From Tremella fuciformis (taxonomy: Eukaryota; Basidiomycota; Tremellomycetes; Tremellales; Tremellaceae), in contig CP136492.1 in assembly GCA_032768795.1 (NCBI GenBank), positions 2,232,001-2,296,000 on the forward strand: a DNA stretch of 64,000 nt. The letters are read 5' to 3'. The notes under the pieces are model-generated. The model searched no databases. It saw only the letters and a program-made list of their open reading frames with translations, and was not told the origin of the DNA. Both the position numbers and the translations under genes were made by a program. Within the stretch, counting starts at the first letter, position 1, and each line of letters begins with the position of its first letter. Of the stretch, positions 1 to 64,000 are shown piece after piece.

Positions 1-538
1 CAACGGCGTCCTTAGACCGCCTTGTGCCCAGTCCAACGCCACCTCGCCGCCGGTGCTTAAGACCCCAGGCGAGATGGCGCGATCCTTGGGCATTAAGATA
101 CAGTACGAGGGCTCCCATCCGAAGAATGAGACAGGAGAAGACCTCGGCGATCAGGGCCGCCGTCTTAAGGTGTGGGCGGGAGATGAAGCCCGTCCTGGCG
201 TTTGGATAGTGCCCAACGCGGACGACGCGGGTGGCTCTGCCGCCACGGCAGGGACCATTAGAGGCGCCGCGGCGAGGACAACTCTAAGCACGCAGGAGCG
301 ACATTCATCGATGTTGACCCTCATCGACAGGTGGTCACGCAACAAAAACGGAACACCCGGTGCATCGGATCGGGTCGCCACTACCGCCGGCTATGCGATC
401 AAGGCGATGAGCCCAATGGGCTTCCAAGGTGTCCGGACGCTCATGCTGTCCAGAAGGGATGTCTTCGATAGGGAGCTCGAGAAGTGGGAGTCAGCGATGC
501 AGGCTTCGGAAAGCAAGGAGGCTCCATCCGAGCAGTGA
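1..538 (+). CDS. 3' end of an unrecognised gene (partial at window start)
   Basis: An open frame runs from the window edge to TGA at 536-538, about 178 codons, with no start inside it that looks convincing (position 53 is GTG). The encoded tail is polar and basic with one fairly ordered C-terminal stretch (around DRELEKWESAMQ). No signal peptide, membrane segment or catalytic motif is visible and I do not recognise a family. Upstream exons probably lie outside the window. The call rests only on frame length and on coding-like composition, so it could be a chance open frame. Its neighbour on the right, RPL12, is on the other strand, so the two would converge. Confidence 0.4.
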   Translation, partial: NGVLRPPCAQSNATSPPVLKTPGEMARSLGIKIQYEGSHPKNETGEDLGDQGRRLKVWAGDEARPGVWIVPNADDAGGSAATAGTIRGAAARTTLSTQERHSSMLTLIDRWSRNKNGTPGASDRVATTAGYAIKAMSPMGFQGVRTLMLSRRDVFDRELEKWESAMQASESKEAPSEQ

Positions 539-1029
539 GATGGTCAACGCTCATCCCGCTGCTTCGCACCGTAGAATACACCATAAGGCCGCCCATAACA
601 TACTGACCGCACTTGTTCTGTATCTTGTCATCGTCACTTAGCTATGATCATTAGCCTGGTTAAGTATTCTTGTGCATATTGTTTCTTCATGTCCGGTCGA
701 CCAGTGAGAGGACTATGTTTCGGTCCGTCTGATTAATACTATACCCGTGCTTGTTAATCCGGGCCCTTGACTTGAACCTGGCGATATGGAGGTCTTTGAT
801 ATCGAGAGGAGAGCTGAACAGCCCATGTAGCCATTGATGCAAGCACGATTAGTGGACATCGTGACACGCAACCTGAAGAGATGAGGCACGGACTGGCCAA
901 TGTCCTGACCTGGTTTAAGCAGTGAGGTTGACGTACACATCCTGACGAGACGCCAAAGACAGTCTGTCCCGCCGCTCCACAGGAATGACAGATGTGCCAG
1001 CCATGCATGCCCGCCCACGTATCATACAT
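539..1029. other. Convergent intergenic spacer
   Basis: Between the stop of the partial gene and the stop of RPL12. Only short frames on both strands; presumably 3' UTRs and terminators. Nothing else seen. Confidence 0.5.
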
Positions 1030-1994
1030 TTACTCGTCAGGAACCACAATATCCCCCTCGTCAATGGCCTCGATGATGTCGTGCGGCGGCTTGCCGTCGA
1101 CGGTGCAGCCGACCGACTGGGCGGTCCCGAGGATCTCCTTGACGCCACCGGCCAGGTTCTTGGCCAACGATTTGTGTGCCATTTTCCGGGCGATCTGCAA
1201 TCAATCAGTCCCTGCTCGACTCCCCGAACCTGGTGAGAGGACCCACGTTGTAGATCTCGTCGAGGGGAACGTTGCCAGAGTGTTTGATGTTCTTCTCCTT
1301 CTTGCGGTCGCGTGGGGGCTCCTTGAGGGCCTTGATGACGAGCGAGGAGGCGGAGGGGACGACGGAGACGGCCGCTTGACGGTTTTGGATGGTGAGCTGG
1401 ACGGTGACGCGGAGACCCTTCCAGTCGCCGGTCGCCTTGGCGATGTCTTCTCCGACCTTCTTGGGGGACTGGAGTCAGTCCTATTCCAGCTTGCGTCCCA
1501 AGTCTTCCACCATCCCCGTGCTAAAACCCATCGAACCCTTCTTCGAATCTCCTTCAGATGGCAGGATGACCTCTGTTCCATCGAGTTCTCCCTCTGGCAG
1601 TTCTCCAACGTGGACTGCTCGCTCCCGGAATTCCCGCCTGCTTCGTAGCCAAGAAACAGAAAACTCACGAGACCAAGAGGACCGATCTTGGGCGCCAAAG
1701 CCGAAGACGCACCAACCTCACCACCGGTGGCTCGGAGGTAGATGATCTATCGAGCAAAGCAGGTAATCAGATCGCGAGCCGAGCAAGTATCCCCAAATTC
1801 CAATGTTCAAGCATCCATCGGTCCATCGTTCCATCGAGCAGTCAGTTGAGTCGATAGAAGCAAGATCGTGGGACAGAGCGATTGCAGATAGAGGGCGGGG
1901 GGAGAAGCGCAAGAGACACTGCGTCAGCTCGTGGTTCTCTCTCGTGCTGCACCGGGCTGACCTTGATCTCGTTGGGGTCGAGCTTCGGGGCCAT
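1030..1994 (-). CDS. RPL12: 60S ribosomal protein L12 (uL11)
   Basis: Four exons on the minus strand: 1994-1962, 1746-1669, 1468-1247 and 1194-1030. All junctions are phase 0, and they give 165 residues, the usual length of eukaryotic L12. The product starts [11 protein letters not shown] and contains the family blocks [63 protein letters not shown] and the C-terminal [11 protein letters not shown]. It is a cytosolic large-subunit protein at the base of the P stalk, next to the GTPase-associated centre. Introns 1 and 2 (215 and 200 nt) are four times longer than other introns here; intron 3 is 52 nt. The start is the only ATG that gives the conserved N-terminus. RPL15 lies just upstream on the same strand; 1995-2380 is the spacer and probably holds the RPL12 promoter. 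Confidence 0.97.
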
Positions 1995-2380
1995 TTTGAC
2001 GGGTGATGAAGAGGATATCTAGGCTCACTTCGACCTCGAATTCTTCACCTGTAGACTCGCTGGGCCACCAGCCAGGAGCAGCCGGAATTACAATTCACCG
2101 AGCCCAAGATGAATGTGGCAGTCGCGGAGAACGGAAGGAGCGTCGGACTTTAATTCGAACGTGCTCTTAACGCCGACGCTCTCGCCGTTCTACCACCATC
2201 TGCCGTCGACTTGTAAGTAGCAACGACGATCTCGAAGCACAGGACTCTGTGATCCACGCTGTTCTGATCGTAGGACGCATGCATCCTCATGCTCGTATAC
2301 ACACAGCAGCACCCATCCAATCCACCAGTCCAAGCAGCACCGCAACAAGCCCAATGCTGCTCCAGACTCCAAGCTCAAGC

Positions 2381-2557
2381 TTAACGGTATCGGCGGAGAG
2401 AGAGGCTGAGGTCAGCGCCGAGAATACTTGTCTCTGCCCGAAGAAGACTCACGTGTTGTGCTTCCTCCAGGTGGCACGGGCGGGGGTGTGGTTGTACTTG
2501 GATCCCTTGCCGAGACCCCTGTTCTTCTTGCCCTCCGAGGTGAGGCCGCGGGCCTCG

Positions 2558-2592
<35 letters not shown>

Positions 2593-3260
2593 GCGGGGAT
2601 CACGGCGGACAGCCTTGTGGTTCGGGCTGGTGGTCAGTCGAGGACGTCACAAGGGGGAAAGGGGGCTCACTCGACGAGGATGACCTCGTAGTACTTGTAC
2701 ACACCGTCCTGGTTGACCCAGTACGAGTTGAGTCTGGGATCAGTATAAGTCCAAGCACCGTCCATCCCGTGCCAACAGCACAACAGCCTCTCCCGCTACC
2801 CTGCCACCTTCCTTCCCAACCTATTCCTCCTGATGCAATTCCCAGTCTGCAGCACGTTCCTCCAACACCTCGTGGCCACTTCCTGCCTCCTCATCTTGAA
2901 CTGTGAATCCACTCACACCCGCAAGTTGCCGCATCTCCGCCCAACACGTTCCTCAGCAGTCGCCTTCAAGCCGCGCTGGAACTTGAGGTGGTTGACACCC
3001 TGTCGCACCGGCTTGCCGTAGGTCGCACCCTTCGGGACCGGCTTCTTCCTGTTACCCCTGCGCACGCGCACGCGGTAGATGAGGTAGCCCTGCTTGGCCT
3101 TGTAGCCCAGCCGGCGCGCCTTGTCGGGTCGCGAGGGGCGCGAAGCGCGGTGGATGACCGCGAGCTGGCGGTACTCCCAGCATCGCACGCGCGAGACGAA
3201 CTGGAGTACGTCCGACTGCTTTTTCGTGTAGAGCTCGGTGAGGTACTTGTAGGCACCCAT
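2381..3260 (-). CDS. RPL15: 60S ribosomal protein L15 (eL15)
   Basis: Four exons on the minus strand: 3260-2917, 2733-2671, 2626-2453 and 2405-2381. The total is 606 nt, 201 residues against about 204 for yeast L15. The start [11 protein letters not shown], the core [48 protein letters not shown], and the end HNTLSLRRYR are diagnostic. Cytosolic, basic, rRNA-binding large-subunit protein. The last exon is only 25 nt and encodes the final eight residues plus TAA. Intron 1 is 183 nt, long for this locus; the others are 44 and 47 nt. The ATG at 3260 directly follows an AG, so a 5' UTR intron is possible, but the protein start is fixed by homology. Confidence 0.97.
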
Positions 3261-3848
3261 CTGCGCTGTCAGCTGGTGTGTCGGGCTGGCTGGCGATGGA
3301 CCCGGGGAGGGCTGACCTTGGCGAGACCGAGCTGGAGAGTCTTGAAGTCTAGTCAAATCTCTTCACCTCAAAGCAGTAGCTTAGCCACGGCCCAGCCAGC
3401 CAGGCGGACAAAGATCATATCGCCGAAGCGCCGATCGCCTTTGGGAAAATGGCGCTTCCCCAGCTGTCGGAGATATGATATGCGTTTCATTATCGCCGAT
3501 AGCTCGAATCAGCTTTGCTTGGTTCTCAAGGTGACGTTCTTTCATGTGCATGACAATCACGCATGACCTGCTTCGTTGCGGATCTCGAGGAGTCTCATAT
3601 GTGGCGACGAGCACGCGCAGCTCGCTCCCAGCCGTCCCAACCCACATCTGACAGGTCTCGCTCTCAGTGGACCAGCAGGATTAACCTGACGCCCGTCTCT
3701 CAGAGACGACGGAGCAAGTGTCACCGAAGAAGATCGCTGACCTGGTCGTCAAGCAGGCAGAACGACCTCCACCACCTCAATAACATATAAGACTGAACAT
3801 CTCGCTGCTCACTGATGGTAAAATCAGCCTCACACTGTCATTCCAGCC
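3261..3848. other. Divergent promoter region RPL15 / BTB gene
   Basis: 588 bp between divergently transcribed starts. Contains the RPL15 upstream region and the BTB gene upstream region; the frames seen here on either strand look like chance frames. No clear TATA or known ribosomal-protein box was identified by eye. Confidence 0.4.
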
Positions 3849-4628
3849 ATGAGCAGCAGCACCATCGATGTCAACGCAACAGTCAAGCTGATCTCGACCG
3901 ACAACCAAGAAATGTACTTCGAGATATACCACCTACTATCAGCCAGGCAAGCTTCCTCATTCCCCCTTTGGCGAGCTGAACCATCCAGTGCCGTTTTCCG
4001 GAACCTCTTGCCCTCCTGCCAGGCCCCGCTCGACTTACGATTCACCGACGCGACCATCGAAGATGGTATGGTCCTCCACCTTTTCCGCGGGCAAATCTAT
4101 GGCTACCTCATGCCCGGCGCCGATACCGTTAGTTTGACTGCTCTGGATCGCCTGATGGGTTTCCTTCGCAAGTACGAATGCCAGTCAATGATCCGCGCAC
4201 TCCTTCTCGACCTCCGTTCGTACCTCCCACGCGGCCAAGACGTGCCGGGGTCAAAGCATGAAGCTGCGCCCATCGAGGTATTCACGCTGGCTGCGGTTTT
4301 CGCATCGGTACCGATTTGCGCCGACATACTTGCCGCGTGCCCACCCGGCGGAGAGAAGCAATGGGAATGCCTCGACACGCGCTTCATGCCCGTCGAGACC
4401 TTCGAGCGCCTCCCGGCGCGATTTGCATGGGGGCTGATGCGGTCTATGGACGGTAGTCAGCCGATGAACAGTGCGATGTCGTGGCGGAAGGCTGCGAGGG
4501 TGTTCCGCGAACTGATGTCGGAGAACGGGAGCGCGAATGCGGGCAAATGTGAGGACACGGCTGCAGCCAGGGTCAAGGCGAGATCGGATCGCAAGGCGAA
4601 GCTCTCGTCTTGTCCATACCCCCGCTGA
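3849..4628 (+). CDS. BTB/POZ-domain protein with a GC-AG intron
   Basis: Start ATG 3849, stop TGA 4626-4628. The frame is open throughout (259 codons), but residues around 37-50 interrupt a BTB core. Removing 3947-3988, 42 nt starting GCAAGC with a CTGAAC branch site and a CCAG acceptor, restores the typical BTB run YHLLSASAVFRNLL and leaves 245 residues. BTB features: beta strand VKLISTD, EMYFEIYHLLSASAVFRNLL, then the TIEDGMVLHLFRGQIYG and ALDRLMGFLRKYECQSMIRALLLDLRS helices. BTB proteins dimerise and often feed substrates to cullin-3 ligases; this one has no visible partner domain. The intron is a multiple of three, so either form can be translated. A degenerate duplicate of its 3' end follows at about 5140-5320. 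Confidence 0.75.
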   Translation: MSSSTIDVNATVKLISTDNQEMYFEIYHLLSARQASSFPLWRAEPSSAVFRNLLPSCQAPLDLRFTDATIEDGMVLHLFRGQIYGYLMPGADTVSLTALDRLMGFLRKYECQSMIRALLLDLRSYLPRGQDVPGSKHEAAPIEVFTLAAVFASVPICADILAACPPGGEKQWECLDTRFMPVETFERLPARFAWGLMRSMDGSQPMNSAMSWRKAARVFRELMSENGSANAGKCEDTAAARVKARSDRKAKLSSCPYPR

Positions 4629-5425
4629 TACGGCGAACATGCAATGCATTGCTCGCTTGCTCGGCCTCCTGGGCTTGTACCAGCAACGAGAGCGAACGGC
4701 AACCCCACGTTGGCGCACCAGTCAGGCTGATCCACTAACGACCGATAAAGCACATTCCACCTTCACCACTTCTCAAGCTGATCGAGCTGGATACGGCTCG
4801 TCGCTCCGACCGTCGGACGACGGAACCCTGCACCACCAATAGGTGTGCGAAGCCGTCATTCGCGCCCCGTTTGACAGGGAGGAAAGGGCCTCCCAGACCC
4901 TGTGTCCGTCTCTGTGGACCCTTCGAATAGTTCCTGCGAAATCGCGTCGCGCCCCGTGTTCGAGTGAGAGAGGGCCCGAATAGCAACTTAGGCGTTTCCA
5001 CGAGCGGGATGCGGCTTTTTCAGTTTTGGCCGGACTCGACCTCGAATACCAATTGAGGCTTACGAGCACCTATCTGTGTTATGCTCCAGGGTGCTGGTGG
5101 GGGCTATGCATACTGAGAGACAACACAGACAGTTGACCGATCGGAGACGTGGCGGAGGTGTTTCGCGATATGGGAGATGAGGAGCGCGATGCTGGGCAGA
5201 TGTGGGGATACCTCTGCAGCTACGGCGCAAGGCGAAGCTTTCGACCTGTCCATGACCTCGATGATACGGTGAATGCTTCTGAATATGCAATACATTGCTC
5301 GCGAGCTGTATCTGTATGTAATATGGTCCGCCATGTCCGGCGATGCTTTTGATGTGGTGTATATGGGTATTCGTAACAAGTCGTGTCATAACTACACTCC
5401 CTCTCCTAGATTTCCAATCTCAGGT
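4629..5425. other. Intergenic region with a relic of the BTB gene tail
   Basis: No convincing gene. The right half contains the degraded duplicate described separately; the left half holds only short frames on both strands. Confidence 0.5.
5140..5320 (+). pseudogene. Decayed duplicate of the 3' end of the BTB gene
   Basis: Aligning by eye with 4495-4660 shows the same order of words: GGTGTTcCGCGA, GGAGCGCGA, GCAAGGCGAAGCT, TTGTCCAT / CTGTCCAT, GATACGG, ATGCAAT-CATTGCTCGC. Many substitutions and small indels break the frame. It is a remnant of a second BTB copy or of a local duplication. Confidence 0.6.
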
Positions 5426-7712
5426 CTACCGCTTCCGCTCCAGCTCCGCCAGCGGGGCATGGTACGGCGGGCCCGCCTGGCCATTCGCGCCCTGCGCGTT
5501 CAGCGCCTGCTGCGAGCGACTCTTCTCGTGGTCAAAGTATCGCTGCGTCTTGGCGGCCATGACATCATCGTCGTCCATCGCCTCGCCATGGTGGTCCTTC
5601 TCCTCGGTACGGCTCGCCTGCATCTGCTCGTACAGCGCGCGCAGCTCCTTGACGCGGCTGAGGCGGTCGAGCTCGGGGTCGTAGGCCTTGTGGCGGCCGA
5701 GCACGAAACGCTCGTACCATGAGAGGTGGCGCGGGTGCACGGCGATACCGTGATAGTCGCCCGCGCGGCCCTCGCGCACGTACTCCCAGTACCGGTCCTG
5801 CTCCTTGAGGTCGAGGCCGGTTGTGTCGGGGATGAAGGCCTGGGTGAGGATCCAGCCGGCAAAGCCGAACCAGCAGACGATCCAGAAGCGCGTGCGGCCG
5901 CCGTAGTAGTTGTAGATGATGGCGGGGACGAGGGCGCCGAGCTTGCCGGACGCGGCGGAGAGGCCGTGCGCGGTGGCGCGCACAGAGATGGGGTACACTT
6001 CGGCCGCGAGCAAAAAGGTGGTGCAGCTGCACGTAAGCCTAAATCTAGGAAACTAGCGGTGGATGGGGGGACGCACTTGGGGCCGAATTGCTGGAAGAAG
6101 GACGAGAGGAAATAGATGGCTTGGAAGCCCTTGACGTGCGCCTTGCTCTCGAGCTGGCTGTACCAGACTGCCTGTCAGCTGCGAGCCATTGGGTGAGGGA
6201 GGGGGGCTCACTGGCCGGGAGCAGGAAGAGGATGGCATCGGCCAAGAAGCCGACTGTCTGCATGCGCTTGCGTCCGTAGAACTTGTGGTCGATGAGGAGG
6301 GCAGCGAGATAATACCCGACCAGCTCAACGCCGACGTTGAGCAAGTTCCATAGCCAGCCGGACATGACGTTACTCGACGCGGCGGGGTCGATGATCTTGA
6401 TGAAGCTGCTGGCGAAGAGCTTGTTGCCGTAAAAGAGGAAGTCGTTGCAGAACCAGCCGCTGGTGGTGCCAATCAGCCGGCCGAGGAAGTGCGTCGCGAC
6501 GAGCTTGAGCGAGTGGGCGTCGTAGCCCGACTGGTTGACGCGCGCGTTCTTCTTGGAGCGCTGCAGCGCGCTGGACGAGTAGACCTTTTTGTAGTATCGG
6601 AAGTAGGCGAGCCACAGCGTCATGAGCGCCATGATACCGAACGACACGCGGAACGTCCACTGCGTCGACTTTTTGGTGTAGGGCGGGTTGCCGGTGCCGT
6701 GGAAGATGAGGAGCAGGATGATGAGCAGGCCCTGGTTGAAGAACTGACCCCAGCCTGGTACGTCAGCAGTGCACGCGCGATGTTGGGAAGAGGTGGGTGC
6801 GCACCCTGCATGAGGAAGGCGAGCACGACGTTGCGCCCGCGGTGCAGCTTGTCGTCGGTCTGCGAGTTGGTGACGGCCTTGCTCTCCATGGCTGTTGTGG
6901 ACGTCATCGGGTACTCGCCGCCCACACCGATACCGTAGAAGAACTGCGCCCAGCCGTAGCAGATGACCCAGCCGTTCAGGGTAGTACCCCACGAGGCAGT
7001 CAGCATGACCAGGCCAACTACCCATCAGCGAGACTCTAGATTGCGATGCTGCGTGCAACTGACGGGTCATGATCAGCGCATCCTGGACCAAACCGAATCG
7101 CCGACCTATCCAGTCGCCCTCGAATCCGACAAGGACTTGGCCGACGATGATGCCGATGATCTGGAGGTAGGTGACCGCTGCGACCCAGTTGGCGTCGCAC
7201 TCTGTGTACTTGGACCAGCACGCGGGCCACACGGCAGAGTAGAGGGCAGTGAGGTTACCTATCGAGAACAGGCTGCCGCGTCAGCCCATACCACATGAGA
7301 CGAGCCGAGGACCGACGTGTATCCCTCGGTGAAGAGACCGAAACCGCCAATGACATAGCGCTTGCAGTATGCCGTCAAGGGCGACAACGGGTCGCGCTTG
7401 AACATGCCGCCGACGTGGAAGAGCTCGCGCTTGGCCTCGGCGTTGGCCTGGGTGTTGACCCATCGCTGACGCTCCCTAAATGGCAGGTCGGCCTGGAGTC
7501 AGTGACCAGTCCGGGAAGAGGGGTGAGGGGAGGGGACACACCCAGTAGATGCCCTCGGGGGTGTGCGAGTCGTCGGGCGCCATCTCGTGGAAGAGAGGGT
7601 GGCCGCTGTTGAACTTGCCCTGGCTCAGATCCGAGTCTTGCCTCTCGAACCCGCCATTGGCCGCGTTGGTGACCGTGTCGGCGATCGACTGGACATCGTT
7701 GGGGAATGACAT
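5426..7712 (-). CDS. MFS phosphate:H+ symporter family permease (Pho84/Git1-like)
   Basis: Seven exons: 7712-7542, 7492-7317, 7272-7064, 7017-6805, 6754-6212, 6167-6077 and 6026-5426. All phases close and give 667 residues. The conserved MFS blocks appear in order: GDWIGRRFGLVQDALIM (loop 2-3), FFYGIGVGGEYPMTS (TM4), LHRGRNVVLAFLMQGWGQFFNQG, WRVSF-like WTFRVSFGIMALMTLWLAYFRYY, the central loop, WFCNDFLFYGNKLF, FLSSFFQQFGPN, and AEVYPISVRATAHGLSAASGKLGALVP (TM11). The last is typical of the PHS family (TC 2.A.1.9), which imports phosphate or glycerophosphoinositol across the plasma membrane. GGEYP instead of the GGDYP of Pho84 leans towards the Git1 side. The long cytosolic C-tail (about 120 residues) is charged. 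An in-frame GTG lies at 7763, but the first ATG at 7712 was chosen. CACGTG sites upstream fit Pho4-type control. Confidence 0.88.
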
Positions 7713-8162
7713 GGCGTCGGTGGCGCTGGCGCTGGTCGTGTGACTCGAGTGGTAGTTGGTCACGCGAGCAGGCGGGTGCTCGTCGACACCACAAGAGAGG
7801 GATGGTCGAGGATGGAAGAAGAGGGAGGAGGGTGGAAGGGGAGGAGGCTATATAGGATCGAGGGGGCAGAGAAGGGGTGAGACTTGCGTAGGCGAGAATG
7901 AGATGGTGGAGTCACGTCTCTCTCGAAAGATTTCGTCAGTCCAAAATAAACGATCAGTAGCTAAGCACCAGGCCAGACACGGAGATCCTCCACATGCTTG
8001 CATCTCCCCGCAGCCCCACTACACCTCACGCTGCAAGAGAGACAGCAGTTGCAGCATTCCAGAGCCATCGCTCCAAACGAAAAAAAGCGACAAACGTGTG
8101 TCGATCCTCGTCCAATCATTATAAAGTTGCCGGTTCCGGTTCAGGGCAAGGCCCTGACTCGC

Positions 8163-8168
8163 CACGTG
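8163..8168. promoter_or_regulatory. CACGTG E-box upstream of the phosphate-type permease
   Basis: CACGTG within GCCACGTGCC, about 450 bp upstream of the permease ATG. It matches the bHLH (Pho4-type) core; binding is inferred from the downstream gene only. Confidence 0.35.
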
Positions 8169-8410
8169 CCATACCCTGAGAAATGCCGAGACGCGCCGAG
8201 GTGACCGATGCTGTCGGACGCCCATGACCATTCCATAAGCTTCTCGCCTTGCAGGTTGATGGTCATTGTGCTCAGTGTATAGTTCGCAGAAGACGACTAT
8301 GACATAAGTTACTCCGTCGGCGACGCCAACAACCTGACTCTTGCCGCGGCGATGACGTCGATACCTTCTCCCGACAACGAACAACCGACTTGGCCAGCAC
8401 GAGAATAGAT

Positions 8411-8420
8411 CACACGTGTG
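8411..8420. promoter_or_regulatory. Second E-box, inside a 10-bp palindrome CACACGTGTG
   Basis: Perfect palindrome CACACGTGTG containing CACGTG, about 700 bp upstream of the permease start. Seen directly; regulatory role inferred. Confidence 0.35.
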
Positions 8421-9924
8421 GCGGGCAGATGGACATGGTGTCTGACAGCTGGCTGCGCGACTCGTTCTCCCTCCACAGATGGACGTCGTCGTCGTCGCTG
8501 CAGCAAGTCAAGATGCAGACAACAGACAAACGTGTCAACCTTGCTTCTCCGTCGATCTTGTGCAGTCTCAATATAGATCGATCTCGCCGCTGCACCAGTG
8601 CTCCGGAACGCACGTTGAATACTGTCGATACTGTGACAGGACGCTCACATCGTGTCTGTGACCTGTATCCTGCTGTCTTGTCTGACACAGACGTCATGGC
8701 GTCACGGTCGCTCGTTCACAGGCCATCCGAGTGATAACGAGCAGCTGCAGGTGTTTGAAGTCGACGATGCCTACTCCTGCACAAGGAACGCCACGTCACG
8801 CTCACATTCCCGTTTTCGGTGCAATCCATCGTCTAATCACGAGGTCGACAGGCCGCTGCGACCGCAAGGTATGATGCAGCGGCGGAAGATCTACGACAAC
8901 GAAGCTTCTCCGGAGGCAACCACATCAGTCACGAGTCAGCTCACGGGATGAGCATGGGTTGACCTGCACCGTCATGTTGACGATGGTGTTTGTGGCGTTG
9001 CGGAAGGCGAGGCTAGGTAAGGGTGGGCGAGCTTGCGGCTACAGGTCGAGAAAGGGGTGGGGAGGGCCAACTTCACGCAACATCGCCGGGTATCCGTTGT
9101 ACACATCACAGGCGGTATTTGAGAAACTCGACGAGCCCGCCGAAGTGCAAGACGAACGGGATGGATTGGTTCCCCAAGCTGGCGTCGACCAGCCTCGGTC
9201 TGAGGGCAAGGGTATGCTCGTGGAAGCGATGCTCAACGAGGCTGAGACGTATCCCCGCTTGGCAACACTGTTGCGCAGAATAGCGGCCTCGACCGGCCGC
9301 CATGAGACTGAGCACCGAATGCTCAATCCCCACAACCCGGTCACAAAACAGCACTCGAAAAGAGTTCGGCGGACCCCTTCTCATCAGCGACGAAGACTGT
9401 GGCACAGCACCCAAAACCGGAGGGCCAGGCGCCGTATTGGCGACCCTGGGCTGTTTGCCGATGAGGGGCCTTGGTCGCTAAGGGTCCACGAAGGGCGACC
9501 GAGGACGAGAAATTTGGGGCGCGCGCGTCTGCCTTGGCAGAGTCTGACCGCAAGATTCTCACATTGGGTTGAGATGACGCGACGACGCTCAATCGATCAA
9601 GGACGGCAAAACCCACGCCTCCCGAATATGCAGCTCCGAAGTGAGTTCCTATCCGTACTTGGCGAGGCACATGGCGAACGGCAGGGGAACTTATCGACAC
9701 GGACCTCGCAGTTGTCTGGTCGCGCGCGTGATCGTCGCGTCGAAAAGCCATCGGCACAATGGCTGACTGGCGACGAGGAGGGCTCAAAGAGAGGAACCTC
9801 ACAATGTCTTCGTGCACGGACGCGTCGGCAGAGATTCAACACCTGACGGAGGCTCATCATGAGCCGGAGAGGCCAATGGGAATCATGAGTCAGTGTTCGC
9901 CAACGACTCCGTCCACCACTTCAT

Positions 9925-10078
9925 TGTTGAACAATAGGCCCCGAGACGCCCATAAGGTCAGAATTGCCTCTTTCGGCCAAATGAGTAACCTTATGTAGAT
10001 GGCTTGACAGAGAGACCGCTCTTATATATGTAGAACTGCAGAGAGGGACGAATGCATAGCTCTCATCGTTGTGTAACA
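9925..10078 (+). repeat. 5' LTR of the copia element
   Basis: 154 bp, TGTTGA...TAACA, identical by eye to the 3' LTR. A TATA-like TTATATAT lies at about 10022-10029. Confidence 0.97.
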
Positions 10079-10089
10079 GATTAAAAGTC
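10077..10089 (+). other. Putative primer-binding site, complementary to a tRNA-Lys(UUU) anticodon arm
   Basis: The last two LTR bases plus the next eleven read CAGATTAAAAGTC. The reverse complement, GACTTTTAATCTG, has the form of a Lys(UUU) anticodon stem-loop (loop CTTTTAA). Copia-type elements are known to use internal half-tRNA primers; no TGG site for a tRNA 3' end is present. Confidence 0.55.
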
Positions 10090-10427
10090 CCAAGTCTCAG
10101 CCCGAGACTGCAGAAGAGCATACAGGCTGTCTACCGAGCTGTCGCCGCCGCCGCAGACGCTCTAGACACCGCCACAAACCGAGCCGTCGCCGTCTACCGT
10201 CGCGGACGCTCGAGGAAGTTCCTAGCCGTCAGAGAAGGCTAGAGGGAGAACTAGGACACGAGAATACCTCGTAAGCACACAGGGAGAGCGTCGGGCCTAG
10301 TAACAGGCGCTCTATCGCGAAAGTCGTCCCCTGCGAGGTATCGTTCCGCTGACGCACACTCTGCCGTCAACCGTCATTACAGCACCCCCGCGTGTGCACA
10401 GACCATCCTCTACATACCTTTATCGTC

Positions 10428-13400
10428 ATGTCCGCCACCAGAGTCAACATTGACGCAATCCCAAAGCTCTCGCATGATCCCTCGTCATATGCGCCATGGC
10501 GGGCGGCTGTAGAAGTCGCCCTGCAGCTTGGAGACTGCTGGAACGCCGCTCTGGGCCTCGATCTCGAGCCAGGGCGCGTCGCAGCCACCGAGCGCCGCAC
10601 TCGAGCTGGTTCTGTCATGCCGGCAGGATCAGAAGCAGGAGGGCTGAGTGGCGAGGATAAGAAGGACTGGGAAAGGTGGCAAGCCCGAGAGAGCAGGGCA
10701 CAGGCGATGTTGAAGGGGACGGTTTCTGAGGCCGTCCGGCTCGACATTGAGGATCTGCTCGCTGCAGCCGATATGTGGCTGTATTGCGACAAAATGCACG
10801 AGGCAGACCTCCTGGAGAATCAGCGCATTGTTCATGCCCGCCTGTGGACTCTAGACTTGCGAGGGGACGCCTCCGCAGACGAAATGAGCGCTCATGTCGA
10901 GACGTTCTCCAAGGCGATTTCGGACGGCAAGCGCGTCGGGATCGTCCTGAGCGACACCGAGCGCGCTCAGAGGTTCCTTGCCACGATCCTTGACCCCGCC
11001 TTCAACATCGTGAGGGCTGAATTGGCCCCCATCGCCAAGGACAAGCAGTCCTGGGCCGTCGTGCTCTCAAAATACACCACCGAGATCGCGCGACGACGGG
11101 CTAGGCCGCCTCAAGGCCGTCAAGGTAACGGCGGTGGCAAACCGCTCGCGATGGCTGTCGAGCGTCGTCCTCGATTCGAGAGAGACAAGGCCAATGACGA
11201 ATGTCGTCATTGCGGCAAGAAGGGCCATTGGGAGCGTGATTGCCGCAAGAAGGCTGCAGAACTGCAGCGCGGTGGCCTACAGGGCCGCGGCGGTCGCTCT
11301 GCTCGACAGAGAGGTGGCCGAGGTGAACGTAAGGGCGTCCAAGACCGTCAAGACACCGCCGCCGCAGCCGACAAGAGGATCACGATCCCGCCTAAGGCTG
11401 ACTCCGGACTGCTCGCTGCAGCCCTGGAAGTTGACATGGACCCTTGGGCCGGTTTGACCGTCGCCGCCACCGAATGGGCCGAGCTCGATGACGACAGCGA
11501 CAATCGCATCGTCTTTCCCGACCAGCTCGATGACCCGTGGTTTGAGGACGGGTCTGCAGAGGCTAGTAATGACGCTCTGTTCACCGCAGACACTCTGCAA
11601 GTCGAATCAGAGGCCGTTGAGCCCGTTTGGGTGCTTGACAGCGGAGCTACCGACCACTTGACACCGCACAGGTCGATCCTAAAGCGCGTCCGCCGTCTCG
11701 AGACGCCTCGAGTCTTTGGGCTAGCCAACGACACCGGCACAATGCAGGCCGTCGAGGTAGGCGAGGTAGACTTGGTTCTGTCGTCCGGGCAACGTCTCAC
11801 GCTGCGAGACGTCTATCATGTCCCGACGGCTCGAGTCAGCCTCTGCTCGCTCTCGAGGCTGCTTCGGTGGGGCTGGCGAGCCGACCTCAAGGGTGACGGC
11901 GGGACGCTCGAGCGACGACAGGAAAAGCTAGCTCTGCGGAAGAAAGGCTCGCTTTGGACCGTGCGGCTTGGCAGGACGCATCCCATGATCTTGCTTGCCA
12001 CCGCTGCCGACGCTAGATCACCGCTCGAGGCTGAACATCAGCGTCTAGGTCATATAGGCGTTGAGCGGCTCAAAGAGCTGGGTAGGAAAGACCTACTTAC
12101 CGAGCCCTGGCGTGCCTATAAGGACGATTCGTTCGTCACCGCTAGCTGCGAGGTGTGCGCTCGCACCAAAATTACTAGGCCGCCGAAGGCCGGTGACGCT
12201 CCGCTACTCAGAGGCGGCGGTGACGGTGTCGGCGTTGATGTTGACATTACCGGGCCATTCGAGACGTCCGTCGATGGATGCGAGAACATGCTTATAGCCA
12301 TCGAGCGCTCAAGCAAGATCCTCGGCGTGGTCCCGATAGGCCGGAAGTCGGAGGCTTTCAACGCCCTGCGGCAATTCCTAGCCAAAGTCGAGCGGCAACT
12401 CGGAGATCGCGTCCGAGTCATTCGCAGCGACGGCGGAGGCGAGTTCGATAGCCTCGAGGCAAGGGCTTTCTATCATTCAGCCGGCATACAGCATTACATG
12501 ACGCCTCGCTACACGCCCGAGCTGAATGGTGCAGCCGAGCGGACGATACGCACGATCAAAGACATGACGGCCGCGATGTTGGCTGATAGTCGTCTTCCTC
12601 ATGCCTATTGGTCTTTCGCGGCCCGATACGCCGCCGTAATCGTCATGAAGCTATCCGTGTCAGCCCGAACGGGTCTATCGGCCTGGAGCGCGCTCACAGG
12701 GCGTGAGAGAGGCCTAAAGTCCGTCTTGCGATTCGGGCAGAGGTGTCATGCGCAGATCCCGTCTCAAATCCGCCGTAAAGCGTCATTCACGATAGAGCGC
12801 GGCGAGGCGTGTCGGATACTCGGTCAGAGTGAGACTCAGAGCGGCTGGATCGTGCAGCTCGATGCCACGGGTGAGATTGCCCATCGAAGAGATGTCAAAG
12901 TGCTCGAGAGGTCAGAGGACGATGAGGCCGATGTCGGTCACGTGACCCAAAGCGACCGAGCACAACTCATACCGGTTGGATCGATGGGAGGCAAGATCGC
13001 TAGTCATTCGAACAGGGATGATGATAGAGACGATCCGAAGGCGTCTGAGGATCAGCAGGACTCCGGGCAAGCTCAGAAAAATGTCGCTGGAGTGGAGATC
13101 TCAGAGGAAGAGCTCACAATCAACGATCCCGCACCGGTCACTTCCAGCACGCCTGAGCAGCCTCGGGTCCCCCGTCCGTCCCGACTGCCAGTGGCCACCA
13201 ATCGTCCCAGGATCCCCGTTGCCGACCGCTGGACCTATGTCCCCGTCTCGGCGACACCGCCACCACCTCCTGTGGACACCAGCACCGTCGGTCGGCCCAT
13301 CCGCGAGAGGAAAGCGCCCTCAAAGTTCGGTGCTATCGCTGAGCGGCTGCACAGCCCTTTCGCTTTCCTGTCCGCCAATGCAGCCGATGGCCCCGTGATG

Positions 13401-15452
13401 CCTGTAGATCCCAGAAACCTAGCCGAGGCGATGGCGAGTGACGACAGAGCTGAATGGATCGCAGCCATGGAAAAGGAGATAGCGAACATCGAGGGCAAGG
13501 GGACCTGGCGCGAGGTGAAGCTGCCTGCAGGCCGCAAGGCTGTTGGTTCGCGATGGGTATTCAAGGTCAAGACCGATGCGGACGGCAACGTCGTCAAACA
13601 CAAGGCTCGGCTCGTCGCGCAGGGCTTCTCGCAGGTGCCGGGTATCGACTTTGAAGAGACGTTCGCGCCGGTAGGCCGTCTCGGATCCCTGAGACTGTTG
13701 CTGGCTATCGCCGCCGCAGACCGCATGATCGTCGCGCAAGCGGACGTCGAAGGGGCCTATTTGAACAGCCCTATTGACACCGAGGTCTACATTCGGTATC
13801 CGGACGGCATGCGGCGGAAGTCAGGCTGCGACGCCCTGTTGCTCTTGAAAAGTCTGTACGGCCTGAAGCAATCAGCAAGGAACTGGTGGGAAGAGCTAGG
13901 ACGGGTCTTACGTCGACAGGGCTTCCAGAGGACGAACGGTGACTGGGGACTGTATGTGCGGCAGGACCGACAAGGCCGAATCGTGCTTGTCTTGGTCTAT
14001 GTCGACGACATCGTGATTGCCGCATCGTCGCAGGGGGAGATCGACACCCTGTGGACAGCCCTAAAGGCTGAGTGGACGATCACCGTCATAGGCGACGTCG
14101 GCACCGTGCTCGGGATGAAGGTATCGCAAGACAAGGCTAGACAGACGATCTGGCTGAGTCAGCCCGCGTATATCGACAGGGTGCTCGAGCGCTTCCCGGA
14201 GCACACGAGTAGACGCTCACGATCGACACCGCTGCCACAGGACGCCAAGATCGATGCAGAGGACGTGTCAACAGCCTTAACGCCCTATCAAGAACTGGTA
14301 GGATGTCTCCTATGGCTAGCGGGCTGCACGCGTCCGGACGTCATGTTCGCGGCCTCATACCTCTCCAGGGCGCTCGCAGCACCTACCCGTCAGCATTGGG
14401 ACCTCGCACAAGGCGTCCTGACCTACCTAGCCCACACACGGACTGTCGGGCTCAGGCTAGGCGGCGGGAAAGACGACGGGCTGCAGGGCTGGGTAGATTC
14501 GGACTGGGCGGGTTGCAAGGACACTCGGCGGTCAACCACAGGCTGGTTGATGGAGTTCAAGGGCTCGGCGATCACATGGTCGTCTCGCAGGCAAGCCACG
14601 GTCTCGACATCGACGGTTGAGGCCGAATACATCGCTGTCGCAGAAGCAGCCAAGGAGGCGGTTTGGCTCAGGAACCTGCTCTGTGAGCTAGGACTCGAGC
14701 AGAGATCACCAACGCCGCTCTTCTGCGACAACCAGGGGTCTATCAGGCTTGCAGGACAGCCAACCACTCACTCTCGGACCAAGCACATCGACATAAAGCA
14801 TCATTTGATCCGGGAACTCGTCGACACCGGCAAGGTGACCTTGCGATACGTCAGTTCTGCAGACCAGAAGGCGGATATCCTCACAAAGTCGCTCCCGGCG
14901 GCCGCTCACGCGCGCCATTTTGAAGCTCTGGGTCTGGGGCGTCCGCCTGCCGGCGCGGAGCGCGCTCTCGTCCACCTAGCAGCTGCATTCAGCGATCTAG
15001 AAGGCGTCGGCGGTAGCGAGAAGACGTTGAATGACAAAGTCAGTCGCGCTCAGATTCGTCTGCCACACCACGCGGTCGAGCCAAAACGCCGAAATGCCGC
15101 TAGTCAGACCCGTCAGCGCGCACATCAGCAACACTTCGCTGCATGCGCACGGGCAGTGAGAGACTGCATGCATGCAGGGGGAGTTGGAGAACATCAAGCA
15201 GAATCAGGGCTACCGGCAGACACCAAGATCATCGATTTTGGGTCCGTATTGATGGAGAATGGCGGGACGCCTTCCCATCAGCCTGAAGGAGGCAGGCCTA
15301 TGGACCGTGCGACGCTCGCGACGTGCGATCTTGGGCCTATATTGTCCTGGTGCGAAGATCAGCAGGCTTGGGAACGCCCGACGGGCCCTTGGCACCACCA
15401 CCGGGCTCGCCGCGGCTACCTGCAGCCTGCAGACTTCGAGGGGGAGTGTTGA
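10428..15452 (+). CDS. Copia Gag-Pol polyprotein (intact single ORF)
   Basis: ATG 10428 gives 1674 residues; an in-frame GTG at 10392 is not needed. In order: Gag (1 to about 240); CCHC knuckle CRHCGKKGHWERDC (about 259-272); aspartic protease with LDSGATDH (Asp about 404); GAG-pre-integrase with EHQRLGHIG and CEVCART; integrase core with DITGPF, IRSDGGGEF and NGAAERTIRT supplying the DDE triad (about 605, 667 and 704); a proline-rich linker; RVT_2 reverse transcriptase from about 1015 with FAPV and YVDD (about 1191); RNase H with WVDSDWAGC, STVEAEY and ADILTKSL. It copies element RNA into cDNA in virus-like particles and integrates it. Odd: about 150 residues follow RNase H, run across the purine tract, and the stop TGA lies inside the 3' LTR. 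Gag and Pol are made from one frame with no recoding site. Confidence 0.95.
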   Translation: MSATRVNIDAIPKLSHDPSSYAPWRAAVEVALQLGDCWNAALGLDLEPGRVAATERRTRAGSVMPAGSEAGGLSGEDKKDWERWQARESRAQAMLKGTVSEAVRLDIEDLLAAADMWLYCDKMHEADLLENQRIVHARLWTLDLRGDASADEMSAHVETFSKAISDGKRVGIVLSDTERAQRFLATILDPAFNIVRAELAPIAKDKQSWAVVLSKYTTEIARRRARPPQGRQGNGGGKPLAMAVERRPRFERDKANDECRHCGKKGHWERDCRKKAAELQRGGLQGRGGRSARQRGGRGERKGVQDRQDTAAAADKRITIPPKADSGLLAAALEVDMDPWAGLTVAATEWAELDDDSDNRIVFPDQLDDPWFEDGSAEASNDALFTADTLQVESEAVEPVWVLDSGATDHLTPHRSILKRVRRLETPRVFGLANDTGTMQAVEVGEVDLVLSSGQRLTLRDVYHVPTARVSLCSLSRLLRWGWRADLKGDGGTLERRQEKLALRKKGSLWTVRLGRTHPMILLATAADARSPLEAEHQRLGHIGVERLKELGRKDLLTEPWRAYKDDSFVTASCEVCARTKITRPPKAGDAPLLRGGGDGVGVDVDITGPFETSVDGCENMLIAIERSSKILGVVPIGRKSEAFNALRQFLAKVERQLGDRVRVIRSDGGGEFDSLEARAFYHSAGIQHYMTPRYTPELNGAAERTIRTIKDMTAAMLADSRLPHAYWSFAARYAAVIVMKLSVSARTGLSAWSALTGRERGLKSVLRFGQRCHAQIPSQIRRKASFTIERGEACRILGQSETQSGWIVQLDATGEIAHRRDVKVLERSEDDEADVGHVTQSDRAQLIPVGSMGGKIASHSNRDDDRDDPKASEDQQDSGQAQKNVAGVEISEEELTINDPAPVTSSTPEQPRVPRPSRLPVATNRPRIPVADRWTYVPVSATPPPPPVDTSTVGRPIRERKAPSKFGAIAERLHSPFAFLSANAADGPVMPVDPRNLAEAMASDDRAEWIAAMEKEIANIEGKGTWREVKLPAGRKAVGSRWVFKVKTDADGNVVKHKARLVAQGFSQVPGIDFEETFAPVGRLGSLRLLLAIAAADRMIVAQADVEGAYLNSPIDTEVYIRYPDGMRRKSGCDALLLLKSLYGLKQSARNWWEELGRVLRRQGFQRTNGDWGLYVRQDRQGRIVLVLVYVDDIVIAASSQGEIDTLWTALKAEWTITVIGDVGTVLGMKVSQDKARQTIWLSQPAYIDRVLERFPEHTSRRSRSTPLPQDAKIDAEDVSTALTPYQELVGCLLWLAGCTRPDVMFAASYLSRALAAPTRQHWDLAQGVLTYLAHTRTVGLRLGGGKDDGLQGWVDSDWAGCKDTRRSTTGWLMEFKGSAITWSSRRQATVSTSTVEAEYIAVAEAAKEAVWLRNLLCELGLEQRSPTPLFCDNQGSIRLAGQPTTHSRTKHIDIKHHLIRELVDTGKVTLRYVSSADQKADILTKSLPAAAHARHFEALGLGRPPAGAERALVHLAAAFSDLEGVGGSEKTLNDKVSRAQIRLPHHAVEPKRRNAASQTRQRAHQQHFAACARAVRDCMHAGGVGEHQAESGLPADTKIIDFGSVLMENGGTPSHQPEGGRPMDRATLATCDLGPILSWCEDQQAWERPTGPWHHHRARRGYLQPADFEGEC

Positions 15453-15600
15453 ACAATAGGCCCCGAGACGCCCATAAGGTCAGAATTGCCTCTTTCGGCC
15501 AAATGAGTAACCTTATGTAGATGGCTTGACAGAGAGACCGCTCTTATATATGTAGAACTGCAGAGAGGGACGAATGCATAGCTCTCATCGTTGTGTAACA
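15447..15600 (+). repeat. 3' LTR of the copia element
   Basis: 154 bp, identical to the 5' LTR. The Gag-Pol stop codon (15450-15452) lies within its first six bases. Confidence 0.97.
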
Positions 15601-15728
15601 TTCATGACTCGGGATTCGCCAAGAGTGCTCTTCGTTGCCATGGAAAAGTATTCACAATGCATAAGATCATTCCGGGAAACAGCTTGCAGCTGAAACTGGG
15701 AGGCCGGAGGGGAAATACAAATGCGGCA

Positions 15729-16163
15729 CTAGCAATTGCAGCCTCCAAGGTCACAAGAGCCGCAATCACCGCCACCACCACCGCCAGAGTCACCACAGCA
15801 ATTGCAACAGCCGCAACAAACATCATTGCAGCACCAATTGCCGCACTCTTTAGCACACTCTTCAGACGGCACTACCTGATATGGCGTCCCGTCAGTTGGT
15901 GCGGAACCGCTTGCTGGTCCCTGCGTGGCGGTCATGGGCGCTGGCGGCTGAAAACCTGTCGTGTCGATACTGCTGGCTGTTGGACCTGAAGGAGGCACTT
16001 GCGCCGTATTCTGGGATGCTGTCTGCACGGGCTCCCCGGCACGTACGGACGGCTGGTCTGTCGTCGGAGCTGTGGGTCGATTCTGACTGTTCAGTTCCAT
16101 CAACTCCACATTGGTAGCCGCGGAAGTAGGATTGTTGTTGGTGCTTCCCCCCGCTGTGGACAT
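15729..16163 (-). CDS. Small protein with a cysteine-rich C-terminal tail
   Basis: Single exon, ATG at 16163, TAG at 15729-15731, 144 residues. The first 100 residues are Ser/Thr/Pro/Gln-rich and look disordered. The last 43 carry 14 cysteines, largely as CC pairs (NWCC, DVCC, GCC, NCC), a run of six Gly, and an end CGSCDLGGCNC. No signal peptide is evident, so a secreted effector is less likely than a metal-binding or palmitoylated membrane-tethered protein; both are inferences. It is the first of nine minus-strand genes for low-complexity proteins. No family recognised. Confidence 0.75.
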   Translation of the reverse strand: MSTAGGSTNNNPTSAATNVELMELNSQNRPTAPTTDQPSVRAGEPVQTASQNTAQVPPSGPTASSIDTTGFQPPAPMTATQGPASGSAPTDGTPYQVVPSEECAKECGNWCCNDVCCGCCNCCGDSGGGGGGDCGSCDLGGCNC

Positions 16164-16823
16164 GATATAGCGCTTGTATGTTAAAGCAGTAGGACAGGCA
16201 GATATCTTGCGACAGACAAGTCTGCGTAAAGAGCGTTGCCTGAGCTTCGAGCAGGCTTGAAACGATGTACTTGAGCTTTGAATGGATGTAAATGGAAATG
16301 CGGTCGTCGGAGCGGCTGTTGGCCTTCTGTGCTGGTGTGCAAGAAATGTGATGCAACACCCATCACTTAGGTAAGCTCAAATAATGTGTAGAGTCGGAGA
16401 GGTGTTGGGTTGCATAACAAACACGCTAGGAAGGCAGCTCACGTCTTGGCATAGGGAGCATTATCAGAATGGTGAAGTGTCCCACGGAAGACACTCCCGG
16501 GCAGAATTGGTTCTGGGGTTTTGCATCTACTCAAGAGGAGCACGGCAATTGCGGTGGGAAGAGACACAATCCTTCAGAGCAATCGTCTAGGTGGGCGGAT
16601 GCAAGCAAGATAATCGCATTCAGAATTGTGATCTCATACATGATTTGTCAGAAACATATTTTTTCTGTTGTTGACCAGCACGGCTGTTGGCATTTCCGAA
16701 GGAATATGACACTCAATGACAGGATCATGTGCATGTACCAAATGACATATAAGGAAATGGGCAATCAGAAACATGAAATGACACCTGGCTTCCTGAGGTC
16801 CGACCCGAGTTAGGGATTCATTC
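16164..16823. other. Intergenic region within the disordered-protein gene run
   Basis: Upstream of the Cys-rich gene and downstream of the next one. A+T-richer than the genes, with only chance frames. Confidence 0.4.
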
Positions 16824-17567
16824 TCATAAGACAGAGAACGCCGAAAAAGCGGTCTTGACCCGCAGGCGTACGCTTCTTAACGCATGCCTAAGACCCGCCG
16901 TACAGCTGGCATCGTCATCGTCATGTGACATCTGCATCAGAGTTTCCGGCCGTGCTCGCGGGATTATCGTCAGCGCATTGTTTGGAGAGCATTGCGGAGA
17001 ACCGGCGCGGGTCGCTGAGCCGGGAGCGCGACCTGGCGGTGCTGTCTGCGGTTTTGCCGTTCGCGTTTTGCTAGTCCCTCGGCGGGATGCCTGAGTGACA
17101 TTAGGGAAGGTAGCTCCGGAAACGGCTGATTGAGTGGGCTGCGCCACGTTAGTACTACCCCACCAAGCCGGCATCTGATGGTCCTTCCCTGATTCCCACC
17201 AAGGCTTCGCAGTGTTATTGTTAGCGCGGGACGGTGGGTCAGCCGCGGGTATGGTGGGGACCCATGATTGGCTGCTGGGAGTGCGAGCCGCTGTGGTAGT
17301 GAAGTGGCTCGAGGGGTTGTGCGGGCGGGTCTGGTAAGCTGTCGGGGGCACCGAACTTGTAGACGGATAGGGATTCCTCACATGAGTGGGGCGAGGAGCG
17401 AAGGTTCCGGGACCCGCTGGATCGTTGGGGATTGTATTTGTACCATTAGGGCGCGGATAACGAGGAGTGGACACGGAAGGTCGGTAAGGGCCCTGTCTGG
17501 TATTGTAGGTTGGAGGACGAGTATCATACGCGTTTGAGAATGTTGCACTGGACCCATAGCTCGCCAT
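16824..17567 (-). CDS. Disordered Pro/Ser/Thr/Asn-rich protein
   Basis: Single exon from ATG 17567 to TGA 16824-16826, 247 residues. Composition is dominated by P, S, T, N and R. There is a PPTY motif near residue 19 (RPPTYNTR), two tryptophan patches (KPWWESGKDH, PAWWGS) and a basic C-terminal third. No membrane segment and no known domain. The PPTY fits a WW-domain ligand (Rsp5-type), as in several neighbours. Reliability as a gene rests on the clean start, full-length frame and the similarity in style of the adjacent genes. Confidence 0.62.
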   Translation of the reverse strand: MASYGSSATFSNAYDTRPPTYNTRQGPYRPSVSTPRYPRPNGTNTIPNDPAGPGTFAPRPTHVRNPYPSTSSVPPTAYQTRPHNPSSHFTTTAARTPSSQSWVPTIPAADPPSRANNNTAKPWWESGKDHQMPAWWGSTNVAQPTQSAVSGATFPNVTQASRRGTSKTRTAKPQTAPPGRAPGSATRAGSPQCSPNNALTIIPRARPETLMQMSHDDDDASCTAGLRHALRSVRLRVKTAFSAFSVL

Positions 17568-17764
17568 TTTGAAAGCCCGTAGTTGAACAAGACCTGCGTT
17601 GATGGATGACCGGAAGGTCGACGGGGTCGCGCCTGTAGCTTATAAGATTCTCGCAGGATTCGCGGGCCTTCGACCCGCGTAAAGGAGTTTACGGTCAAGT
17701 GGAGCGAGCATGACACTTTGCGTGTCACGAAGGCTAACTCAGCTTTCAAACCGAGCTCGAGAGT

Positions 17765-18031
17765 CTAGACCGCGCAGGCAGGAAGGTCCGGCTGAGCTGG
17801 GATGAGCAAGATGAGTCCTTCCTTTGTCGCCGAGCCACTAAGTACGACGCGACGCGTCAGACCACCGAAACGCTGAGCCTGCATGTAAGCGAGGAGTTCG
17901 GGCGCATAGAAGCAGGCAGCGCGGACATTGTCGCCGTCCAACATGTGCGAGGTCGGACTCGACCTGGGCGTATAGGTCTTCGCCTTCCGAGGCGGCACAG
18001 CCGCGACTGTAGAAGCACAGAGGCATAGCAC
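17765..18031 (-). other. Possible coding exon or gene remnant
   Basis: An open frame with a coding-like segment (RAACFYAPELLAYMQAQRFGG, then RRVVLSGSATKEGLILLIP) but no good ATG at its head; an internal ATG gives a 59-residue form. A GAGGTAG acceptor-like site lies just upstream. It could be a leftover exon of a broken gene. The rest of 17568-18390 shows nothing. Confidence 0.25.
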
Positions 18032-18390
18032 CTACCTCCCGGCGAGCGAGACCCTCCCGATTTCTAGCAACTGTCCGTGGCGTAGCCGCACGTCACGACT
18101 TATTGCGTATATTGCACATAAGTGCATCGATGTGGATCACAATATAGGTAGAAGTATAGGTATATGTATGGTTCTGTCATGAATGGGGTGCAGGCGTCAT
18201 GGATGGCAGGGTTGGTGAAACAATGTCGGGAGGTATCAAGCCGAACGTCCACCGAATAATCGTTTGGGAATCAATCTTTCCCTTAGAGAGGCGAACCGGA
18301 CTGTCAGACTGTCTTGACTTGATGAGGAGTTGGAACGAGGGGGAAGTCATGAACGCTTTATCGACGCGTGTTCCTTTCGCTGTCCGGCGG

Positions 18391-18500
18391 TGTCAGAACC
18401 ACGCCCAGGTTATAACGGGACTCGAGATCAAGCGGTCGATCTGCGAGTATTGTACCTTTTGGTCAGTTGTTACCAGAGACCCGTTACTTTGGTCGTGACA
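18391..18500 (+). repeat. Left LTR of TRIM A
   Basis: 110 bp, TGTCA...TGACA, identical to the right copy; TTATAA at 18410-18415. Confidence 0.88.
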
Positions 18501-18501
18501 G

Positions 18502-18515
18502 AATACTCGCAGATC
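18502..18515 (+). other. Self-priming site of TRIM A
   Basis: AATACTCGCAGATC starts two bases after the left LTR ends. It is the exact reverse complement of GATCTGCGAGTATT at 18438-18451 in the LTR. Confidence 0.7.
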
Positions 18516-18740
18516 ACGGGTCAACCGTTCGACTCGCTGCCTCACTCTTTGCTTCTCAGAGCACTTTCTAGTCCGGGAGGTCGGGTCCCGAGGCGCCGCA
18601 TTGGGCATGCGGGCGCTTTAAAGTTCAGCTTCGAGGCAGGAGCAACGCCAGACTTGGAAATTCGCCGACAGGGTGTCGGAGGGAGTTTCAGGTGCAAGCC
18701 TAGTGGCTGTCGGGACGTCAGCCTTGTGGGACGGGGCGAC

Positions 18741-18850
18741 TGTCAGAACCACGCCCAGGTTATAACGGGACTCGAGATCAAGCGGTCGATCTGCGAGTAT
18801 TGTACCTTTTGGTCAGTTGTTACCAGAGACCCGTTACTTTGGTCGTGACA
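18741..18850 (+). repeat. Right LTR of TRIM A
   Basis: 110 bp, identical to the left copy; followed by the GGCGG duplication. Confidence 0.88.
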
Positions 18851-19602
18851 GGCGGTTCATCGACTGGCTCAGCCCCCGTTTGCTCACAGAAGGAGGCGAC
18901 CTCTGTGTTTAGAGTGTCCGGGTCGTCGGGTCTGAATGTGTTTGTTACCACGGCCATACCTTGGCTGTGAGTCTGGGGATATTGTTGCGGGTCCCTCGCA
19001 CTGGGCCCCAAATCTGCAGTCAGTCCCGGCACGAGGGAGACGGAGAGCATCGAATCCCTTTGGCTGCCCGGACGAGACTCAGAGACTGCCAAGGTCCCGG
19101 TGGTGTCCTGGGAGTGCCGGGTGTTGCCCCGACTCGATTCAGCATCGGAAGGGAGTGGCAGAGGGTTGAAGGGATCGGGTAAGGAGTACGCGGGATCACC
19201 GACGCCTCCATCAGTGTGCTCCTGTGAAAAGCCCCTCTTCAGCATCTCCGCTTTGGAGAGCGGTGAGGAAGCTGTGTTGTTCGGATTATTATAGGCGAGC
19301 CCTCCGTGTCCCATGACGTCAACATATGCCTGTGAACGCGCGGTGTGCACCACCGGCACACGCGAGACTGTCGGGCTGTGCAACGTCCCGGCTCTTGTCG
19401 CGGCCTGATAGGGGGAATCCGGAAATTGGTCTAGCAGAGAATCGAGCTCACGGCGCTGAGCTGCCTGGGAAGGCCGCCTCTGTCCGGTTTGGGAGGGCCG
19501 ACGCCTTCGACGGTCATGTCGACCTGTGGGGTCATTGACTCGGCAAGGCTCGTCCTCTTCAGAGTGACGCTCAATCGTGCTGGTGTCTACTGGGGAATCC
19601 AT
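18820..19602 (-). CDS. Disordered protein whose C-terminus was replaced by a TRIM insertion
   Basis: ATG 19602, TAA at 18820-18822, 260 residues. Acidic N-terminus, basic HDRRRRRPSQTGQRRPSQAAQRR patch, then Ser/Pro/Thr-rich sequence with DPAYSLPDPFNPLPLP. No known domain. The last nine residues (VTTKVTGLW) and the stop are read from the right LTR of TRIM A. Skipping the element and one copy of GGCGG, the host frame would instead have run eight more residues to a TAA at 18358-18360. So the insertion swapped the tail rather than destroying the gene. WW-binding through the PAY motif is possible but not canonical. Confidence 0.65.
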   Translation of the reverse strand: MDSPVDTSTIERHSEEDEPCRVNDPTGRHDRRRRRPSQTGQRRPSQAAQRRELDSLLDQFPDSPYQAATRAGTLHSPTVSRVPVVHTARSQAYVDVMGHGGLAYNNPNNTASSPLSKAEMLKRGFSQEHTDGGVGDPAYSLPDPFNPLPLPSDAESSRGNTRHSQDTTGTLAVSESRPGSQRDSMLSVSLVPGLTADLGPSARDPQQYPQTHSQGMAVVTNTFRPDDPDTLNTEVASFCEQTGAEPVDEPPVTTKVTGLW

Positions 19603-19983
19603 TGCGGAATGGACTGCTCAATGTGGCAATAGTGTAGTAGGAGCTGGAAAACAAAGCGGCGGACGATGGGGAAAGAGAACAAGACTTTGATGCTGGTACA
19701 CAGTGCTTTATACGATACTTCGCAGGGAGCTGACCGAGACATTCCAACTTTCTCCCGCCACCGGCTCAAAGGACAGACAGGTGAAGACAAAATCGAAGCT
19801 AAAATTCGAGATGGAGAACCTGCTCGCATACTGTGGCCTGAATGGAGAGTATGCACAGAGGGAGGGGTCTGGGCCCAGTCTGTATTTTATGACGCGCGGA
19901 AAGAATAGGAGGAGCGGGCGAATGCATTCGAGTACGGAGAATCGATTGGCAGTAAGCTAGCAGAAGGACCCGCGTTTTTGGTC
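19603..19983. other. Intergenic region
   Basis: Upstream of the TRIM-tailed gene, downstream of the PPPY gene. Short frames only; nothing recognised. Confidence 0.4.
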
Positions 19984-20637
19984 TCACTCGCGACTTTGGC
20001 ATGGTTCGGGAGCGCCTCGACTCTCCGTCCGGATGCTTCGCGGGGCAGCGTGTGCGCTTGAGGGAACCGTGGTCCGACCCCACTGAGGCACATACTGTGT
20101 TGTACCAGCGCTTTCCGGGATTGAGTGACCGTCGAAAGCTCTTTGAGTAAACGTGCCAATACCGGGGACATCAGCCGGGAAACTTGGTGGTCGTGACCCT
20201 GGGACCAATAGAGCGGCATCGCTTGTCGAAGAAGAGGAAAAGTGCTCTCGTACCAAACCTGAGTACGGAGGGGGCGCGGGGTACGGAGGGGGTGCCGGGT
20301 CTGATGGGGGAGGGGGGTACGAAGGAGGCGGAGGCCGATAATGCGCCTCGTCGGTCACTGAGTGGCGTGCTCGACGATGCTGAGAGACAGGACTGACCGC
20401 GGCGTCACTCCTCAAAGGAGATAAAGAATGAGTACGTGGGGTCGGCGGTTGGTAAGGCTCCTCGTCGCTCCTTGAGAGTCGGCCGGGTTGATGATTCTGC
20501 GCCCCAGCTCTGCCATGAGATTCCTCACTGACTGGGGAAGAGAGAATAGAGCTTGAGAGCTCTCCAAGCTCCGCTAGGGCTCGCGCATTGCGGCCGTTGT
20601 CCGAGAGGCGATCGGTCAGCTCTTGGATACGTCGCAT
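19984..20637 (-). CDS. Proline-rich protein with PPPY repeats
   Basis: ATG 20637 gives 217 residues; the frame extends 12 codons further only to a TTG. The start has a short helix-like MRRIQELTDRLSDNGRNARALAELGELSSS. The middle (roughly residues 100-130) is a proline tract with PPPSYPPPP, APPPYPAPPPYSG, so three PPxY-type WW ligands in a row. The rest is Ser/Arg-rich. No membrane segment. Such clusters of PPxY recruit Nedd4/Rsp5 ubiquitin ligases in fungi; this is an inference. An upstream 5' exon cannot be excluded. Confidence 0.6.
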   Translation of the reverse strand: MRRIQELTDRLSDNGRNARALAELGELSSSILSSPVSEESHGRAGAQNHQPGRLSRSDEEPYQPPTPRTHSLSPLRSDAAVSPVSQHRRARHSVTDEAHYRPPPPSYPPPPSDPAPPPYPAPPPYSGLVREHFSSSSTSDAALLVPGSRPPSFPADVPGIGTFTQRAFDGHSIPESAGTTQYVPQWGRTTVPSSAHAAPRSIRTESRGAPEPCQSRE

Positions 20638-21117
20638 ACGTAGATGACAGACGCCGAGGATGTACAAGGACAAGAACAGAAATCAACAGTCCTGACCTTG
20701 GCAGAAAGACCGAGCGGCCCCAAAGCGGAGGCAGGTCACGGCATAGCACCGTGAGGTCGCTGTAGATAGGAAGGTTGGCGGAGCTAAAGAGACGTGCGAA
20801 GGCGGCGTGGCAGCGAACAGAACGGAACGCCCTCGGCGTGGGAAGCGAGCATGCTACAGGAGTTTATGATGTGGCGTTATGAATGCACGTTACAGATAGC
20901 CGCAAAGTCTTCAATGATATCTGGCGGCTAGACCAGCTACGTGTTTCATTCACCTGTCCATCAAACGGGCCTCCCTCTCAACACGACAGTCGCACAAGGG
21001 GTCCATGAACAATCTCCTCAAGGTTTTCAATTTCGACGGCTTGCCAAGAAGCCACTCACAGAGCGGTCCATAAGAAATGCATGTCACACCATGTTCGACA
21101 AGCGGAAAGCTCAGCGA
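20638..21117. other. Intergenic region
   Basis: Nothing recognised; only short frames. Confidence 0.4.
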
Positions 21118-21669
21118 CTATATGACTGAGGCGCAGAGGACTCGGTCGTCTCTGTGATTCGCAATGGTGTCATCTGGTGAGGGCGTGCCAGAGGCCGAGC
21201 TATGGCCAGCTGGTAAAGCCCTTGCTCGCTCGGAATGCGCTGGAAGCAAATGAGGCGCATGTGGCAGGTCCGTGCGGACCGATACAATGCTCATGGGGTC
21301 CTGGGTCTGGCCTAAAGCTGCCGATCGCCCGCAAGGTCTGGCTTGCTTCTGAGCTTGCGATTTGACGTCATCATTCTGGCTCTCTACCTTGAGGCTATAG
21401 GGAGACTGCCGTCCTGTCACGCCCAACGAGTATGCAGGAACATCGTCAAGAGTCGCGGGCTGAGCTTTGGAAGGGTTCTCCTCTGTGAACTCAGTGGGAA
21501 CGTCCACGAAAAATCGACAGTTTTCGCAGACGTTAGTGCAGTGCCACGTTTGCGGCTCCATGCACGACTCATTGCTGTCGAACAGCTCGTTCGGGGGCTC
21601 CGAAGCAGGTGCTGGCGGTGGCGGGTGCTGACTGCCGGGCTGCTCGGTGTCCTGTGGGAGTGATGGCAT
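21118..21669 (-). CDS. Disordered protein with a small Cys cluster
   Basis: ATG 21669 (context AGAATCATGCC), TAG at 21118-21120, 183 residues; the longer frame to 21759 begins with GTG. Proline-rich start, then CMEPQTWHCTNVCENCRFF (CX7CX3CX2C), which could bind a metal, a VPAYSLG motif like the PAYS of two neighbours, and a basic Ser/Ala-rich tail. No family recognised. The start context resembles that of the paralogues at 27242 and 28281 (AGAAT followed by ATGCC). Confidence 0.55.
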   Translation of the reverse strand: MPSLPQDTEQPGSQHPPPPAPASEPPNELFDSNESCMEPQTWHCTNVCENCRFFVDVPTEFTEENPSKAQPATLDDVPAYSLGVTGRQSPYSLKVESQNDDVKSQAQKQARPCGRSAALGQTQDPMSIVSVRTDLPHAPHLLPAHSERARALPAGHSSASGTPSPDDTIANHRDDRVLCASVI

Positions 21670-22427
21670 GATTCTGCTCCGAAAACTTTGACCTCTACTC
21701 GAAATCAGGTTGTCGGAGACTTGAGCAAGTGGAGAAGCAGTGAGGATAACAGTCGCCACCGCCCCACAAAGATTACTGTTGGCTGCGGGCTATGAAAGGA
21801 CAATCTGCAGCATTCGGAACAAAAAGGAAGAATGGTTCTTCTACTGGAATTCAACGCGCTTCTGCAAGCTTCCACGGCTATGCCGATTGGAGTCGTTGTA
21901 TCAGGCCCTATGGACAACGATCCCCTGTCGGACTCTACTCTTGGGGCGGGCAAAGATACATTCACAGCTGGAGATATGTATCATTCTAAATCTGCGGATC
22001 AGGGGGAAGATGTCATTTTATACAGCACTGCGTGAGGCCATTGTGTTCCGTCCTTCCCATGACATTTGTCGCGCCAAAGGAAGTGTCTGAGACGTTATCT
22101 TATGCCTTCTGATCAGACACTTGATTGTTGTTGACATCGGGTCGGCTGCCGGTCGCATTCCCGTTAAAAGGCCGAGAGCTACTTGAGGCGTTGGACTGCA
22201 CGATCTGCCCAACGCGATATAGGAGCTGTCTGAAGGGAGAAGAATGCCCCGCCACTCTGCCGGTAGGATGAGTAGCATCGGGCGCGGAGTCGTGATGGGA
22301 GATCTGGGGGAATAGATGCATATGAACATGAGCAGTTCCAGACGATACTCGAGAAGAGAACCTTCACAGGCGTTGAAAACGATGTCACTATGAGCTTCAG
22401 AGTCCGTCAACATGTCGTGCAAAATTC
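21670..22427. other. Intergenic region
   Basis: 758 bp between two minus-strand genes. No supportable gene; frames on both strands are short. Confidence 0.4.
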
Positions 22428-23604
22428 TCAGCAATCAGCTTCGGGCTGCCGTCGTGATGCAGGAGAATTGGTCGAGGAGGAGAAACGTAGTCCGCGGAGA
22501 TCTCGTATAGTGTTCGTCAAAGATACCGTTTCCCGCGCGAACTCCAGTTGGCGGCGTATACTCCTTCCTTCCACCTCCCTGAGGAGATTGTCCATTGTCC
22601 TCGGGACGGGTCGAGAAAGCTGCGGGAACATGCCTGACAGACCTGCCACGTCCCCAGGTGAAAGTGGTACTCTTGCGGTCCCCGAGACGTTTGAGTGCGA
22701 TGTAGGTGAATACGCCGGCAATGTCTCAGTGGAATGGCCTAGTGGCCCACCTAAACTTCGGTCGAGGCCAACCGTGGCCGTATACTCGGGTGGCGGATCA
22801 ATCGTGTCAGGATGATCTCCCTGTGATCTGTCGGGAGAAAGACTCTCCGTCTCGCTTGGATTGGTGAAATAGCCTCGGAGGTGACGATATCGGTCGGACA
22901 CAATCCCACCGATCCGTGACAGAACGCGGGGGAGTGGATTGTCTCTTTGCTGAGTGTCAATGTCCGGACCAGAAGGTCCGGCATGGCAGGTTGTCTCTTG
23001 GGACAGCTGCCCGGCCGAAGATTCAGAGCAGGCCTCCGAATCTCGTTTCGTTGGAGTGTTCTTCTCAGGTAGCGGTCCAGCGTGAGAAGAGGTGCAGTGC
23101 GGTGACTCATCCCCTTTCTTCGGTGCGAGGGACTCGACCTCACAAGACGGTGAACTTTCCATTTGCTGGTCATCAACAACAGTTTGCATATTTGCCGAAG
23201 GACCGATCTCCCGATCGTCTGAGTCCAAAAAAGCATTTGAAGACCGTGTAGACACCTCTCTTGCAGCCTCGACCGAGTCGTTATCCGATTCAGCCTCACC
23301 CCACCGATACAGTCCGGCCGCTGCTTCGACTGCAGAGTCCGAGTCATACTCCTGTCGGTCAGAACCCTCCGGCAGTCAGTATCGTAGCCTCAGTACTCGC
23401 AGTTTGCACTACTATCAGTGGAATTTGGCCGATCATCCGCTGCATGAACAAGTCGAGATCGTCCTGGCTCGCCACAGGCAGATCGCTGTTTCGACGTATA
23501 AGCCTTAACGCCGTACCGCTGATGTCCTCCGGAATGATCGACACGGAGACAACAGCTCCCTGGTAGTTCGACGGAAGATGGCGGCGTCGCGAGTTTTCAG
23601 ACAT
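22428..23604 (-). CDS. Disordered protein with PPEY and LPAY motifs, two exons
   Basis: Exon 1 is 23604-23397 (ATG at 23604, MSENSRRRHLPSNY), exon 2 is 23329-22428. The 67-nt intron (GTACTG...TCTGCAG) closes in phase to give 369 residues. Exon 1 has the most ordered part, including a hydrophobic stretch MIGQIPLIVVQTAIEAAAG. The rest is acidic, Ser/Pro/Thr-rich, with DPPPEYTATVG and ETLPAYSPTS about 30 residues apart, and a possible amphipathic tail helix (NLLREVEGRSIRRQLEFARETV). The paired [PL]PxY motifs resemble fungal Rsp5 adaptors, but no arrestin fold or clear membrane anchor is present. Confidence 0.62.
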
Positions 23605-24596
23605 TGTACTAGAGGATTTTGAAGAGACTACAATGTCTCACGGTGCAAAGTCGGAGAGCGGCAAGTCAGCGCAGCGGGGCAATCTGGGGAAGATAGCCAA
23701 CAGGGGGGTCTTTTTAGGCCTTTTATATGCTGTGCAAGCTGGCCGCTCTTCGTCGGGCCCACAAAGGGTGCTTAAGCACAGCATTCGTCGCTCCAACTGC
23801 CTTACGCGTGACATCATGTATGATGAGGCCAAAACGTATTTCCCTCCTTCCATACACTCAAACTAGTTGCAGCTAACCCTCCATTTGCGAAGGCAGATCG
23901 GAAGGCGGGCACCACTCGCCTGTAAACCTGGCAGGCCACCTTCGCGCACGCGTCCGAGGAGGAGGACAATGACGGGTAAGGGTTGCATGGCTGTATGTAC
24001 TCGTTTGAGAAAGTGCTGTTGGCGAGGAACCGGGACATTCCGCAAAATAGGGACAATATTTCGCCAGGCTCTATGACCAGTGCTCTGCGGTATCACCGAG
24101 GGCCCTAGGATCGTTCAGCCGCTCGGACGTCTTGCTCAAAGTCTATGAGCCGTCAAATCAGAGCGTCCTATGAACGTAAGCACGGACTACCTTGACACTG
24201 ATCCTGCCGCGGCGCGATATGCCCAACACTGAGCAGACCACCGTAGCTTAGTCGAGTAATCCGATCGCCTTTTCCTCTGAGGTCCTCCTGTCCAGATCGC
24301 CTCACAACCTCGCGAAAGCTCTTCATTTCGTGCCCCGACGGAAACATGGAGTAGCAGAGGGTCTCAGTCCCTTAGACAAGCTTGCAATCCCAATAGTCAC
24401 CGAGACTGTCCACGAGACTGTCCACATACCTCTCGGAGAGCATGACTGCACACGATGAAACAAAATCCACTCGGGCGGAGGGTGAGACTAAATGAAGGAA
24501 GAATGCATGCGCAAACAAGTCGGGCCATTGAGGGGAGACACAAACGTCGGAAGGTGAGGCGAGATGCCGATACAGTCTTGAGGCTAGTAGTCAGCT
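23605..24596. other. Intergenic region
   Basis: About 1 kb with no supportable gene. A short direct repeat (GAGACTGTCCAC twice) occurs near 24402-24427. Confidence 0.4.
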
Positions 24597-25221
24597 TTAC
24601 GGGTGAAGTTCAAGTGCCTGCGAAGGCTCAGGTCTTGACAGGACAGAACCGGAGTCAGAAGGTCTTGTCCCATGCAAAGTAGGACTAGTCGTCGACGACT
24701 GAATGGGTACGTCACGGCCATTAACAGATGATCCTTCTCCAATCTCCGAAGCCCCATTGGACCCATCCTTCTGATTGTCAATTCCGGACCAAAAGCAACA
24801 TACAGCAGAGGCTCACAGGTTTCTTCATGACGAACGGCGTATTCTTCGTGCCCTGAGTCACTTGAGTTTGCACAGTCTCCGCGATGGCTTTGCTGTCACC
24901 TGCCGCGGCACGGCTGGAGCTTGTTTTGCCTACCTCAGTGGTTTGGCGTTCGTCAACGCTGGGTGCCCGACTGTTGAACGACCTTGCTGCAGGTTCACTC
25001 GTCTCGGATGACTGCCCTGGCCGGATGGACGCCGCCGCACGCCGAGGAACGAATCGAGCTTCAATGTAGCCCGTGTCGCAGAGACGTTGGAATTCAGCGA
25101 TGTCAACGTCCTCAAATGCACGCTCTACCCCAGCCATGAGTATCTGGTGCTCTAACGAAAGCGATGACTGATTCGCAGAGCGGTTCTGCCCAGCGGGCCC
25201 TTGGTCGTCCTGACTGTTCAT
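24597..25221 (-). CDS. Small unrecognised protein, two exons
   Basis: ATG 25221. Exon 1 is 25221-24817; a 46-nt intron begins GTGAGC and ends ACAATCAG; exon 2 is 24770-24597 with TAA. The total is 192 residues. The N-terminal 60 residues look ordered (LEHQILMAGVERAFEDVDIAEFQRLCDTGYIEARFVPR), the remainder is Ser/Thr/Gln-rich. If the intron is retained, the frame stops after eleven extra residues. No family recognised. Same strand and style as the neighbouring genes. Confidence 0.6.
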
Positions 25222-26096
25222 AATGGTCTATCGTGTGTCTTGCGATCGGAGCTAAGGACAAATGCACGACGAAGCTGTTTGTACGGTTGTATTATTGGCT
25301 GGCGCAGTCTCTGCTAGGTGGCGAATGAAGAAGAAATCATGAAGCAGCTCGATTTCAAGTGAACTCGTGTGAAGAAGAGTGGTGGGTCCGGTTGTCAATT
25401 CCTTGCGCCAAAGGAGACGTTTTGGAAGGAAGCCAGCCTTGGATGTTTCTGGAGGTTGCTTCGAGCAGCTGAAGAAGGCCTGACTGCTGTCTGTGCTGCT
25501 GATGGTGGCAAGCCAGCTATGGCGCCCGGGTGAGCCAGACACAATTGGCTGTGATCAAACATCTGGCCACAAAGTAGCAACTACGCACCCTCCTCTCCTC
25601 TTATGATATCCTCACTCTGGACTGAGGAGTCACAATCGTGTTCAGGATTCTCGGTCAGAAGCTCAGATTATGTATGTGTGGCTGTGTGTGGGAGGGCGCA
25701 CAGTGGTTGGTTCGTCTCGGCGCCAGACGGACGAGGTAGAGTTGTGAGCCTCGAGGGACTTCCAAGACCTTTCTGATTGGTCAGACAGAGGGCCTCGGTT
25801 GTTGACGTCAAATTTGAAGAGATGTTCCCAGACCGAAGCATCACGCCAGATGTGACATAGGGCATGTCATCAAGAGATATGATGACTTAGGACTGGGTGT
25901 ATGAACGATGAGAAACTGACATTGCCTAGTAGAAACGTCTCATATGGCACGCCGTATTCAGAGCTCTCGCCCCGCTCAAACTGATGACAGGGGCCCGGGT
26001 GCAGAACGGTCAGTACAATGGGAGGCAGAGCGACCAAGGTAGCCTAGTCATATACATACTTGAGAACATGGATTGGATGAGGCCGTACCACCACTA
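25222..26096. other. Intergenic region
   Basis: 875 bp without a supportable gene. Confidence 0.4.
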
Positions 26097-27242
26097 CTAG
26101 GGCGAACTGGCACTCGATGGCTGATTCGGGTCCCCCGCTTCTGCCTCTGGTTCCTCTGCATGAGGTCCCCGGAGCGCGTCCAGCCTACGCTGCAGCGCCT
26201 CCATTGATCTGGCCGCTTGGTGATGCCTGTAGAACGGCAATTCGAGATCAGCGTCTGACTCTGCCATACGGCTTGGTGCCTGACGAAGCGGATCTTCCTC
26301 TGCACCAGGTACGTCAAGGGTGTCCAGCCTACGCTGCAACGCCTCTATTGACATCGCTGTTTGGCTGTGGCGGTAAAACAATGAATCGCCTCCCTCGTCT
26401 GACTCTGACATACCGCTCAGCACCCGACGAGGAGACTCTTGCTCAACACGAGGTACCTCAAGCGCGTCCATCCCACGCTGTAGCTCCTCCATGGACAAGA
26501 CCTCTTGTTGGAAGTGGTCGAATGGTGATTCGGGCCACGCATCCGACTCTGACATGTCCCTCAGCAACTGACGAAGTGACTCCTCTATGCGAGGTGCCGA
26601 GAGCGCTTCCAGCCCACGCTGCAGCACTTCCATGGAATCGACCACTTGAGAGAAGTCGCCGGGTGGTGATTCGGGCCCCGGGTCTGACTCTGACATACCG
26701 CTCAGAGCCTGACGAACCGGATTCTCCTCTGCGCGAGGTGCCGAATGGGCGTCCAGCCAGCGCCGCAGCTCCTCATGCACCGCGGCCGCTTCGTGGCGGT
26801 TGAGCGGCGCTTCGGGGTAGCGCGCACGCAGTGTCCTCGCTTGCTGCATCATTTGCTCTAAGGTGGGTCCCGTATGACTCGGATTCCCGGCGCTGTCTTG
26901 TTCAAGCTGTGTGGTTGTACGAGGACCGACAGTATGAGTGGGCGAGAGGCCCCGGATTCGTAAGATTGGCTCGCGAGGGGCTGCAGTTTCGTCGCTCTGA
27001 GCACTGGGACCGCGCTCGGAATCCTCGTCCAGCCAGTTCCAATCAGTCTGCGGAGGTGTAGGTGTGCGCGTGGCCGGGGCGCGCGGGCGCCTCGCCGCCG
27101 ACCCAGACGAGGGAGTGGCGGTGAGTTGAGAGGGACGAGACGGCAGGCCTCTACCCCGGGGGGCTGTCACGGAGGGTAGCCCGCTTCTTGGCGTCGCCGT
27201 TGAGCCGAGCTCGCCAATCTCATCCTCTCCGAGATAGGGCAT
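26097..27242 (-). CDS. Repeat-containing acidic protein, paralogue of the next gene
   Basis: Single exon, ATG 27242 (stop in frame just upstream), 381 residues. The N-terminal 110 residues are Pro/Arg/Ser/Thr-rich. The C-terminal 230 consist of about five degenerate 47-residue repeats built on SMEALQRRLDAL..PR.EE.PLRQ.LSGMSESD...SPF. The repeats look helical and coiled-coil-like with an acidic loop. The start MPYLGEDE, the GLPSRPSQLTATPSS block and EQDSAGN match the neighbour at 27679-28281 (MPFVADD, GLPTRQSSLIATRAS, EQDSSAT), and their upstream regions also match. Function unknown; the repeats suggest a protein-interaction scaffold. Confidence 0.68.
   Translation of the reverse strand: MPYLGEDEIGELGSTATPRSGLPSVTAPRGRGLPSRPSQLTATPSSGSAARRPRAPATRTPTPPQTDWNWLDEDSERGPSAQSDETAAPREPILRIRGLSPTHTVGPRTTTQLEQDSAGNPSHTGPTLEQMMQQARTLRARYPEAPLNRHEAAAVHEELRRWLDAHSAPRAEENPVRQALSGMSESDPGPESPPGDFSQVVDSMEVLQRGLEALSAPRIEESLRQLLRDMSESDAWPESPFDHFQQEVLSMEELQRGMDALEVPRVEQESPRRVLSGMSESDEGGDSLFYRHSQTAMSIEALQRRLDTLDVPGAEEDPLRQAPSRMAESDADLELPFYRHHQAARSMEALQRRLDALRGPHAEEPEAEAGDPNQPSSASSP
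26115..26810 (-). repeat. About five 141-147-bp coding repeats
   Basis: Degenerate tandem repeats encoding the 47-residue SMEALQRRLDAL...MSESD unit of the gene 26097-27242. Confidence 0.7.
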
Positions 27243-27678
27243 ATTCTTGCGAGACCGTCGCTAGGGTACTAGGGTGGTGTTCAAGGTCGAAGCAAGGTGG
27301 CGAACATACTACACCCCTGTACTTCGCGTTCCAACGACCCAGGCAAGAACAAAGGACTGCGCACTGCCACACCTGAATCGCGCACCTTCTGTTGAATGAG
27401 AGGTGGCCTGCGACTTCCAAAGTCTCAGACCATTCGTGACTGCTATACAAGGTGTTGCGCGGGATGCTCTGAACGGTTGTTCTGAGCCTAACGGCTTGGA
27501 CATAAGTGCGGACGAGAAGAACGTGGAGAGTTGTTATAGTGACGTGTCATAGACCCAGCCAGGTAAGATCAATTGACCTTACATCGCCTAAGCGAGGCAG
27601 GTGTATGCATGGTAGCTTGGTGAACAGATACAGGAAGGACGTGGACGGTATCAGACAGTACGAATGAAACTCAGGCTG
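27243..27678. other. Spacer with a promoter segment shared with the paralogue
   Basis: About 90-130 bp upstream of the ATG at 27242 is a segment (GTTCCAACGACCCAGGCAAG, then ACAAAGGACTGCGCACTGCC) that closely matches the segment upstream of the start at 28281 (GTTCCAGTCATCCATGCAAG, then ATCAAAGGACCGCACTGCC). Confidence 0.55.
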
Positions 27679-28281
27679 CTACCACTCGGGCTCCCTCATC
27701 CGCTCAATGGCGCGGGCCATTTCCGCCCGTGCATCGGCTTCCATCAATTCACGAAGTATGGCATCCTGTTCGGGGGGAATCTCAACTCTCTCGCTCCCCG
27801 CAGTGCTCCTCATACGCTCGATCCGCTCCAACAAAGCAACGAGCTCCTTCCGGGGGCGAGACCGAATCTCGCTGGAGGGGCAAACGACCGTCGTCGATCC
27901 AACTCCGGTCGCGGAGCTGTCTTGTTCAGAACCTGTGGCCACAATAGGACGTGACCCTCCGGGCAGGCGGGAGCCCACAGGTGTCCTATGCGCTTGGGGG
28001 AGTACGTGTCCGGTTTCTTGCGCGCCAGAAGCGCGCGCTGGGGGATCGAGGTAGTCCCCATATGTGCGTGTTGGCTCGGGCGGGACGCTAGCGCTCTGCC
28101 TCCTCGTCCCAGACCTAGATACAGACTCAGACGCACGAGTGGCGATGAGGCTGGACTGCCGGGTTGGAAGGCCACTGTCGGCGGTCGAGACATGCGGCCC
28201 AGCTCCTAATACCGTTGGCGATGAGGACGTGTTTCCATCTTCCTCCGGCTGAAACGTGGCGTCGTCTGCGACAAAGGGCAT
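27679..28281 (-). CDS. Disordered protein, paralogue of the repeat-containing neighbour
   Basis: ATG 28281 gives 200 residues. The frame also reaches an ATG at 28392, but the start at 28281 has the same CAAGAAT-ATG-CCC context as the paralogue and was preferred. N-terminal half Ser/Thr/Arg-rich with GLPTRQSSLIATRAS; C-terminal helix-forming segment RPRKELVALLERIERMRS and EMARAIERMREPEW, which corresponds loosely to the repeat helices next door. No repeats here. No known domain. Confidence 0.6.
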   Translation of the reverse strand: MPFVADDATFQPEEDGNTSSSPTVLGAGPHVSTADSGLPTRQSSLIATRASESVSRSGTRRQSASVPPEPTRTYGDYLDPPARASGAQETGHVLPQAHRTPVGSRLPGGSRPIVATGSEQDSSATGVGSTTVVCPSSEIRSRPRKELVALLERIERMRSTAGSERVEIPPEQDAILRELMEADARAEMARAIERMREPEW

Positions 28282-28633
28282 ATTCTTGAATACTCGACTC
28301 ACTTGGGCCTGGATATGGTATGAGGTTAAGAGGAAGAGGAGGAGCGGGTGTGATACTGCTCTTTGTTCGAGGAGAACGTTCCAGTCATCCATGCAAGATC
28401 AAAGGACCGCACTGCCCCATCGCTTGCCTTGGGCGTTGTGGAGCCATTCGCAGCCACTCGATGAAAACGGACAAGACCGCCACATCCAGATCCGCCACAT
28501 CCAGATCTGCTTATGCTAGCCAGGATTCAATGCATTGTGTAACGTGTCAGATCCGCAAACCAATGATATATCTATATGTAGCTCCTCTTCTCCGCATCCA
28601 CACTCCGCCAGGCCGCCAGGCCGCAAGAGAGAC
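28282..28633. other. Spacer with a promoter segment
   Basis: Upstream region of the gene at 28281, containing the segment shared with its paralogue, and the 3' end of the PTM1-like gene. TCCGCCACATCCAGA is nearly repeated at 28477-28510. Confidence 0.4.
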
Positions 28634-31306
28634 CTAGTCATCCTTGCCTCTATTCTTCTTGGCCGTCTCCTGGTCGGTCCCAGATCCCGAGCCCGACCCC
28701 TCGCGATCACGGTACTTCGGTGCTCTCTCGCCGTCTTCATCTTCCTCTTCACTGTCTTCACCCATGGCAAAGACGACGTTCTCTTGTCGGACCAGTCCTT
28801 TTCGCTCGTCGTGGCCATTCTGACCGTCATGGGCTTCATAGTCCTCATCGTCTTCGGCGGATAAAGGTTGGTGCGAACCGCCTCGCTCGAGTGCGTCGAT
28901 CTCGTAGTCTTCTGCGTCCGCTTCGTCTTGAGCCAGCTCTTGCGACATGGAGAAGCGAACGTTGTCACGAGACTGAGCATATCAGCATGGAAGACAACTA
29001 GCAACATCACATCACACACCGGTCGCCATATCCAGGCAATTGCCGTGAACACAGCCAGGTATATCGTTGCCAATGAGCCGTCGAGCAGAATCCAGCGATA
29101 TCTCCAGTTATTCGGAGCGTAGTCTGAACACTCAGTTGACTCAATCGGCCATCTGGCAACTGACCCTCATTCAACCGGTTGGACAAGCTCATACTGCTGA
29201 TCACAAAGAAGGCGGCGACTGCAATGACGGCGATGATAAGAATTCGCCAGAGCCGCTTGAACATGGCGAGCTTGTAACGCTGTTTGCGAGCCTGCAAATG
29301 GAGTATCGTGCCTAGACTTAGCGAAGCCTTTGGAAAAATCGTTATATTCACCGTTCAAAGATATTATGATCCACATGAGGAAGGCAGTCAACGTCAAGGC
29401 AAGCGGGAAGATGAGCACCAGGACCAAGAGCAGTGGCGCATTCTGATGATCAGCACCCAGTGAGAGAGGGCGGGGAGTCCTCACGTCGAGCTCTACTTCG
29501 ACCGTTCCCACTGAGTACAGCACTGTCACTCAGCAAGGCCGTCTGTGATAGTCTGCCTGGGCATCACTCACCGCCAAAGACAAAGTGGAATCCGGTCAAC
29601 AGCCTCACTCTCCCCATCACCGCTCCGAGACTCTGCGTTACAACCGACAATCCCATGCTGACGATCAAGAGTAGGAAGAAGCTGAGCGAATTTCGCGCAG
29701 CATTCAGGATGGCAATTACAAAGAGGAAGGCAAGCGAGCCGGCACCGCCTCCATGCTTGTTGATGTAGCGGTAGTAGGCGAATTGCGCGAGCATTTCGAT
29801 GATAAGGAAGACGATCGTCCCGGAGATGTAGTACTGCATGGGTCTGGGCGTCAGCGGTCGCCTCCTGGCGGTGCATGGCTCACAGAAGCTCCGACAGGTT
29901 CTTCACGCAGAGATAGGCCCAGCCGCATCCCAGCGCAAAGTACGTCAAGCTGAGGAAAAGGTAGAACTGGCTGTCAGCCTGTTCGAAAGACAGAAAATCG
30001 ACTTGCGTTGATCTTTGGATACTCGACAGCTGGTAGCTCTCCCTCAAAGGTGTTCTTGAACAGGACGACGCCATTGTACTCGGCATGAGTCGCTTGCCTG
30101 CTTTCCAGCCCATCTCGTCCGCCGACCAAAGTCACAGGTACAATGCCTTCCGGGTCAGCTTGGCTGCGCTAGGAGTCGGCCCACTCACCGACACAGTAGT
30201 ACCCAGTCTTGGGTACGGCATAAGCAATGGGACCTGAGTAAGTGACCACACCCTCAGAGCCGCTAGATACTGGTACGACGCCCGCGTCCGACTCGTCCGA
30301 AGATCCATCATCTCCTGAGGGAATATCCTCGTAGTTGCCTTCGTCGTCTACTGGAAGGTCTCCCGGATCCGCGAGAAGCCCTTCGTCCGCAGCCTCCTCT
30401 TCCCCGGTAACGTCTTCATAAGGCTCGTCATCCTGACGTTTTCGCCAATCTCCAACCGTCTCTTCGAGCTCTTCGGCGAGAGTCTTGTCCTCGCCGTCGG
30501 CATCTCCTTCAGCCTCATCGACTGGAACATCCACCCAATCTGACGTGCCCTCTTCGTCGGTCGAGCCTTCTTCTTCCGCTGGAATTTCTTCCCAATCTGA
30601 CTCGCCAGTATCTGCTCCTTCCGTCGGGTATGTCTCGTCTGACGAGTCGGAAGGGGTGGATTCATCTTCTTCAGGGGTCGGATCATACGGTGATGTTGGA
30701 GTAGGGAAGGAGCCGGAGTCGAATTTGAGCGCCGAGGTGTAGATGGAGGTGTCGTCGATAGATATGGTGGAAGGGATCGAGGTAATGAAGGAGCCCAGCT
30801 GGGAAGAGGTACAGAGACCGGAACGCACTGCGCAGTTAGACAAGGGAGAATTTGGAGAAGGTTGACGACTCACCGGCTGATGTTGTGCAGATGTAGGTTT
30901 TCTATTTCATCAGCTTCTTCGTAACGGGTGGGCCGGTGAGACGCACCGGCCTATAAACACCACCCACATCGTTGTCCGGCGTATCTGCCCCGAGGTAATC
31001 GACGTCTTTCCATTCGTAGATGACCATGGCTACCTGGCCGGCAGACGACGAGTCGAAGGCCACTACAGGTCAGTGAAGCTTTCTGTGTCCTCGGTCAAGT
31101 CACTCACCCTCAATGTAGGCGTTCTTCCCACCGTACATGCCCGAACATACCTCTCGTACGGGATCCGTGTCGCGTATGGGCACTGTTCGTCAGCTGACAG
31201 ATGTCCTCGAGTCATGAATCAGGGATGTACCCAGGTATGCGGATACAGCGGAAAGTGCTGCCAATCCAGTCCATATGCCCCACATGCCTCGAGCTGCGCA
31301 CCGCAT
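28634..31306 (-). CDS. PTM1/GOST-family seven-transmembrane protein
   Basis: Thirteen exons: 31306-31231, 31182-31108, 31062-30947, 30901-30874, 30827-30189, 30146-30007, 29966-29884, 29843-29572, 29522-29485, 29442-29352, 29311-29165, 29123-29020 and 28972-28634. All phases close, 715 residues. A signal peptide (MWGIWTGLAALSAVSA) leads into a lumenal domain with CSGMYGGKNAYIEVAFD, YICTTS and AYAVPKTGYYCVG. Seven membrane helices follow (INFYLFLSLTYFALGCGWAYL, YYISGTIVFLIIEMLAQFAYYRYINKHG and so on to WRYRWILLDGSLATIYLAVFTAIAWIWRP) and a cytosolic acidic tail starting RFSMSQEL. The family acts in the Golgi/endosome system. Odd points: a lumenal insertion of about 140 mostly Asp/Glu residues containing WRKRQ, and intron 6 (29967-30006) begins GC instead of GT. 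Divergent from the Zn2Cys6 gene. Confidence 0.9.
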
Positions 31307-31848
31307 CTTGCGGTCTCACGCCAGACGGGCGACTCTCCGACGTGAAGCGAGTATTGAGACTTATGAGGTATCCCACAAGGCCTGCTGGGACCCCACAGCT
31401 AGTCGGCGCGATGAAAGAACAGAGCGAATGCTCGATACAGATGCGAATTCCACCTGACAGAGGGCGCGCCGTCTTGCCTGCTTCGGCCACGCCGCAGTCA
31501 CCACGTGGAGCCACGTGTGTTATCGGCTACCGTGAGAAAGTGAACTATCGGAGGATTACGGGTATCTGCCACGTGCTGACCGGCGGCGAGAGTGTGTTTC
31601 AGATCTTGGAGCCCCAACCTCGGCGTCGTCTCCCTGTGCCCTTGCCCTGAATTACCTCTTTTGGACCCTGAATGACCCGAGGATGGTCGAAGGAGATAGC
31701 ACATGTCCATCACGACCATTCAGTTGCTTCTTCTTCCTCATCCATCACTCGACATCCACCTATTCCTCTAATCCCACTTGACAAATTTCCTTCTGAGTGT
31801 CATAAGAGACATCGCGGCACCTCCGCACTCGGATCCCCCAAGCGGGCA
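31307..31848. other. Divergent promoter PTM1-like / Zn2Cys6 factor
   Basis: 542 bp between divergent starts. An in-frame ATG at 31672 could extend the factor by 59 residues. No recognised site. Confidence 0.45.
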
Positions 31849-34800
31849 ATGTCCCCGATCCACCCGCTGCGAAGCACCAAGGAGGAAGAGGACGAGGAGA
31901 GGCGGTCAAAGCCATTGCGAAAAGGACCGCCGAGTTGCATGGAATGTGTGAGATTGAAGCTCAAGGTGGGTTGTTGAAGAGTGATAGGAGTATCAGGTCT
32001 GACTCCAGTGCACTCGCTCGTGGCCATGCGACAACTGCGTCAGGAGGGGCTGCTCGTCGCTCTGCCCAAACGGCACGATGAGGCCAAAGTAAGGGTCCTT
32101 TGCCCACCACCCCGCCGGCCATCGATCAACATGACCATCGAATGAAGCTGATACAGAAGAGACGATCTCAAGATGCAGAAGAAAGTCAAGGCCCTGCTCA
32201 AGGAAAACGAGCACCTCAAATCCATGCTCGCGGCAAGTCACAATCACACCCTCACACCGGACGCAGACGGCGAGTGGGAGTTTGACAACCCCATGTCGTC
32301 CACAGAGGCACAACGGCCCGTCAACATGTCGTCTTCGTCCTCGTCCTCGAATGTTCTGCCCACACCACCTGACCTGCGAGCGTTCTCGCACTCGCCAGAC
32401 CAACACGGTATCGAACACCGAAGGGGATCTTCTTCTTCAGAAGCCCATTCCAGTCTAGTGCGTGGCACTCCTTTTCCCGTTCCACCACCCGAGGCTACTG
32501 CAGCACTGATAGGCAAGATGCACTCGCACTCCCATTCCCACTCCAACGCAGGTCCCTCGCCCAACATTGCACTAAACGGGCAGATGGTCTCGCCGGCTTC
32601 TCAGATATCCTCGGCCAACACACCTCCGATTCACATGCCACGCACGACCCATGATGGCAAGTCCCTGAAACCGATTCGAGAGATCGCAGATGACCCGCGG
32701 CACTCGATTCCCCCCGAGCGCAAGGTTGCTTCGGCTTCTGGATTCGGATCGGGCATCATGAACTGGGATTGGGTCGAGGGCGATGCTCAGTTCTGCGGGC
32801 GCGGTGCGGGAGCCATGTATCTTGTGGATGAGGGGGAGCCGTCTGTGTGTCCAACTTCCTCCCGTCTCGCTCCCCTCTGACGACATAGGCGGAAAGGACA
32901 GGCGCCGACGCCCTCGCCGGTTTTCCCTTTGCATCCCTCGATTCGTCCATATTGTCGCGATTCCACGAGTGGTTGCCGAGTTTCGATCATGCCATCCGGA
33001 TGCTTCACGTATATTGTACGGCGATTACTAATCCCTCTCGCGACATGAACTGACGGCCAGTCGACCGAGTCGAGTGGATGTACACGCCTACTGACCGCCT
33101 TTCAATCGAAGAAGTCCTCGAGACTGTCTACACCTCGTCGCAGCAAGGCGGCCTTTATTCTGTGGCTCCACACCGACTCGCCACTTTTTTCATCGCCCTC
33201 GCACTCGGGTCCATGTTTGCAGACTCGACTTCCGGGCTCACCTACTTTGACCATCACTCATGCTTCGCGGCCGCCTGTGCACTTCTCACTCTGCCCAGTC
33301 AACACTTTATGGTCCGGCACTCGCTTGCCTCGGTCGAAGCGCTGCATATGTCGGTGTCATATCTCTTTTCGACCCACCAGCCAGAATCGGCCAGAGCTGC
33401 ATGGCCTCTGCTGGGGGTCTGCATCCGTACAGCATGCGCCATGGGTCTCCACAGAGATGCCTCCAAGTGGGGTCTTAAGGACGTCGAGGCGGAAAAGCGC
33501 CAAAGACTGTGGTGGGACTGCGTGACGTATGACCTGCTGTAAGTGTCTCAAGCGCGGCTCACCTCGGCTCTGGCTGATCAAAGACAATCGCTTAACTTTG
33601 GCCGTCCTTACAGCAGTCCGCTGCACCTGTCGGATGCGCCCCCTCCGACTTTCGCTGAGTCGCTCAACCCGCAGACCAAGCGCTTTCCAAAATCGCAGTC
33701 CGATTACGAATTTCACGACCTCAAGTATCGTCTGATGAGACGGTTCGTCAAGGTCTTGGATTGTTTGGGTGCGCCCGAATTACCGGGCTACGATGTCGTA
33801 TTACGATTAGACGGCGAGTTGAAGGCGGTAGCGAGAGAGGCGCCAGGCTGGTTGAGATGGGACGAATCCCCCTCGTTCCGTGAAGTGGCAATGGACGACA
33901 AGCAGGGTGCGAGGGCGGCACAGGCGCACATGTCTGCTCTGATGCTGCACAAGGCGCTACTTGGTAGGTTTCGTTTCGATTCGAGCTAGGTACCGCGGCT
34001 GACGAGTTCAGCGCTGCACCGTCCATGGTTCTTCCAGGCGATCTCGACTGGATCGGAACCCCTTCGCAGTCCGTATGCTGCATCTTTCAACGCATGCGTA
34101 TTTTCCGCTCGGAAACATACCCAGATCATGGCAGGTATACTGCGTCAGTGTCCTACCGCAGCGTATCGATGGTGGTTCTTCCTATGTGAGTATTCGAAAT
34201 GTGCGGCAGATAAAGAATTGACGGTAGTCCACGCGTATACCGCTGCCATCATTCAGGCTGCGGTTCTCCTTCGTCTGCCGCACTCGATGATGTCAGACGA
34301 TATCCGCCGCGACTTTCAAGACTCATTCCGCGTGATCGAGGGGATGAGCGAGAAGAGCGGCATGGCGAAACGCGCTATGCCTATGTTGCGGATACTGAAA
34401 GGTCGGATCGAGCCGGTGAGAGAACCGAGTGCTACTGCTCTGTCCGGCAGGGGCTTGTGGACGGATCGGACCCATGACCAGTCTGCTCACGGGTGAGCTC
34501 TATTGCATTCCCCGCCTGGGCTCGAATTTCTCGGAAGCTGAAGCATAGTCCGCCCCCGCTTTATGGAAGGCCGGTCGGAATGGGCTACACCTATCAGCCC
34601 TCCCCACCTGAACTTCTCGTCCCTCGTCCTGCTGGCGCGGCGCCGCCGACTCAGCACCCGAATCCGCACCCTCTGCCGCACCCTCATCCCAATTCAGGCT
34701 CTTTCAGTGCGCCAGTGATGAATCCCGAGTCAATCATACCCGACCCGGCTCAGTTCCTGACTGCCGAAGAACTGCCTATTCAGTATCAAGATCCAGCAGC

Positions 34801-35044
34801 TTGGGCCGAGCTCGACCCGCTTCTGCAGACTCTGTAAGCTCAAACTATCTCCGAGTTGGTCAGTACACCGGCTGACCCCGCTAGATTCCACTGGAACGCC
34901 AACAACGACGCCGGGATGCCGATCGGCGTTGATCAGCCCGTACCAGGTATGGCGACGCATTTCTTCCCCTCGGTCCTTGCCCACGGTATCCCGGCACAGA
35001 CGCAGGCGGTCCCACTCGACTCGCTCATCTTGCACGGGCCGTAG
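31849..35044 (+). CDS. Zn2Cys6 fungal-specific transcription factor
   Basis: Ten exons: 31849-31965, 32009-32088, 32157-32844, 32889-33015, 33061-33538, 33584-33963, 34012-34185, 34228-34492, 34549-34833 and 34885-35044; 917 residues with all phases closed. The binuclear cluster CMECVRLKLKCTRSWPCDNCVRRGCSSLC (residues 30-58, CX2CX6CX5CX2CX8C) is split by intron 1. A short coiled coil follows (KVKALLKENEHLKSMLAAS), then a Ser/Pro-rich linker and the fungal-TF middle homology region from about 290 (FDRVEWMYTPTDR, AALALGS-like FFIALALGSMFADS, WWDCVTYDLLQSLNFGRPYS). The C-terminus is Pro/His-rich, with possible activation sequence near FLTAEELPIQYQD. Nuclear DNA-binding regulator; targets unknown. 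The alternative start is ATG 31672. The nearest catabolic cluster begins 4.2 kb downstream, so a role there is only a guess. Confidence 0.92.
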
Positions 35045-35568
35045 TCGTCGCCTACAGTACTTTCGGCTGCGGTGTATGGCTTGGTTTGGATTGATACACA
35101 GGAATACATCTGTTTTACGAGGATCCCAATATCGATACCACCATGAGGCGATGACCAGGATTGTGAATTTCCGTGGCTCTGTGCAGTGTAATTTCGTACG
35201 TTGTGAAGTTGTATAAAGCGTGTCCAATAGATTATGCGCCAGCATGTGCATCCCCATCTACCCATCTACATCATCCATCTATGCATAGCATCTTTCTCAA
35301 GTCTTCCTCTTGGTGGTGTGAGGTGATGCGAATGATGAGGTGGAGGTTGTCCGCGGTTGACTCACTCGTCCGCAGCTGTCTCTTCTCTTCTCTTCTCTTT
35401 CTCTTTCTCTCTGTCTCGACAGTATTGCCAGTCCAGCTTGGCCCGGCGGGAGCAGAGACATTCTCACCATCAGCACAGCGTAGGTTCATCCTCCCGACTA
35501 CTAGTAGAGCGAGCTAACACTCCAAGTGAGGCGACTCACCGCTCGCCACCCACCCAATCACCCTCAAG
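35045..35568. other. Intergenic region with a pyrimidine tract
   Basis: 524 bp. A CT-rich run (TCTTCTCTTCTCTTTCTC type) at about 35383-35412 lies just upstream of a CGACAG, typical of a core promoter or a 5' UTR intron end. Confidence 0.4.
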
Positions 35569-37195
35569 ATGCCCGTCGCCCTCCCACACACCTCTCTCCC
35601 AAGCGAAGTCTTCCCACCCGAGGTCCTCAGACTCATCGCAACGCACCTCGAGGTCAGCGGATCACTCTACACACTGCTCCAGCTCGCCCTCGCGTCCAAG
35701 CGCACGTTCGAGACGGCCGCTCCGGCTCTATATAAGACGCTGTACTTTACGCCCGTGAGCGTGAAGACGATGGAGTTGGCCCTGGCGAGGATCAGGCTTC
35801 CTAAGCCCCCTCGCCATCCGCCTCCCCCTCAAGCCTCTACCTCTACCTCCACGGCTACCACTACCACATCCACCGCCCCTGCCGCCCTTACCCCAAACGC
35901 CATCCCGGCCGCCCTCACCACCCCTGTCCCCACAACGGGCGCCCTCAGGGGCGTCACGGAGGAGACAGAGCGCCCTACAGCGCACGACTGGCTCGCAGCG
36001 CAGGCGTGGCATGCCAGCCCAGGTATCCGACTGCTCAAGTGTTTCCGCTATACCGAGGCCATCCGCGTATGGGACGAGGTCCTTGAGCAAGACGGCCGGC
36101 AGCTCTTGCGTGTCGCGACTGCCTGGAATGCCCTTGGCCCTGGGCGGAATACCGTCCTGATAGATCGGTGCAAGACGATTGTAGTTCTCCCTGATTGGCC
36201 CCCACTCAAGGCGGACCCGGTGAGTGGTACGGGTGATAGTAGAACGGAGTCGCTCACTTCAGCCGGCTACGGCTGGGCAAGGAAGTGATTCCGCCCAAGC
36301 GGCAGTGAGCACTGCCGCCGCCGAAGCTCGTGCATCGACAGGGGAGCAGGACGAGCAGGCGGACTCGAGTTCCGACAAAGAGCAAGAAGTTGGCGCCGAG
36401 AATGAAGAGGGAGAGGACGACGACGAGGAGAGTGACGACGAAGACGACGATGACGATGACGACGACGAGGAGATCGGCACGGACGACGAGATCGAAAATA
36501 GGCTGCACTGCACCCTGGCGGCGGCGCTCGAAGTCGCGACCGCCCCCAAACACATCTGCGACCGCCAACCCCTCATGCTCTGCCACGACGCTTCCGTCCC
36601 CGTGCTGCCCCAGGAAGAAATCATCGACGGCGGCTCGTTCGTCCCCAGAGACACGTGCCTCCTCCACCTAAGGGACATCGACTCGGTAGAGACCGTCAAC
36701 TGCCACGACGTCAGCTACCGTCCTTTCGACGTCATCCACCGTCTGGCCAGTCCGAAGATCATCACCGTGTCGTTCTCCTCCGCCGTGGACCCGCTCACGG
36801 GGCCTCCCATGGAGTCGGCGGTCCTCGAGCGCGAGATCGAGCGGTACCACCGTAAACGACTCCGGCACCTCGTGGAGATTTCGCAGATAACCATGCTCTA
36901 CGACCCGGACCACTTCGACAGGCAGCTCGTCGTCCTCAATCCCGCGGGCCATCTCAGTGCAGAAGGCCCACTTGGCCCCTCGGCAGGAGCGGCCGCGCAC
37001 CCCCTACTACCCTTTTTGGCCGATGAAGATACTTGGGAGAGCCTCGCCATCGCCGAGTTTGAGGATCAGTATGATGCATGGGAGGACAATCGTATAGTCC
37101 CCACCCTTGAAGAGTGCAAGGCGAGGATCAGGATTGTCAGGAAGGGGGAGCGTGATTCGGTTCCTCTCTGTCCGGCGTGTGGCGAGCCAGCCTGA
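35569..37195 (+). CDS. F-box-like protein with an acidic insertion
   Basis: Exons 35569-36219 and 36263-37195, phase 0, 527 residues. The N-terminus LPSEVFPPEVLRLIATHLEVSG, LLQLALASKRTFETAAPALYKTLYF has the F-box pattern (helix, LASK, P.LY). The middle is low complexity, including an Asp/Glu tract of about 40 residues (36400-36500). The C-terminal part has an ordered region (LLHLRDIDSVETVNCHD, RPFDVIHRLASPKIITVSFSSAVDP) and ends CPACGEPA. F-box proteins bring substrates to SCF ubiquitin ligases; the assignment rests on the N-terminal pattern only. A second F-box-like gene follows on the same strand 255 bp downstream. Confidence 0.7.
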
Positions 37196-37449
37196 GCATT
37201 TACCGGTCGGAACACCATGTATGTATGTGTGTAGTTCATGCATCAACATGTCTCTGTGCTGTATGCTGGGGTGGAGCTTTGCAGGTATCACTCTCCTTTC
37301 ACTCCTACTTTACATAGCGCTGACGCTCCTTTGCATCTGCCTACTTTGTCTCTCAGCCTCTCTCTGCGCACAGCTGCAACACCTCAGACTCGCTCGCTTG
37401 CTCTTGGTCTTCCACGATCCTACTCCCACCCTCTACAGAAGAGGGTAGC

Positions 37450-38613
37450 ATGCCTGTCCTGACCGATAAGGTGCTCCAACACCTCGGCACCATCCTCGCA
37501 GACGAACACCAACAAGCCACCCTCGCCTCGCTGGCAGTATGCTCCACCGCCTTCTACAGACTCTTCATGCCTCTCCTATACCACCGCCTCGACCTCACCG
37601 GCCCCCGCACCTCTTCGTCCGTCGGCTCCCTGAACCCGTTCGAGCTGTTCGACCCTGCGCGGCTGGACGACCCCCACCCCACGCTCGCCCTGCGTGGTTC
37701 CGCACGCACGCTGGACGGAGCGGCGGTCATTGCTGCCAAACAGCGGCATGTGCGATTAGCCTGGGCCGCCAGCCAGGTGGTCAAGCTCGTCATTACTGAT
37801 CGGCAGCTGTTTCAGGCTGTGCCGACATTCTGTCAGCTCGCCAGGAGACTGAGGGGCGATCGGCCGCCGAGGCTGGCGTTTCCGAAGCTCAAAGAGCTGG
37901 TCGTCCTTCCTCACCCTCTCGACGCCCCTGCAGAGCTGCAAGTTGTACCACACGAGGTGGACAAGATGAAGACGACCGGGTCCGACCGCCTCTGCGACGC
38001 ACTCTTGCTCGCCTGCGAGCTGAAATATATCTGTATTCGACCTTCCGCAGCCGTCCTCCAGCGTGACAGTATCTCTGGCGGCGCCCTACGCAAGCCGACG
38101 CAAATCGCCAAGTGGCTCAGCGCGCTCGGGGAGCGCGGCCTGCCCAAGATCCTCACGTGGCACGCGGTGTCCCTGCTCGATCTACCCATTGACGACTCGC
38201 ACCCTACTCGCAGCACCCGAGTAGAGCTCGTTTTACCACAATCACAAGATGAGCCGAAAGATATGAATGGCTTAGCGGCGCAGGCTAATGGGAGCTGGAT
38301 GGTGCGCCGGTGGCTAAGGCCCGAATGGACGCTCGGCAGGGCCAAGAGCACCTTGCCTCAAGTGCTCGTTGTCAATCCTCAAGGATACGCCAAAGGTGCT
38401 GATCCCAAGAGCACCCAGAGCGACGGGGCGGCGAGACAGGTCGAGTGGCTGAAAGTGTGGGCGGCCTATCGGAAAGTATGGAACGAGCAGCGGGCGAAGC
38501 AAGTCAAGGCGGGCGTGCCGGAGCGGGAGTTGCCGCGCTGGGTGGACGTGCAGGATTGCCTGATGTTGGGTATTGCGGGCAGTCAGGCGCGCTGCGGCGC
38601 GTGCCGTGACTGA
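37450..38613 (+). CDS. F-box-like protein
   Basis: Single exon, ATG 37450, 387 residues. LASLAVCSTAFYRLFMPLLYHRLDLTG near residue 30 matches the second half of an F-box in the same way as the upstream gene. The body has Leu-rich segments resembling irregular LRR-type folds (FPKLKELVVLPHP, CELKYICIRP) and a C-terminal helical region LKVWAAYRKVWNEQRAKQ. The end CGACRD recalls the CPACGEP end of its neighbour, so the two may be diverged tandem paralogues. Probable SCF substrate adaptor by inference. Confidence 0.68.
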   Translation: MPVLTDKVLQHLGTILADEHQQATLASLAVCSTAFYRLFMPLLYHRLDLTGPRTSSSVGSLNPFELFDPARLDDPHPTLALRGSARTLDGAAVIAAKQRHVRLAWAASQVVKLVITDRQLFQAVPTFCQLARRLRGDRPPRLAFPKLKELVVLPHPLDAPAELQVVPHEVDKMKTTGSDRLCDALLLACELKYICIRPSAAVLQRDSISGGALRKPTQIAKWLSALGERGLPKILTWHAVSLLDLPIDDSHPTRSTRVELVLPQSQDEPKDMNGLAAQANGSWMVRRWLRPEWTLGRAKSTLPQVLVVNPQGYAKGADPKSTQSDGAARQVEWLKVWAAYRKVWNEQRAKQVKAGVPERELPRWVDVQDCLMLGIAGSQARCGACRD

Positions 38614-39286
38614 CTCCCATTCTCCATAGTATGTACGCAGTATGGGTCGTATCTCTTCTTGACCGTAGATGCTGTTCCTCAATGTGGCACTTTTGCCTTT
38701 TTCGGGTGCCGGGGAGGTGCCACATTCGCACGGTGAAGTCGTACTCCTCATGGTCCGTGCTCGGAGCATTGATTCCGAGCCATCCCGACCCACGATGTGA
38801 TGAGACAATCCATCACTGTCACTCTCTCCTCACCTCGGTGACGGCTCCGGCATTTGACATGGCGAGCACAGCGTACTGTAGTCGCACGACCAAGATCCGA
38901 GCCCTCCTTCCGGGCATCCTAGCGCAAGACCCCGCTTTGCCTCCGGTGAACAGGCTTTGCGCTACCGTGCCACCCCGGCGCTCGGGCTCTCCATCACGCA
39001 TCACGCATCACGGACCATCGCACTTTTCGCTTCTAGCCTGTTCAAAGCTGCTGATGCGACATCGACGTTGGCTTCACTGATCGCGCACCAATGTCAGTAT
39101 GCCTAGTGGGACCCCGAAACGCGGAGATTTGGCCGAGAAGCTTGCACCCTGCACCCTCGGCGCCCGCTTGCTTCGCGCTTCCCTTGCCGACTCTAGGGGT
39201 CGGCGTCAAAAGGTCCTCCGCCAGCTACACTCACCTCCACAACTCCAAGTAGTCGACATTGACTGGGACTGGGAACGCTGGCGGTC
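38614..39286. other. Intergenic region
   Basis: 673 bp upstream of the acetate-transporter-family gene. A frame around 38869 is short and not supported. Confidence 0.4.
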
Positions 39287-40559
39287 ATGTCTGACGAGAA
39301 CCACAACGACGTGGAGAAGGCTATAGCGCCTCCGAGGCTGGCGAGGCAGATCACACCGGGAGGTCATCCGGTTGACTACTCCCACCCTGCTCTGCCACCA
39401 CAGCATGTGAGCCTCGCAACTGTGAGCGGCTGACTGAGCGAGGCGCTGAAGGGGTAGAGAAAGTATGGCAATCCCGTCCCTCTCGGGCTGACTTCATTCG
39501 GCTGCGGATTCTTCCTGGCCTCTGCGACGCAGCTATACGGTGGGTGTCGTCAGAGTATTAGCATCATGTCCAGCTGACCGGCAGCTCGAGGTGTGCACGA
39601 TGCAAATGTCGTCGTTCCTGTTGTCAGTGAGTGTCTTCTTACTGCAGCGTGAGCCTAACTGACTCTCAGTCTTGTATGGCGGTATCACTCAGTCGTAGGC
39701 TCTCTCAGCCGAGCACAGCGCAAGGGACTGAGGTCAGGCTGTGCGGGTGGTGGGAGATGTTTCTCGGTAACACATACTCGTGAGTCGCTCGATGAATCAT
39801 TAGGCTCGATTCTGACTCCAAGTGCTACAATCGTGAGCCTATCCAAACATGGGGCGGTCTAGTAGAGGGATCGGCTCACGATAGTTCGGGAGCTACGGCG
39901 CATTCAATCTCACCTACGGCGCTCTCTATCTGCCGGGTACGTCCCCTGGGCATACCACATCTGGGATTGACAAGTAGCCTTCGGCGTGGTCCAGGCATAC
40001 CAGAACTCCGACGGGAGCATGAAGCCCGAGTTCAACCAGGCTCTCGGACTATGGTCGATTGCCTGGATGATGTGCGTCAGCTAGTTGGAGAATAGTCTTC
40101 TGAGCTGACGCGTAGGGTGACTGTGCTTTTCATCGTTGGCTCCCTGCGCTCTTCCGTCGCCGTCTTGGCCACATTGGTGTTCACGGCTTTGGTCCGCTCA
40201 GCTGCCATGTCAGAAGGTTCTAGCTGATCAAGCCAGAATCTCATGTGCTCCGCGATCAACCTCTTCATTGGTGAGTCTGTACCGCTTAGAAGTTCTGGGA
40301 GCTGATAAGCAGGTCTGGACGGAGTCCGTGTCGCCGCTGGTGAGTAGAAGAGATACATGTGAACCATTGACAGTGGCTGATAACAGGCGTGTTTGGTATG
40401 CTGGCGACTGCTACCGCTTGGTGGGCTGCCATGTCTGGATTCTGGACAAGAGTGAGTTTGCGAGCCAGGACGTGCCAAAGACACTTATAGCAGGACGCGA
40501 CATTCGAGTTCATCCGTATTGGGCCTATCGACCTCTCACGGAAAGACAAGACGACCTAA
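39287..40559 (+). CDS. GPR1/FUN34/YaaH-family (acetate/ammonium) transporter
   Basis: Thirteen exons: 39287-39406, 39458-39539, 39585-39626, 39670-39694, 39738-39779, 39823-39832, 39885-39936, 39978-40071, 40116-40191, 40237-40270, 40313-40339, 40387-40451 and 40491-40559. The total is 738 nt, 245 residues, every phase closing. Family blocks: KYGNPVPLGLTSFGCGFFLASATQL, the ILYGGITQSLCGWWEMFLGNTYSATIFGSYGAFNLTYG signature, ALGLWSIAWMMVTVLF, and the last helix GMLATATAWWAAMSGFW. These six-helix membrane proteins move acetate (AatA/Ady2) or ammonium. Exon 6 is only 10 nt and exon 4 only 25, so gene finders are likely to miss parts. Donor and acceptor choice was guided by family alignment; exon 10's upstream donor GTCCGC is the weakest. 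Confidence 0.87.
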
Positions 40560-40696
40560 ACCTACAAGTATATACTCGAGCCTCCTTGCGCATACGCCGC
40601 ACCATATTGTCCAATAGCCCCTTCTATAATTGCCGATGCACTTGTCCATCCTCATTGCATATATACCTGCACATTGTCGTCGACGTATGCGGCCGT

Positions 40697-41536
40697 CTAC
40701 TCCGCCAAGAACGCCTTCAAGTGCTTCACAACATCGTCCAGCTGCTCAAACATACCCCAATGCCCACCTCCTTCCACTGTAACCACCCTCACTCCCGCAA
40801 TCCCAGCCTTGAGCACCTCCAGCACTGCGGGCGTACACGTCTCGCCCTCCTCGCCGCGCACCACCAGCGTCGGCGCCCGTATCGCCGCAAAGTTCGGGTC
40901 GGGCACGACCGATAACATGTCGCATCCCGCAGCGTATCCTTCGTACGGGGTCGACGCGAGCGACGTGGCTGCGCAGTACACCTTGAGCGGGTCGGCGTGC
41001 GAGCGGGTGGCGGTGCTGCCGAACGCGATGGCCTCTGCGAGCGGTGCGACGGATTTAAGTGCGCGCACCTGTGCTGCCATCTGGACGAGCACGGGGAAAG
41101 GGCGGTCGGGCATCTGGCGCACGGGGCTGAGGAGGAAGAGCTTGGTCAGGCGAGTGGGGTAGCGGGCGGCAAAGTACATGGCGACGAGCTGGGGTCAGCC
41201 AGTCCCTTGACAAGACAAGAAGGGGTTAGTGCTTATGGGGAAAAGTGCTGAGCTCACCCCGCCCATCGAGTGGCCGACGATGACCGCCTTGTCCACCCCT
41301 GCGCCGTCAAGCACATCCTTCACATTGTCCACGTAGCTGTCCATAGTGACCGCTTTGTCTGACAGTGGGCTGAGACCAAAGCCTTCCAGGTCGAACGTGA
41401 GGGTCTTGTACGTCTCGCCCAGTTGCGCCTGGCGGATGACGGGGAAGAAGTTGGTCGAGTTGCCCCCTAGGCCGTGGATGAAGAGGATGGCTGGCCCATC
41501 GGGCTTGCCAGAGATGTTGACGTTGAGGCCAGGCAT
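40697..41536 (-). CDS. Alpha/beta hydrolase 1 (enol-lactonase/esterase-like)
   Basis: Exons 41536-41258 and 41188-40697, phase 0, 256 residues. FIHGLGGNSTNF is the oxyanion loop, VGHSMGG holds the nucleophile Ser (nucleophile elbow split by the intron right after MGG), and GGGHWGMFEQ carries the His. At the position of the usual Asp the sequence is VVRGEEGETCTP: Gly instead of Asp, followed by Glu. No signal peptide; cytosolic. Overall closest in style to 3-oxoadipate enol-lactonase-type hydrolases. It is the distal member of three tandem paralogues sharing the same intron position. Start ATG 41536; a TTG extends two codons further. Confidence 0.88.
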
Positions 41537-41821
41537 GTTCAAGGTCGCGATGGCTCAAGGAGGGCGTGTGATGCACTCTTTATAGCCTGCATGCCCCATC
41601 GCGTCTCATCGCAGAGCCCGGTCGCGAGCTCGGACGCTCGGTCTTGCGGGGTCTATCGGTCATGTCCTCTCGTCTCATCCCCTGGGCCCCGAAGGACCAG
41701 AGTCCCGTTGATCCGTAGCGGGGATACCATTTGGAGTGCGCGTATTGTTCAGATCAACCATGAAGCTCATGCATGCCCGCGGCCACCCATACGGTCTCGG
41801 CTACAGGCCCAGCACCCCGCC

Positions 41822-42642
41822 TTACTCGCTCAAAAAACCTCTGAGGTGCTCCGAGACCTCCTTGCAATACTCAAAAGTCCCCCAGTGCCCGCCCCCTTCA
41901 ACAGTTACAACGCGCACATCGGCAATACCCTCCTGCAAAGCCTGCACCACCTCGGGTGTGCACGACTCGCCTTGACCCCCTCGGACGACCAGAGTGGGTA
42001 CAGCGATGGCTGTGAAATCGGGGTCGAGCGCGACCGACACGGCATCGCACGCACTGGCATATACCTCGTACTGGGTCATGGAGATCGTGCTGATGATGCA
42101 GTGCATGATCAGGGGATTCGCCTGCGACGTGTTGGCAGTCTGAAGGAGCGCGAGCCACTCGGCGAGCGGGGCGACGGAGCGGTGCTGGCGAACTTTGGCG
42201 GCGAGGTCGACGAGCGGGGGGAACGGTCGTTGGGAAAGCTGCCTGATCGGGCTCAGAAGGAAGAGCTTGGCGACCCTGTCGGGATAGCGTGCGGCAAAGT
42301 ACATTGCGATGAACTGCAATCAGCTTGCCGCCTCAATGCACATGAAGAGGGACTCACTCCGCCCATGGAATGTCCCACTATCGCTTCCGCCTTCTCCACG
42401 CCCGCGTGATCCAGCACGTCTTTGACATTGTCGACGAAATCTTTCAAGACGCTGATTGGCTTGCCCCTGAGCGGGCTCAGGCCGAAGCCCTCCAGGTCGA
42501 ATGTGATGATTTTGAACCTGTCGCCCAGGTGGGCGTGTCCGATGATGGGCGCAAAGGTGGTCGAGTTGCAGCCCAGACCGTGGATGAAAAGCACGGCGGG
42601 CCCGTCGAGATTCCCAGAAACCTGCACGTTGAGGTAAGACAT
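41822..42642 (-). CDS. Alpha/beta hydrolase 2 (enol-lactonase/esterase-like)
   Basis: Exons 42642-42358 and 42313-41822, 258 residues, intron after VGHSMGG as in its neighbours. MSYLNVQVSGNLDGPAVLFIHGLGCNSTTF at the start, Ser in GHSMGG, His in GGGHWGTFEY. The acid loop reads VVRGGQGESCTP, again Gly where Asp is expected and a following Glu. High similarity to hydrolase 1 along the whole length (MYFAARYP, LFLLSPIRQ). An open upstream frame to 42744 is less likely coding. Confidence 0.88.
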
Positions 42643-42810
42643 CTTGGACAGTGGGGTCGCTGTACTGTACTGTACAAGCAGAGAGAGGAAGGGGGTCTCT
42701 TCACGTCGCATATATGCTGTCGACTGACTGTCTAGGCTGTGCATGGCTAGCGTATGGAGTCCTCGGTCTTGCGGGGTCTACCGGCCTCCTTCCCCGCAGA
42801 GACATACACC

Positions 42811-43641
42811 CTAAGCGTCGGTCTTCCCAGCGCCAACGAAGAGTGCCACCAGCTCCCCCACCGCCTTGTAGTCCTCCAACAGCGCCCAGTGACCAACGCC
42901 CGGCACCTCATGCACCTGACTGCCCTTGATACCCTCCTTCAGGACGTCCACCACGGCCGGCGAGCACGTCTTGTCCTCTGTGCCACGTACGACATACGTC
43001 TGGGCAGTGATGCTGCCAAACGCGGGGTCTGCAGCGTAGGCCAGCGCCTCGCAGGCCCTGGCGTACCCCTCGGGGGAAGTCGAGAGGATGCTGGACTTGA
43101 CAGCGAGCATGACCAGCGGGTTGGCGTGGGACTGCTCGCCGGTGCCGGCTTGCACGAGTGTCGCGGCCAACTTGGACATGGATTGTCGTGCGGCTGCTGC
43201 GCGGTCGAGTAGAGGCTGGAAGGGCGTGCTGGGGAATTGGCGCACGGGGCCGAGCAAGACCAACTTGGTCACTCGAGCGGGGTGCTGCGCGGCGAAAGTC
43301 ATGGCGATGAGCTGGGTATCAGTCCTTAGTCTGTGCTACGTTGCAGGACTTGCACAGCCCATGGAGTGCCCGACGATGGTGGCTCTCCGTACGCCTGCGC
43401 CGTCCATGACCCCGGTGAGGGCTTCGACGTAGCTTTGGATAGTCGGAGCTTCGCTGCTGATGGGGCTGAGGCCGTGGCCTTCTAGGTCGAAAGGGATTAG
43501 CTGGAAATGTTTCTGCAGGCCGGCATGTTGGATGATGGGGTCAAAGTTGGTAGCGTTGCCGCCGAGCCCATGGACGAAGACAATGGTCTCGGCGTCGACA
43601 TCGGTGCGGCCGGAGACGTACACTTCGGTATCGGGTGCCAT
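42811..43641 (-). CDS. Alpha/beta hydrolase 3 (enol-lactonase/esterase-like), GC-AG intron
   Basis: Exons 43641-43354 and 43311-42811, 262 residues. FVHGLGGNATNF, nucleophile in GHSMGC, acid Asp in VVRGTEDKTCSP, His in GVGHWALLED: a complete canonical triad, unlike its two paralogues. The intron sits at the same position and phase but starts GCAAGT. A GT one base pair upstream would break the frame, so GC use is required. Likely the ancestral-type member of the tandem array. Confidence 0.88.
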
Positions 43642-43808
43642 CTGGCTGAGTCAAGTTCAGGTCGCAAGATGTGCTCTCCACGTCGCAACCGTAGCTGGCC
43701 CACGCTCGGGCTCGCGGAGACGATGCAATGCCTCAGGCACACCTGATTATGCATGTTCCACGGAGAAAGCACTAGATAGCTCGACTAGCTCATCAATCAC
43801 CCCCATCA

Positions 43809-45289
43809 CTATCGCCGAGAGGGCAATCTGCACGGCGCCAGCGCCACGGCACCATCCGCCACTGTATTCCGCAGCGTCCCCAGTCCCGTCACAGAGACCT
43901 CGACGACATCGCCGGGCTGGAGGAACGAGCCGGACGATATGCCCACTCCGTACGGCGTGCCGGTCGCGATGACATCGCCCGGTTGTAGCGTCGTGCCGAG
44001 GGAGCAGGTCTCGATGACGGTGGGAATGTCGAAGATGAGGTCGGTGACGGGTGCCGATTGTCTCAGCTGGCCGTTGATGCGGGTCTCGACGCGCATGGTG
44101 GTGAAGTCGAGCTTGGATTCTGACGTCAGCTCCCTCCATATTCATCGGTGGAAGCTGGGTTGCTCACTGTGAACAGCATATGGACCCTGTCGCTTAGCTT
44201 CTCACTCACCCCTGCCTTGCTGGGAGACTCACCATCGGACAGAATGTGTCAAAGGATTTCCCAATGTAAAACTGCTTGTGGTCCCGCTGACGATCCCTGG
44301 CAGTCACCTGCGGTCAGCACCCGACATTCTGCAGCCTGCAGGCTCACGTCGTTGACGATGGTCGCGCCCCACACGTAGTCCCACGCGTCCCCCTTGCTTA
44401 TTCCCAAGCCGGCCTTGCCAATGATAATAGCCAGCTCGCCTTCGTAGTCGAGCATGGTGGTGGCTTTGGGATGAGGGTAGATGGGATGTCCATTGGGAAC
44501 GATAGACGTTGCTCGCTTGGTAAAGATGACTAGGCTGATGTCAGTCGTGCTAAGCGTTAGGAGTGAGGAAAGCTCACTGGGCTGCTCGGGCGTCGCGTCC
44601 TTGTCATTGTCATACCCAGATCCGTGAAACTCGCTGGACGTCAGCCCAGATCGGTCCGACGATCCAGAGGATGCACTCACGCAGCATGCTCCCTGTAGTT
44701 CTTGCCGACACACAGCACATCCCGCCCGGTGAGAGGAGCGAGCACATCTACTTCCTCCAGCTTCTCTTCGGTCGCACCTCCAGCTATCTTGCCCGCCTCA
44801 CCGAACGTCTCCCACCCCTCTATCAGCTCGAACAGGTCCCGTACGGGCTCTCCTCGGGTGTCCAAGACCGGCGAGACGGTGCCCGTCTCCGCCTCGACGA
44901 GCCCGACGACTCCTGACGGATACGCACTCGAGCGGTCTGACGTCAGTCAGCCTCGCTCCTTTGGGCCTCGGCAGCACGTACAGGATACGTAGCTCATCCT
45001 CGGTATGCGCCAGATTGAGAGGGGGACTATGCACAAGATATCTGGCGTCTGCGGGGAAGAGACGAGGAAGGGCTGGGGAGGCTTTGTCTGAGATGGCAGA
45101 GAGATGGGCTGCCGGGTTATCGGGGTGGTGGAGGTGTATCGGCAAGCACGCCGCCGTCACCTCGGTCGTCGTCGAGAGTCCCGGGAGGGGCAGAGGAGGG
45201 GTCGAGGCTGAAAGGTGTTTGTGAAGAGGGGCAGAGATGGTACAAAGGCAACACGAAGACGCACAGTTCAAGATTATCGTTCCGACCAT
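43809..45289 (-). CDS. Fumarylacetoacetase (FAH)-family hydrolase/isomerase
   Basis: Exons 45289-44989, 44936-44681, 44633-44578, 44529-44348, 44307-44233, 44186-44168 and 44119-43809; 399 residues. The FAH core is clear from exon 2: CVGKNYREHAAEFHG, QPIIFTKRATSIVPNGHPIYPH, LDYEGELAIIIGKAG (metal-binding Glu residues), [64 protein letters not shown]. Such enzymes cleave or isomerise beta-diketo acids such as acylpyruvates and fumarylpyruvate. Exon 6 is a 19-nt microexon. The first exon and its donor (GTATCC, chosen because it closes phase) are uncertain; the about 100 residues it encodes are not family-like. Co-oriented with the hydrolase array, 167 bp upstream of it. Confidence 0.85.
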
Positions 45290-45392
45290 CGGGATGGCCG
45301 GAATGACATCTCCGACTGATCTCTCTCATCTCTCTCTTTTCCCCCTCCATGGCTACATGTGGGGTGCAGCTGGATGCTGCCAACAGGAACGA

Positions 45393-45404
45393 TCGCAGCT
45401 GCGA
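45393..45404. promoter_or_regulatory. 12-bp perfect palindrome in the FAH/amidohydrolase divergent promoter
   Basis: TCGCAGCTGCGA, 104 bp upstream of the FAH start. Candidate operator; no factor known. Confidence 0.35.
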
Positions 45405-45468
45405 GATGATCGCAAGACTCGCTAAGAGCTGGAAGATCGCCGCAATCGTACGAGCAGACTCTCAACGT

Positions 45469-45484
45469 TGAGAGCCTGGAATGG
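45469..45484. promoter_or_regulatory. 16-bp perfect palindrome in the same divergent promoter
   Basis: CTCTCAACGTTGAGAG. Long perfect palindromes are rare by chance; the position between two divergent catabolic genes suits a shared operator. Confidence 0.4.
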
Positions 45485-45495
45485 GCCACGGCTTG

Positions 45496-45510
45496 GACCG
45501 CTCGACGGTC
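45496..45510. promoter_or_regulatory. Everted CGG-type inverted repeat
   Basis: GACCG-N5-CGGTC. CGG half-sites in inverted arrangement are the usual targets of Zn2Cys6 dimers. Confidence 0.35.
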
Positions 45511-46050
45511 TGGACGCCTGTCCGAGCAGCCATGTCGTAGCAGAGGCGATATCGCTACCGAAGCGCTGAATACCGAGGCGACGTCTCATCCCTGACATGC
45601 AGTATGATCAGCTGCCGGTGACGCTACAGACAATCTGATCAGCTCGCAACTCTATACTCGTCGTCAACTGCCATGATCCGACCGGCGACACCCCTGATGG
45701 CTTACTGACCCCCTCAAAGCTGATCCGCCAATCGGGATAGACGGCTAGATCAAAGGGACGACGTCGCGCTATGGGAGATGGTGATGGCCCTCTTCCTGTC
45801 GTCGTCAAAGCGGGGCGTCGCGCTTGGACGAGGGAAGCGGAGGCACCAGAAGGCTGGATACTGATGTCTGGATAGCGGTGCTCGCATTGACCGAGAAGGC
45901 GTGGGCTGCCCACACTGATGCCTTCTGACGACCAATGACGGTCGTTTGATTCCTACAAGAGCTTCCTCCTTGACGACCGACGAGGGAGGAACGACCCGGC
46001 CACTCGACGCCACCTGACTCTCTCCACTCTCTCCCCAAGTGCGCGAAGAT

Positions 46051-47939
46051 ATGACTCAAGACGCCGCCGGCGCTTCGGTGCCCCAGGCCCACATCAAGGC
46101 CAATGGCCACTTGCCCATAGATGCCGAATGGGTCAAGCCGTCCTGGTGAGTCTGGTCTGGTATCCGAGTCAAGATGGGAGCTGACTTGAAGGATGCGCAA
46201 GGAAGGCGATGCAGTTCCAGAACTCAAAGCTAAAGCCACGACTAACGGTCTTGGCGAGCCGTGGGATGCCGCCAAGCCTACATTCCGCGGTATAGACCTC
46301 GTCAGTCATTCGCTGACTTGTGTTCACGTTGAGGACCAGCTGACGATGTAGACCAAGCCTGATCCGAGACTGAAGGTGCCCGACCTGACCATACATGATC
46401 CCCTGGCCAACCCAGACCAGCGCATCGCTTTCGTCGGTGCGACAATCGTCGATGGGAGCGGGAAGGAAGGATGGGTCGGGGACGTGCTCGTCCACGGCAA
46501 CAGAATCGTCAGAGTCTGCCCCGCCCTGTCCTCAGAAGACAAGAACGGGGCGAAGGTAATCGACTGTAAAGGCAAAGTGCTCATGCCCGGTCTGAGTGAG
46601 TCCACCTTCTCTCTCCAACATCGGGCAGGATATGGAGCAAGGAGGCCGGCGCTGAGGAGCAGCCGACGCTCACACCCATTTCTCATGGACCAACTCGCCC
46701 TCGCTCGCCGGGCTCGCCGACCTCGGCGTCGAAGAACACACGCTCTTCGCCGCCCAGTCCGCACGCACCTTCCTCTCATGCGGCTACACCTCGTGCCTCG
46801 GCGCAGCATCCGCCAAACAGCGACTCGACCTCGTCGTGCGCAACGCCATCAACAGCGGGCAGATCCCCGGCCCGCGCTCCCTCGCGTCGGGGCGCGAGAT
46901 GGCCCCGCTCGTGGGCTCGCTCATACCCGGCATCACGGCCTTCATCGAGTCGCCCGCGCACGCGAAGGAGGTGGTGGACGCCATGGCCGACGAGGGCATC
47001 GACCAGGTCAAACTCAGCATGAGCGGCGAGAGCATTACGGAAGAGGTGGGGCTGCGCGGCGAGGACAGCACGATCCCGGATGAGATTGTCGCGGCGGCCG
47101 TGGAGGCCGCGCATGCGCGCGGCATGCGGGTGTGCGGGCATGCGCGGAGCGACGAGAGCATTAGGCAGTGTCTCCAGTACGGCGTGGACATCATATATCA
47201 CGCGTGTGAGTCGCCTCTTCCTTCTGCCTACTGCCTGCTCACCGCAGCGTTCATATCGGACGAGACGATGGACGCCCTGGAGGTGCAGAAAGACCGCGTG
47301 TTCGTGGCCCCCGCTCTGAACTGGCTCGTCGGCACCCTATATGACGCCGAGTCGTTTGGCTGTACGTGCCCCAGACTCCTATCATTTCCCTACTGACAAA
47401 CAGACCCGACGTCAAAGGCCGAGTCGGTCGGATACGCGCGCGAGCTGGAGATAGCCTGCGCAGGGCTGAAAGAGATGCACAGGAGGGGTGTTCGCATTCT
47501 GCCTGGAGGCGACTACGGGTCAGCACCTCTTCCAGCTTTACACCGCGCGATTTTGGAGCATTGAGTCGTGTGGCTCACCATCAGCTTTGCGTGGACGCCG
47601 CACGGGTCGTATCGCGACCTGTCTCTCTTTGTCAAATACCTCGACTTCACTCCGCTGGAAGCGATCAGTTCGGCCACCAAGCTCGGGGGAGAGATCATGC
47701 TGCACCCGCACGAATTGGGCCTGGTCAAGGAGGGTTACTTGGCCGACTTGCTCCTAGTCTCGGGCGACGTGCAGAAGGATATCGGGGTTCTCGATGGAGG
47801 CAAGGGCGTGGCGATGGTCATGATTGTAAGTTGAATGAATTTGAATCAGAGTGAGGCTGACGGGCAGAATGGCAAGATCCATCGGTTGGAGTCTGGACAG
47901 ACGGGTCTCGAGAATGGGATGAAGAGTGTCGCTATTTGA
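46051..47939 (+). CDS. Amidohydrolase (imidazolonepropionase/HutI-like superfamily)
   Basis: Eight exons: 46051-46145, 46192-46300, 46352-46595, 46663-47205, 47248-47361, 47404-47518, 47585-47825 and 47868-47939; 510 residues. N-terminal beta sandwich with FVGATIVDGSG and GKVLMPGLTDAHTHF (HxH metal ligands about 153 and 155). The TIM barrel gives DQVKLSMSG (bridging Lys), VCGHAR and IIYHASF (His ligands) and LPGGDYGFAWTPHG (Asp). The C-terminal part is ATKLGGEIMLHPHELGLVKEGYLADLLLVSGD, the usual re-entry of the sandwich. A metal-dependent hydrolase of cyclic amides or related C-N bonds. Divergent from the FAH gene, suggesting co-regulation. The substrate cannot be read from the sequence. Confidence 0.92.
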
Positions 47940-48135
47940 CCGAGTCAGGATCGATAATGATGAAGAAGGAGCGACGAGGAGTTGTGAATATTGTAGCTCT
48001 AGTGCATATACATCGACGATAACCTGTATATATTGCTCGACAAATGCAGACAATCTTGACGAGATAGTGACAGGCAGAGCGATACAAGCAAGCAAGCAGA
48101 TCATGGAAAGAATCTAGTGCGCACTGACAACTTCC

Positions 48136-49859
48136 TCACTCACTCTCCATCACCCATCGCGCCCACCGCCGCACAACACCCCTCGCCTCCTCTTGGTATG
48201 GAAATCTCTTCCCACTGCGCACAACGATCATCGCGTGCGAGTTGAATGCCCACGGGAACCAAGTGACCACCTTCTCCACTTGCGGCAGGTACGTCGTGAG
48301 GTTACGCACGATCGTCTTTTGCTCTTCGGTCAGGAGAAGTGGGACTCGGGACGGCGGATGTTCTGGGTCGGAGGGGAGGGTTTCGAACGGCGGTGTGCCG
48401 TCTCTTGACGGCCGCGACGAGGTCGGAGAGGTGTCTTTGATGCTGTGGTGGGGCCGTGTGAACGTGGCAGATGCAAGGGATAGTGGCGGGACAAGCAGTG
48501 GGGGAAAGCTGGAAGGATGTAGGAGACCTCGGGCGAGTCTACGGCGTCTGTCTGTCAGCTCTATCTCTTGACATGCAGTGTTCAGCTGACGACTGGAATG
48601 CTGTGTAAAATAGCCACATGATACTGGATGTAAGTGAAAATCTTATACTCGACTTGTGTCGCTCACGCTATGCAGAGCATGATCACCATCCATATAGGGG
48701 CAATCAGCAAGGGGGCCTGATGCATCAGCTCCGTCTTGGCCTACGACGATGAGCGGGTCGTACATATTTCCACGGCGCTCTGTAGGGAAGAACGAATATG
48801 GGAGGGATCCAATGACTCTCTGGCTGCACCTTCTTCGGCTTCTCCAGCAGCAGAGCATCGACCGCTTCTTCCTCGTCCGACCCGAAGTCCGGCGCAGGGG
48901 CGGGCTCGCCAGGCAGGCGGTACGACGTTACGACGTGATCGTCGTCTGTCTCGATGATCAGATTATCTTGCAAATAGTCGGCATAGGGATCGTGCAGGGA
49001 GAAAGAGGCGGTTGGGTACGGCACTGTCCTGTCCCCGATTCTTCTTTTGAGCATTCAGATTGTCACGCAATGCTTGGAGAGTTACCCATTTGCGACCAGT
49101 TGTATACGCGGAAACGCCGCCAGTGCCTGCATGAATATCATATCTACTGGTAAGTTTCCTATTCGAAACATGAAGGGACGTACTCGGGTCAGCAAGAATC
49201 GACAGCAGGTGGCGGTCATCGTGGTCTTTGTCAAGCAAGTAGATTTGCTGCCCTGTACGCGAGAAGACACGGCGGCCGATGCTGTGCACGACAGTGTTCA
49301 TTTTGCTGCCTGCATCTCAGCGGGCGACCACAGACTGCTGTCGGTACCCACCATACTTCAATATACCGATCCACTGCTCGTCAGCGCTGATCGGTGTTTG
49401 GGAAGATGACGCACAGGACTGGCAAACGTAGAGAAGCTGAGCGGGCGGTGCTTCTCAAAGAACCGTTCCTCCCTAGAAGCAAGTATGCCAAGCAGATACC
49501 TTGCGATCAGACCGCCAAGAGAGTACCCCATGATACTGATGGCCGACACATCCTTGTCGGCAGCCTCTAGCCTGGCGATCTCGTCATCCAGCTGGAGGTC
49601 AGTCACGCCAGCTGGACCAGGTCATGCATACCTCTCGTGCGACCCTCCGAGCATTGACGTCGATGCCGTCCCATGTATGTGCGCCTTCGTAGCCAGCTGG
49701 GAGGAAGACATGTACGGGCAAGCGCGACGAGGACGAAGCGTTGACGATTTCTTCGGCTGGGACGGCGAGGTTGGATGGGGAGCCGTATAGGCCGTGCATG
49801 AGCACGACGAGGTGTATTTCTTCAGGTTTCTGGCCGTCGCCATCTTCCGTGACTCCCAT
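48136..49859 (-). CDS. Putative serine esterase/lipase (DUF676, ROG1-like)
   Basis: Nine exons: 49859-49632, 49591-49415, 49373-49352, 49309-49184, 49143-49086, 49043-48764, 48716-48667, 48623-48591 and 48547-48136; 461 residues. VVLMHGLYGSPSNL at the start, nucleophile in IMGYSLGGLIARYLLG, ANG-R-IGDRTVPYPTASF (acid region), a hydrophobic segment LLIAPIWMVIMLCIAIMWLFY, and a late NSHAMIVVRSG that supplies the His. This is the order found in yeast Rog1/Yor059c lipid-droplet lipases. Exon 3 is 22 nt. The exon 6 acceptor can be 49043 or three bases later (adds or drops one Arg). Stop TGA is at 48136-48138, 196 bp from the convergent amidohydrolase stop. Confidence 0.87.
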
Positions 49860-49971
49860 GGCGCCAGCCTGTGCTCCCTATGATGTCTTGTTGTCTGTGC
49901 TATAGCGGCGAAAGATGCGATGCGATGAGATGATGTTGCTGAGCCGATGGCCGAGGTGACACTCTTGAAAG

Positions 49972-49979
49972 TCACGTGA
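49972..49979. promoter_or_regulatory. TCACGTGA palindrome in the short lipase/RING divergent promoter
   Basis: 8-bp palindrome with a CACGTG core, about 112 bp from both divergent starts. bHLH-type site; role inferred. Confidence 0.35.
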
Positions 49980-50083
49980 TGCCATACACCCTTGCGTTGG
50001 TGAGACGCTTCCTTGCGCTTGGTCGGTAGGATATTTCAGTACCCTACTCTAAGAGCAGAGCAACGCGAGGAGGGCCGAGCACG

Positions 50084-52377
50084 ATGGTGCGCAAGGCGTG
50101 GCTCGAGGACAGAATATACAGTGAGCTTTGATCCAGCTCTCGATAGAGCTCGCGGCAGTGCAGCGGGGATGTGACGAGCTCACAACGCAGTGGACGAGGC
50201 GGAAGGTTTCTTACTCGAACATGCCCTCTTCTCGCCTCCTCGAACATGGCCACCTCTCGCACCGACCCAGAACCAGCATGCCGAGTCGTCGACCTCTCGT
50301 CTGACCGCCGGAAAGAAGAAGATGGACTGGGACGACGAGGTCCGGCTCCATCCCGACGAACCGGTCGATGTGCCCGTTTCCGCCGATGAGACCAAGGGGG
50401 ATGGCGACCACAAGCACCCTGAAGATAGCAACAAGGAGCGATGCGTGATCTGTCTGATGGCTTTGCGGGACCGGACTATTGTCGGCGTGTGCGGCCATGA
50501 GTTCTGTGTGAGCACCCTACTCTACTCTCTAAATGTCGAGACGAGGCTGAGAACAGTTTGAATGTATTGGTGTCTGGGCGAACCAGTCACGGCGCTGCCC
50601 GCTATGCTCTGCCGACATGGCGCCTTTCTTGCTGCATGATCTGGATGCGATCACCCCTATCAAAGTGAGCTCAAGCTATGAAGTCGAGCTGACGGGCCAG
50701 TTCTACCTTCCCCCACTTCCCCAGCGCAAGCTCCCCTCCGCGACCTTGCCCCTCGGACAAAATCGTCGACCGTATGAAGATCCCAGATGGGGTCGAAGGG
50801 AGAAGCTGGAGATGGATGAGTTGGACCACCAGGTAGAGCGCCGGAGAGAAATCTACCAACACGAGCTCTACGTCAAAGTCGGTCTCTCTTCCTCGTCTGA
50901 CGTTACGCTCAACCCATAGCACATCGCCACCAACATGAATACGCGCTTCCGTCCCAACCCAACGCCTCGAGAGATACACGACAACCCTTTGCTCGTCACT
51001 CGCGCCACCACCTTCATGCGCCGCGAGTTGAGAGTGTGGCAGCTGGTCGACGTGGAGTTTCTCACGACCTACATCCTGTCTCTCCTCAAGGCGATAGACA
51101 TCCGCTCGGACCCCGCCATCCGCTTACTCGCAGAGTTTCTAGACACTGACGATTCTCCCTACCCACGTGCCGCGGAGCATTTCGCGCATGAGCTGTATAG
51201 TTTTCTCAGGTCTCCGTACAAGGAGCTGAGGAGGTACGACGAGGTCGCGCAGGTGAGTCTTCGTCAATGAAATCAGTAATTCCGAGTATTGCACTTACTC
51301 CAGTATGATCCCATACCCAGCCCATCTGACGATGCTCGGTCGCAGATCGCCACCGTCTCACGTCACTCGTCGCAAGCACCCGAGGCTCAGGCTCTTTCGC
51401 CAGCTGTGTCAGCCCGCTCACTCTCTCCAGGCGGATCTTCGTATCGCTCTCGCTCTCGCTCTATCTCTCGAAGCCACAGTCCATACTCCCGCAGCTCGTA
51501 CTCGCCATCTCCGCCCCGTGATACGACGAGAAGAGACACCTTCATCCCTACCCCACCGGCCAGTGCCAGGAAGTGGAACGAGGCGGATACATGGCTCGAT
51601 CCTGAATACGCCGCTTGGCTCGACGAAGAGAAGCGGCGGGCTGACGAGCGCATTGCGGCGAGGCGGGAGCGGGCGCGAAGATCTACACTGGAGGCAGGCA
51701 CCGAGCGGCCAATGCGATCCTGGGGCAAACCAGTGGAGTTGTTGCCGTCTCCACCTCCACAGGATGTCAAGCCAACAGGCGCTCTACACATGGATACGGA
51801 CTTGCACCCGCCAACGCCGGCCGCGACGGAAGCAGAGTCACCAACCCATGTTGTGCACATCAAGGGCGCCGCTGGTCAACGTCGCTTGACGCTGCTCGAA
51901 CGACTCGCAAAAGCCAAAGCAGAAGCCGCAGGCTCAGCACCTCCCCCGCCCATCCCTTCCGCTACCAGCAATGATCCTGTACCGTTGGCAAGTGCACGCC
52001 AAGAGCGCGAAGCCGGTCTCAAGGCCATGGTGCGCGCCCGACTCAAGCTTCGCTCAAAGCTCGCCACGGAGCGCGCTACATATACCTATAAAGTCAACGA
52101 GTCGCGCGCGTATGCCCTGCGTGCGAAGCTCCTCGAGGCAAGAGCACGGCGGGAGTCAGAAGAGACCGATGCGACTTTGCGCAAACTCGACAAGATCGAG
52201 AAGGCCAAAGAGGTGCGGAGGCGCTTGATGGTGCTGAAGATGCTGGCCGCCGAGACCGATGCCGAGAGGCGAGCGAGGGAGTTGAAGGCGAGGTTGCTGG
52301 AGAGGAAGAAGTCGGCTAGTCGGAGGATGGACGAGGAAGGACCAGGAGCAGGCCTGGCGGTGTCTGTAACAGCTTAA
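50084..52377 (+). CDS. RING-type E3 ubiquitin ligase, Topors-like
   Basis: Six exons: 50084-50120, 50191-50507, 50557-50664, 50701-50871, 50920-51252 and 51304-52377; 679 residues. RING C3HC4 at about 100-140: CVICLMAL, VCGHEFC, FECIGVWANQSRRCPLC, split by an intron between its C and F. Then LLHDLDAITPIKFYLPPLPQRK and the conserved block RATTFMRRELRVWQLVDVEFLTTYILSLLKAIDIRSDPAIRLLAEFLD, with AEHFAHELYSFLRSPYKELRRYDEVAQYD, as in fungal Topors-like ligases. The last 350 residues are disordered: an RS-rich stretch (RSRSRSISRSHSPYSRSSYSPSP) and a long charged helix rich in Arg, Ala, Glu. Likely nuclear ubiquitin (possibly SUMO) ligase. Confidence 0.9.
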
Positions 52378-52527
52378 GTTTACTCGACAAAGACTATTGC
52401 ATTGCGCTCGCATCTGCGACTGATTTGTCGCAGACACAAAGCATATCGGCAAAGAAAACCTAACAGAGCTATCCCGCTACGCCGCGTCATTCTGACAGTG
52501 CTGCGCGGCTGCAGTGGATGCTTGGGA

Positions 52528-53199
52528 TTAGGCAGGGCCCGATGTGTTCGCATTAACCGTCGTTTTTACAGCGAGAGTCATCTCGTTGCCGGAATATCCC
52601 AGGTATGCGGTCATTCGATGGCTGACAGGAATGGCCAACCAAGGTGTAACATCGACGTCGTCGCCGTAAAGTGTACGATAGTGGTGAGAGGCGAGAACTA
52701 TCGACATCACAGCCAGTGTCAACTCAGGTTTCGCAGAATCACCTGTTGCACCGTCTGTCCTTGCGATGTCGACTCTTCCATCCCCAAGAGTATAAGCAAC
52801 CCCGTATGTTTCGCTGGGCCTGGTGCTCTTGTACAGGACGAATGTATCCCCTCTTGTGCGATGAACGGAATACTTGGGCGCAGAAGATAGTTTTCCTTTA
52901 TTGGGCGCATTGCCATGTGAATGTTTGAGTGCCACGATACTGTCAGCTAGATCCGTGTGCCCATCAGCGCAAAGTGTAATTGTTGGAAGGTTTTGAGGCG
53001 GAATACTGACGCACCCGGGGTATTGATACACTTCCGGGACTTGGATCCGCAGGCCAGTGATAACTCGGAGAGCTTCCAAGACCGGCGGCATGTGGTAGCT
53101 CGCAGAAAAGCATGACGAGTCGAATGCGCTCTTAAGTTCGGCCTCGTCGGCAAATGTCTTTTCTTCGCCTACCCACGTGGGCTGGGACATTGTGCACAT
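52528..53199 (-). CDS. Unrecognised protein
   Basis: ATG 53199 (second ATG 53190), stop at 52528, 223 residues, single frame. Segments LEALRVITGLRIQVPEVYQYPGC, FVLYKSTRPSETYGVAYTLGDGRVDIAR and PELTLAVMSIVLASHHYRTLYGDDVDVTPWLAIPV look ordered and coding. GTGCGT and CTGACAG sites at 52940-53015 would allow an intron, but the open frame is more economical. No motif recognised. It borders the compositionally different island to its right. Confidence 0.6.
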   Translation of the reverse strand: MCTMSQPTWVGEEKTFADEAELKSAFDSSCFSASYHMPPVLEALRVITGLRIQVPEVYQYPGCVSIPPQNLPTITLCADGHTDLADSIVALKHSHGNAPNKGKLSSAPKYSVHRTRGDTFVLYKSTRPSETYGVAYTLGDGRVDIARTDGATGDSAKPELTLAVMSIVLASHHYRTLYGDDVDVTPWLAIPVSHRMTAYLGYSGNEMTLAVKTTVNANTSGPA

Positions 53200-53736
53200 T
53201 TGATCTTGGAGCAAGCTCAAGTGGTGGCTATGCTCGAGGGGCAGAAGGTGGTCTGAGGTGAAGATGTGGAGTGTTGGCGTGATGGTCTATGCTTGCTCCT
53301 TGCTGGTGGTATGTGATCTGATGTTATATATGTCTTCATCCTCAATTTGCCCCATCTTCACCCCTTTTTCCCAAGCAAAGGAGCAAAGGGTTTGGGGCTG
53401 TAATAGTTGGCATTTTGGCAACAATTTTGCACATCTGTACAATCTCCAATCAAGCAATTGCAACTCAAACTTTTTCCAGGTTGCATCTGGAAGCAATGCA
53501 AAGCATTGGCTGCCAATGTACAATATCAGATAGACAGGTGGTTGGGAATCTGTGCAAAATGTCTGTGATGCTGATTCAAATTTTTGATGGTTTCTCTGTT
53601 CTTATCAAATCCCTGAATGGTTGTCAAGTCCACGATTGATGCTTTGCCAACTTCTTGTCTAGCCTGCTCACCACGTGTGACCAACTTTCATGCTTCCTCC
53701 AAATCCTCCTCTTTGTCTGATTAGCACGGAGTGCAA
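53200..53736. other. A/T-richer intergenic DNA
   Basis: No gene. Poly-pyrimidine and AT-rich words (TTTTTCCAGG, GGCAACAATTTTG) differ from the GC-rich host genes. Confidence 0.45.
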
Positions 53737-54530
53737 ATGAAACTGCAGCTAGCATCAAATTTTGCCAGTCAGAAGTTGATTCCACAGAGGATTTGGAATC
53801 TAAGAACGCAGATGTTTGAATTGTTGAAAGGAGTGTACCCACTGACAAGTGAAGCTTTGTGCTTATGTATAGGAGAGGAATCAGCTGGCAAGCCCCTCAA
53901 AGTTGACACAATCTCCCACACTCCACATTTGCCACTCAACATGGATCTTGACAGGTTGACACATGACTCTGCCAATGAGTCCACAACTGACGTGATGAGT
54001 TTGGACGGCCAGAGTGAGGCACCAACATTGGTGGATGATGATGTTTTTGACAATGCATCAACCCTGAAGGAGTACTGCCTGAGCCTTGTACCCAAAATTT
54101 CTGCACATCTAAATCAGATACGGCAGTTTGTAGAATTTCAGATTGGTGTGGTGCCCGATTCCACACCACCGGCTGGCAACACTGAGGCCCCTTCACAAGT
54201 TACAGAGATCACAATATGCGAATTCATTGGGAGTCAGGGGGAAGAAGGATTAAAGATCAGCCAATTCCCTGTTGAGAATACATACATACAAGTCAACATC
54301 CCATGTCCTTCCTGGATTGACAAAACCTGTGAAAAAAATCTCGACCACAACCTTCTGTATGAACTCACTGGCAGGAAGCCCAGTGAGCGGGTTTTTGCAG
54401 TGGACCACTGGCAACTTGATGCGGCATATGGGATGGATCTGAATGCAGATCCTCCCGGGTACATTCGCCAAGCCCCAGAAAGTGAAGGTGACGGCCCCGA
54501 GACCGCAGAGGAGTATACAGGGGTGTTTAG

Positions 54531-54665
54531 TGTCACGCCGGATAGCATAGCTGGCTGCTAACCATTGAACCAAAAGGGCACAATGATCCGACTCATAGCA
54601 ACCTATGCTCGGATCCCAGCTATATAGGCTGAGAATTGGCCACGTGCCATGACCCCGTCATGACA
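54531..54665 (-). repeat. LTR copy 1 of TRIM B
   Basis: 135 bp, TGTCACGCC...GTCATGACA; identical by eye to copies 2 and 3. Confidence 0.87.
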
Positions 54666-54682
54666 CCCTGCCCAACCCGTAA

Positions 54683-54763
54683 TAGGCGCGCCCTCGCGCC
54701 TACCCCACGAGCCTATCTGACCCGAAAACCTCCGGCACGCCTATCGCCTAATGTGCATTAGGC
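54683..54763. other. Two perfect hairpins in the TRIM B spacer
   Basis: TAGGCGCG-CCCT-CGCGCCTA (54683-54702) and GCCTAATG-TG-CATTAGGC (54746-54763), 8-bp arms each. Repeated in the second spacer 342 bp on. Possible RNA packaging or dimerisation structures; inferred. Confidence 0.6.
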
Positions 54764-54854
54764 GCAGCCCTACAGGGCACGACGGACCATCCGTTTTCAA
54801 AAGGCATATAAGATTCGAGCATAGCACACTACGGGGGCTCGAACCCGCAACCTC

Positions 54855-54870
54855 CTATGAGTCGGATCAT
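54855..54870 (-). other. Self-priming site of TRIM B (also at 55197-55212)
   Basis: Minus-strand ATGATCCGACTCATAG, two bases after the LTR. It is a perfect 16-nt complement of LTR sequence at 54583-54598. Confidence 0.7.
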
Positions 54871-54872
54871 AC

Positions 54873-55007
54873 TGTCACGCCGGATAGCATAGCTGGCTGC
54901 TAACCATTGAACCAAAAGGGCACAATGATCCGACTCATAGCAACCTATGCTCGGATCCCAGCTATATAGGCTGAGAATTGGCCACGTGCCATGACCCCGT
55001 CATGACA
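54873..55007 (-). repeat. LTR copy 2 of TRIM B
   Basis: 135 bp, shared LTR between the two tandem units. Confidence 0.87.
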
Positions 55008-55214
55008 CCCTGCCCAACCCGTAATAGGCGCGCCCTCGCGCCTACCCCACGAGCCTATCTGACCCGAAAACCTCCGGCACGCCTATCGCCTAATGTGCAT
55101 TAGGCGCAGCCCTACAGGGCACGACGGACCATCCGTTTTCAAAAGGCATATAAGATTCGAGCATAGCACACTACGGGGGCTCGAACCCGCAACCTCCTAT
55201 GAGTCGGATCATAC

Positions 55215-55349
55215 TGTCACGCCGGATAGCATAGCTGGCTGCTAACCATTGAACCAAAAGGGCACAATGATCCGACTCATAGCAACCTATGCTCGGATCC
55301 CAGCTATATAGGCTGAGAATTGGCCACGTGCCATGACCCCGTCATGACA
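55215..55349 (-). repeat. LTR copy 3 of TRIM B
   Basis: 135 bp, followed by the TTTAG duplication. Confidence 0.87.
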
Positions 55350-55580
55350 TTTAGCCAATCCTTGGCTTTCAGCTGTGCGTTTGTACATCATGTCACCAAA
55401 TACCTTGGCAAATCTCCTCCCTCCTTCTTTCTCAAAACTCCACTGAATGAGCATCAATCTGCATATGTGAGATTTGACCATGGAAACTTCAACATTGTGG
55501 TGAAAAAGCCTGGTACAGGTCTTGAAACACATGACAATGATGATGATGGCACAGCTCATGTGACTGCAGAGATGGCTTGA

Positions 55581-56183
55581 GGACCAATAATGTGCAGCAG
55601 GTGACCAAGCTGTATACCACCCAGATTTGTGTCAATGGTCAAGATTCACCTGTCCCGTCACCGCTCACTCTCAAACCAGGAGGCAATTCTCTATTTGCCT
55701 CCTCAACACCTGTAATATACTCCTTTGCCACCAGGTTGAGCCTCATCAATGCTATAATGCTCTAGTAATGATCTTACACTCATCTTTTTCCCATTGCTAG
55801 GCAAGATCAGCGCACAGCCTACTTGCCAATGTACACGCCCACCTATTCCTAGTCCCGGTGTTGCAGCCATATTCAAATCAGCTCTGGAAGCAGAGATTTC
55901 AGGTGGGGAAGGGCTGAAAGCAAAAGGCAGGGGCAAGCGGCCACTCTGCTATCAGCTCACCAGAAGCCACACACCATTCCCTCACAGCTTTATCGTCGTG
56001 GATACTTGTCACATACCTCATGTTTAATTTATTGTAGTGTAACAAGACCACCAGTTCTGCTGGCCCGTTAGTCTTTTTCCATGAATCTTCTGTGTGAGTG
56101 GGTGCAGGAAGCTTGGGTCACATATCTCTCATCTGTTGGTTGGGATCCTATCACAAACCTGCTCTCTAACCCCCTAGGCAAGG
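55581..56183. other. Non-coding part of the A/T-richer island
   Basis: Between the split gene and the chromovirus LTR. Short frames only, with codon bias like the split gene; nothing recognised. Confidence 0.4.
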
Positions 56184-56601
56184 TGTCACGACGGCCACGC
56201 CCTCGACGACCTACGCACATGACCGACACCTCTCACGTGCCCGACACGTGACCTACCTCGGGCTGGAGAACCTCGACGAGGGAGTAGACGTTGGATGAAC
56301 GCGCGACGACGGGAAGCAGGCGCAGAGTCATATAGGATGCCCCGGGCGCCCGTCGTAGTTCTTCAGCACTCTCTGATTGAGTCTCATGGATCATCATTGA
56401 CGATCTCACTCTCTCCGTGGCACGCAGCGTGGCTGAGTCGCACTCACGCTGTATCCTCGACGACCTTGTTACCTCGACGACCTTGTAACCTCGACGAGGA
56501 TCCAACCTCGACAACCTTGTTTCTACCCCTTTATCCTTTATCCTTGACTCTGATATTGTGGGAGAGGGCCTCTGCCAACGGGAGAGCGCAGCATCGTGAC
56601 A
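56184..56601 (+). repeat. 5' LTR of the chromovirus
   Basis: Starts TGTCACGA and ends TCGTGACA, perfect 8-bp inverted ends. TATA-like CATATAGG at 56330-56337; predicted RNA start near 56366. Confidence 0.8.
56454..56520 (+). repeat. 17-bp tandem repeats in the LTR
   Basis: About 3.5 copies of CCTCGACGACCTTGTWA. The core CTCGACGA recurs many times through gag-pol as well. Confidence 0.7.
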
Positions 56602-56603
56602 GT

Positions 56604-56615
56604 ATCAGAGAGTGC
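56604..56615 (+). other. Self-priming site of the chromovirus
   Basis: ATCAGAGAGTGC starts three bases past the LTR end. It is the exact complement of GCACTCTCTGAT at 56366-56377 inside the LTR, about 30 nt after the TATA. Confidence 0.7.
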
Positions 56616-56655
56616 TGCTACCTCTTCGCACAACCACGCACATACCCCGGGGCAT

Positions 56656-57735
56656 ATGCCCATCGAGACTCGACGCTCGACATCACTCAACCCGAACCAC
56701 GAGCACCAAGCTTTACCACAGTCCCTTCGACTTCCTCCTGCTAGCCGGTCTAGCACACCCAACAACATGGCGGATCAGGCTTCCCTCGCTCAGATCCTGC
56801 AACAGCTCGTTGCCATCGAGGCTCGACGAGCCAACTCCCCCGCTCCCTCGACCAACGCATCATCGAGCGAGCCGAAGGCCAACCCGCCCGACACTTTCGA
56901 TGGCTCAAAGCCGGAGAAACTCGAAGGATTCCTCATGCAATGTAACATCGTCTTTCGGCTACAGCCTTCGAAGTTCACAGAGGAGTCCAAGGTCATTTAC
57001 GCCATCTCCTTTCTCAGAGGATTCGTTCAGGACGCTATCCAACCTCTCGCGTCGGGAGACGAGCTCGACGAGAAGATCAGTAGCTTCCAGAGGCTGTCGA
57101 AATACTTGAGGGACAACTTCGGAGACCCCGACATCAAGGGGACCGCTCAGAGGCGATACTTCGACTTGAAGCAGACCGGATCAGCGGCAGAGTACTTCGC
57201 GAAGCTTAGGGAGTACCTGGCGGTCTTGGGATGGGAAGCCAACGAGCAAGCTAGAGCTAGGGCGCTCGAGGGCCTCTCAGACAATCTTCGAGACGAGGTT
57301 GCTTGGACCACAGTGGAGCTGGAGACCTTCGGAGAGCTTCAGTCCTATGTCATCAAGTTGGACAACAGGCTCAGAGCAAGGGAGGCTGAGAAGAAGGCAG
57401 AGGTCAAGCGGTACGAAGAAGCTCGACGACGACCAGCCCCGACTACCCAGCAGCAAGCTGCTCTCCCTGCCTCGTCGACCTACCGACCTCTCCCGCCGAT
57501 CCCGTCGACGCGTCCATCGCCAGCCCCTAGTGGCCCGCCTGGTTTCAGGTCAACGCCTCCTGGAGGTCTCGACCCTGCCGAACGTCAGAGGAGGAACGAG
57601 CAGCGCCTCTGCTTCCGATGCGGCGGAGTCGGTCATTTCGCCAACGCCTGTGTTCCCGGGCAACGACCTCCCGTTCCTCGAGGCAGCCCTGCACCCGGCC
57701 AACCTATCGTCAAGCAGGAGGACCCAAAAGCTTGA
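56656..57735 (+). CDS. Chromovirus Gag
   Basis: ATG 56656 gives 359 residues; an alternative start is ATG 56767, and the frame also extends upstream to a GTG in the LTR. Retrotransposon-gag domain at about 100-240 (FLMQCNIVFRLQPSKFTEESK, ISFLRGFVQDAIQ, LRDNFGD, YFDLKQTGSAAEYFAKLREY, LSDNLRDEVAW), a proline-rich linker, and one CCHC knuckle CFRCGGVGHFANAC near 317-330. It forms the virus-like particle and packages RNA. A CCCAAAA heptamer lies two codons before its stop, positioned for -1 frameshifting into pol. Confidence 0.9.
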   Translation: MPIETRRSTSLNPNHEHQALPQSLRLPPASRSSTPNNMADQASLAQILQQLVAIEARRANSPAPSTNASSSEPKANPPDTFDGSKPEKLEGFLMQCNIVFRLQPSKFTEESKVIYAISFLRGFVQDAIQPLASGDELDEKISSFQRLSKYLRDNFGDPDIKGTAQRRYFDLKQTGSAAEYFAKLREYLAVLGWEANEQARARALEGLSDNLRDEVAWTTVELETFGELQSYVIKLDNRLRAREAEKKAEVKRYEEARRRPAPTTQQQAALPASSTYRPLPPIPSTRPSPAPSGPPGFRSTPPGGLDPAERQRRNEQRLCFRCGGVGHFANACVPGQRPPVPRGSPAPGQPIVKQEDPKA

Positions 57736-60700
57736 GGGACGCTGAGAACATACGAGAGGTCCAGCGGCCCCATCAAGACATCCTCTCGGCCACCTCCCCT
57801 CCCCATTCACCTCCCAACCCCCCTGTATCACAATCACCTTTAATCCCGAACCTCGACGAAGAAGCGAAAGATGAGAAGGCACTGGTTGCCACGGACGGAA
57901 TAGCTAGTGATGAGGAGGCATGCATTCGTGGTGAGGTTTGCTGTTTAGGCAGAGAGCAGGCTGTCGTGTCAGGAAGCGTCAATCAAGTCGACGGGGTGAA
58001 GGTGCTGCTCGACACCGGGGCCACTGGTAACTTCGTCGACTCTGTGTTCGTTGAACGGCATCACATCCCCTGTTACCCACTCCATCGACCCCGGCAACTC
58101 CTCCTCTTTGACGGTAAACCAAGCTCAGCAGGACAAGTAGAAAAGGGAGTGACGGGAACAGTAAAAGTCCTAGGCGGTGAAGGAAGGGAAGAGTTAGGTG
58201 TGACAACATTGGCAGGAGCGGACGTGGTGTTGGGATATGACTGGATGAAGGAGAACGGTGTGATATTGGATGCTGGAAGGAAGAAGGCGACAAGGAAGAG
58301 GACAGGCGGGAAAGAGACGAACCAGGAGAACGGACCACAGAACCTCGACGAGGTCTCTCGACTATCAGGAACATTGGAGACCAAGGCGGAAAGGCGACAA
58401 GGTAGACGAAGGAGCAGACGATCGAAGGCGAACAGCATTGAGCTCCCATTCAACCGATGGGAGCAGAACCAGGGAAATACAGTCGAGCTATGCGGCACAG
58501 TGACCGAGGAGTTGAGCGAGAAGGAGGCATATATCGACGTCCTACCCGACTATGACGAGTACGAACTCAGCCCAGAAGAGGAAGCAGCCGTGCAACATCT
58601 TGTCCCGGAGCGATATCACGAATACCTCGAGGTCTTCCATCCTCGACGAGGGGTAGAGACGCTTGCTCCAAGTAGAGAATACGACCTACGCATCACGCTT
58701 AAACCTGGAGCCGACCTACGAGTGGCCCCGCTGTATAGCCTGAACCCAGATCAGATGGATGCGCTCGACAAGTTGCTGGATCGAGAGAGAAAGGCTGGAA
58801 GGATTCGACCCTCGAACTCGCCCTATGGGTCACCAAGCTTCTTCGTACCAAAGAAGGCCCAAGGAGAACTGAGAATGGTTGTCGACTATCGCAAGCTCAA
58901 CGAGATGACGGTGCCAGACGCGTACCCGCTACCCCTGATATCCCAAGTGACCGACGACCTAGCCAAGTCGAGATACTACACGAAGCTCGACTTGCCGGGA
59001 GCATACCAGCTGCTCCGGATGGCTCCTGGACATGAGAAGTTCACAGCATTCCGTACCCCTCGAGGAATGTTCGAGTCACTGGTGGTGCGAGACGGACTTC
59101 GGAACGCGCCGAGCGTGTTCCAACACTTCTTGAACGAAGTCCTGCACGAATTCCTGGGAAAAGGGGTCATCATCTACATCGACGACATTCTCATCCATGC
59201 GGAGAACCTCGAGGAACTTAGGAGATTGACTAAGGCGGTGCTGGAGGCGTTGCGGAAGGCTGGACTGTTTGTGAAGGCGTCTAAGTCGGAGTTCGAGCAG
59301 ACTAAGGTGAAGTTCTTGGGCTTCATCATCTCGCACGAGGGCGTCGAGGCTGACAGTGGGTATGTCGAGGGTGTTCGCAATTTCCCTACCCCTCGAAACC
59401 TACACGAAACTCGACGGTTCCTCGGTCTTGCGAGCTATTACCGACGCTTCGTACCGCAATTCTCCAAGCTCGCTGGGCCTCTCTCGCACCTCACAAGGAA
59501 GGATATCGACTTCCATTGGGGAGATGGACAGCAGTGGGCGTTCGAGGAGATCAAGAGGCGAATGAGCGAAGCACCAGTGATCGCTCACTTCAACCCGACG
59601 TTCGAGACTATCATCCAGACAGACGCCTCGGTCTATGGATGGGGGTTCATCATCTCGCAGGTGAACTCCTCGACAGGACAAGAACACCCTGTTGCTGTCG
59701 AGTCGGGAGCCTTCTCAGGAGCGGAGCTCAACTACACCACCACGGAGAAAGAGTTCCTCGCGATCGTTATGGCCTTTAAGCGGCGTCGACACCTCCTTCT
59801 GCAGGTTACCTCGACGATCTTGACCGACCATCTCAACCTCACATACTGGATGGAGCCACAGAAACTCAGCCCTCGAGTTGCGAGATGGGTGGATACCCTG
59901 GCTGGCTTCTCATACAAGATCGTCTATCGACCAGGAACCAAGGCAGCCTACCCGGATGCATTATCGAGGAGGGCCGACTACATCCCACAGGGCAAGGACG
60001 CAGAACCAGAGCTAGTTCAAGCCCTGCCAAGCTTCGACGAGGAGAGTACGGTCACATCCAGTCTGGGCTACATGTTGCGAGCGTTGGTGGAAGACGAAGA
60101 AGGAGGAGAAGACGAAGAAGAAGGAGAAGACGAGGAAGGAGAATTGAGGGGACTGTCTCGAGGAGAATTGAAGGAAGGGCAGGGCGGAGATGAGGACTTG
60201 AAGGATACATTGGAGGAGCTTGGGGAGCTAAGAGAGGAGAAGAGGATTACGAAGGAGGAGAACCCAAGGGCATGGTCACTGGCAAAAAGACTGGGCCTCG
60301 ACGAGGCAAGCAAGATCAAGTTCGACGAGGATGGGCTACTCAGGATCAACGGGCGACTCTACATCCCGGACATCAAACAGGCAAGAGTAAAGGTCATGCG
60401 AGATCACCACGAGGGGCAATTGGCTGGACATCCTGGAGTTGCGAAGATGCTGGAGCTGGTTAGGAGGGAGTACTGTTGGTTGGGACTAAGACGGGATGTG
60501 GAGAAGTATGTGAGAGGGTGTGCAGTGTGTCAGCGGTGCAAACCGGTGCGTCAGCGTCCCCATGGACTGTTACACAGCCTGGAGATTGCTGACAGGCCAT
60601 GGTCCTCGATATCCATGGACTTCATCGAGGAGCTTCCCGCCAGCTCGGGCTTCAACTCGATCCTTGTCGTCGTCGACCGGCTCACCAAATGGGCTATCTT

Positions 60701-61697
60701 CATCCCTACGACAACTCGGCTCAACACGGCAGGCCTGGTCGACCTTGTCCTCGACAATGTGGTAGCGCAGCATGGGCTACCCACGAGCATCATCTCGGAT
60801 AGAGGAAGCAAGTTCACCAGCAAGCTGTGGGGGGCAATGTGCAACACCCTCGGCATCAAGGTCAGCCTTTCGACGGCCTTCCACCCTCAGACGGATGGGC
60901 AGACAGAGAGGACAAATCAAGCTCTCGAACAATACCTGAGGATCTTCTGCGACTACAAGCAGGACAACTGGGCTACTCTCCTCCAGCGAGCGGCGTTCGC
61001 GTACAACAACTCAATGCATTCGGCAATCATGATGACGCCCTTTGAAGCAAACTTCGGCTATGCCCCAAGGTGGGCAGAATCCATCGTCGTCGAGGGAGAA
61101 GCTCGAGAGATCCCATCAGTCGTTGAGAAATTTGCCTCGCTCGAGGAGGTGCACGCCTTGTGCAAGAAGAACATCGAGCTCGCCAATGAGGCATACGCAA
61201 GAGGGTACAACGCCAAGCATCAGGAGGCCCCCGAGATGAAGGTAGGGGACCAAGTGATGCTGTCGATGGAGAACATACAAACTCGACGACCTTCGAAGAA
61301 GCTCGACTTGAAATGGTGTGGACCCTATAGGATCATCGCAAAGGCGGGCAGCGCGTACAAGCTTGAGTTGCCCGACACAATGAAGGTCAATCCAGTCTTT
61401 TCGGTGGACCGACTCAAGGTATTCGAGCCACCAACGCTCCCAGGACAAACATACGATCCGCCAGGGCCTGTGGAAGTCGACGAGGAAGGGGAATCATTCG
61501 AGGTGAAGAGGATCATCGACTCGAGGAAAAGGAGAGGACGATTGGAGTACAAGGTGGAGTGGCTCGGGTATGAGGGAACGGATGAGGCGACAACATGGGA
61601 ACCGGCAGGGAACATTGATGGAGCCTGGGCGAGCATTGAGAAGTTCCACAAGGAGAACCCGGAGAAACCAGGAGGCCAAGCAGCAACCAGGGCCTAA
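57618..61697 (+). CDS. Chromovirus Pol (protease-RT-RNase H-integrase-chromodomain)
   Basis: Open from 57618; translated sense probably begins at the frameshift near 57726. In order (residues from 57618): protease LLDTGATGNFV (about 131); a basic linker; RT with VDYRKLNEMTVPDAYPLP, KLDLPGAYQ and catalytic YIDD (about 519); RNase H with QTDASVYGWG and LTDHLNLTYWM; an acidic Glu/Gly linker (60090-60170); integrase HHCC (HPGVAKMLELVRREYCWLG, CAVCQRC) and core MDFIEELP, ISDRGSKFTS, FHPQTDGQTERTNQ; a GPY/F-like segment CGPYRIIAKAG; chromodomain about 1293-1350 (FEVKRIIDSRKRRGRLEYKVEWLGY, TTWEP). The chromodomain tethers integration to marked histones. The frame is intact, so decay is limited to the missing 3' LTR. 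Confidence 0.93.
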   Translation: MRRSRSFRQRLCSRATTSRSSRQPCTRPTYRQAGGPKSLRDAENIREVQRPHQDILSATSPPHSPPNPPVSQSPLIPNLDEEAKDEKALVATDGIASDEEACIRGEVCCLGREQAVVSGSVNQVDGVKVLLDTGATGNFVDSVFVERHHIPCYPLHRPRQLLLFDGKPSSAGQVEKGVTGTVKVLGGEGREELGVTTLAGADVVLGYDWMKENGVILDAGRKKATRKRTGGKETNQENGPQNLDEVSRLSGTLETKAERRQGRRRSRRSKANSIELPFNRWEQNQGNTVELCGTVTEELSEKEAYIDVLPDYDEYELSPEEEAAVQHLVPERYHEYLEVFHPRRGVETLAPSREYDLRITLKPGADLRVAPLYSLNPDQMDALDKLLDRERKAGRIRPSNSPYGSPSFFVPKKAQGELRMVVDYRKLNEMTVPDAYPLPLISQVTDDLAKSRYYTKLDLPGAYQLLRMAPGHEKFTAFRTPRGMFESLVVRDGLRNAPSVFQHFLNEVLHEFLGKGVIIYIDDILIHAENLEELRRLTKAVLEALRKAGLFVKASKSEFEQTKVKFLGFIISHEGVEADSGYVEGVRNFPTPRNLHETRRFLGLASYYRRFVPQFSKLAGPLSHLTRKDIDFHWGDGQQWAFEEIKRRMSEAPVIAHFNPTFETIIQTDASVYGWGFIISQVNSSTGQEHPVAVESGAFSGAELNYTTTEKEFLAIVMAFKRRRHLLLQVTSTILTDHLNLTYWMEPQKLSPRVARWVDTLAGFSYKIVYRPGTKAAYPDALSRRADYIPQGKDAEPELVQALPSFDEESTVTSSLGYMLRALVEDEEGGEDEEEGEDEEGELRGLSRGELKEGQGGDEDLKDTLEELGELREEKRITKEENPRAWSLAKRLGLDEASKIKFDEDGLLRINGRLYIPDIKQARVKVMRDHHEGQLAGHPGVAKMLELVRREYCWLGLRRDVEKYVRGCAVCQRCKPVRQRPHGLLHSLEIADRPWSSISMDFIEELPASSGFNSILVVVDRLTKWAIFIPTTTRLNTAGLVDLVLDNVVAQHGLPTSIISDRGSKFTSKLWGAMCNTLGIKVSLSTAFHPQTDGQTERTNQALEQYLRIFCDYKQDNWATLLQRAAFAYNNSMHSAIMMTPFEANFGYAPRWAESIVVEGEAREIPSVVEKFASLEEVHALCKKNIELANEAYARGYNAKHQEAPEMKVGDQVMLSMENIQTRRPSKKLDLKWCGPYRIIAKAGSAYKLELPDTMKVNPVFSVDRLKVFEPPTLPGQTYDPPGPVEVDEEGESFEVKRIIDSRKRRGRLEYKVEWLGYEGTDEATTWEPAGNIDGAWASIEKFHKENPEKPGGQAATRA
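57723..57729 (+). promoter_or_regulatory. -1 ribosomal frameshift heptamer CCCAAAA
   Basis: Read in the Gag frame as C-CCA-AAA, the X XXY YYZ form. A -1 slip here enters exactly the Pol frame (SLRDAENI...). The Gag stop follows one codon later. Confidence 0.65.
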
Positions 61698-61879
61698 GTG
61701 AAGTAGCGACAGAGCATAGGCTGAGAAGCAGTGAGCGGTGAGAAACATACATGCGGCAAGGTACAAGAGTCAAGACGGCAAGAAGCAAGAAGCAAGAAGT
61801 CAAAGACAAGACAAGCTACGGTCAAGATGTTCCCTCGAGGAACTCCCCAAGTGTCAACTCGTCGAAGTTAACACCCAAG

Positions 61880-63419
61880 TCACCTGCGATGTCTCGCGCC
61901 CGTGAGATAAAGTAGGTACGCATCGGTGCTTGAGTCTCTCGGCGAGCGAAGTGACTCAATTGAAAATAACTCTTGCCACCGGCGGTCTGGGGCAGAGGTC
62001 GAGGTCATTGGAGCGGGTGGTGGTGGTGTTGGCGGCGGTAGCTGCATCATGGGCGGGGGTGGAGACCAGTGAGAAGTCCTTGACGGTCCGGCTTGAGGTA
62101 CAGGATCGAGTCCGCCATCCCCTAGCCAACCCGTGCCAGCGTCGCCCATCGGTTCCGGAGCAGGGGGAGGGAGCGGGCTCAGCCTACTCGTCGAGGTAGG
62201 ATGCCCCGAACGGAGCCTCTTGTGTGCCAACGGTGACGAGATGGGCGAGGACGAAGAGCGAGCCCGACGTTTCTCTCTTCCCTTTCCCTTCCCTTTCTTC
62301 CCAGAAGCCTTGACCGTGCCCGCTAGGTCGATGTTGGCGAGGCCAGCAGCCAAGGTCGTCGACGTGGACCGGGCTGCAGCGAGTCGGCCGGAGCGTCGGG
62401 CGCCGGGCGTGACGGGCGAGGGAGACGTGCCGCGGGCGAAGGACACCTGACGGCGCCGTGCCGATGACGAGGGGCCAGGAGTTACCGTGCCGAACGAGCA
62501 GGCCAGGGTGCCGCACGTTAAGCACTTCACTTTCTTGCCTTCCTCGACGATGCGACACGGGAGGTCGTCCGCGACACATGCCTCGCATCGCTCATCTCCC
62601 TCCAGGACCCGGATTGGCCGTGAACCCGCTTGTTGCTGAATGTCAGAGGATACTAAACAGCTGACAATACTCACCCGGGCCCATGTCAGAGATCTGTTGT
62701 ATCCCCGCTGTCCTCGGTCGGGGTAGTGGGAGCCTACTGATCAGTTTGGGCGAAGCTTGCAGACTTTACTCACCAAAGAATGAACGGTCCAATGGCTCTG
62801 ACTCTGGGACCGGCAGTCCCCATCCTTTCTTCACATAGTATGCCTCCTCGGAGGCATTACGCGGGTCAAATCGCCGGCTAGGAGAAATCTCCTCCTCGGA
62901 CAAGCTCGACGATGCCGGAGTGTCGGGCGCTAGCTCGTCCACATCAGCCTCTACATCCAACTCCTCCTCCCCCTCTTCCTGTGGGACATCTGCGGCGGGT
63001 GCCGCATCGCTGGGTAGCTCCGCAGCTTGTTCGTCGGGCGGTGGGATGACTCCGGCGGCGGGGAGTGGAACAGCCTCGTCGACTGTTGGGACGTCGGCAG
63101 TCGTGGCGGCTTGTGTGGGGGATGGGAAGGGGGTACCTTCGGGTTGGGCGGTGCCGGCACGAGATGGGGATGGGTTGGACATCGAGTCGACACTGACAGT
63201 CTCAAATCGAGAATCGGTTTCTGTGCAGAGTGTTACTGACCCGTCTGAGTCAGAAGATGCCTCGTCTATAGTTGCCGTAGGGGTTGTAGAAGAAGGATAG
63301 GACAGCGCGTTGTCTAGAGAACTGCTGTCGAAGAGGATGTAGGGAGATGGAGGGGGCGAGCTTGTGGTAAAGGTGGATGCGTCGAGTGTTCTTGGCCTCG
63401 AGAGGTGTAGCCAGGACAT
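61880..63419 (-). CDS. Multi-exon gene with a Cys cluster and Pro/Ser-rich regions
   Basis: Exons 63419-62774, 62733-62675 and 62635-61880; 486 residues, phases close, all introns GTGAGT...AG with CTGA branch sites. N-terminal 210 residues acidic, Ser/Pro/Ala-rich. In the middle CEACVADDLPCRIVEEGKKVKCLTCGTLACSF (CX2CX6C...CX2CX4C) resembles Cys-rich modules seen in basidiomycete low-complexity proteins, possibly zinc-binding. Then an Arg/Ser/Lys stretch with KKGKGKGREKRRARS (nuclear-type) and a Pro-rich tail. Function unknown. It ends 183 bp after the chromovirus pol on the opposite strand. Confidence 0.65.
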
Positions 63420-63484
63420 AAGGCGTGAGTTGAGGTTGATGGTGGCGACGGAATCTTAGCTCTGAGGCAATGGGATTCCGGTCA

Positions 63485-63610
63485 CCTGTTGCCCGCTCAG
63501 CACTTGCTATGAGTGATGCATTCGGACTTACCTGTTGCCCGCTCAGCACTTGCTATGAGTGATGCATTTGGACTTACCTGTTGCCCGCTCAGCACTTGCT
63601 ATGAGTGATG
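63485..63610 (-). repeat. 46-bp tandem repeat, about 2.7 copies
   Basis: CCTGTTGCCCGCTCAGCACT... units at 63485, 63531 and 63577, nearly identical. On the minus strand each unit boundary reads CAACAG-GTAAGTCC, a strong 5' splice-site match. The array interrupts the frame of the copia fragment. Confidence 0.75.
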
Positions 63611-64000
63611 AGGAGGGCAACCTGGATCTTGACGGCCTTGTCGAGTTTGGTGAGATGTGAGAGAAGGTGCTTGTCCTTGATGAATGGACTGGTGGCACCG
63701 CTGTCGATGATGATGGAGGTGGATGGGAGGTTGTCGTTGGCGTGTAGTGCAATCTCCGTCGCATAATAGCCTTCCTCCTTTGTCTCCCTCGACGAGCCTC
63801 TCTTGTTCTCACTCGATGAGTCGTCCCCTGACTCCATCTGCTCTCTTGCCTTCTTCGCTTGTCCTCCCTGCTTCCTTCCCTTGGCTGCTTCCCTGGCCGA
63901 CCTTTGCTCCTGGATGTGCTTCGGCACTCCAATCACTTTCCAGCACTCATCTGTGGAGTGCCTCCCCTGATCCGGATGGTGGATGCATCTCTTGCTTGCC
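63589..64000 (-). pseudogene. Fragment of a second copia-type Gag-protease (partial)
   Basis: The minus-strand frame enters from the window edge: a zinc-finger-like CIHHPDQGRHSTDECW, a Lys/Arg/Gln-rich linker, then protease active site IIDSGATSPFIKDKHLLSHL. It stops within the 46-bp repeats after about 45 residues of protease. Not similar in detail to the copia at 9.9-15.6 kb (different linker), so it belongs to another family. Truncated and probably dead in the visible part. Confidence 0.7.

Follow-up and report, generated by a model that had tools for sequence, protein, structure and literature searches.

Elements at the locus

The window, a 64,000-nucleotide stretch of contig CP136492.1 of Tremella fuciformis, contains two miniature LTR retroelements, TRIM A and TRIM B, and a chromovirus, Chr1 (Table 1). 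The analysis placed the host as a probable basidiomycete yeast by means of one protein, for which eight hits were obtained, the best at 71% and the one from Vanrija albida at 46%. TRIM A is 460 bp long, has no coding capacity, and is flanked on both sides by a GGCGG target duplication. TRIM B has a gene-less unit of 477 bp and is present as a two-unit tandem with three LTRs, an arrangement unmentioned in the earlier sequence-only reading of this DNA; a CTAAA target duplication brackets the whole tandem (54531-55349). The LTR sizes, the absence of genes, and the 5-bp duplications that this reading had given for both elements were all confirmed. Chr1 has a Ty3/gypsy pol with a C-terminal chromodomain (PF00385, 3.2e-11, 43.4 bits against a cut-off of 25.1), and no 3' LTR was found for it in a search up to position 63500 of the window. 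A second family of self-primed chromoviruses, Chr2, has a 15-nt complement and is absent from the window; reverse transcriptase, integrase, and SH3_Tf2-1 are clear matches, but its chromodomain match (PF00385, 2.1e-4, 21.6 bits) is below the 25.1 cut-off.

Table 1. Features of TRIM A, TRIM B, and Chr1, in positions of the window
Feature	Position	Strand	Remarks
TRIM A 5' LTR	18391..18500	+	110 bp, TGTCA...TGACA; TATA at 18411
TRIM A self-primer segment GATCTGCGAGTATT	18438..18451	+	predicted RNA 5' end
TRIM A PBS	18502..18515	+	perfect 14-nt complement of 18438-18451, 1 nt past LTR
TRIM A box-B-like site CGTTCGACTCG	18526..18536	+	8/10 positions, p 0.04-0.05
TRIM A internal region	18501..18740	+	no gene; PPT GGGGCGAC at 3' end
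TRIM A 3' LTR	18741..18850	+	identical to 5' LTR
TRIM B first LTR	55215..55349	-	135 bp; TATA 55304-55310
TRIM B self-primer segment CTATGAGTCGGATCAT	55267..55282	-	
TRIM B box A TGGTTCAATGG	55246..55256	-	7/7 positions
TRIM B PBS	55197..55212	-	perfect 16-nt complement of 55267-55282, 2 nt past LTR
TRIM B box B GGTTCGAGCCC	55177..55187	-	9/10 positions, p 0.004-0.007; box A 69 nt away
TRIM B middle LTR of tandem	54873..55007	-	
TRIM B last LTR	54531..54665	-	
Chr1 5' LTR	56184..56601	+	418 bp; TATA 56331
Chr1 self-primer segment	56364..56377	+	
Chr1 PBS	56604..56617	+	perfect 14-nt complement of primer segment
Chr1 gag ORF	56596-57735	+	
Chr1 pol ORF	57618-61697	+	RT, RNase H, integrase, chromodomain

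Complementarity, copies, and further families

The complements of 14 and 16 bases that the sequence-only reading placed directly after the LTRs of TRIMs A and B are present, at offsets of 1 and 2 nt, and exceed what shuffling produces. When the 40 nt at the start of the internal region were shuffled (500 shuffles per element) and a complement was sought anywhere in the LTR, the longest was at most 8 nt for A and at most 12 nt for B. In the control, the window's Copia element, no complement that starts 0-3 nt past the LTR reaches 4 nt.

Perfect complementary arms are found in all nine full copies of TRIM A and in the three B units read, of which the window contains two and L011 the third, and L012, a copy of the variant B2, retains 14 nt of complementarity. 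Copies lacking it, which would speak against the sequence-only reading, thus did not appear among the full A copies and B units; an old Chr2 copy at 83% identity (L101) has lost it, both arms being broken, and the LTR-only loci L102-L104 were left out of the count. The compensatory LTR/PBS changes that had been predicted among copies did not materialize in the nine A copies, three B units, and Chr2 copies compared: members of one family keep the complementarity through identical sequence, and covariation of the arms is seen only from one family to another. An own 5-bp duplication accompanies eight of the nine A copies, the ninth having its duplication at the outer ends of a composite, and also the window B, L011, L012 (TCTGG on both sides), and D; a target duplication is kept in one of four B-type solo LTRs tested.

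Three additional TRIM families of this kind, C, D, and E, were found in the genome, C at 11 loci. D and E, each with LTRs identical to one another within the element and arms of 12 nt, were discovered through self-complementarity. A scan of 110 sources (363,730 letters) for T[GT]ACA ends with a complement of at least 12 nt returned A, B, B2, Chr1, Chr2, D, E, and the joint at C9 described below; a further match, at L084, is a plain inverted repeat and was not counted as an element. TRIM E is about 404 bp long and the first unit of TRIM D 519 bp, and tandem arrays occur in the window B, in D at L015, and in C on C11.

The predicted primer lies 27 nt (A) and 28 nt (B) past the TATA box, within the 25-30 nt originally proposed, and the distance is 30 nt in B2, 27 in D, 33 in Chr1, and 30 in Chr2; TRIM E is an exception, with its TATA 46 nt ahead of the primer. 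Primer and PBS arms span 12-16 nt in the TRIMs. In the seven elements folded, the mean pair probability between primer and PBS is 0.92-0.99 and their pairing is the dominant helix in every fold. Of the side helices of a Tf1-like “pretzel,” the 3' one has p 0.013 in A and 0.07-0.32 in B, B2, Chr1, and Chr2, while the 5' one is not significant in any of these five; with other borders the side duplexes of TRIM A are not significant and the 3' side of Chr1 has p 0.037.

The TRIMs and the window chromovirus had been described as three unrelated sequences, a description that did not survive comparison. A and B have a block in common directly 3' of the primer; a pattern made from it occurs at 35 genome sites, all within A or B matches, and the alignment score of the A and B LTRs was reached by none of 5000 shuffles. 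Family C has B's block in common (best 20-mer identity 16, reached by 0 of 60 shuffles). The corresponding value for A and B is 15, reached by 2 of 60 shuffles and borderline, and that for A and C is 13, reached by 35 of 60 and no better than chance. As judged from their sequences, the TRIMs have blocks resembling a tRNA-like promoter in common. The alignment score of the A and B internal regions, reached by 2 of 2000 shuffles, was not used as evidence.

Candidate helpers and joint insertions

The claim that both TRIMs have the same ends as the chromovirus is correct for the outer letters (TGTCA..CGTGACA) but not for the PPT/LTR junction, where A is nearer to Chr2. At this junction A agrees with Chr2 in 18 of 24 letters (p 0.0015) against 14 for Chr1 (p 0.20), and D with Chr2 in 17 (p 0.011) against 13 (p 0.22); B agrees with Chr1 in 19 (p 0.0004) against 15 for Chr2 (p 0.25), and E with Chr1 in 16 (p 0.015) against 14 (p 0.09). 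Chr1 was rejected as the helper of A, its junction match being no better than that of shuffles. The assignment of E is weak on this score because the Chr1 and Chr2 junctions themselves agree in 16 of 24 letters (p 0.03). The sequence GGGSCGACTGTCAG occurs at 25 genome sites, comprising the 9 A copies and 16 Chr2 LTR starts. A B-like junction (GGTTGGGCAGAG/GGTCGGGCAGAG) is carried by 18 sites, which may represent a better helper for B than Chr1. The comparison covered two chromovirus families (Chr1 and Chr2) and one Copia family. Within it, the outcome that the sequence-only reading had named as contrary to it, LTR ends agreeing with a different autonomous family, was not observed for the nine full A copies and the three B units.

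Two joint insertions bear on the same question. At C9 a single duplication encloses both elements, in the order GTCAA, TRIM A, GAATACTCGCAGATTAC, Chr2, GTCAA. The joint contains 13 of the 14 letters of TRIM A's primer copy and ends at most 1 nt from the predicted primer end. At C1 the order is TGGAC, Chr1, GT+AC, TRIM E reversed, TGGAC, so that the elements stand tail to tail, and the GT is the two letters that separate LTR from PBS in both Chr1 and E. This joint has no primer copy, leaving primer retention at one of two joints. The Chr1 copy at C1, which was read at its ends, exceeds the spacing of two other LTR pairs by about 5.4 kb. Each joint insertion lies inside one duplication, which supports the pairing of A with Chr2 and of E with Chr1. 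Of two patterns used to hunt for joints, the first gave two sites, the C9 composite and C2:1948691, and the second gave one, which on reading was not an LTR composite; tail-to-tail joints such as that of E and Chr1 are invisible to both.

From junctions and joints together, at least two chromoviruses appear to serve the TRIMs, A matching Chr2 and B, C, and E matching the window's Chr1 better. Mobilization by chromovirus enzymes, as originally proposed, is thus supported, but a single helper is not.

Proposed mechanism and alternatives

TRIMs A-E are interpreted, with a probability of about 0.9, as non-autonomous elements that prime themselves in the manner of Tf1 and for which self-primed chromoviruses provide copying and integration in trans. 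The RNA would start within the LTR, about 28 nt past the TATA box in A, B, and D, and its first 12-16 nt would fold back onto the site just past the LTR; cutting would then release the folded-back 5' end as a primer. Chromovirus reverse transcriptase would synthesize the TRIM cDNA, and chromovirus integrase would insert its TGTCA...CA ends into DNA with a 5-bp duplication. The candidate helpers are the Chr2 family for A and perhaps D, and Chr1 or a close relative for B, C, and E. A TRIM cDNA could also be linked by an end to helper cDNA, the two then integrating together. Of this scheme, the sequence itself shows the anatomy and how it is conserved, the agreement of the ends, and the two joint insertions, whereas RNA start, priming, cutting, and the provision of proteins in trans are inferred. 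The original description as non-autonomous, self-primed retroelements finds support; the interpretation as a whole is partly supported and needs correction.

The complementarity could instead be a hairpin kept for packaging or stability of the RNA, with priming by a tRNA or otherwise. The dominance of the primer-site helix in all seven folds is what a structural element would also show; however, the site starts 1-2 nt past the LTR, the position required of a primer, the other arm lies 27-33 nt past the TATA box in six of seven elements, and the C9 joint stops no more than 1 nt from where the primer is predicted to end, which together make this reading very improbable. Slightly less credible still is the notion that the composites at C9 and C1 are independent neighboring insertions whose intervening duplications were lost. 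TRIMs do occur in tandem arrays, and the letters of the C9 joint also match those with which an A internal region begins, but the sole 5-bp duplication there is the outermost one, the inner flanks (ATTAC to the left of Chr2, GAATA to the right of A) are without partners, and there is no TRIM A match past Chr2. Against it at C1, TRIM E's own flanks differ (GTCCA and GTACT), and the outer duplication TGGAC was predicted before the 20 letters concerned were read, and was confirmed.

Transcription of the TRIMs by Pol III, with the RNA ending in the 3' LTR at the TTTT adjoining the primer, is given nearly even odds. It is a serious possibility because a box-B-like site is present in every TRIM family with an internal region read and absent in Chr1 and Chr2. 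Against dinucleotide shuffles of the opening 80 nt of internal sequence, the consensus GGTTCGANTCC gave p 0.055 in A, 0.0035 in B, 0.0075 in B2, 0.0005 in D, and 0.007 in E, and 0.75 and 0.71 in Chr1 and Chr2. In all five (A, B, B2, D, and E) the distance from the LTR to the start of the site is 22-28 nt, and D and E were identified without use of box B. B, B2, and C each have a perfect box A (p 0.004, 0.004, and 0.014), the spacing between the two boxes is 67 nt in A and 69 nt in both B and B2, and Pol III TRIMs are known in Cassandra and Helenus (PMC10886601). However, box A is poor in A (p 0.8-0.94), D (0.34-0.79), and E (0.29-0.54), TRIM A fails both box A consensus strings tried, and the Chr1 LTR likewise has a 7/7 box A (p 0.02-0.03). 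Searches for a tRNA were negative too, with Rfam at E<=5 over the A and B stretches and with ARAGORN over the window, and TTTT would occur early in the 5' transcript as well. A broader proposal, held tentatively and at somewhat less than even odds, is a class of hybrid parasites: Pol III TRIMs with a promoter straddling the LTR/PBS boundary, box A being on the LTR side and box B on the internal side, in which only the 5' LTR would fire and the RNA 5' end would be the primer of reverse transcription. Within a single small genome, at least five families would then track different helpers by the PPT/LTR junction and may travel joined to helper cDNA.

Relation to known elements

Self-priming and TRIMs are each already known, but their combination was found in no paper searched. 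In the available portions of the reports on Tf1/sushi chromoviruses (Tf1, Tj1, Tcn1), the RNA of the element primes itself with its 5' end, as predicted for the TRIMs here, the complement of that primer is next to the LTR, and 5-bp duplications are formed (PMC10085805, PMC4600332, PMC7175516). In the same portions Tf1, Tj1, and Tcn1 are autonomous, whereas the present TRIMs are gene-less with about 0.4-0.5 kb per unit, and the arm of Tf1 is 11 nt against 12-16 nt here. As far as those portions describe the group, Chr1 and Chr2 resemble it in their SH3 domain of the Tf2-1 type and in their chromodomain, the latter weak in Chr2.

The TRIMs of plants, ant, cestodes, and bivalves, according to the accessible part of their description, are gene-less and under 1 kb, with two LTRs of about 100-250 bp, a PBS, and a PPT (PMC6934838). 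TRIMs A, B, D, and E resemble them in their short LTRs, total or unit length below 1 kb, lack of genes, and target duplication, but the PBS usually described in that part complements a tRNA, while here it complements the element's own LTR. Helenus/TRIMp3 (Kojima 2024) are fungal TRIMs that carry tRNA-like boxes and form 5-bp duplications (PMC10886601). Boxes A and B of Helenus are both inside the LTR, whereas here box A is in the LTR (B, B2, C) and the box-B-like site is internal (A, B, B2, D, E). Helenus is primed by tRNA, in contrast to the LTR-complementary PBS found here, according to its author the PBS is not complementary to the tRNA-like part of the LTR, and the fungal Helenus elements are ascribed to Copia helpers (PMC10886601). 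Cassandra, in the available sections of its reports, is a TRIM with a Pol III-type promoter in the LTR, a short R, and tandem arrays, its points of likeness to the present elements, in which such a promoter is putative; it is 5S rRNA-derived, from plants, without a known helper, and in those sections not described as self-primed (PMC10886601, PMC7215508).

For many TRIMs neither a helper nor a transcription start is known. In the present elements the likely start of the RNA is marked by the primer, the PPT/LTR junction points to the probable helper, and each of the two joint insertions places a TRIM and an autonomous element together at one site. Mobilization in trans, packaging of TRIM and helper together, and what becomes of the self-primer at the end of the cDNA are thereby open to direct tests in a small yeast genome with very young copies.

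Self-complementary arms of the TRIMs and chromoviruses

TRIM A and TRIM B, two gene-less miniature LTR elements, carry just after the LTR a predicted primer-binding site (PBS) complementary to a putative primer segment within the LTR, as in the self-priming arrangement of Tf1. The exact 14-nt complement of LTR positions 48-61 begins 1 nt past the LTR in TRIM A, while the 16-nt complement in TRIM B begins 2 nt past it. Arms of these lengths had been proposed from the sequence alone; both were located and both exceed shuffles. When the first 40 nt of internal sequence were shuffled (500 shuffles per element) and the longest LTR complement was scored, the maxima were 8, 12, 10, 11, and 10 nt against observed lengths of 14, 16, 14, 14, and 15 nt for A, B, B2 (a subfamily of B), Chr1 (the chromovirus of the window), and Chr2 (a second self-primed chromovirus, outside it), respectively. 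The Copia element of the window, taken as a control, has no such complement after its LTR. For TRIM B the LTR length, duplication, and arms given by the sequence-only reading stand; the element consists of two tandem units with three LTRs, a point absent from that reading.

Downstream of a TATA, the primer segment begins at 27 nt in A and D, 28 nt in B, 30 nt in B2 and Chr2, 33 nt in Chr1, and 46 nt in TRIM E. In predicted folds, the mean primer:site pairing probability is 0.97 for A, 0.96 for B, 0.92 for B2, 0.98 for D and E, and 0.99 for both chromoviruses. The Tf1 "pretzel" RNA has two side duplexes, according to PMC10085805; in the folding models, side duplexes of this type are supported only in part for the TRIMs and chromoviruses.

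Locations and structures of the elements
Element	Location	Structure
Copia element	window 9925-15600	154-bp LTRs, single 1686-aa ORF
TRIM A	window 18391-18850	LTR pair of 110 bp, no differences between the two; GGCGG target duplication
TRIM B	window 54531-55349, minus	135-bp LTRs; CTAAA duplication
Chr1 chromovirus	window, starts 56184	no 3' LTR found in the window up to 63500
TRIM C (L109)	G000 C11:320960-321807	three tandem LTRs
TRIM D	L015:230-941, adjoining B solo LTR	126-bp LTR in three copies without differences; two internal regions, the one complete and the other short; TTAGG duplication on both sides; 12-nt arms
TRIM E	L098, reverse 1093-1496, adjoining Chr1 LTR	LTR pair of 151 bp, no differences between the two; arms of 12 nt

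Additional families

Copies were sought in the 28.14-Mb genome (11 contigs, with the window on C3). For one host protein, the single hit with a named organism is from Vanrija albida at 46% identity; going by this protein, the host would be a basidiomycete yeast close to the Trichosporonales. A genome pattern search for the B-type junction of polypurine tract (PPT) and LTR gave 34 sites: three in B, one in B2, 12 in a further family, TRIM C, and 18 outside all of A, B, B2, and C. TRIM C, read over 163 nt on C11, has a 152-bp LTR with a TATA at 37 and a box A (TGGTGCAGTGG) at 91; TA follows the LTR, and then ATAACCCGA, the complement of LTR 71-79, of which 9 nt are visible at the end of the read. 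There are 41 matches genome-wide (40 candidates scored), 12 of which reach through the PBS at 98-100% and four more at 79-85%. At 11 loci, judged from spacing, at least two LTRs, mostly identical, lie 336-378 bp apart. TRIM D and TRIM E come from a scan for self-primed ends among the loci extracted around the other elements.

The 18 remaining junction sites (for example C11:172918) read GGTTGGGCAGAG|TGTCA or GGTCGGGCAGAG|TGTCA; they perhaps represent a further TRIM family or an additional autonomous helper, and may include a better match for B than Chr1. At L023 and L012 (reverse position 3280), CGTGACA leads into different PBS-like starts (GCACAATC; GTATCCATTG), possibly the ends of further families.

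Copies and maintenance of complementarity

TRIM A has 23 matches genome-wide, nine full elements and 14 LTR-only. Both arms are letter-identical in all nine full copies, and eight of the nine have their own perfect 5-bp duplication. TRIM B has 15 matches, including the two overlapping units in the window and 11 that are LTR-only or fragments; a 99% copy (L011) is flanked by GTTAT and the B2 copy (L012, 79%) by TCTGG, and the duplication is kept by one of four B solo LTRs tested. For Chr1, the PBS follows the LTR in seven of 30 LTR loci examined, all seven with 13-14 nt of complementarity, and locus L105 keeps 13 nt. Chr2 has 15/15 complementarity in two further copies, and in a copy at 83% identity the two arms have diverged independently and no longer match.

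The compensatory changes anticipated by the sequence-only reading were not seen within families among the A, B, Chr1, and Chr2 copies examined; complementarity is therefore kept by identity. That the arms belong together is instead suggested by comparison between families: the primers of A, B, C, D, E, Chr1, and Chr2 are unrelated in sequence, and each is paired with its own site.

One TRIM A copy (C9:409120) combines LTRs of two A subtypes, of which one carries a 5-bp deletion; this suggests recombination between A copies. In the 3' flank of L054, ACTCGCAGA stands right after the GGGAG duplication and has nine letters in common with the A primer copy, one position off. The same B2 solo LTR occurs in the same flanking sequence at four loci (L018-L021; C9, C5, C4), so this insertion was copied inside another repeat.

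Probable helper chromoviruses and joint insertions

Agreement was counted over 24 letters of the PPT/LTR junction, for which Chr1 and Chr2 themselves agree at 16 (p 0.03), the scale for the other comparisons. TRIM A matches Chr2 at 18 (p 0.0015) and Chr1 at 14 (p 0.20), and for TRIM D the counts are 17 with Chr2 (p 0.011) and 13 with Chr1 (p 0.22). Agreement with Chr1 is 19 for B (p 0.0004), 19 for C (p 0.0011), and 16 for E (p 0.015); agreement with Chr2 is 15 (p 0.25), 16 (p 0.09), and 14 (p 0.09), respectively. The sequence GGGSCGACTGTCAG is found at 25 genome places, namely nine A copies and 16 Chr2 LTR starts, while the reversed control gave three.

The pairings of A with Chr2 and of E with Chr1 are echoed by two joint insertions. 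The first is a TRIM A copy on C9 (L003/L099) without its own duplication (GTCAA left, GAATA right). Past its 3' LTR come first GAATACTCGCAGATTAC and next Chr2, which has two 313-bp LTRs (no differences in 300 nt compared), gag, and a pol with RT, RNase H, integrase, and a Tf2-1-type SH3 domain; the chromodomain match is below the Pfam cut-off. Directly past the Chr2 3' LTR is GTCAA again, matching the pentamer on the left side of TRIM A. The joint reads G plus 13 of 14 letters of the A primer copy, T, AC, and then Chr2 TGTCAG; the Chr2 PPT likewise ends in AC. Two untrimmed cDNA ends, once joined, would be expected to leave such a sequence, provided that the right end had retained the self-primer.

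In the second, on C1, TRIM E abuts the 3' LTR of a Chr1 copy in tail-to-tail orientation, only GTAC separates the LTR ends, and the flanks of TRIM E differ (GTCCA vs GTACT). Since the LTR-to-PBS spacer is GT in both elements, GTAC can be read as two right cDNA ends joined, each two letters past the LTR. Integration as a single unit then requires TGGAC, the complement of GTCCA, left of the Chr1 5' LTR at C1:7322099. The flank there is TACGTCA-TGGAC-TGTCACGA, as predicted before these 20 letters were read; the chance of TGGAC at this place is about 1 in 1000. In this Chr1 copy, known from its LTRs, the distance between LTR starts is 12,964 bp; in two other Chr1 LTR pairs it is shorter by about 5.4 kb (7600 and 7612 bp).

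The earlier proposal of a chromovirus helper is thus supported in that ends and joints tie the TRIMs to chromoviruses, but not in its single helper: junction agreement and joint insertions separate A with Chr2 from E with Chr1, so there are at least two.

Relation to described elements

Self-priming as such has long been known, and TRIMs are a known element type; a TRIM family defined by self-priming, of which the sequence-only reading knew no example, was likewise not found in the openly licensed PMC literature, a body that takes in few subscription papers. Among the nearest reports, self-priming is discussed for a bivalve TRIM with no clear mechanism proposed (PMC6934838), self-priming is proposed for Tcn1 of Cryptococcus (PMC7175516), and fungal TRIMs with tRNA boxes are described by Kojima 2024, who reports that their tRNA-like LTR sequence does not complement the PBS (PMC10886601). 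Judged from sequence, the helper assignment and the two joint insertions would be unusually direct evidence for self-primed TRIMs with chromovirus helpers.

Shared block and possible Pol III promoter

TRIM A and TRIM B had been considered unrelated in sequence, but a block directly past the primer, ATTGTRCC(C)TTTTGGT(T)CARTKGTTASCAG, is common to both; its pattern occurs at 35 genome places, every one in an A or B match (reversed control 0). The B and C blocks are alike in 16 of 20 letters, reached by none of 60 shuffles, while A and C blocks alone show no excess likeness over shuffles. By eye, the counterpart in TRIM D, ACCTTTTGCTTTGAGGGCTTAGCA, resembles the block.

The chance that Pol III transcribes the TRIMs from tRNA-like boxes is about even. 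Boxes were scored against consensus strings for tRNA boxes A and B. A perfect box A lies inside the block of B, B2, and C, but box A in A, D, and E does not exceed shuffled sequence. In every TRIM internal region read, five in number, a box-B-like site is present 22-28 nt past the LTR (p 0.055 for A, 0.0035 for B, 0.0075 for B2, 0.0005 for D, and 0.007 for E; a separate run gave 0.042, 0.007, and 0.002 for A, B, and B2) and has no counterpart in Chr1 or Chr2 (p 0.75 and 0.71). D and E are a fair test of box B because both were found without regard to it. Against such a promoter, neither Rfam (A and B) nor ARAGORN (window) sees a tRNA, a box A match is also present in Chr1, which lacks box B, and TTTT is situated at the primer.

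Among other repeats, the Copia LTR has at least 40 genome matches (40 of 154 candidates scored), including two pairs that match the window LTR at 98-99% identity. An imperfect tandem repeat with four copies, each about 144 bp long (window 26154-26774), overlaps a minus-strand ORF without a Pfam match, and a 46-bp tandem repeat is present three times at 63484-63621.
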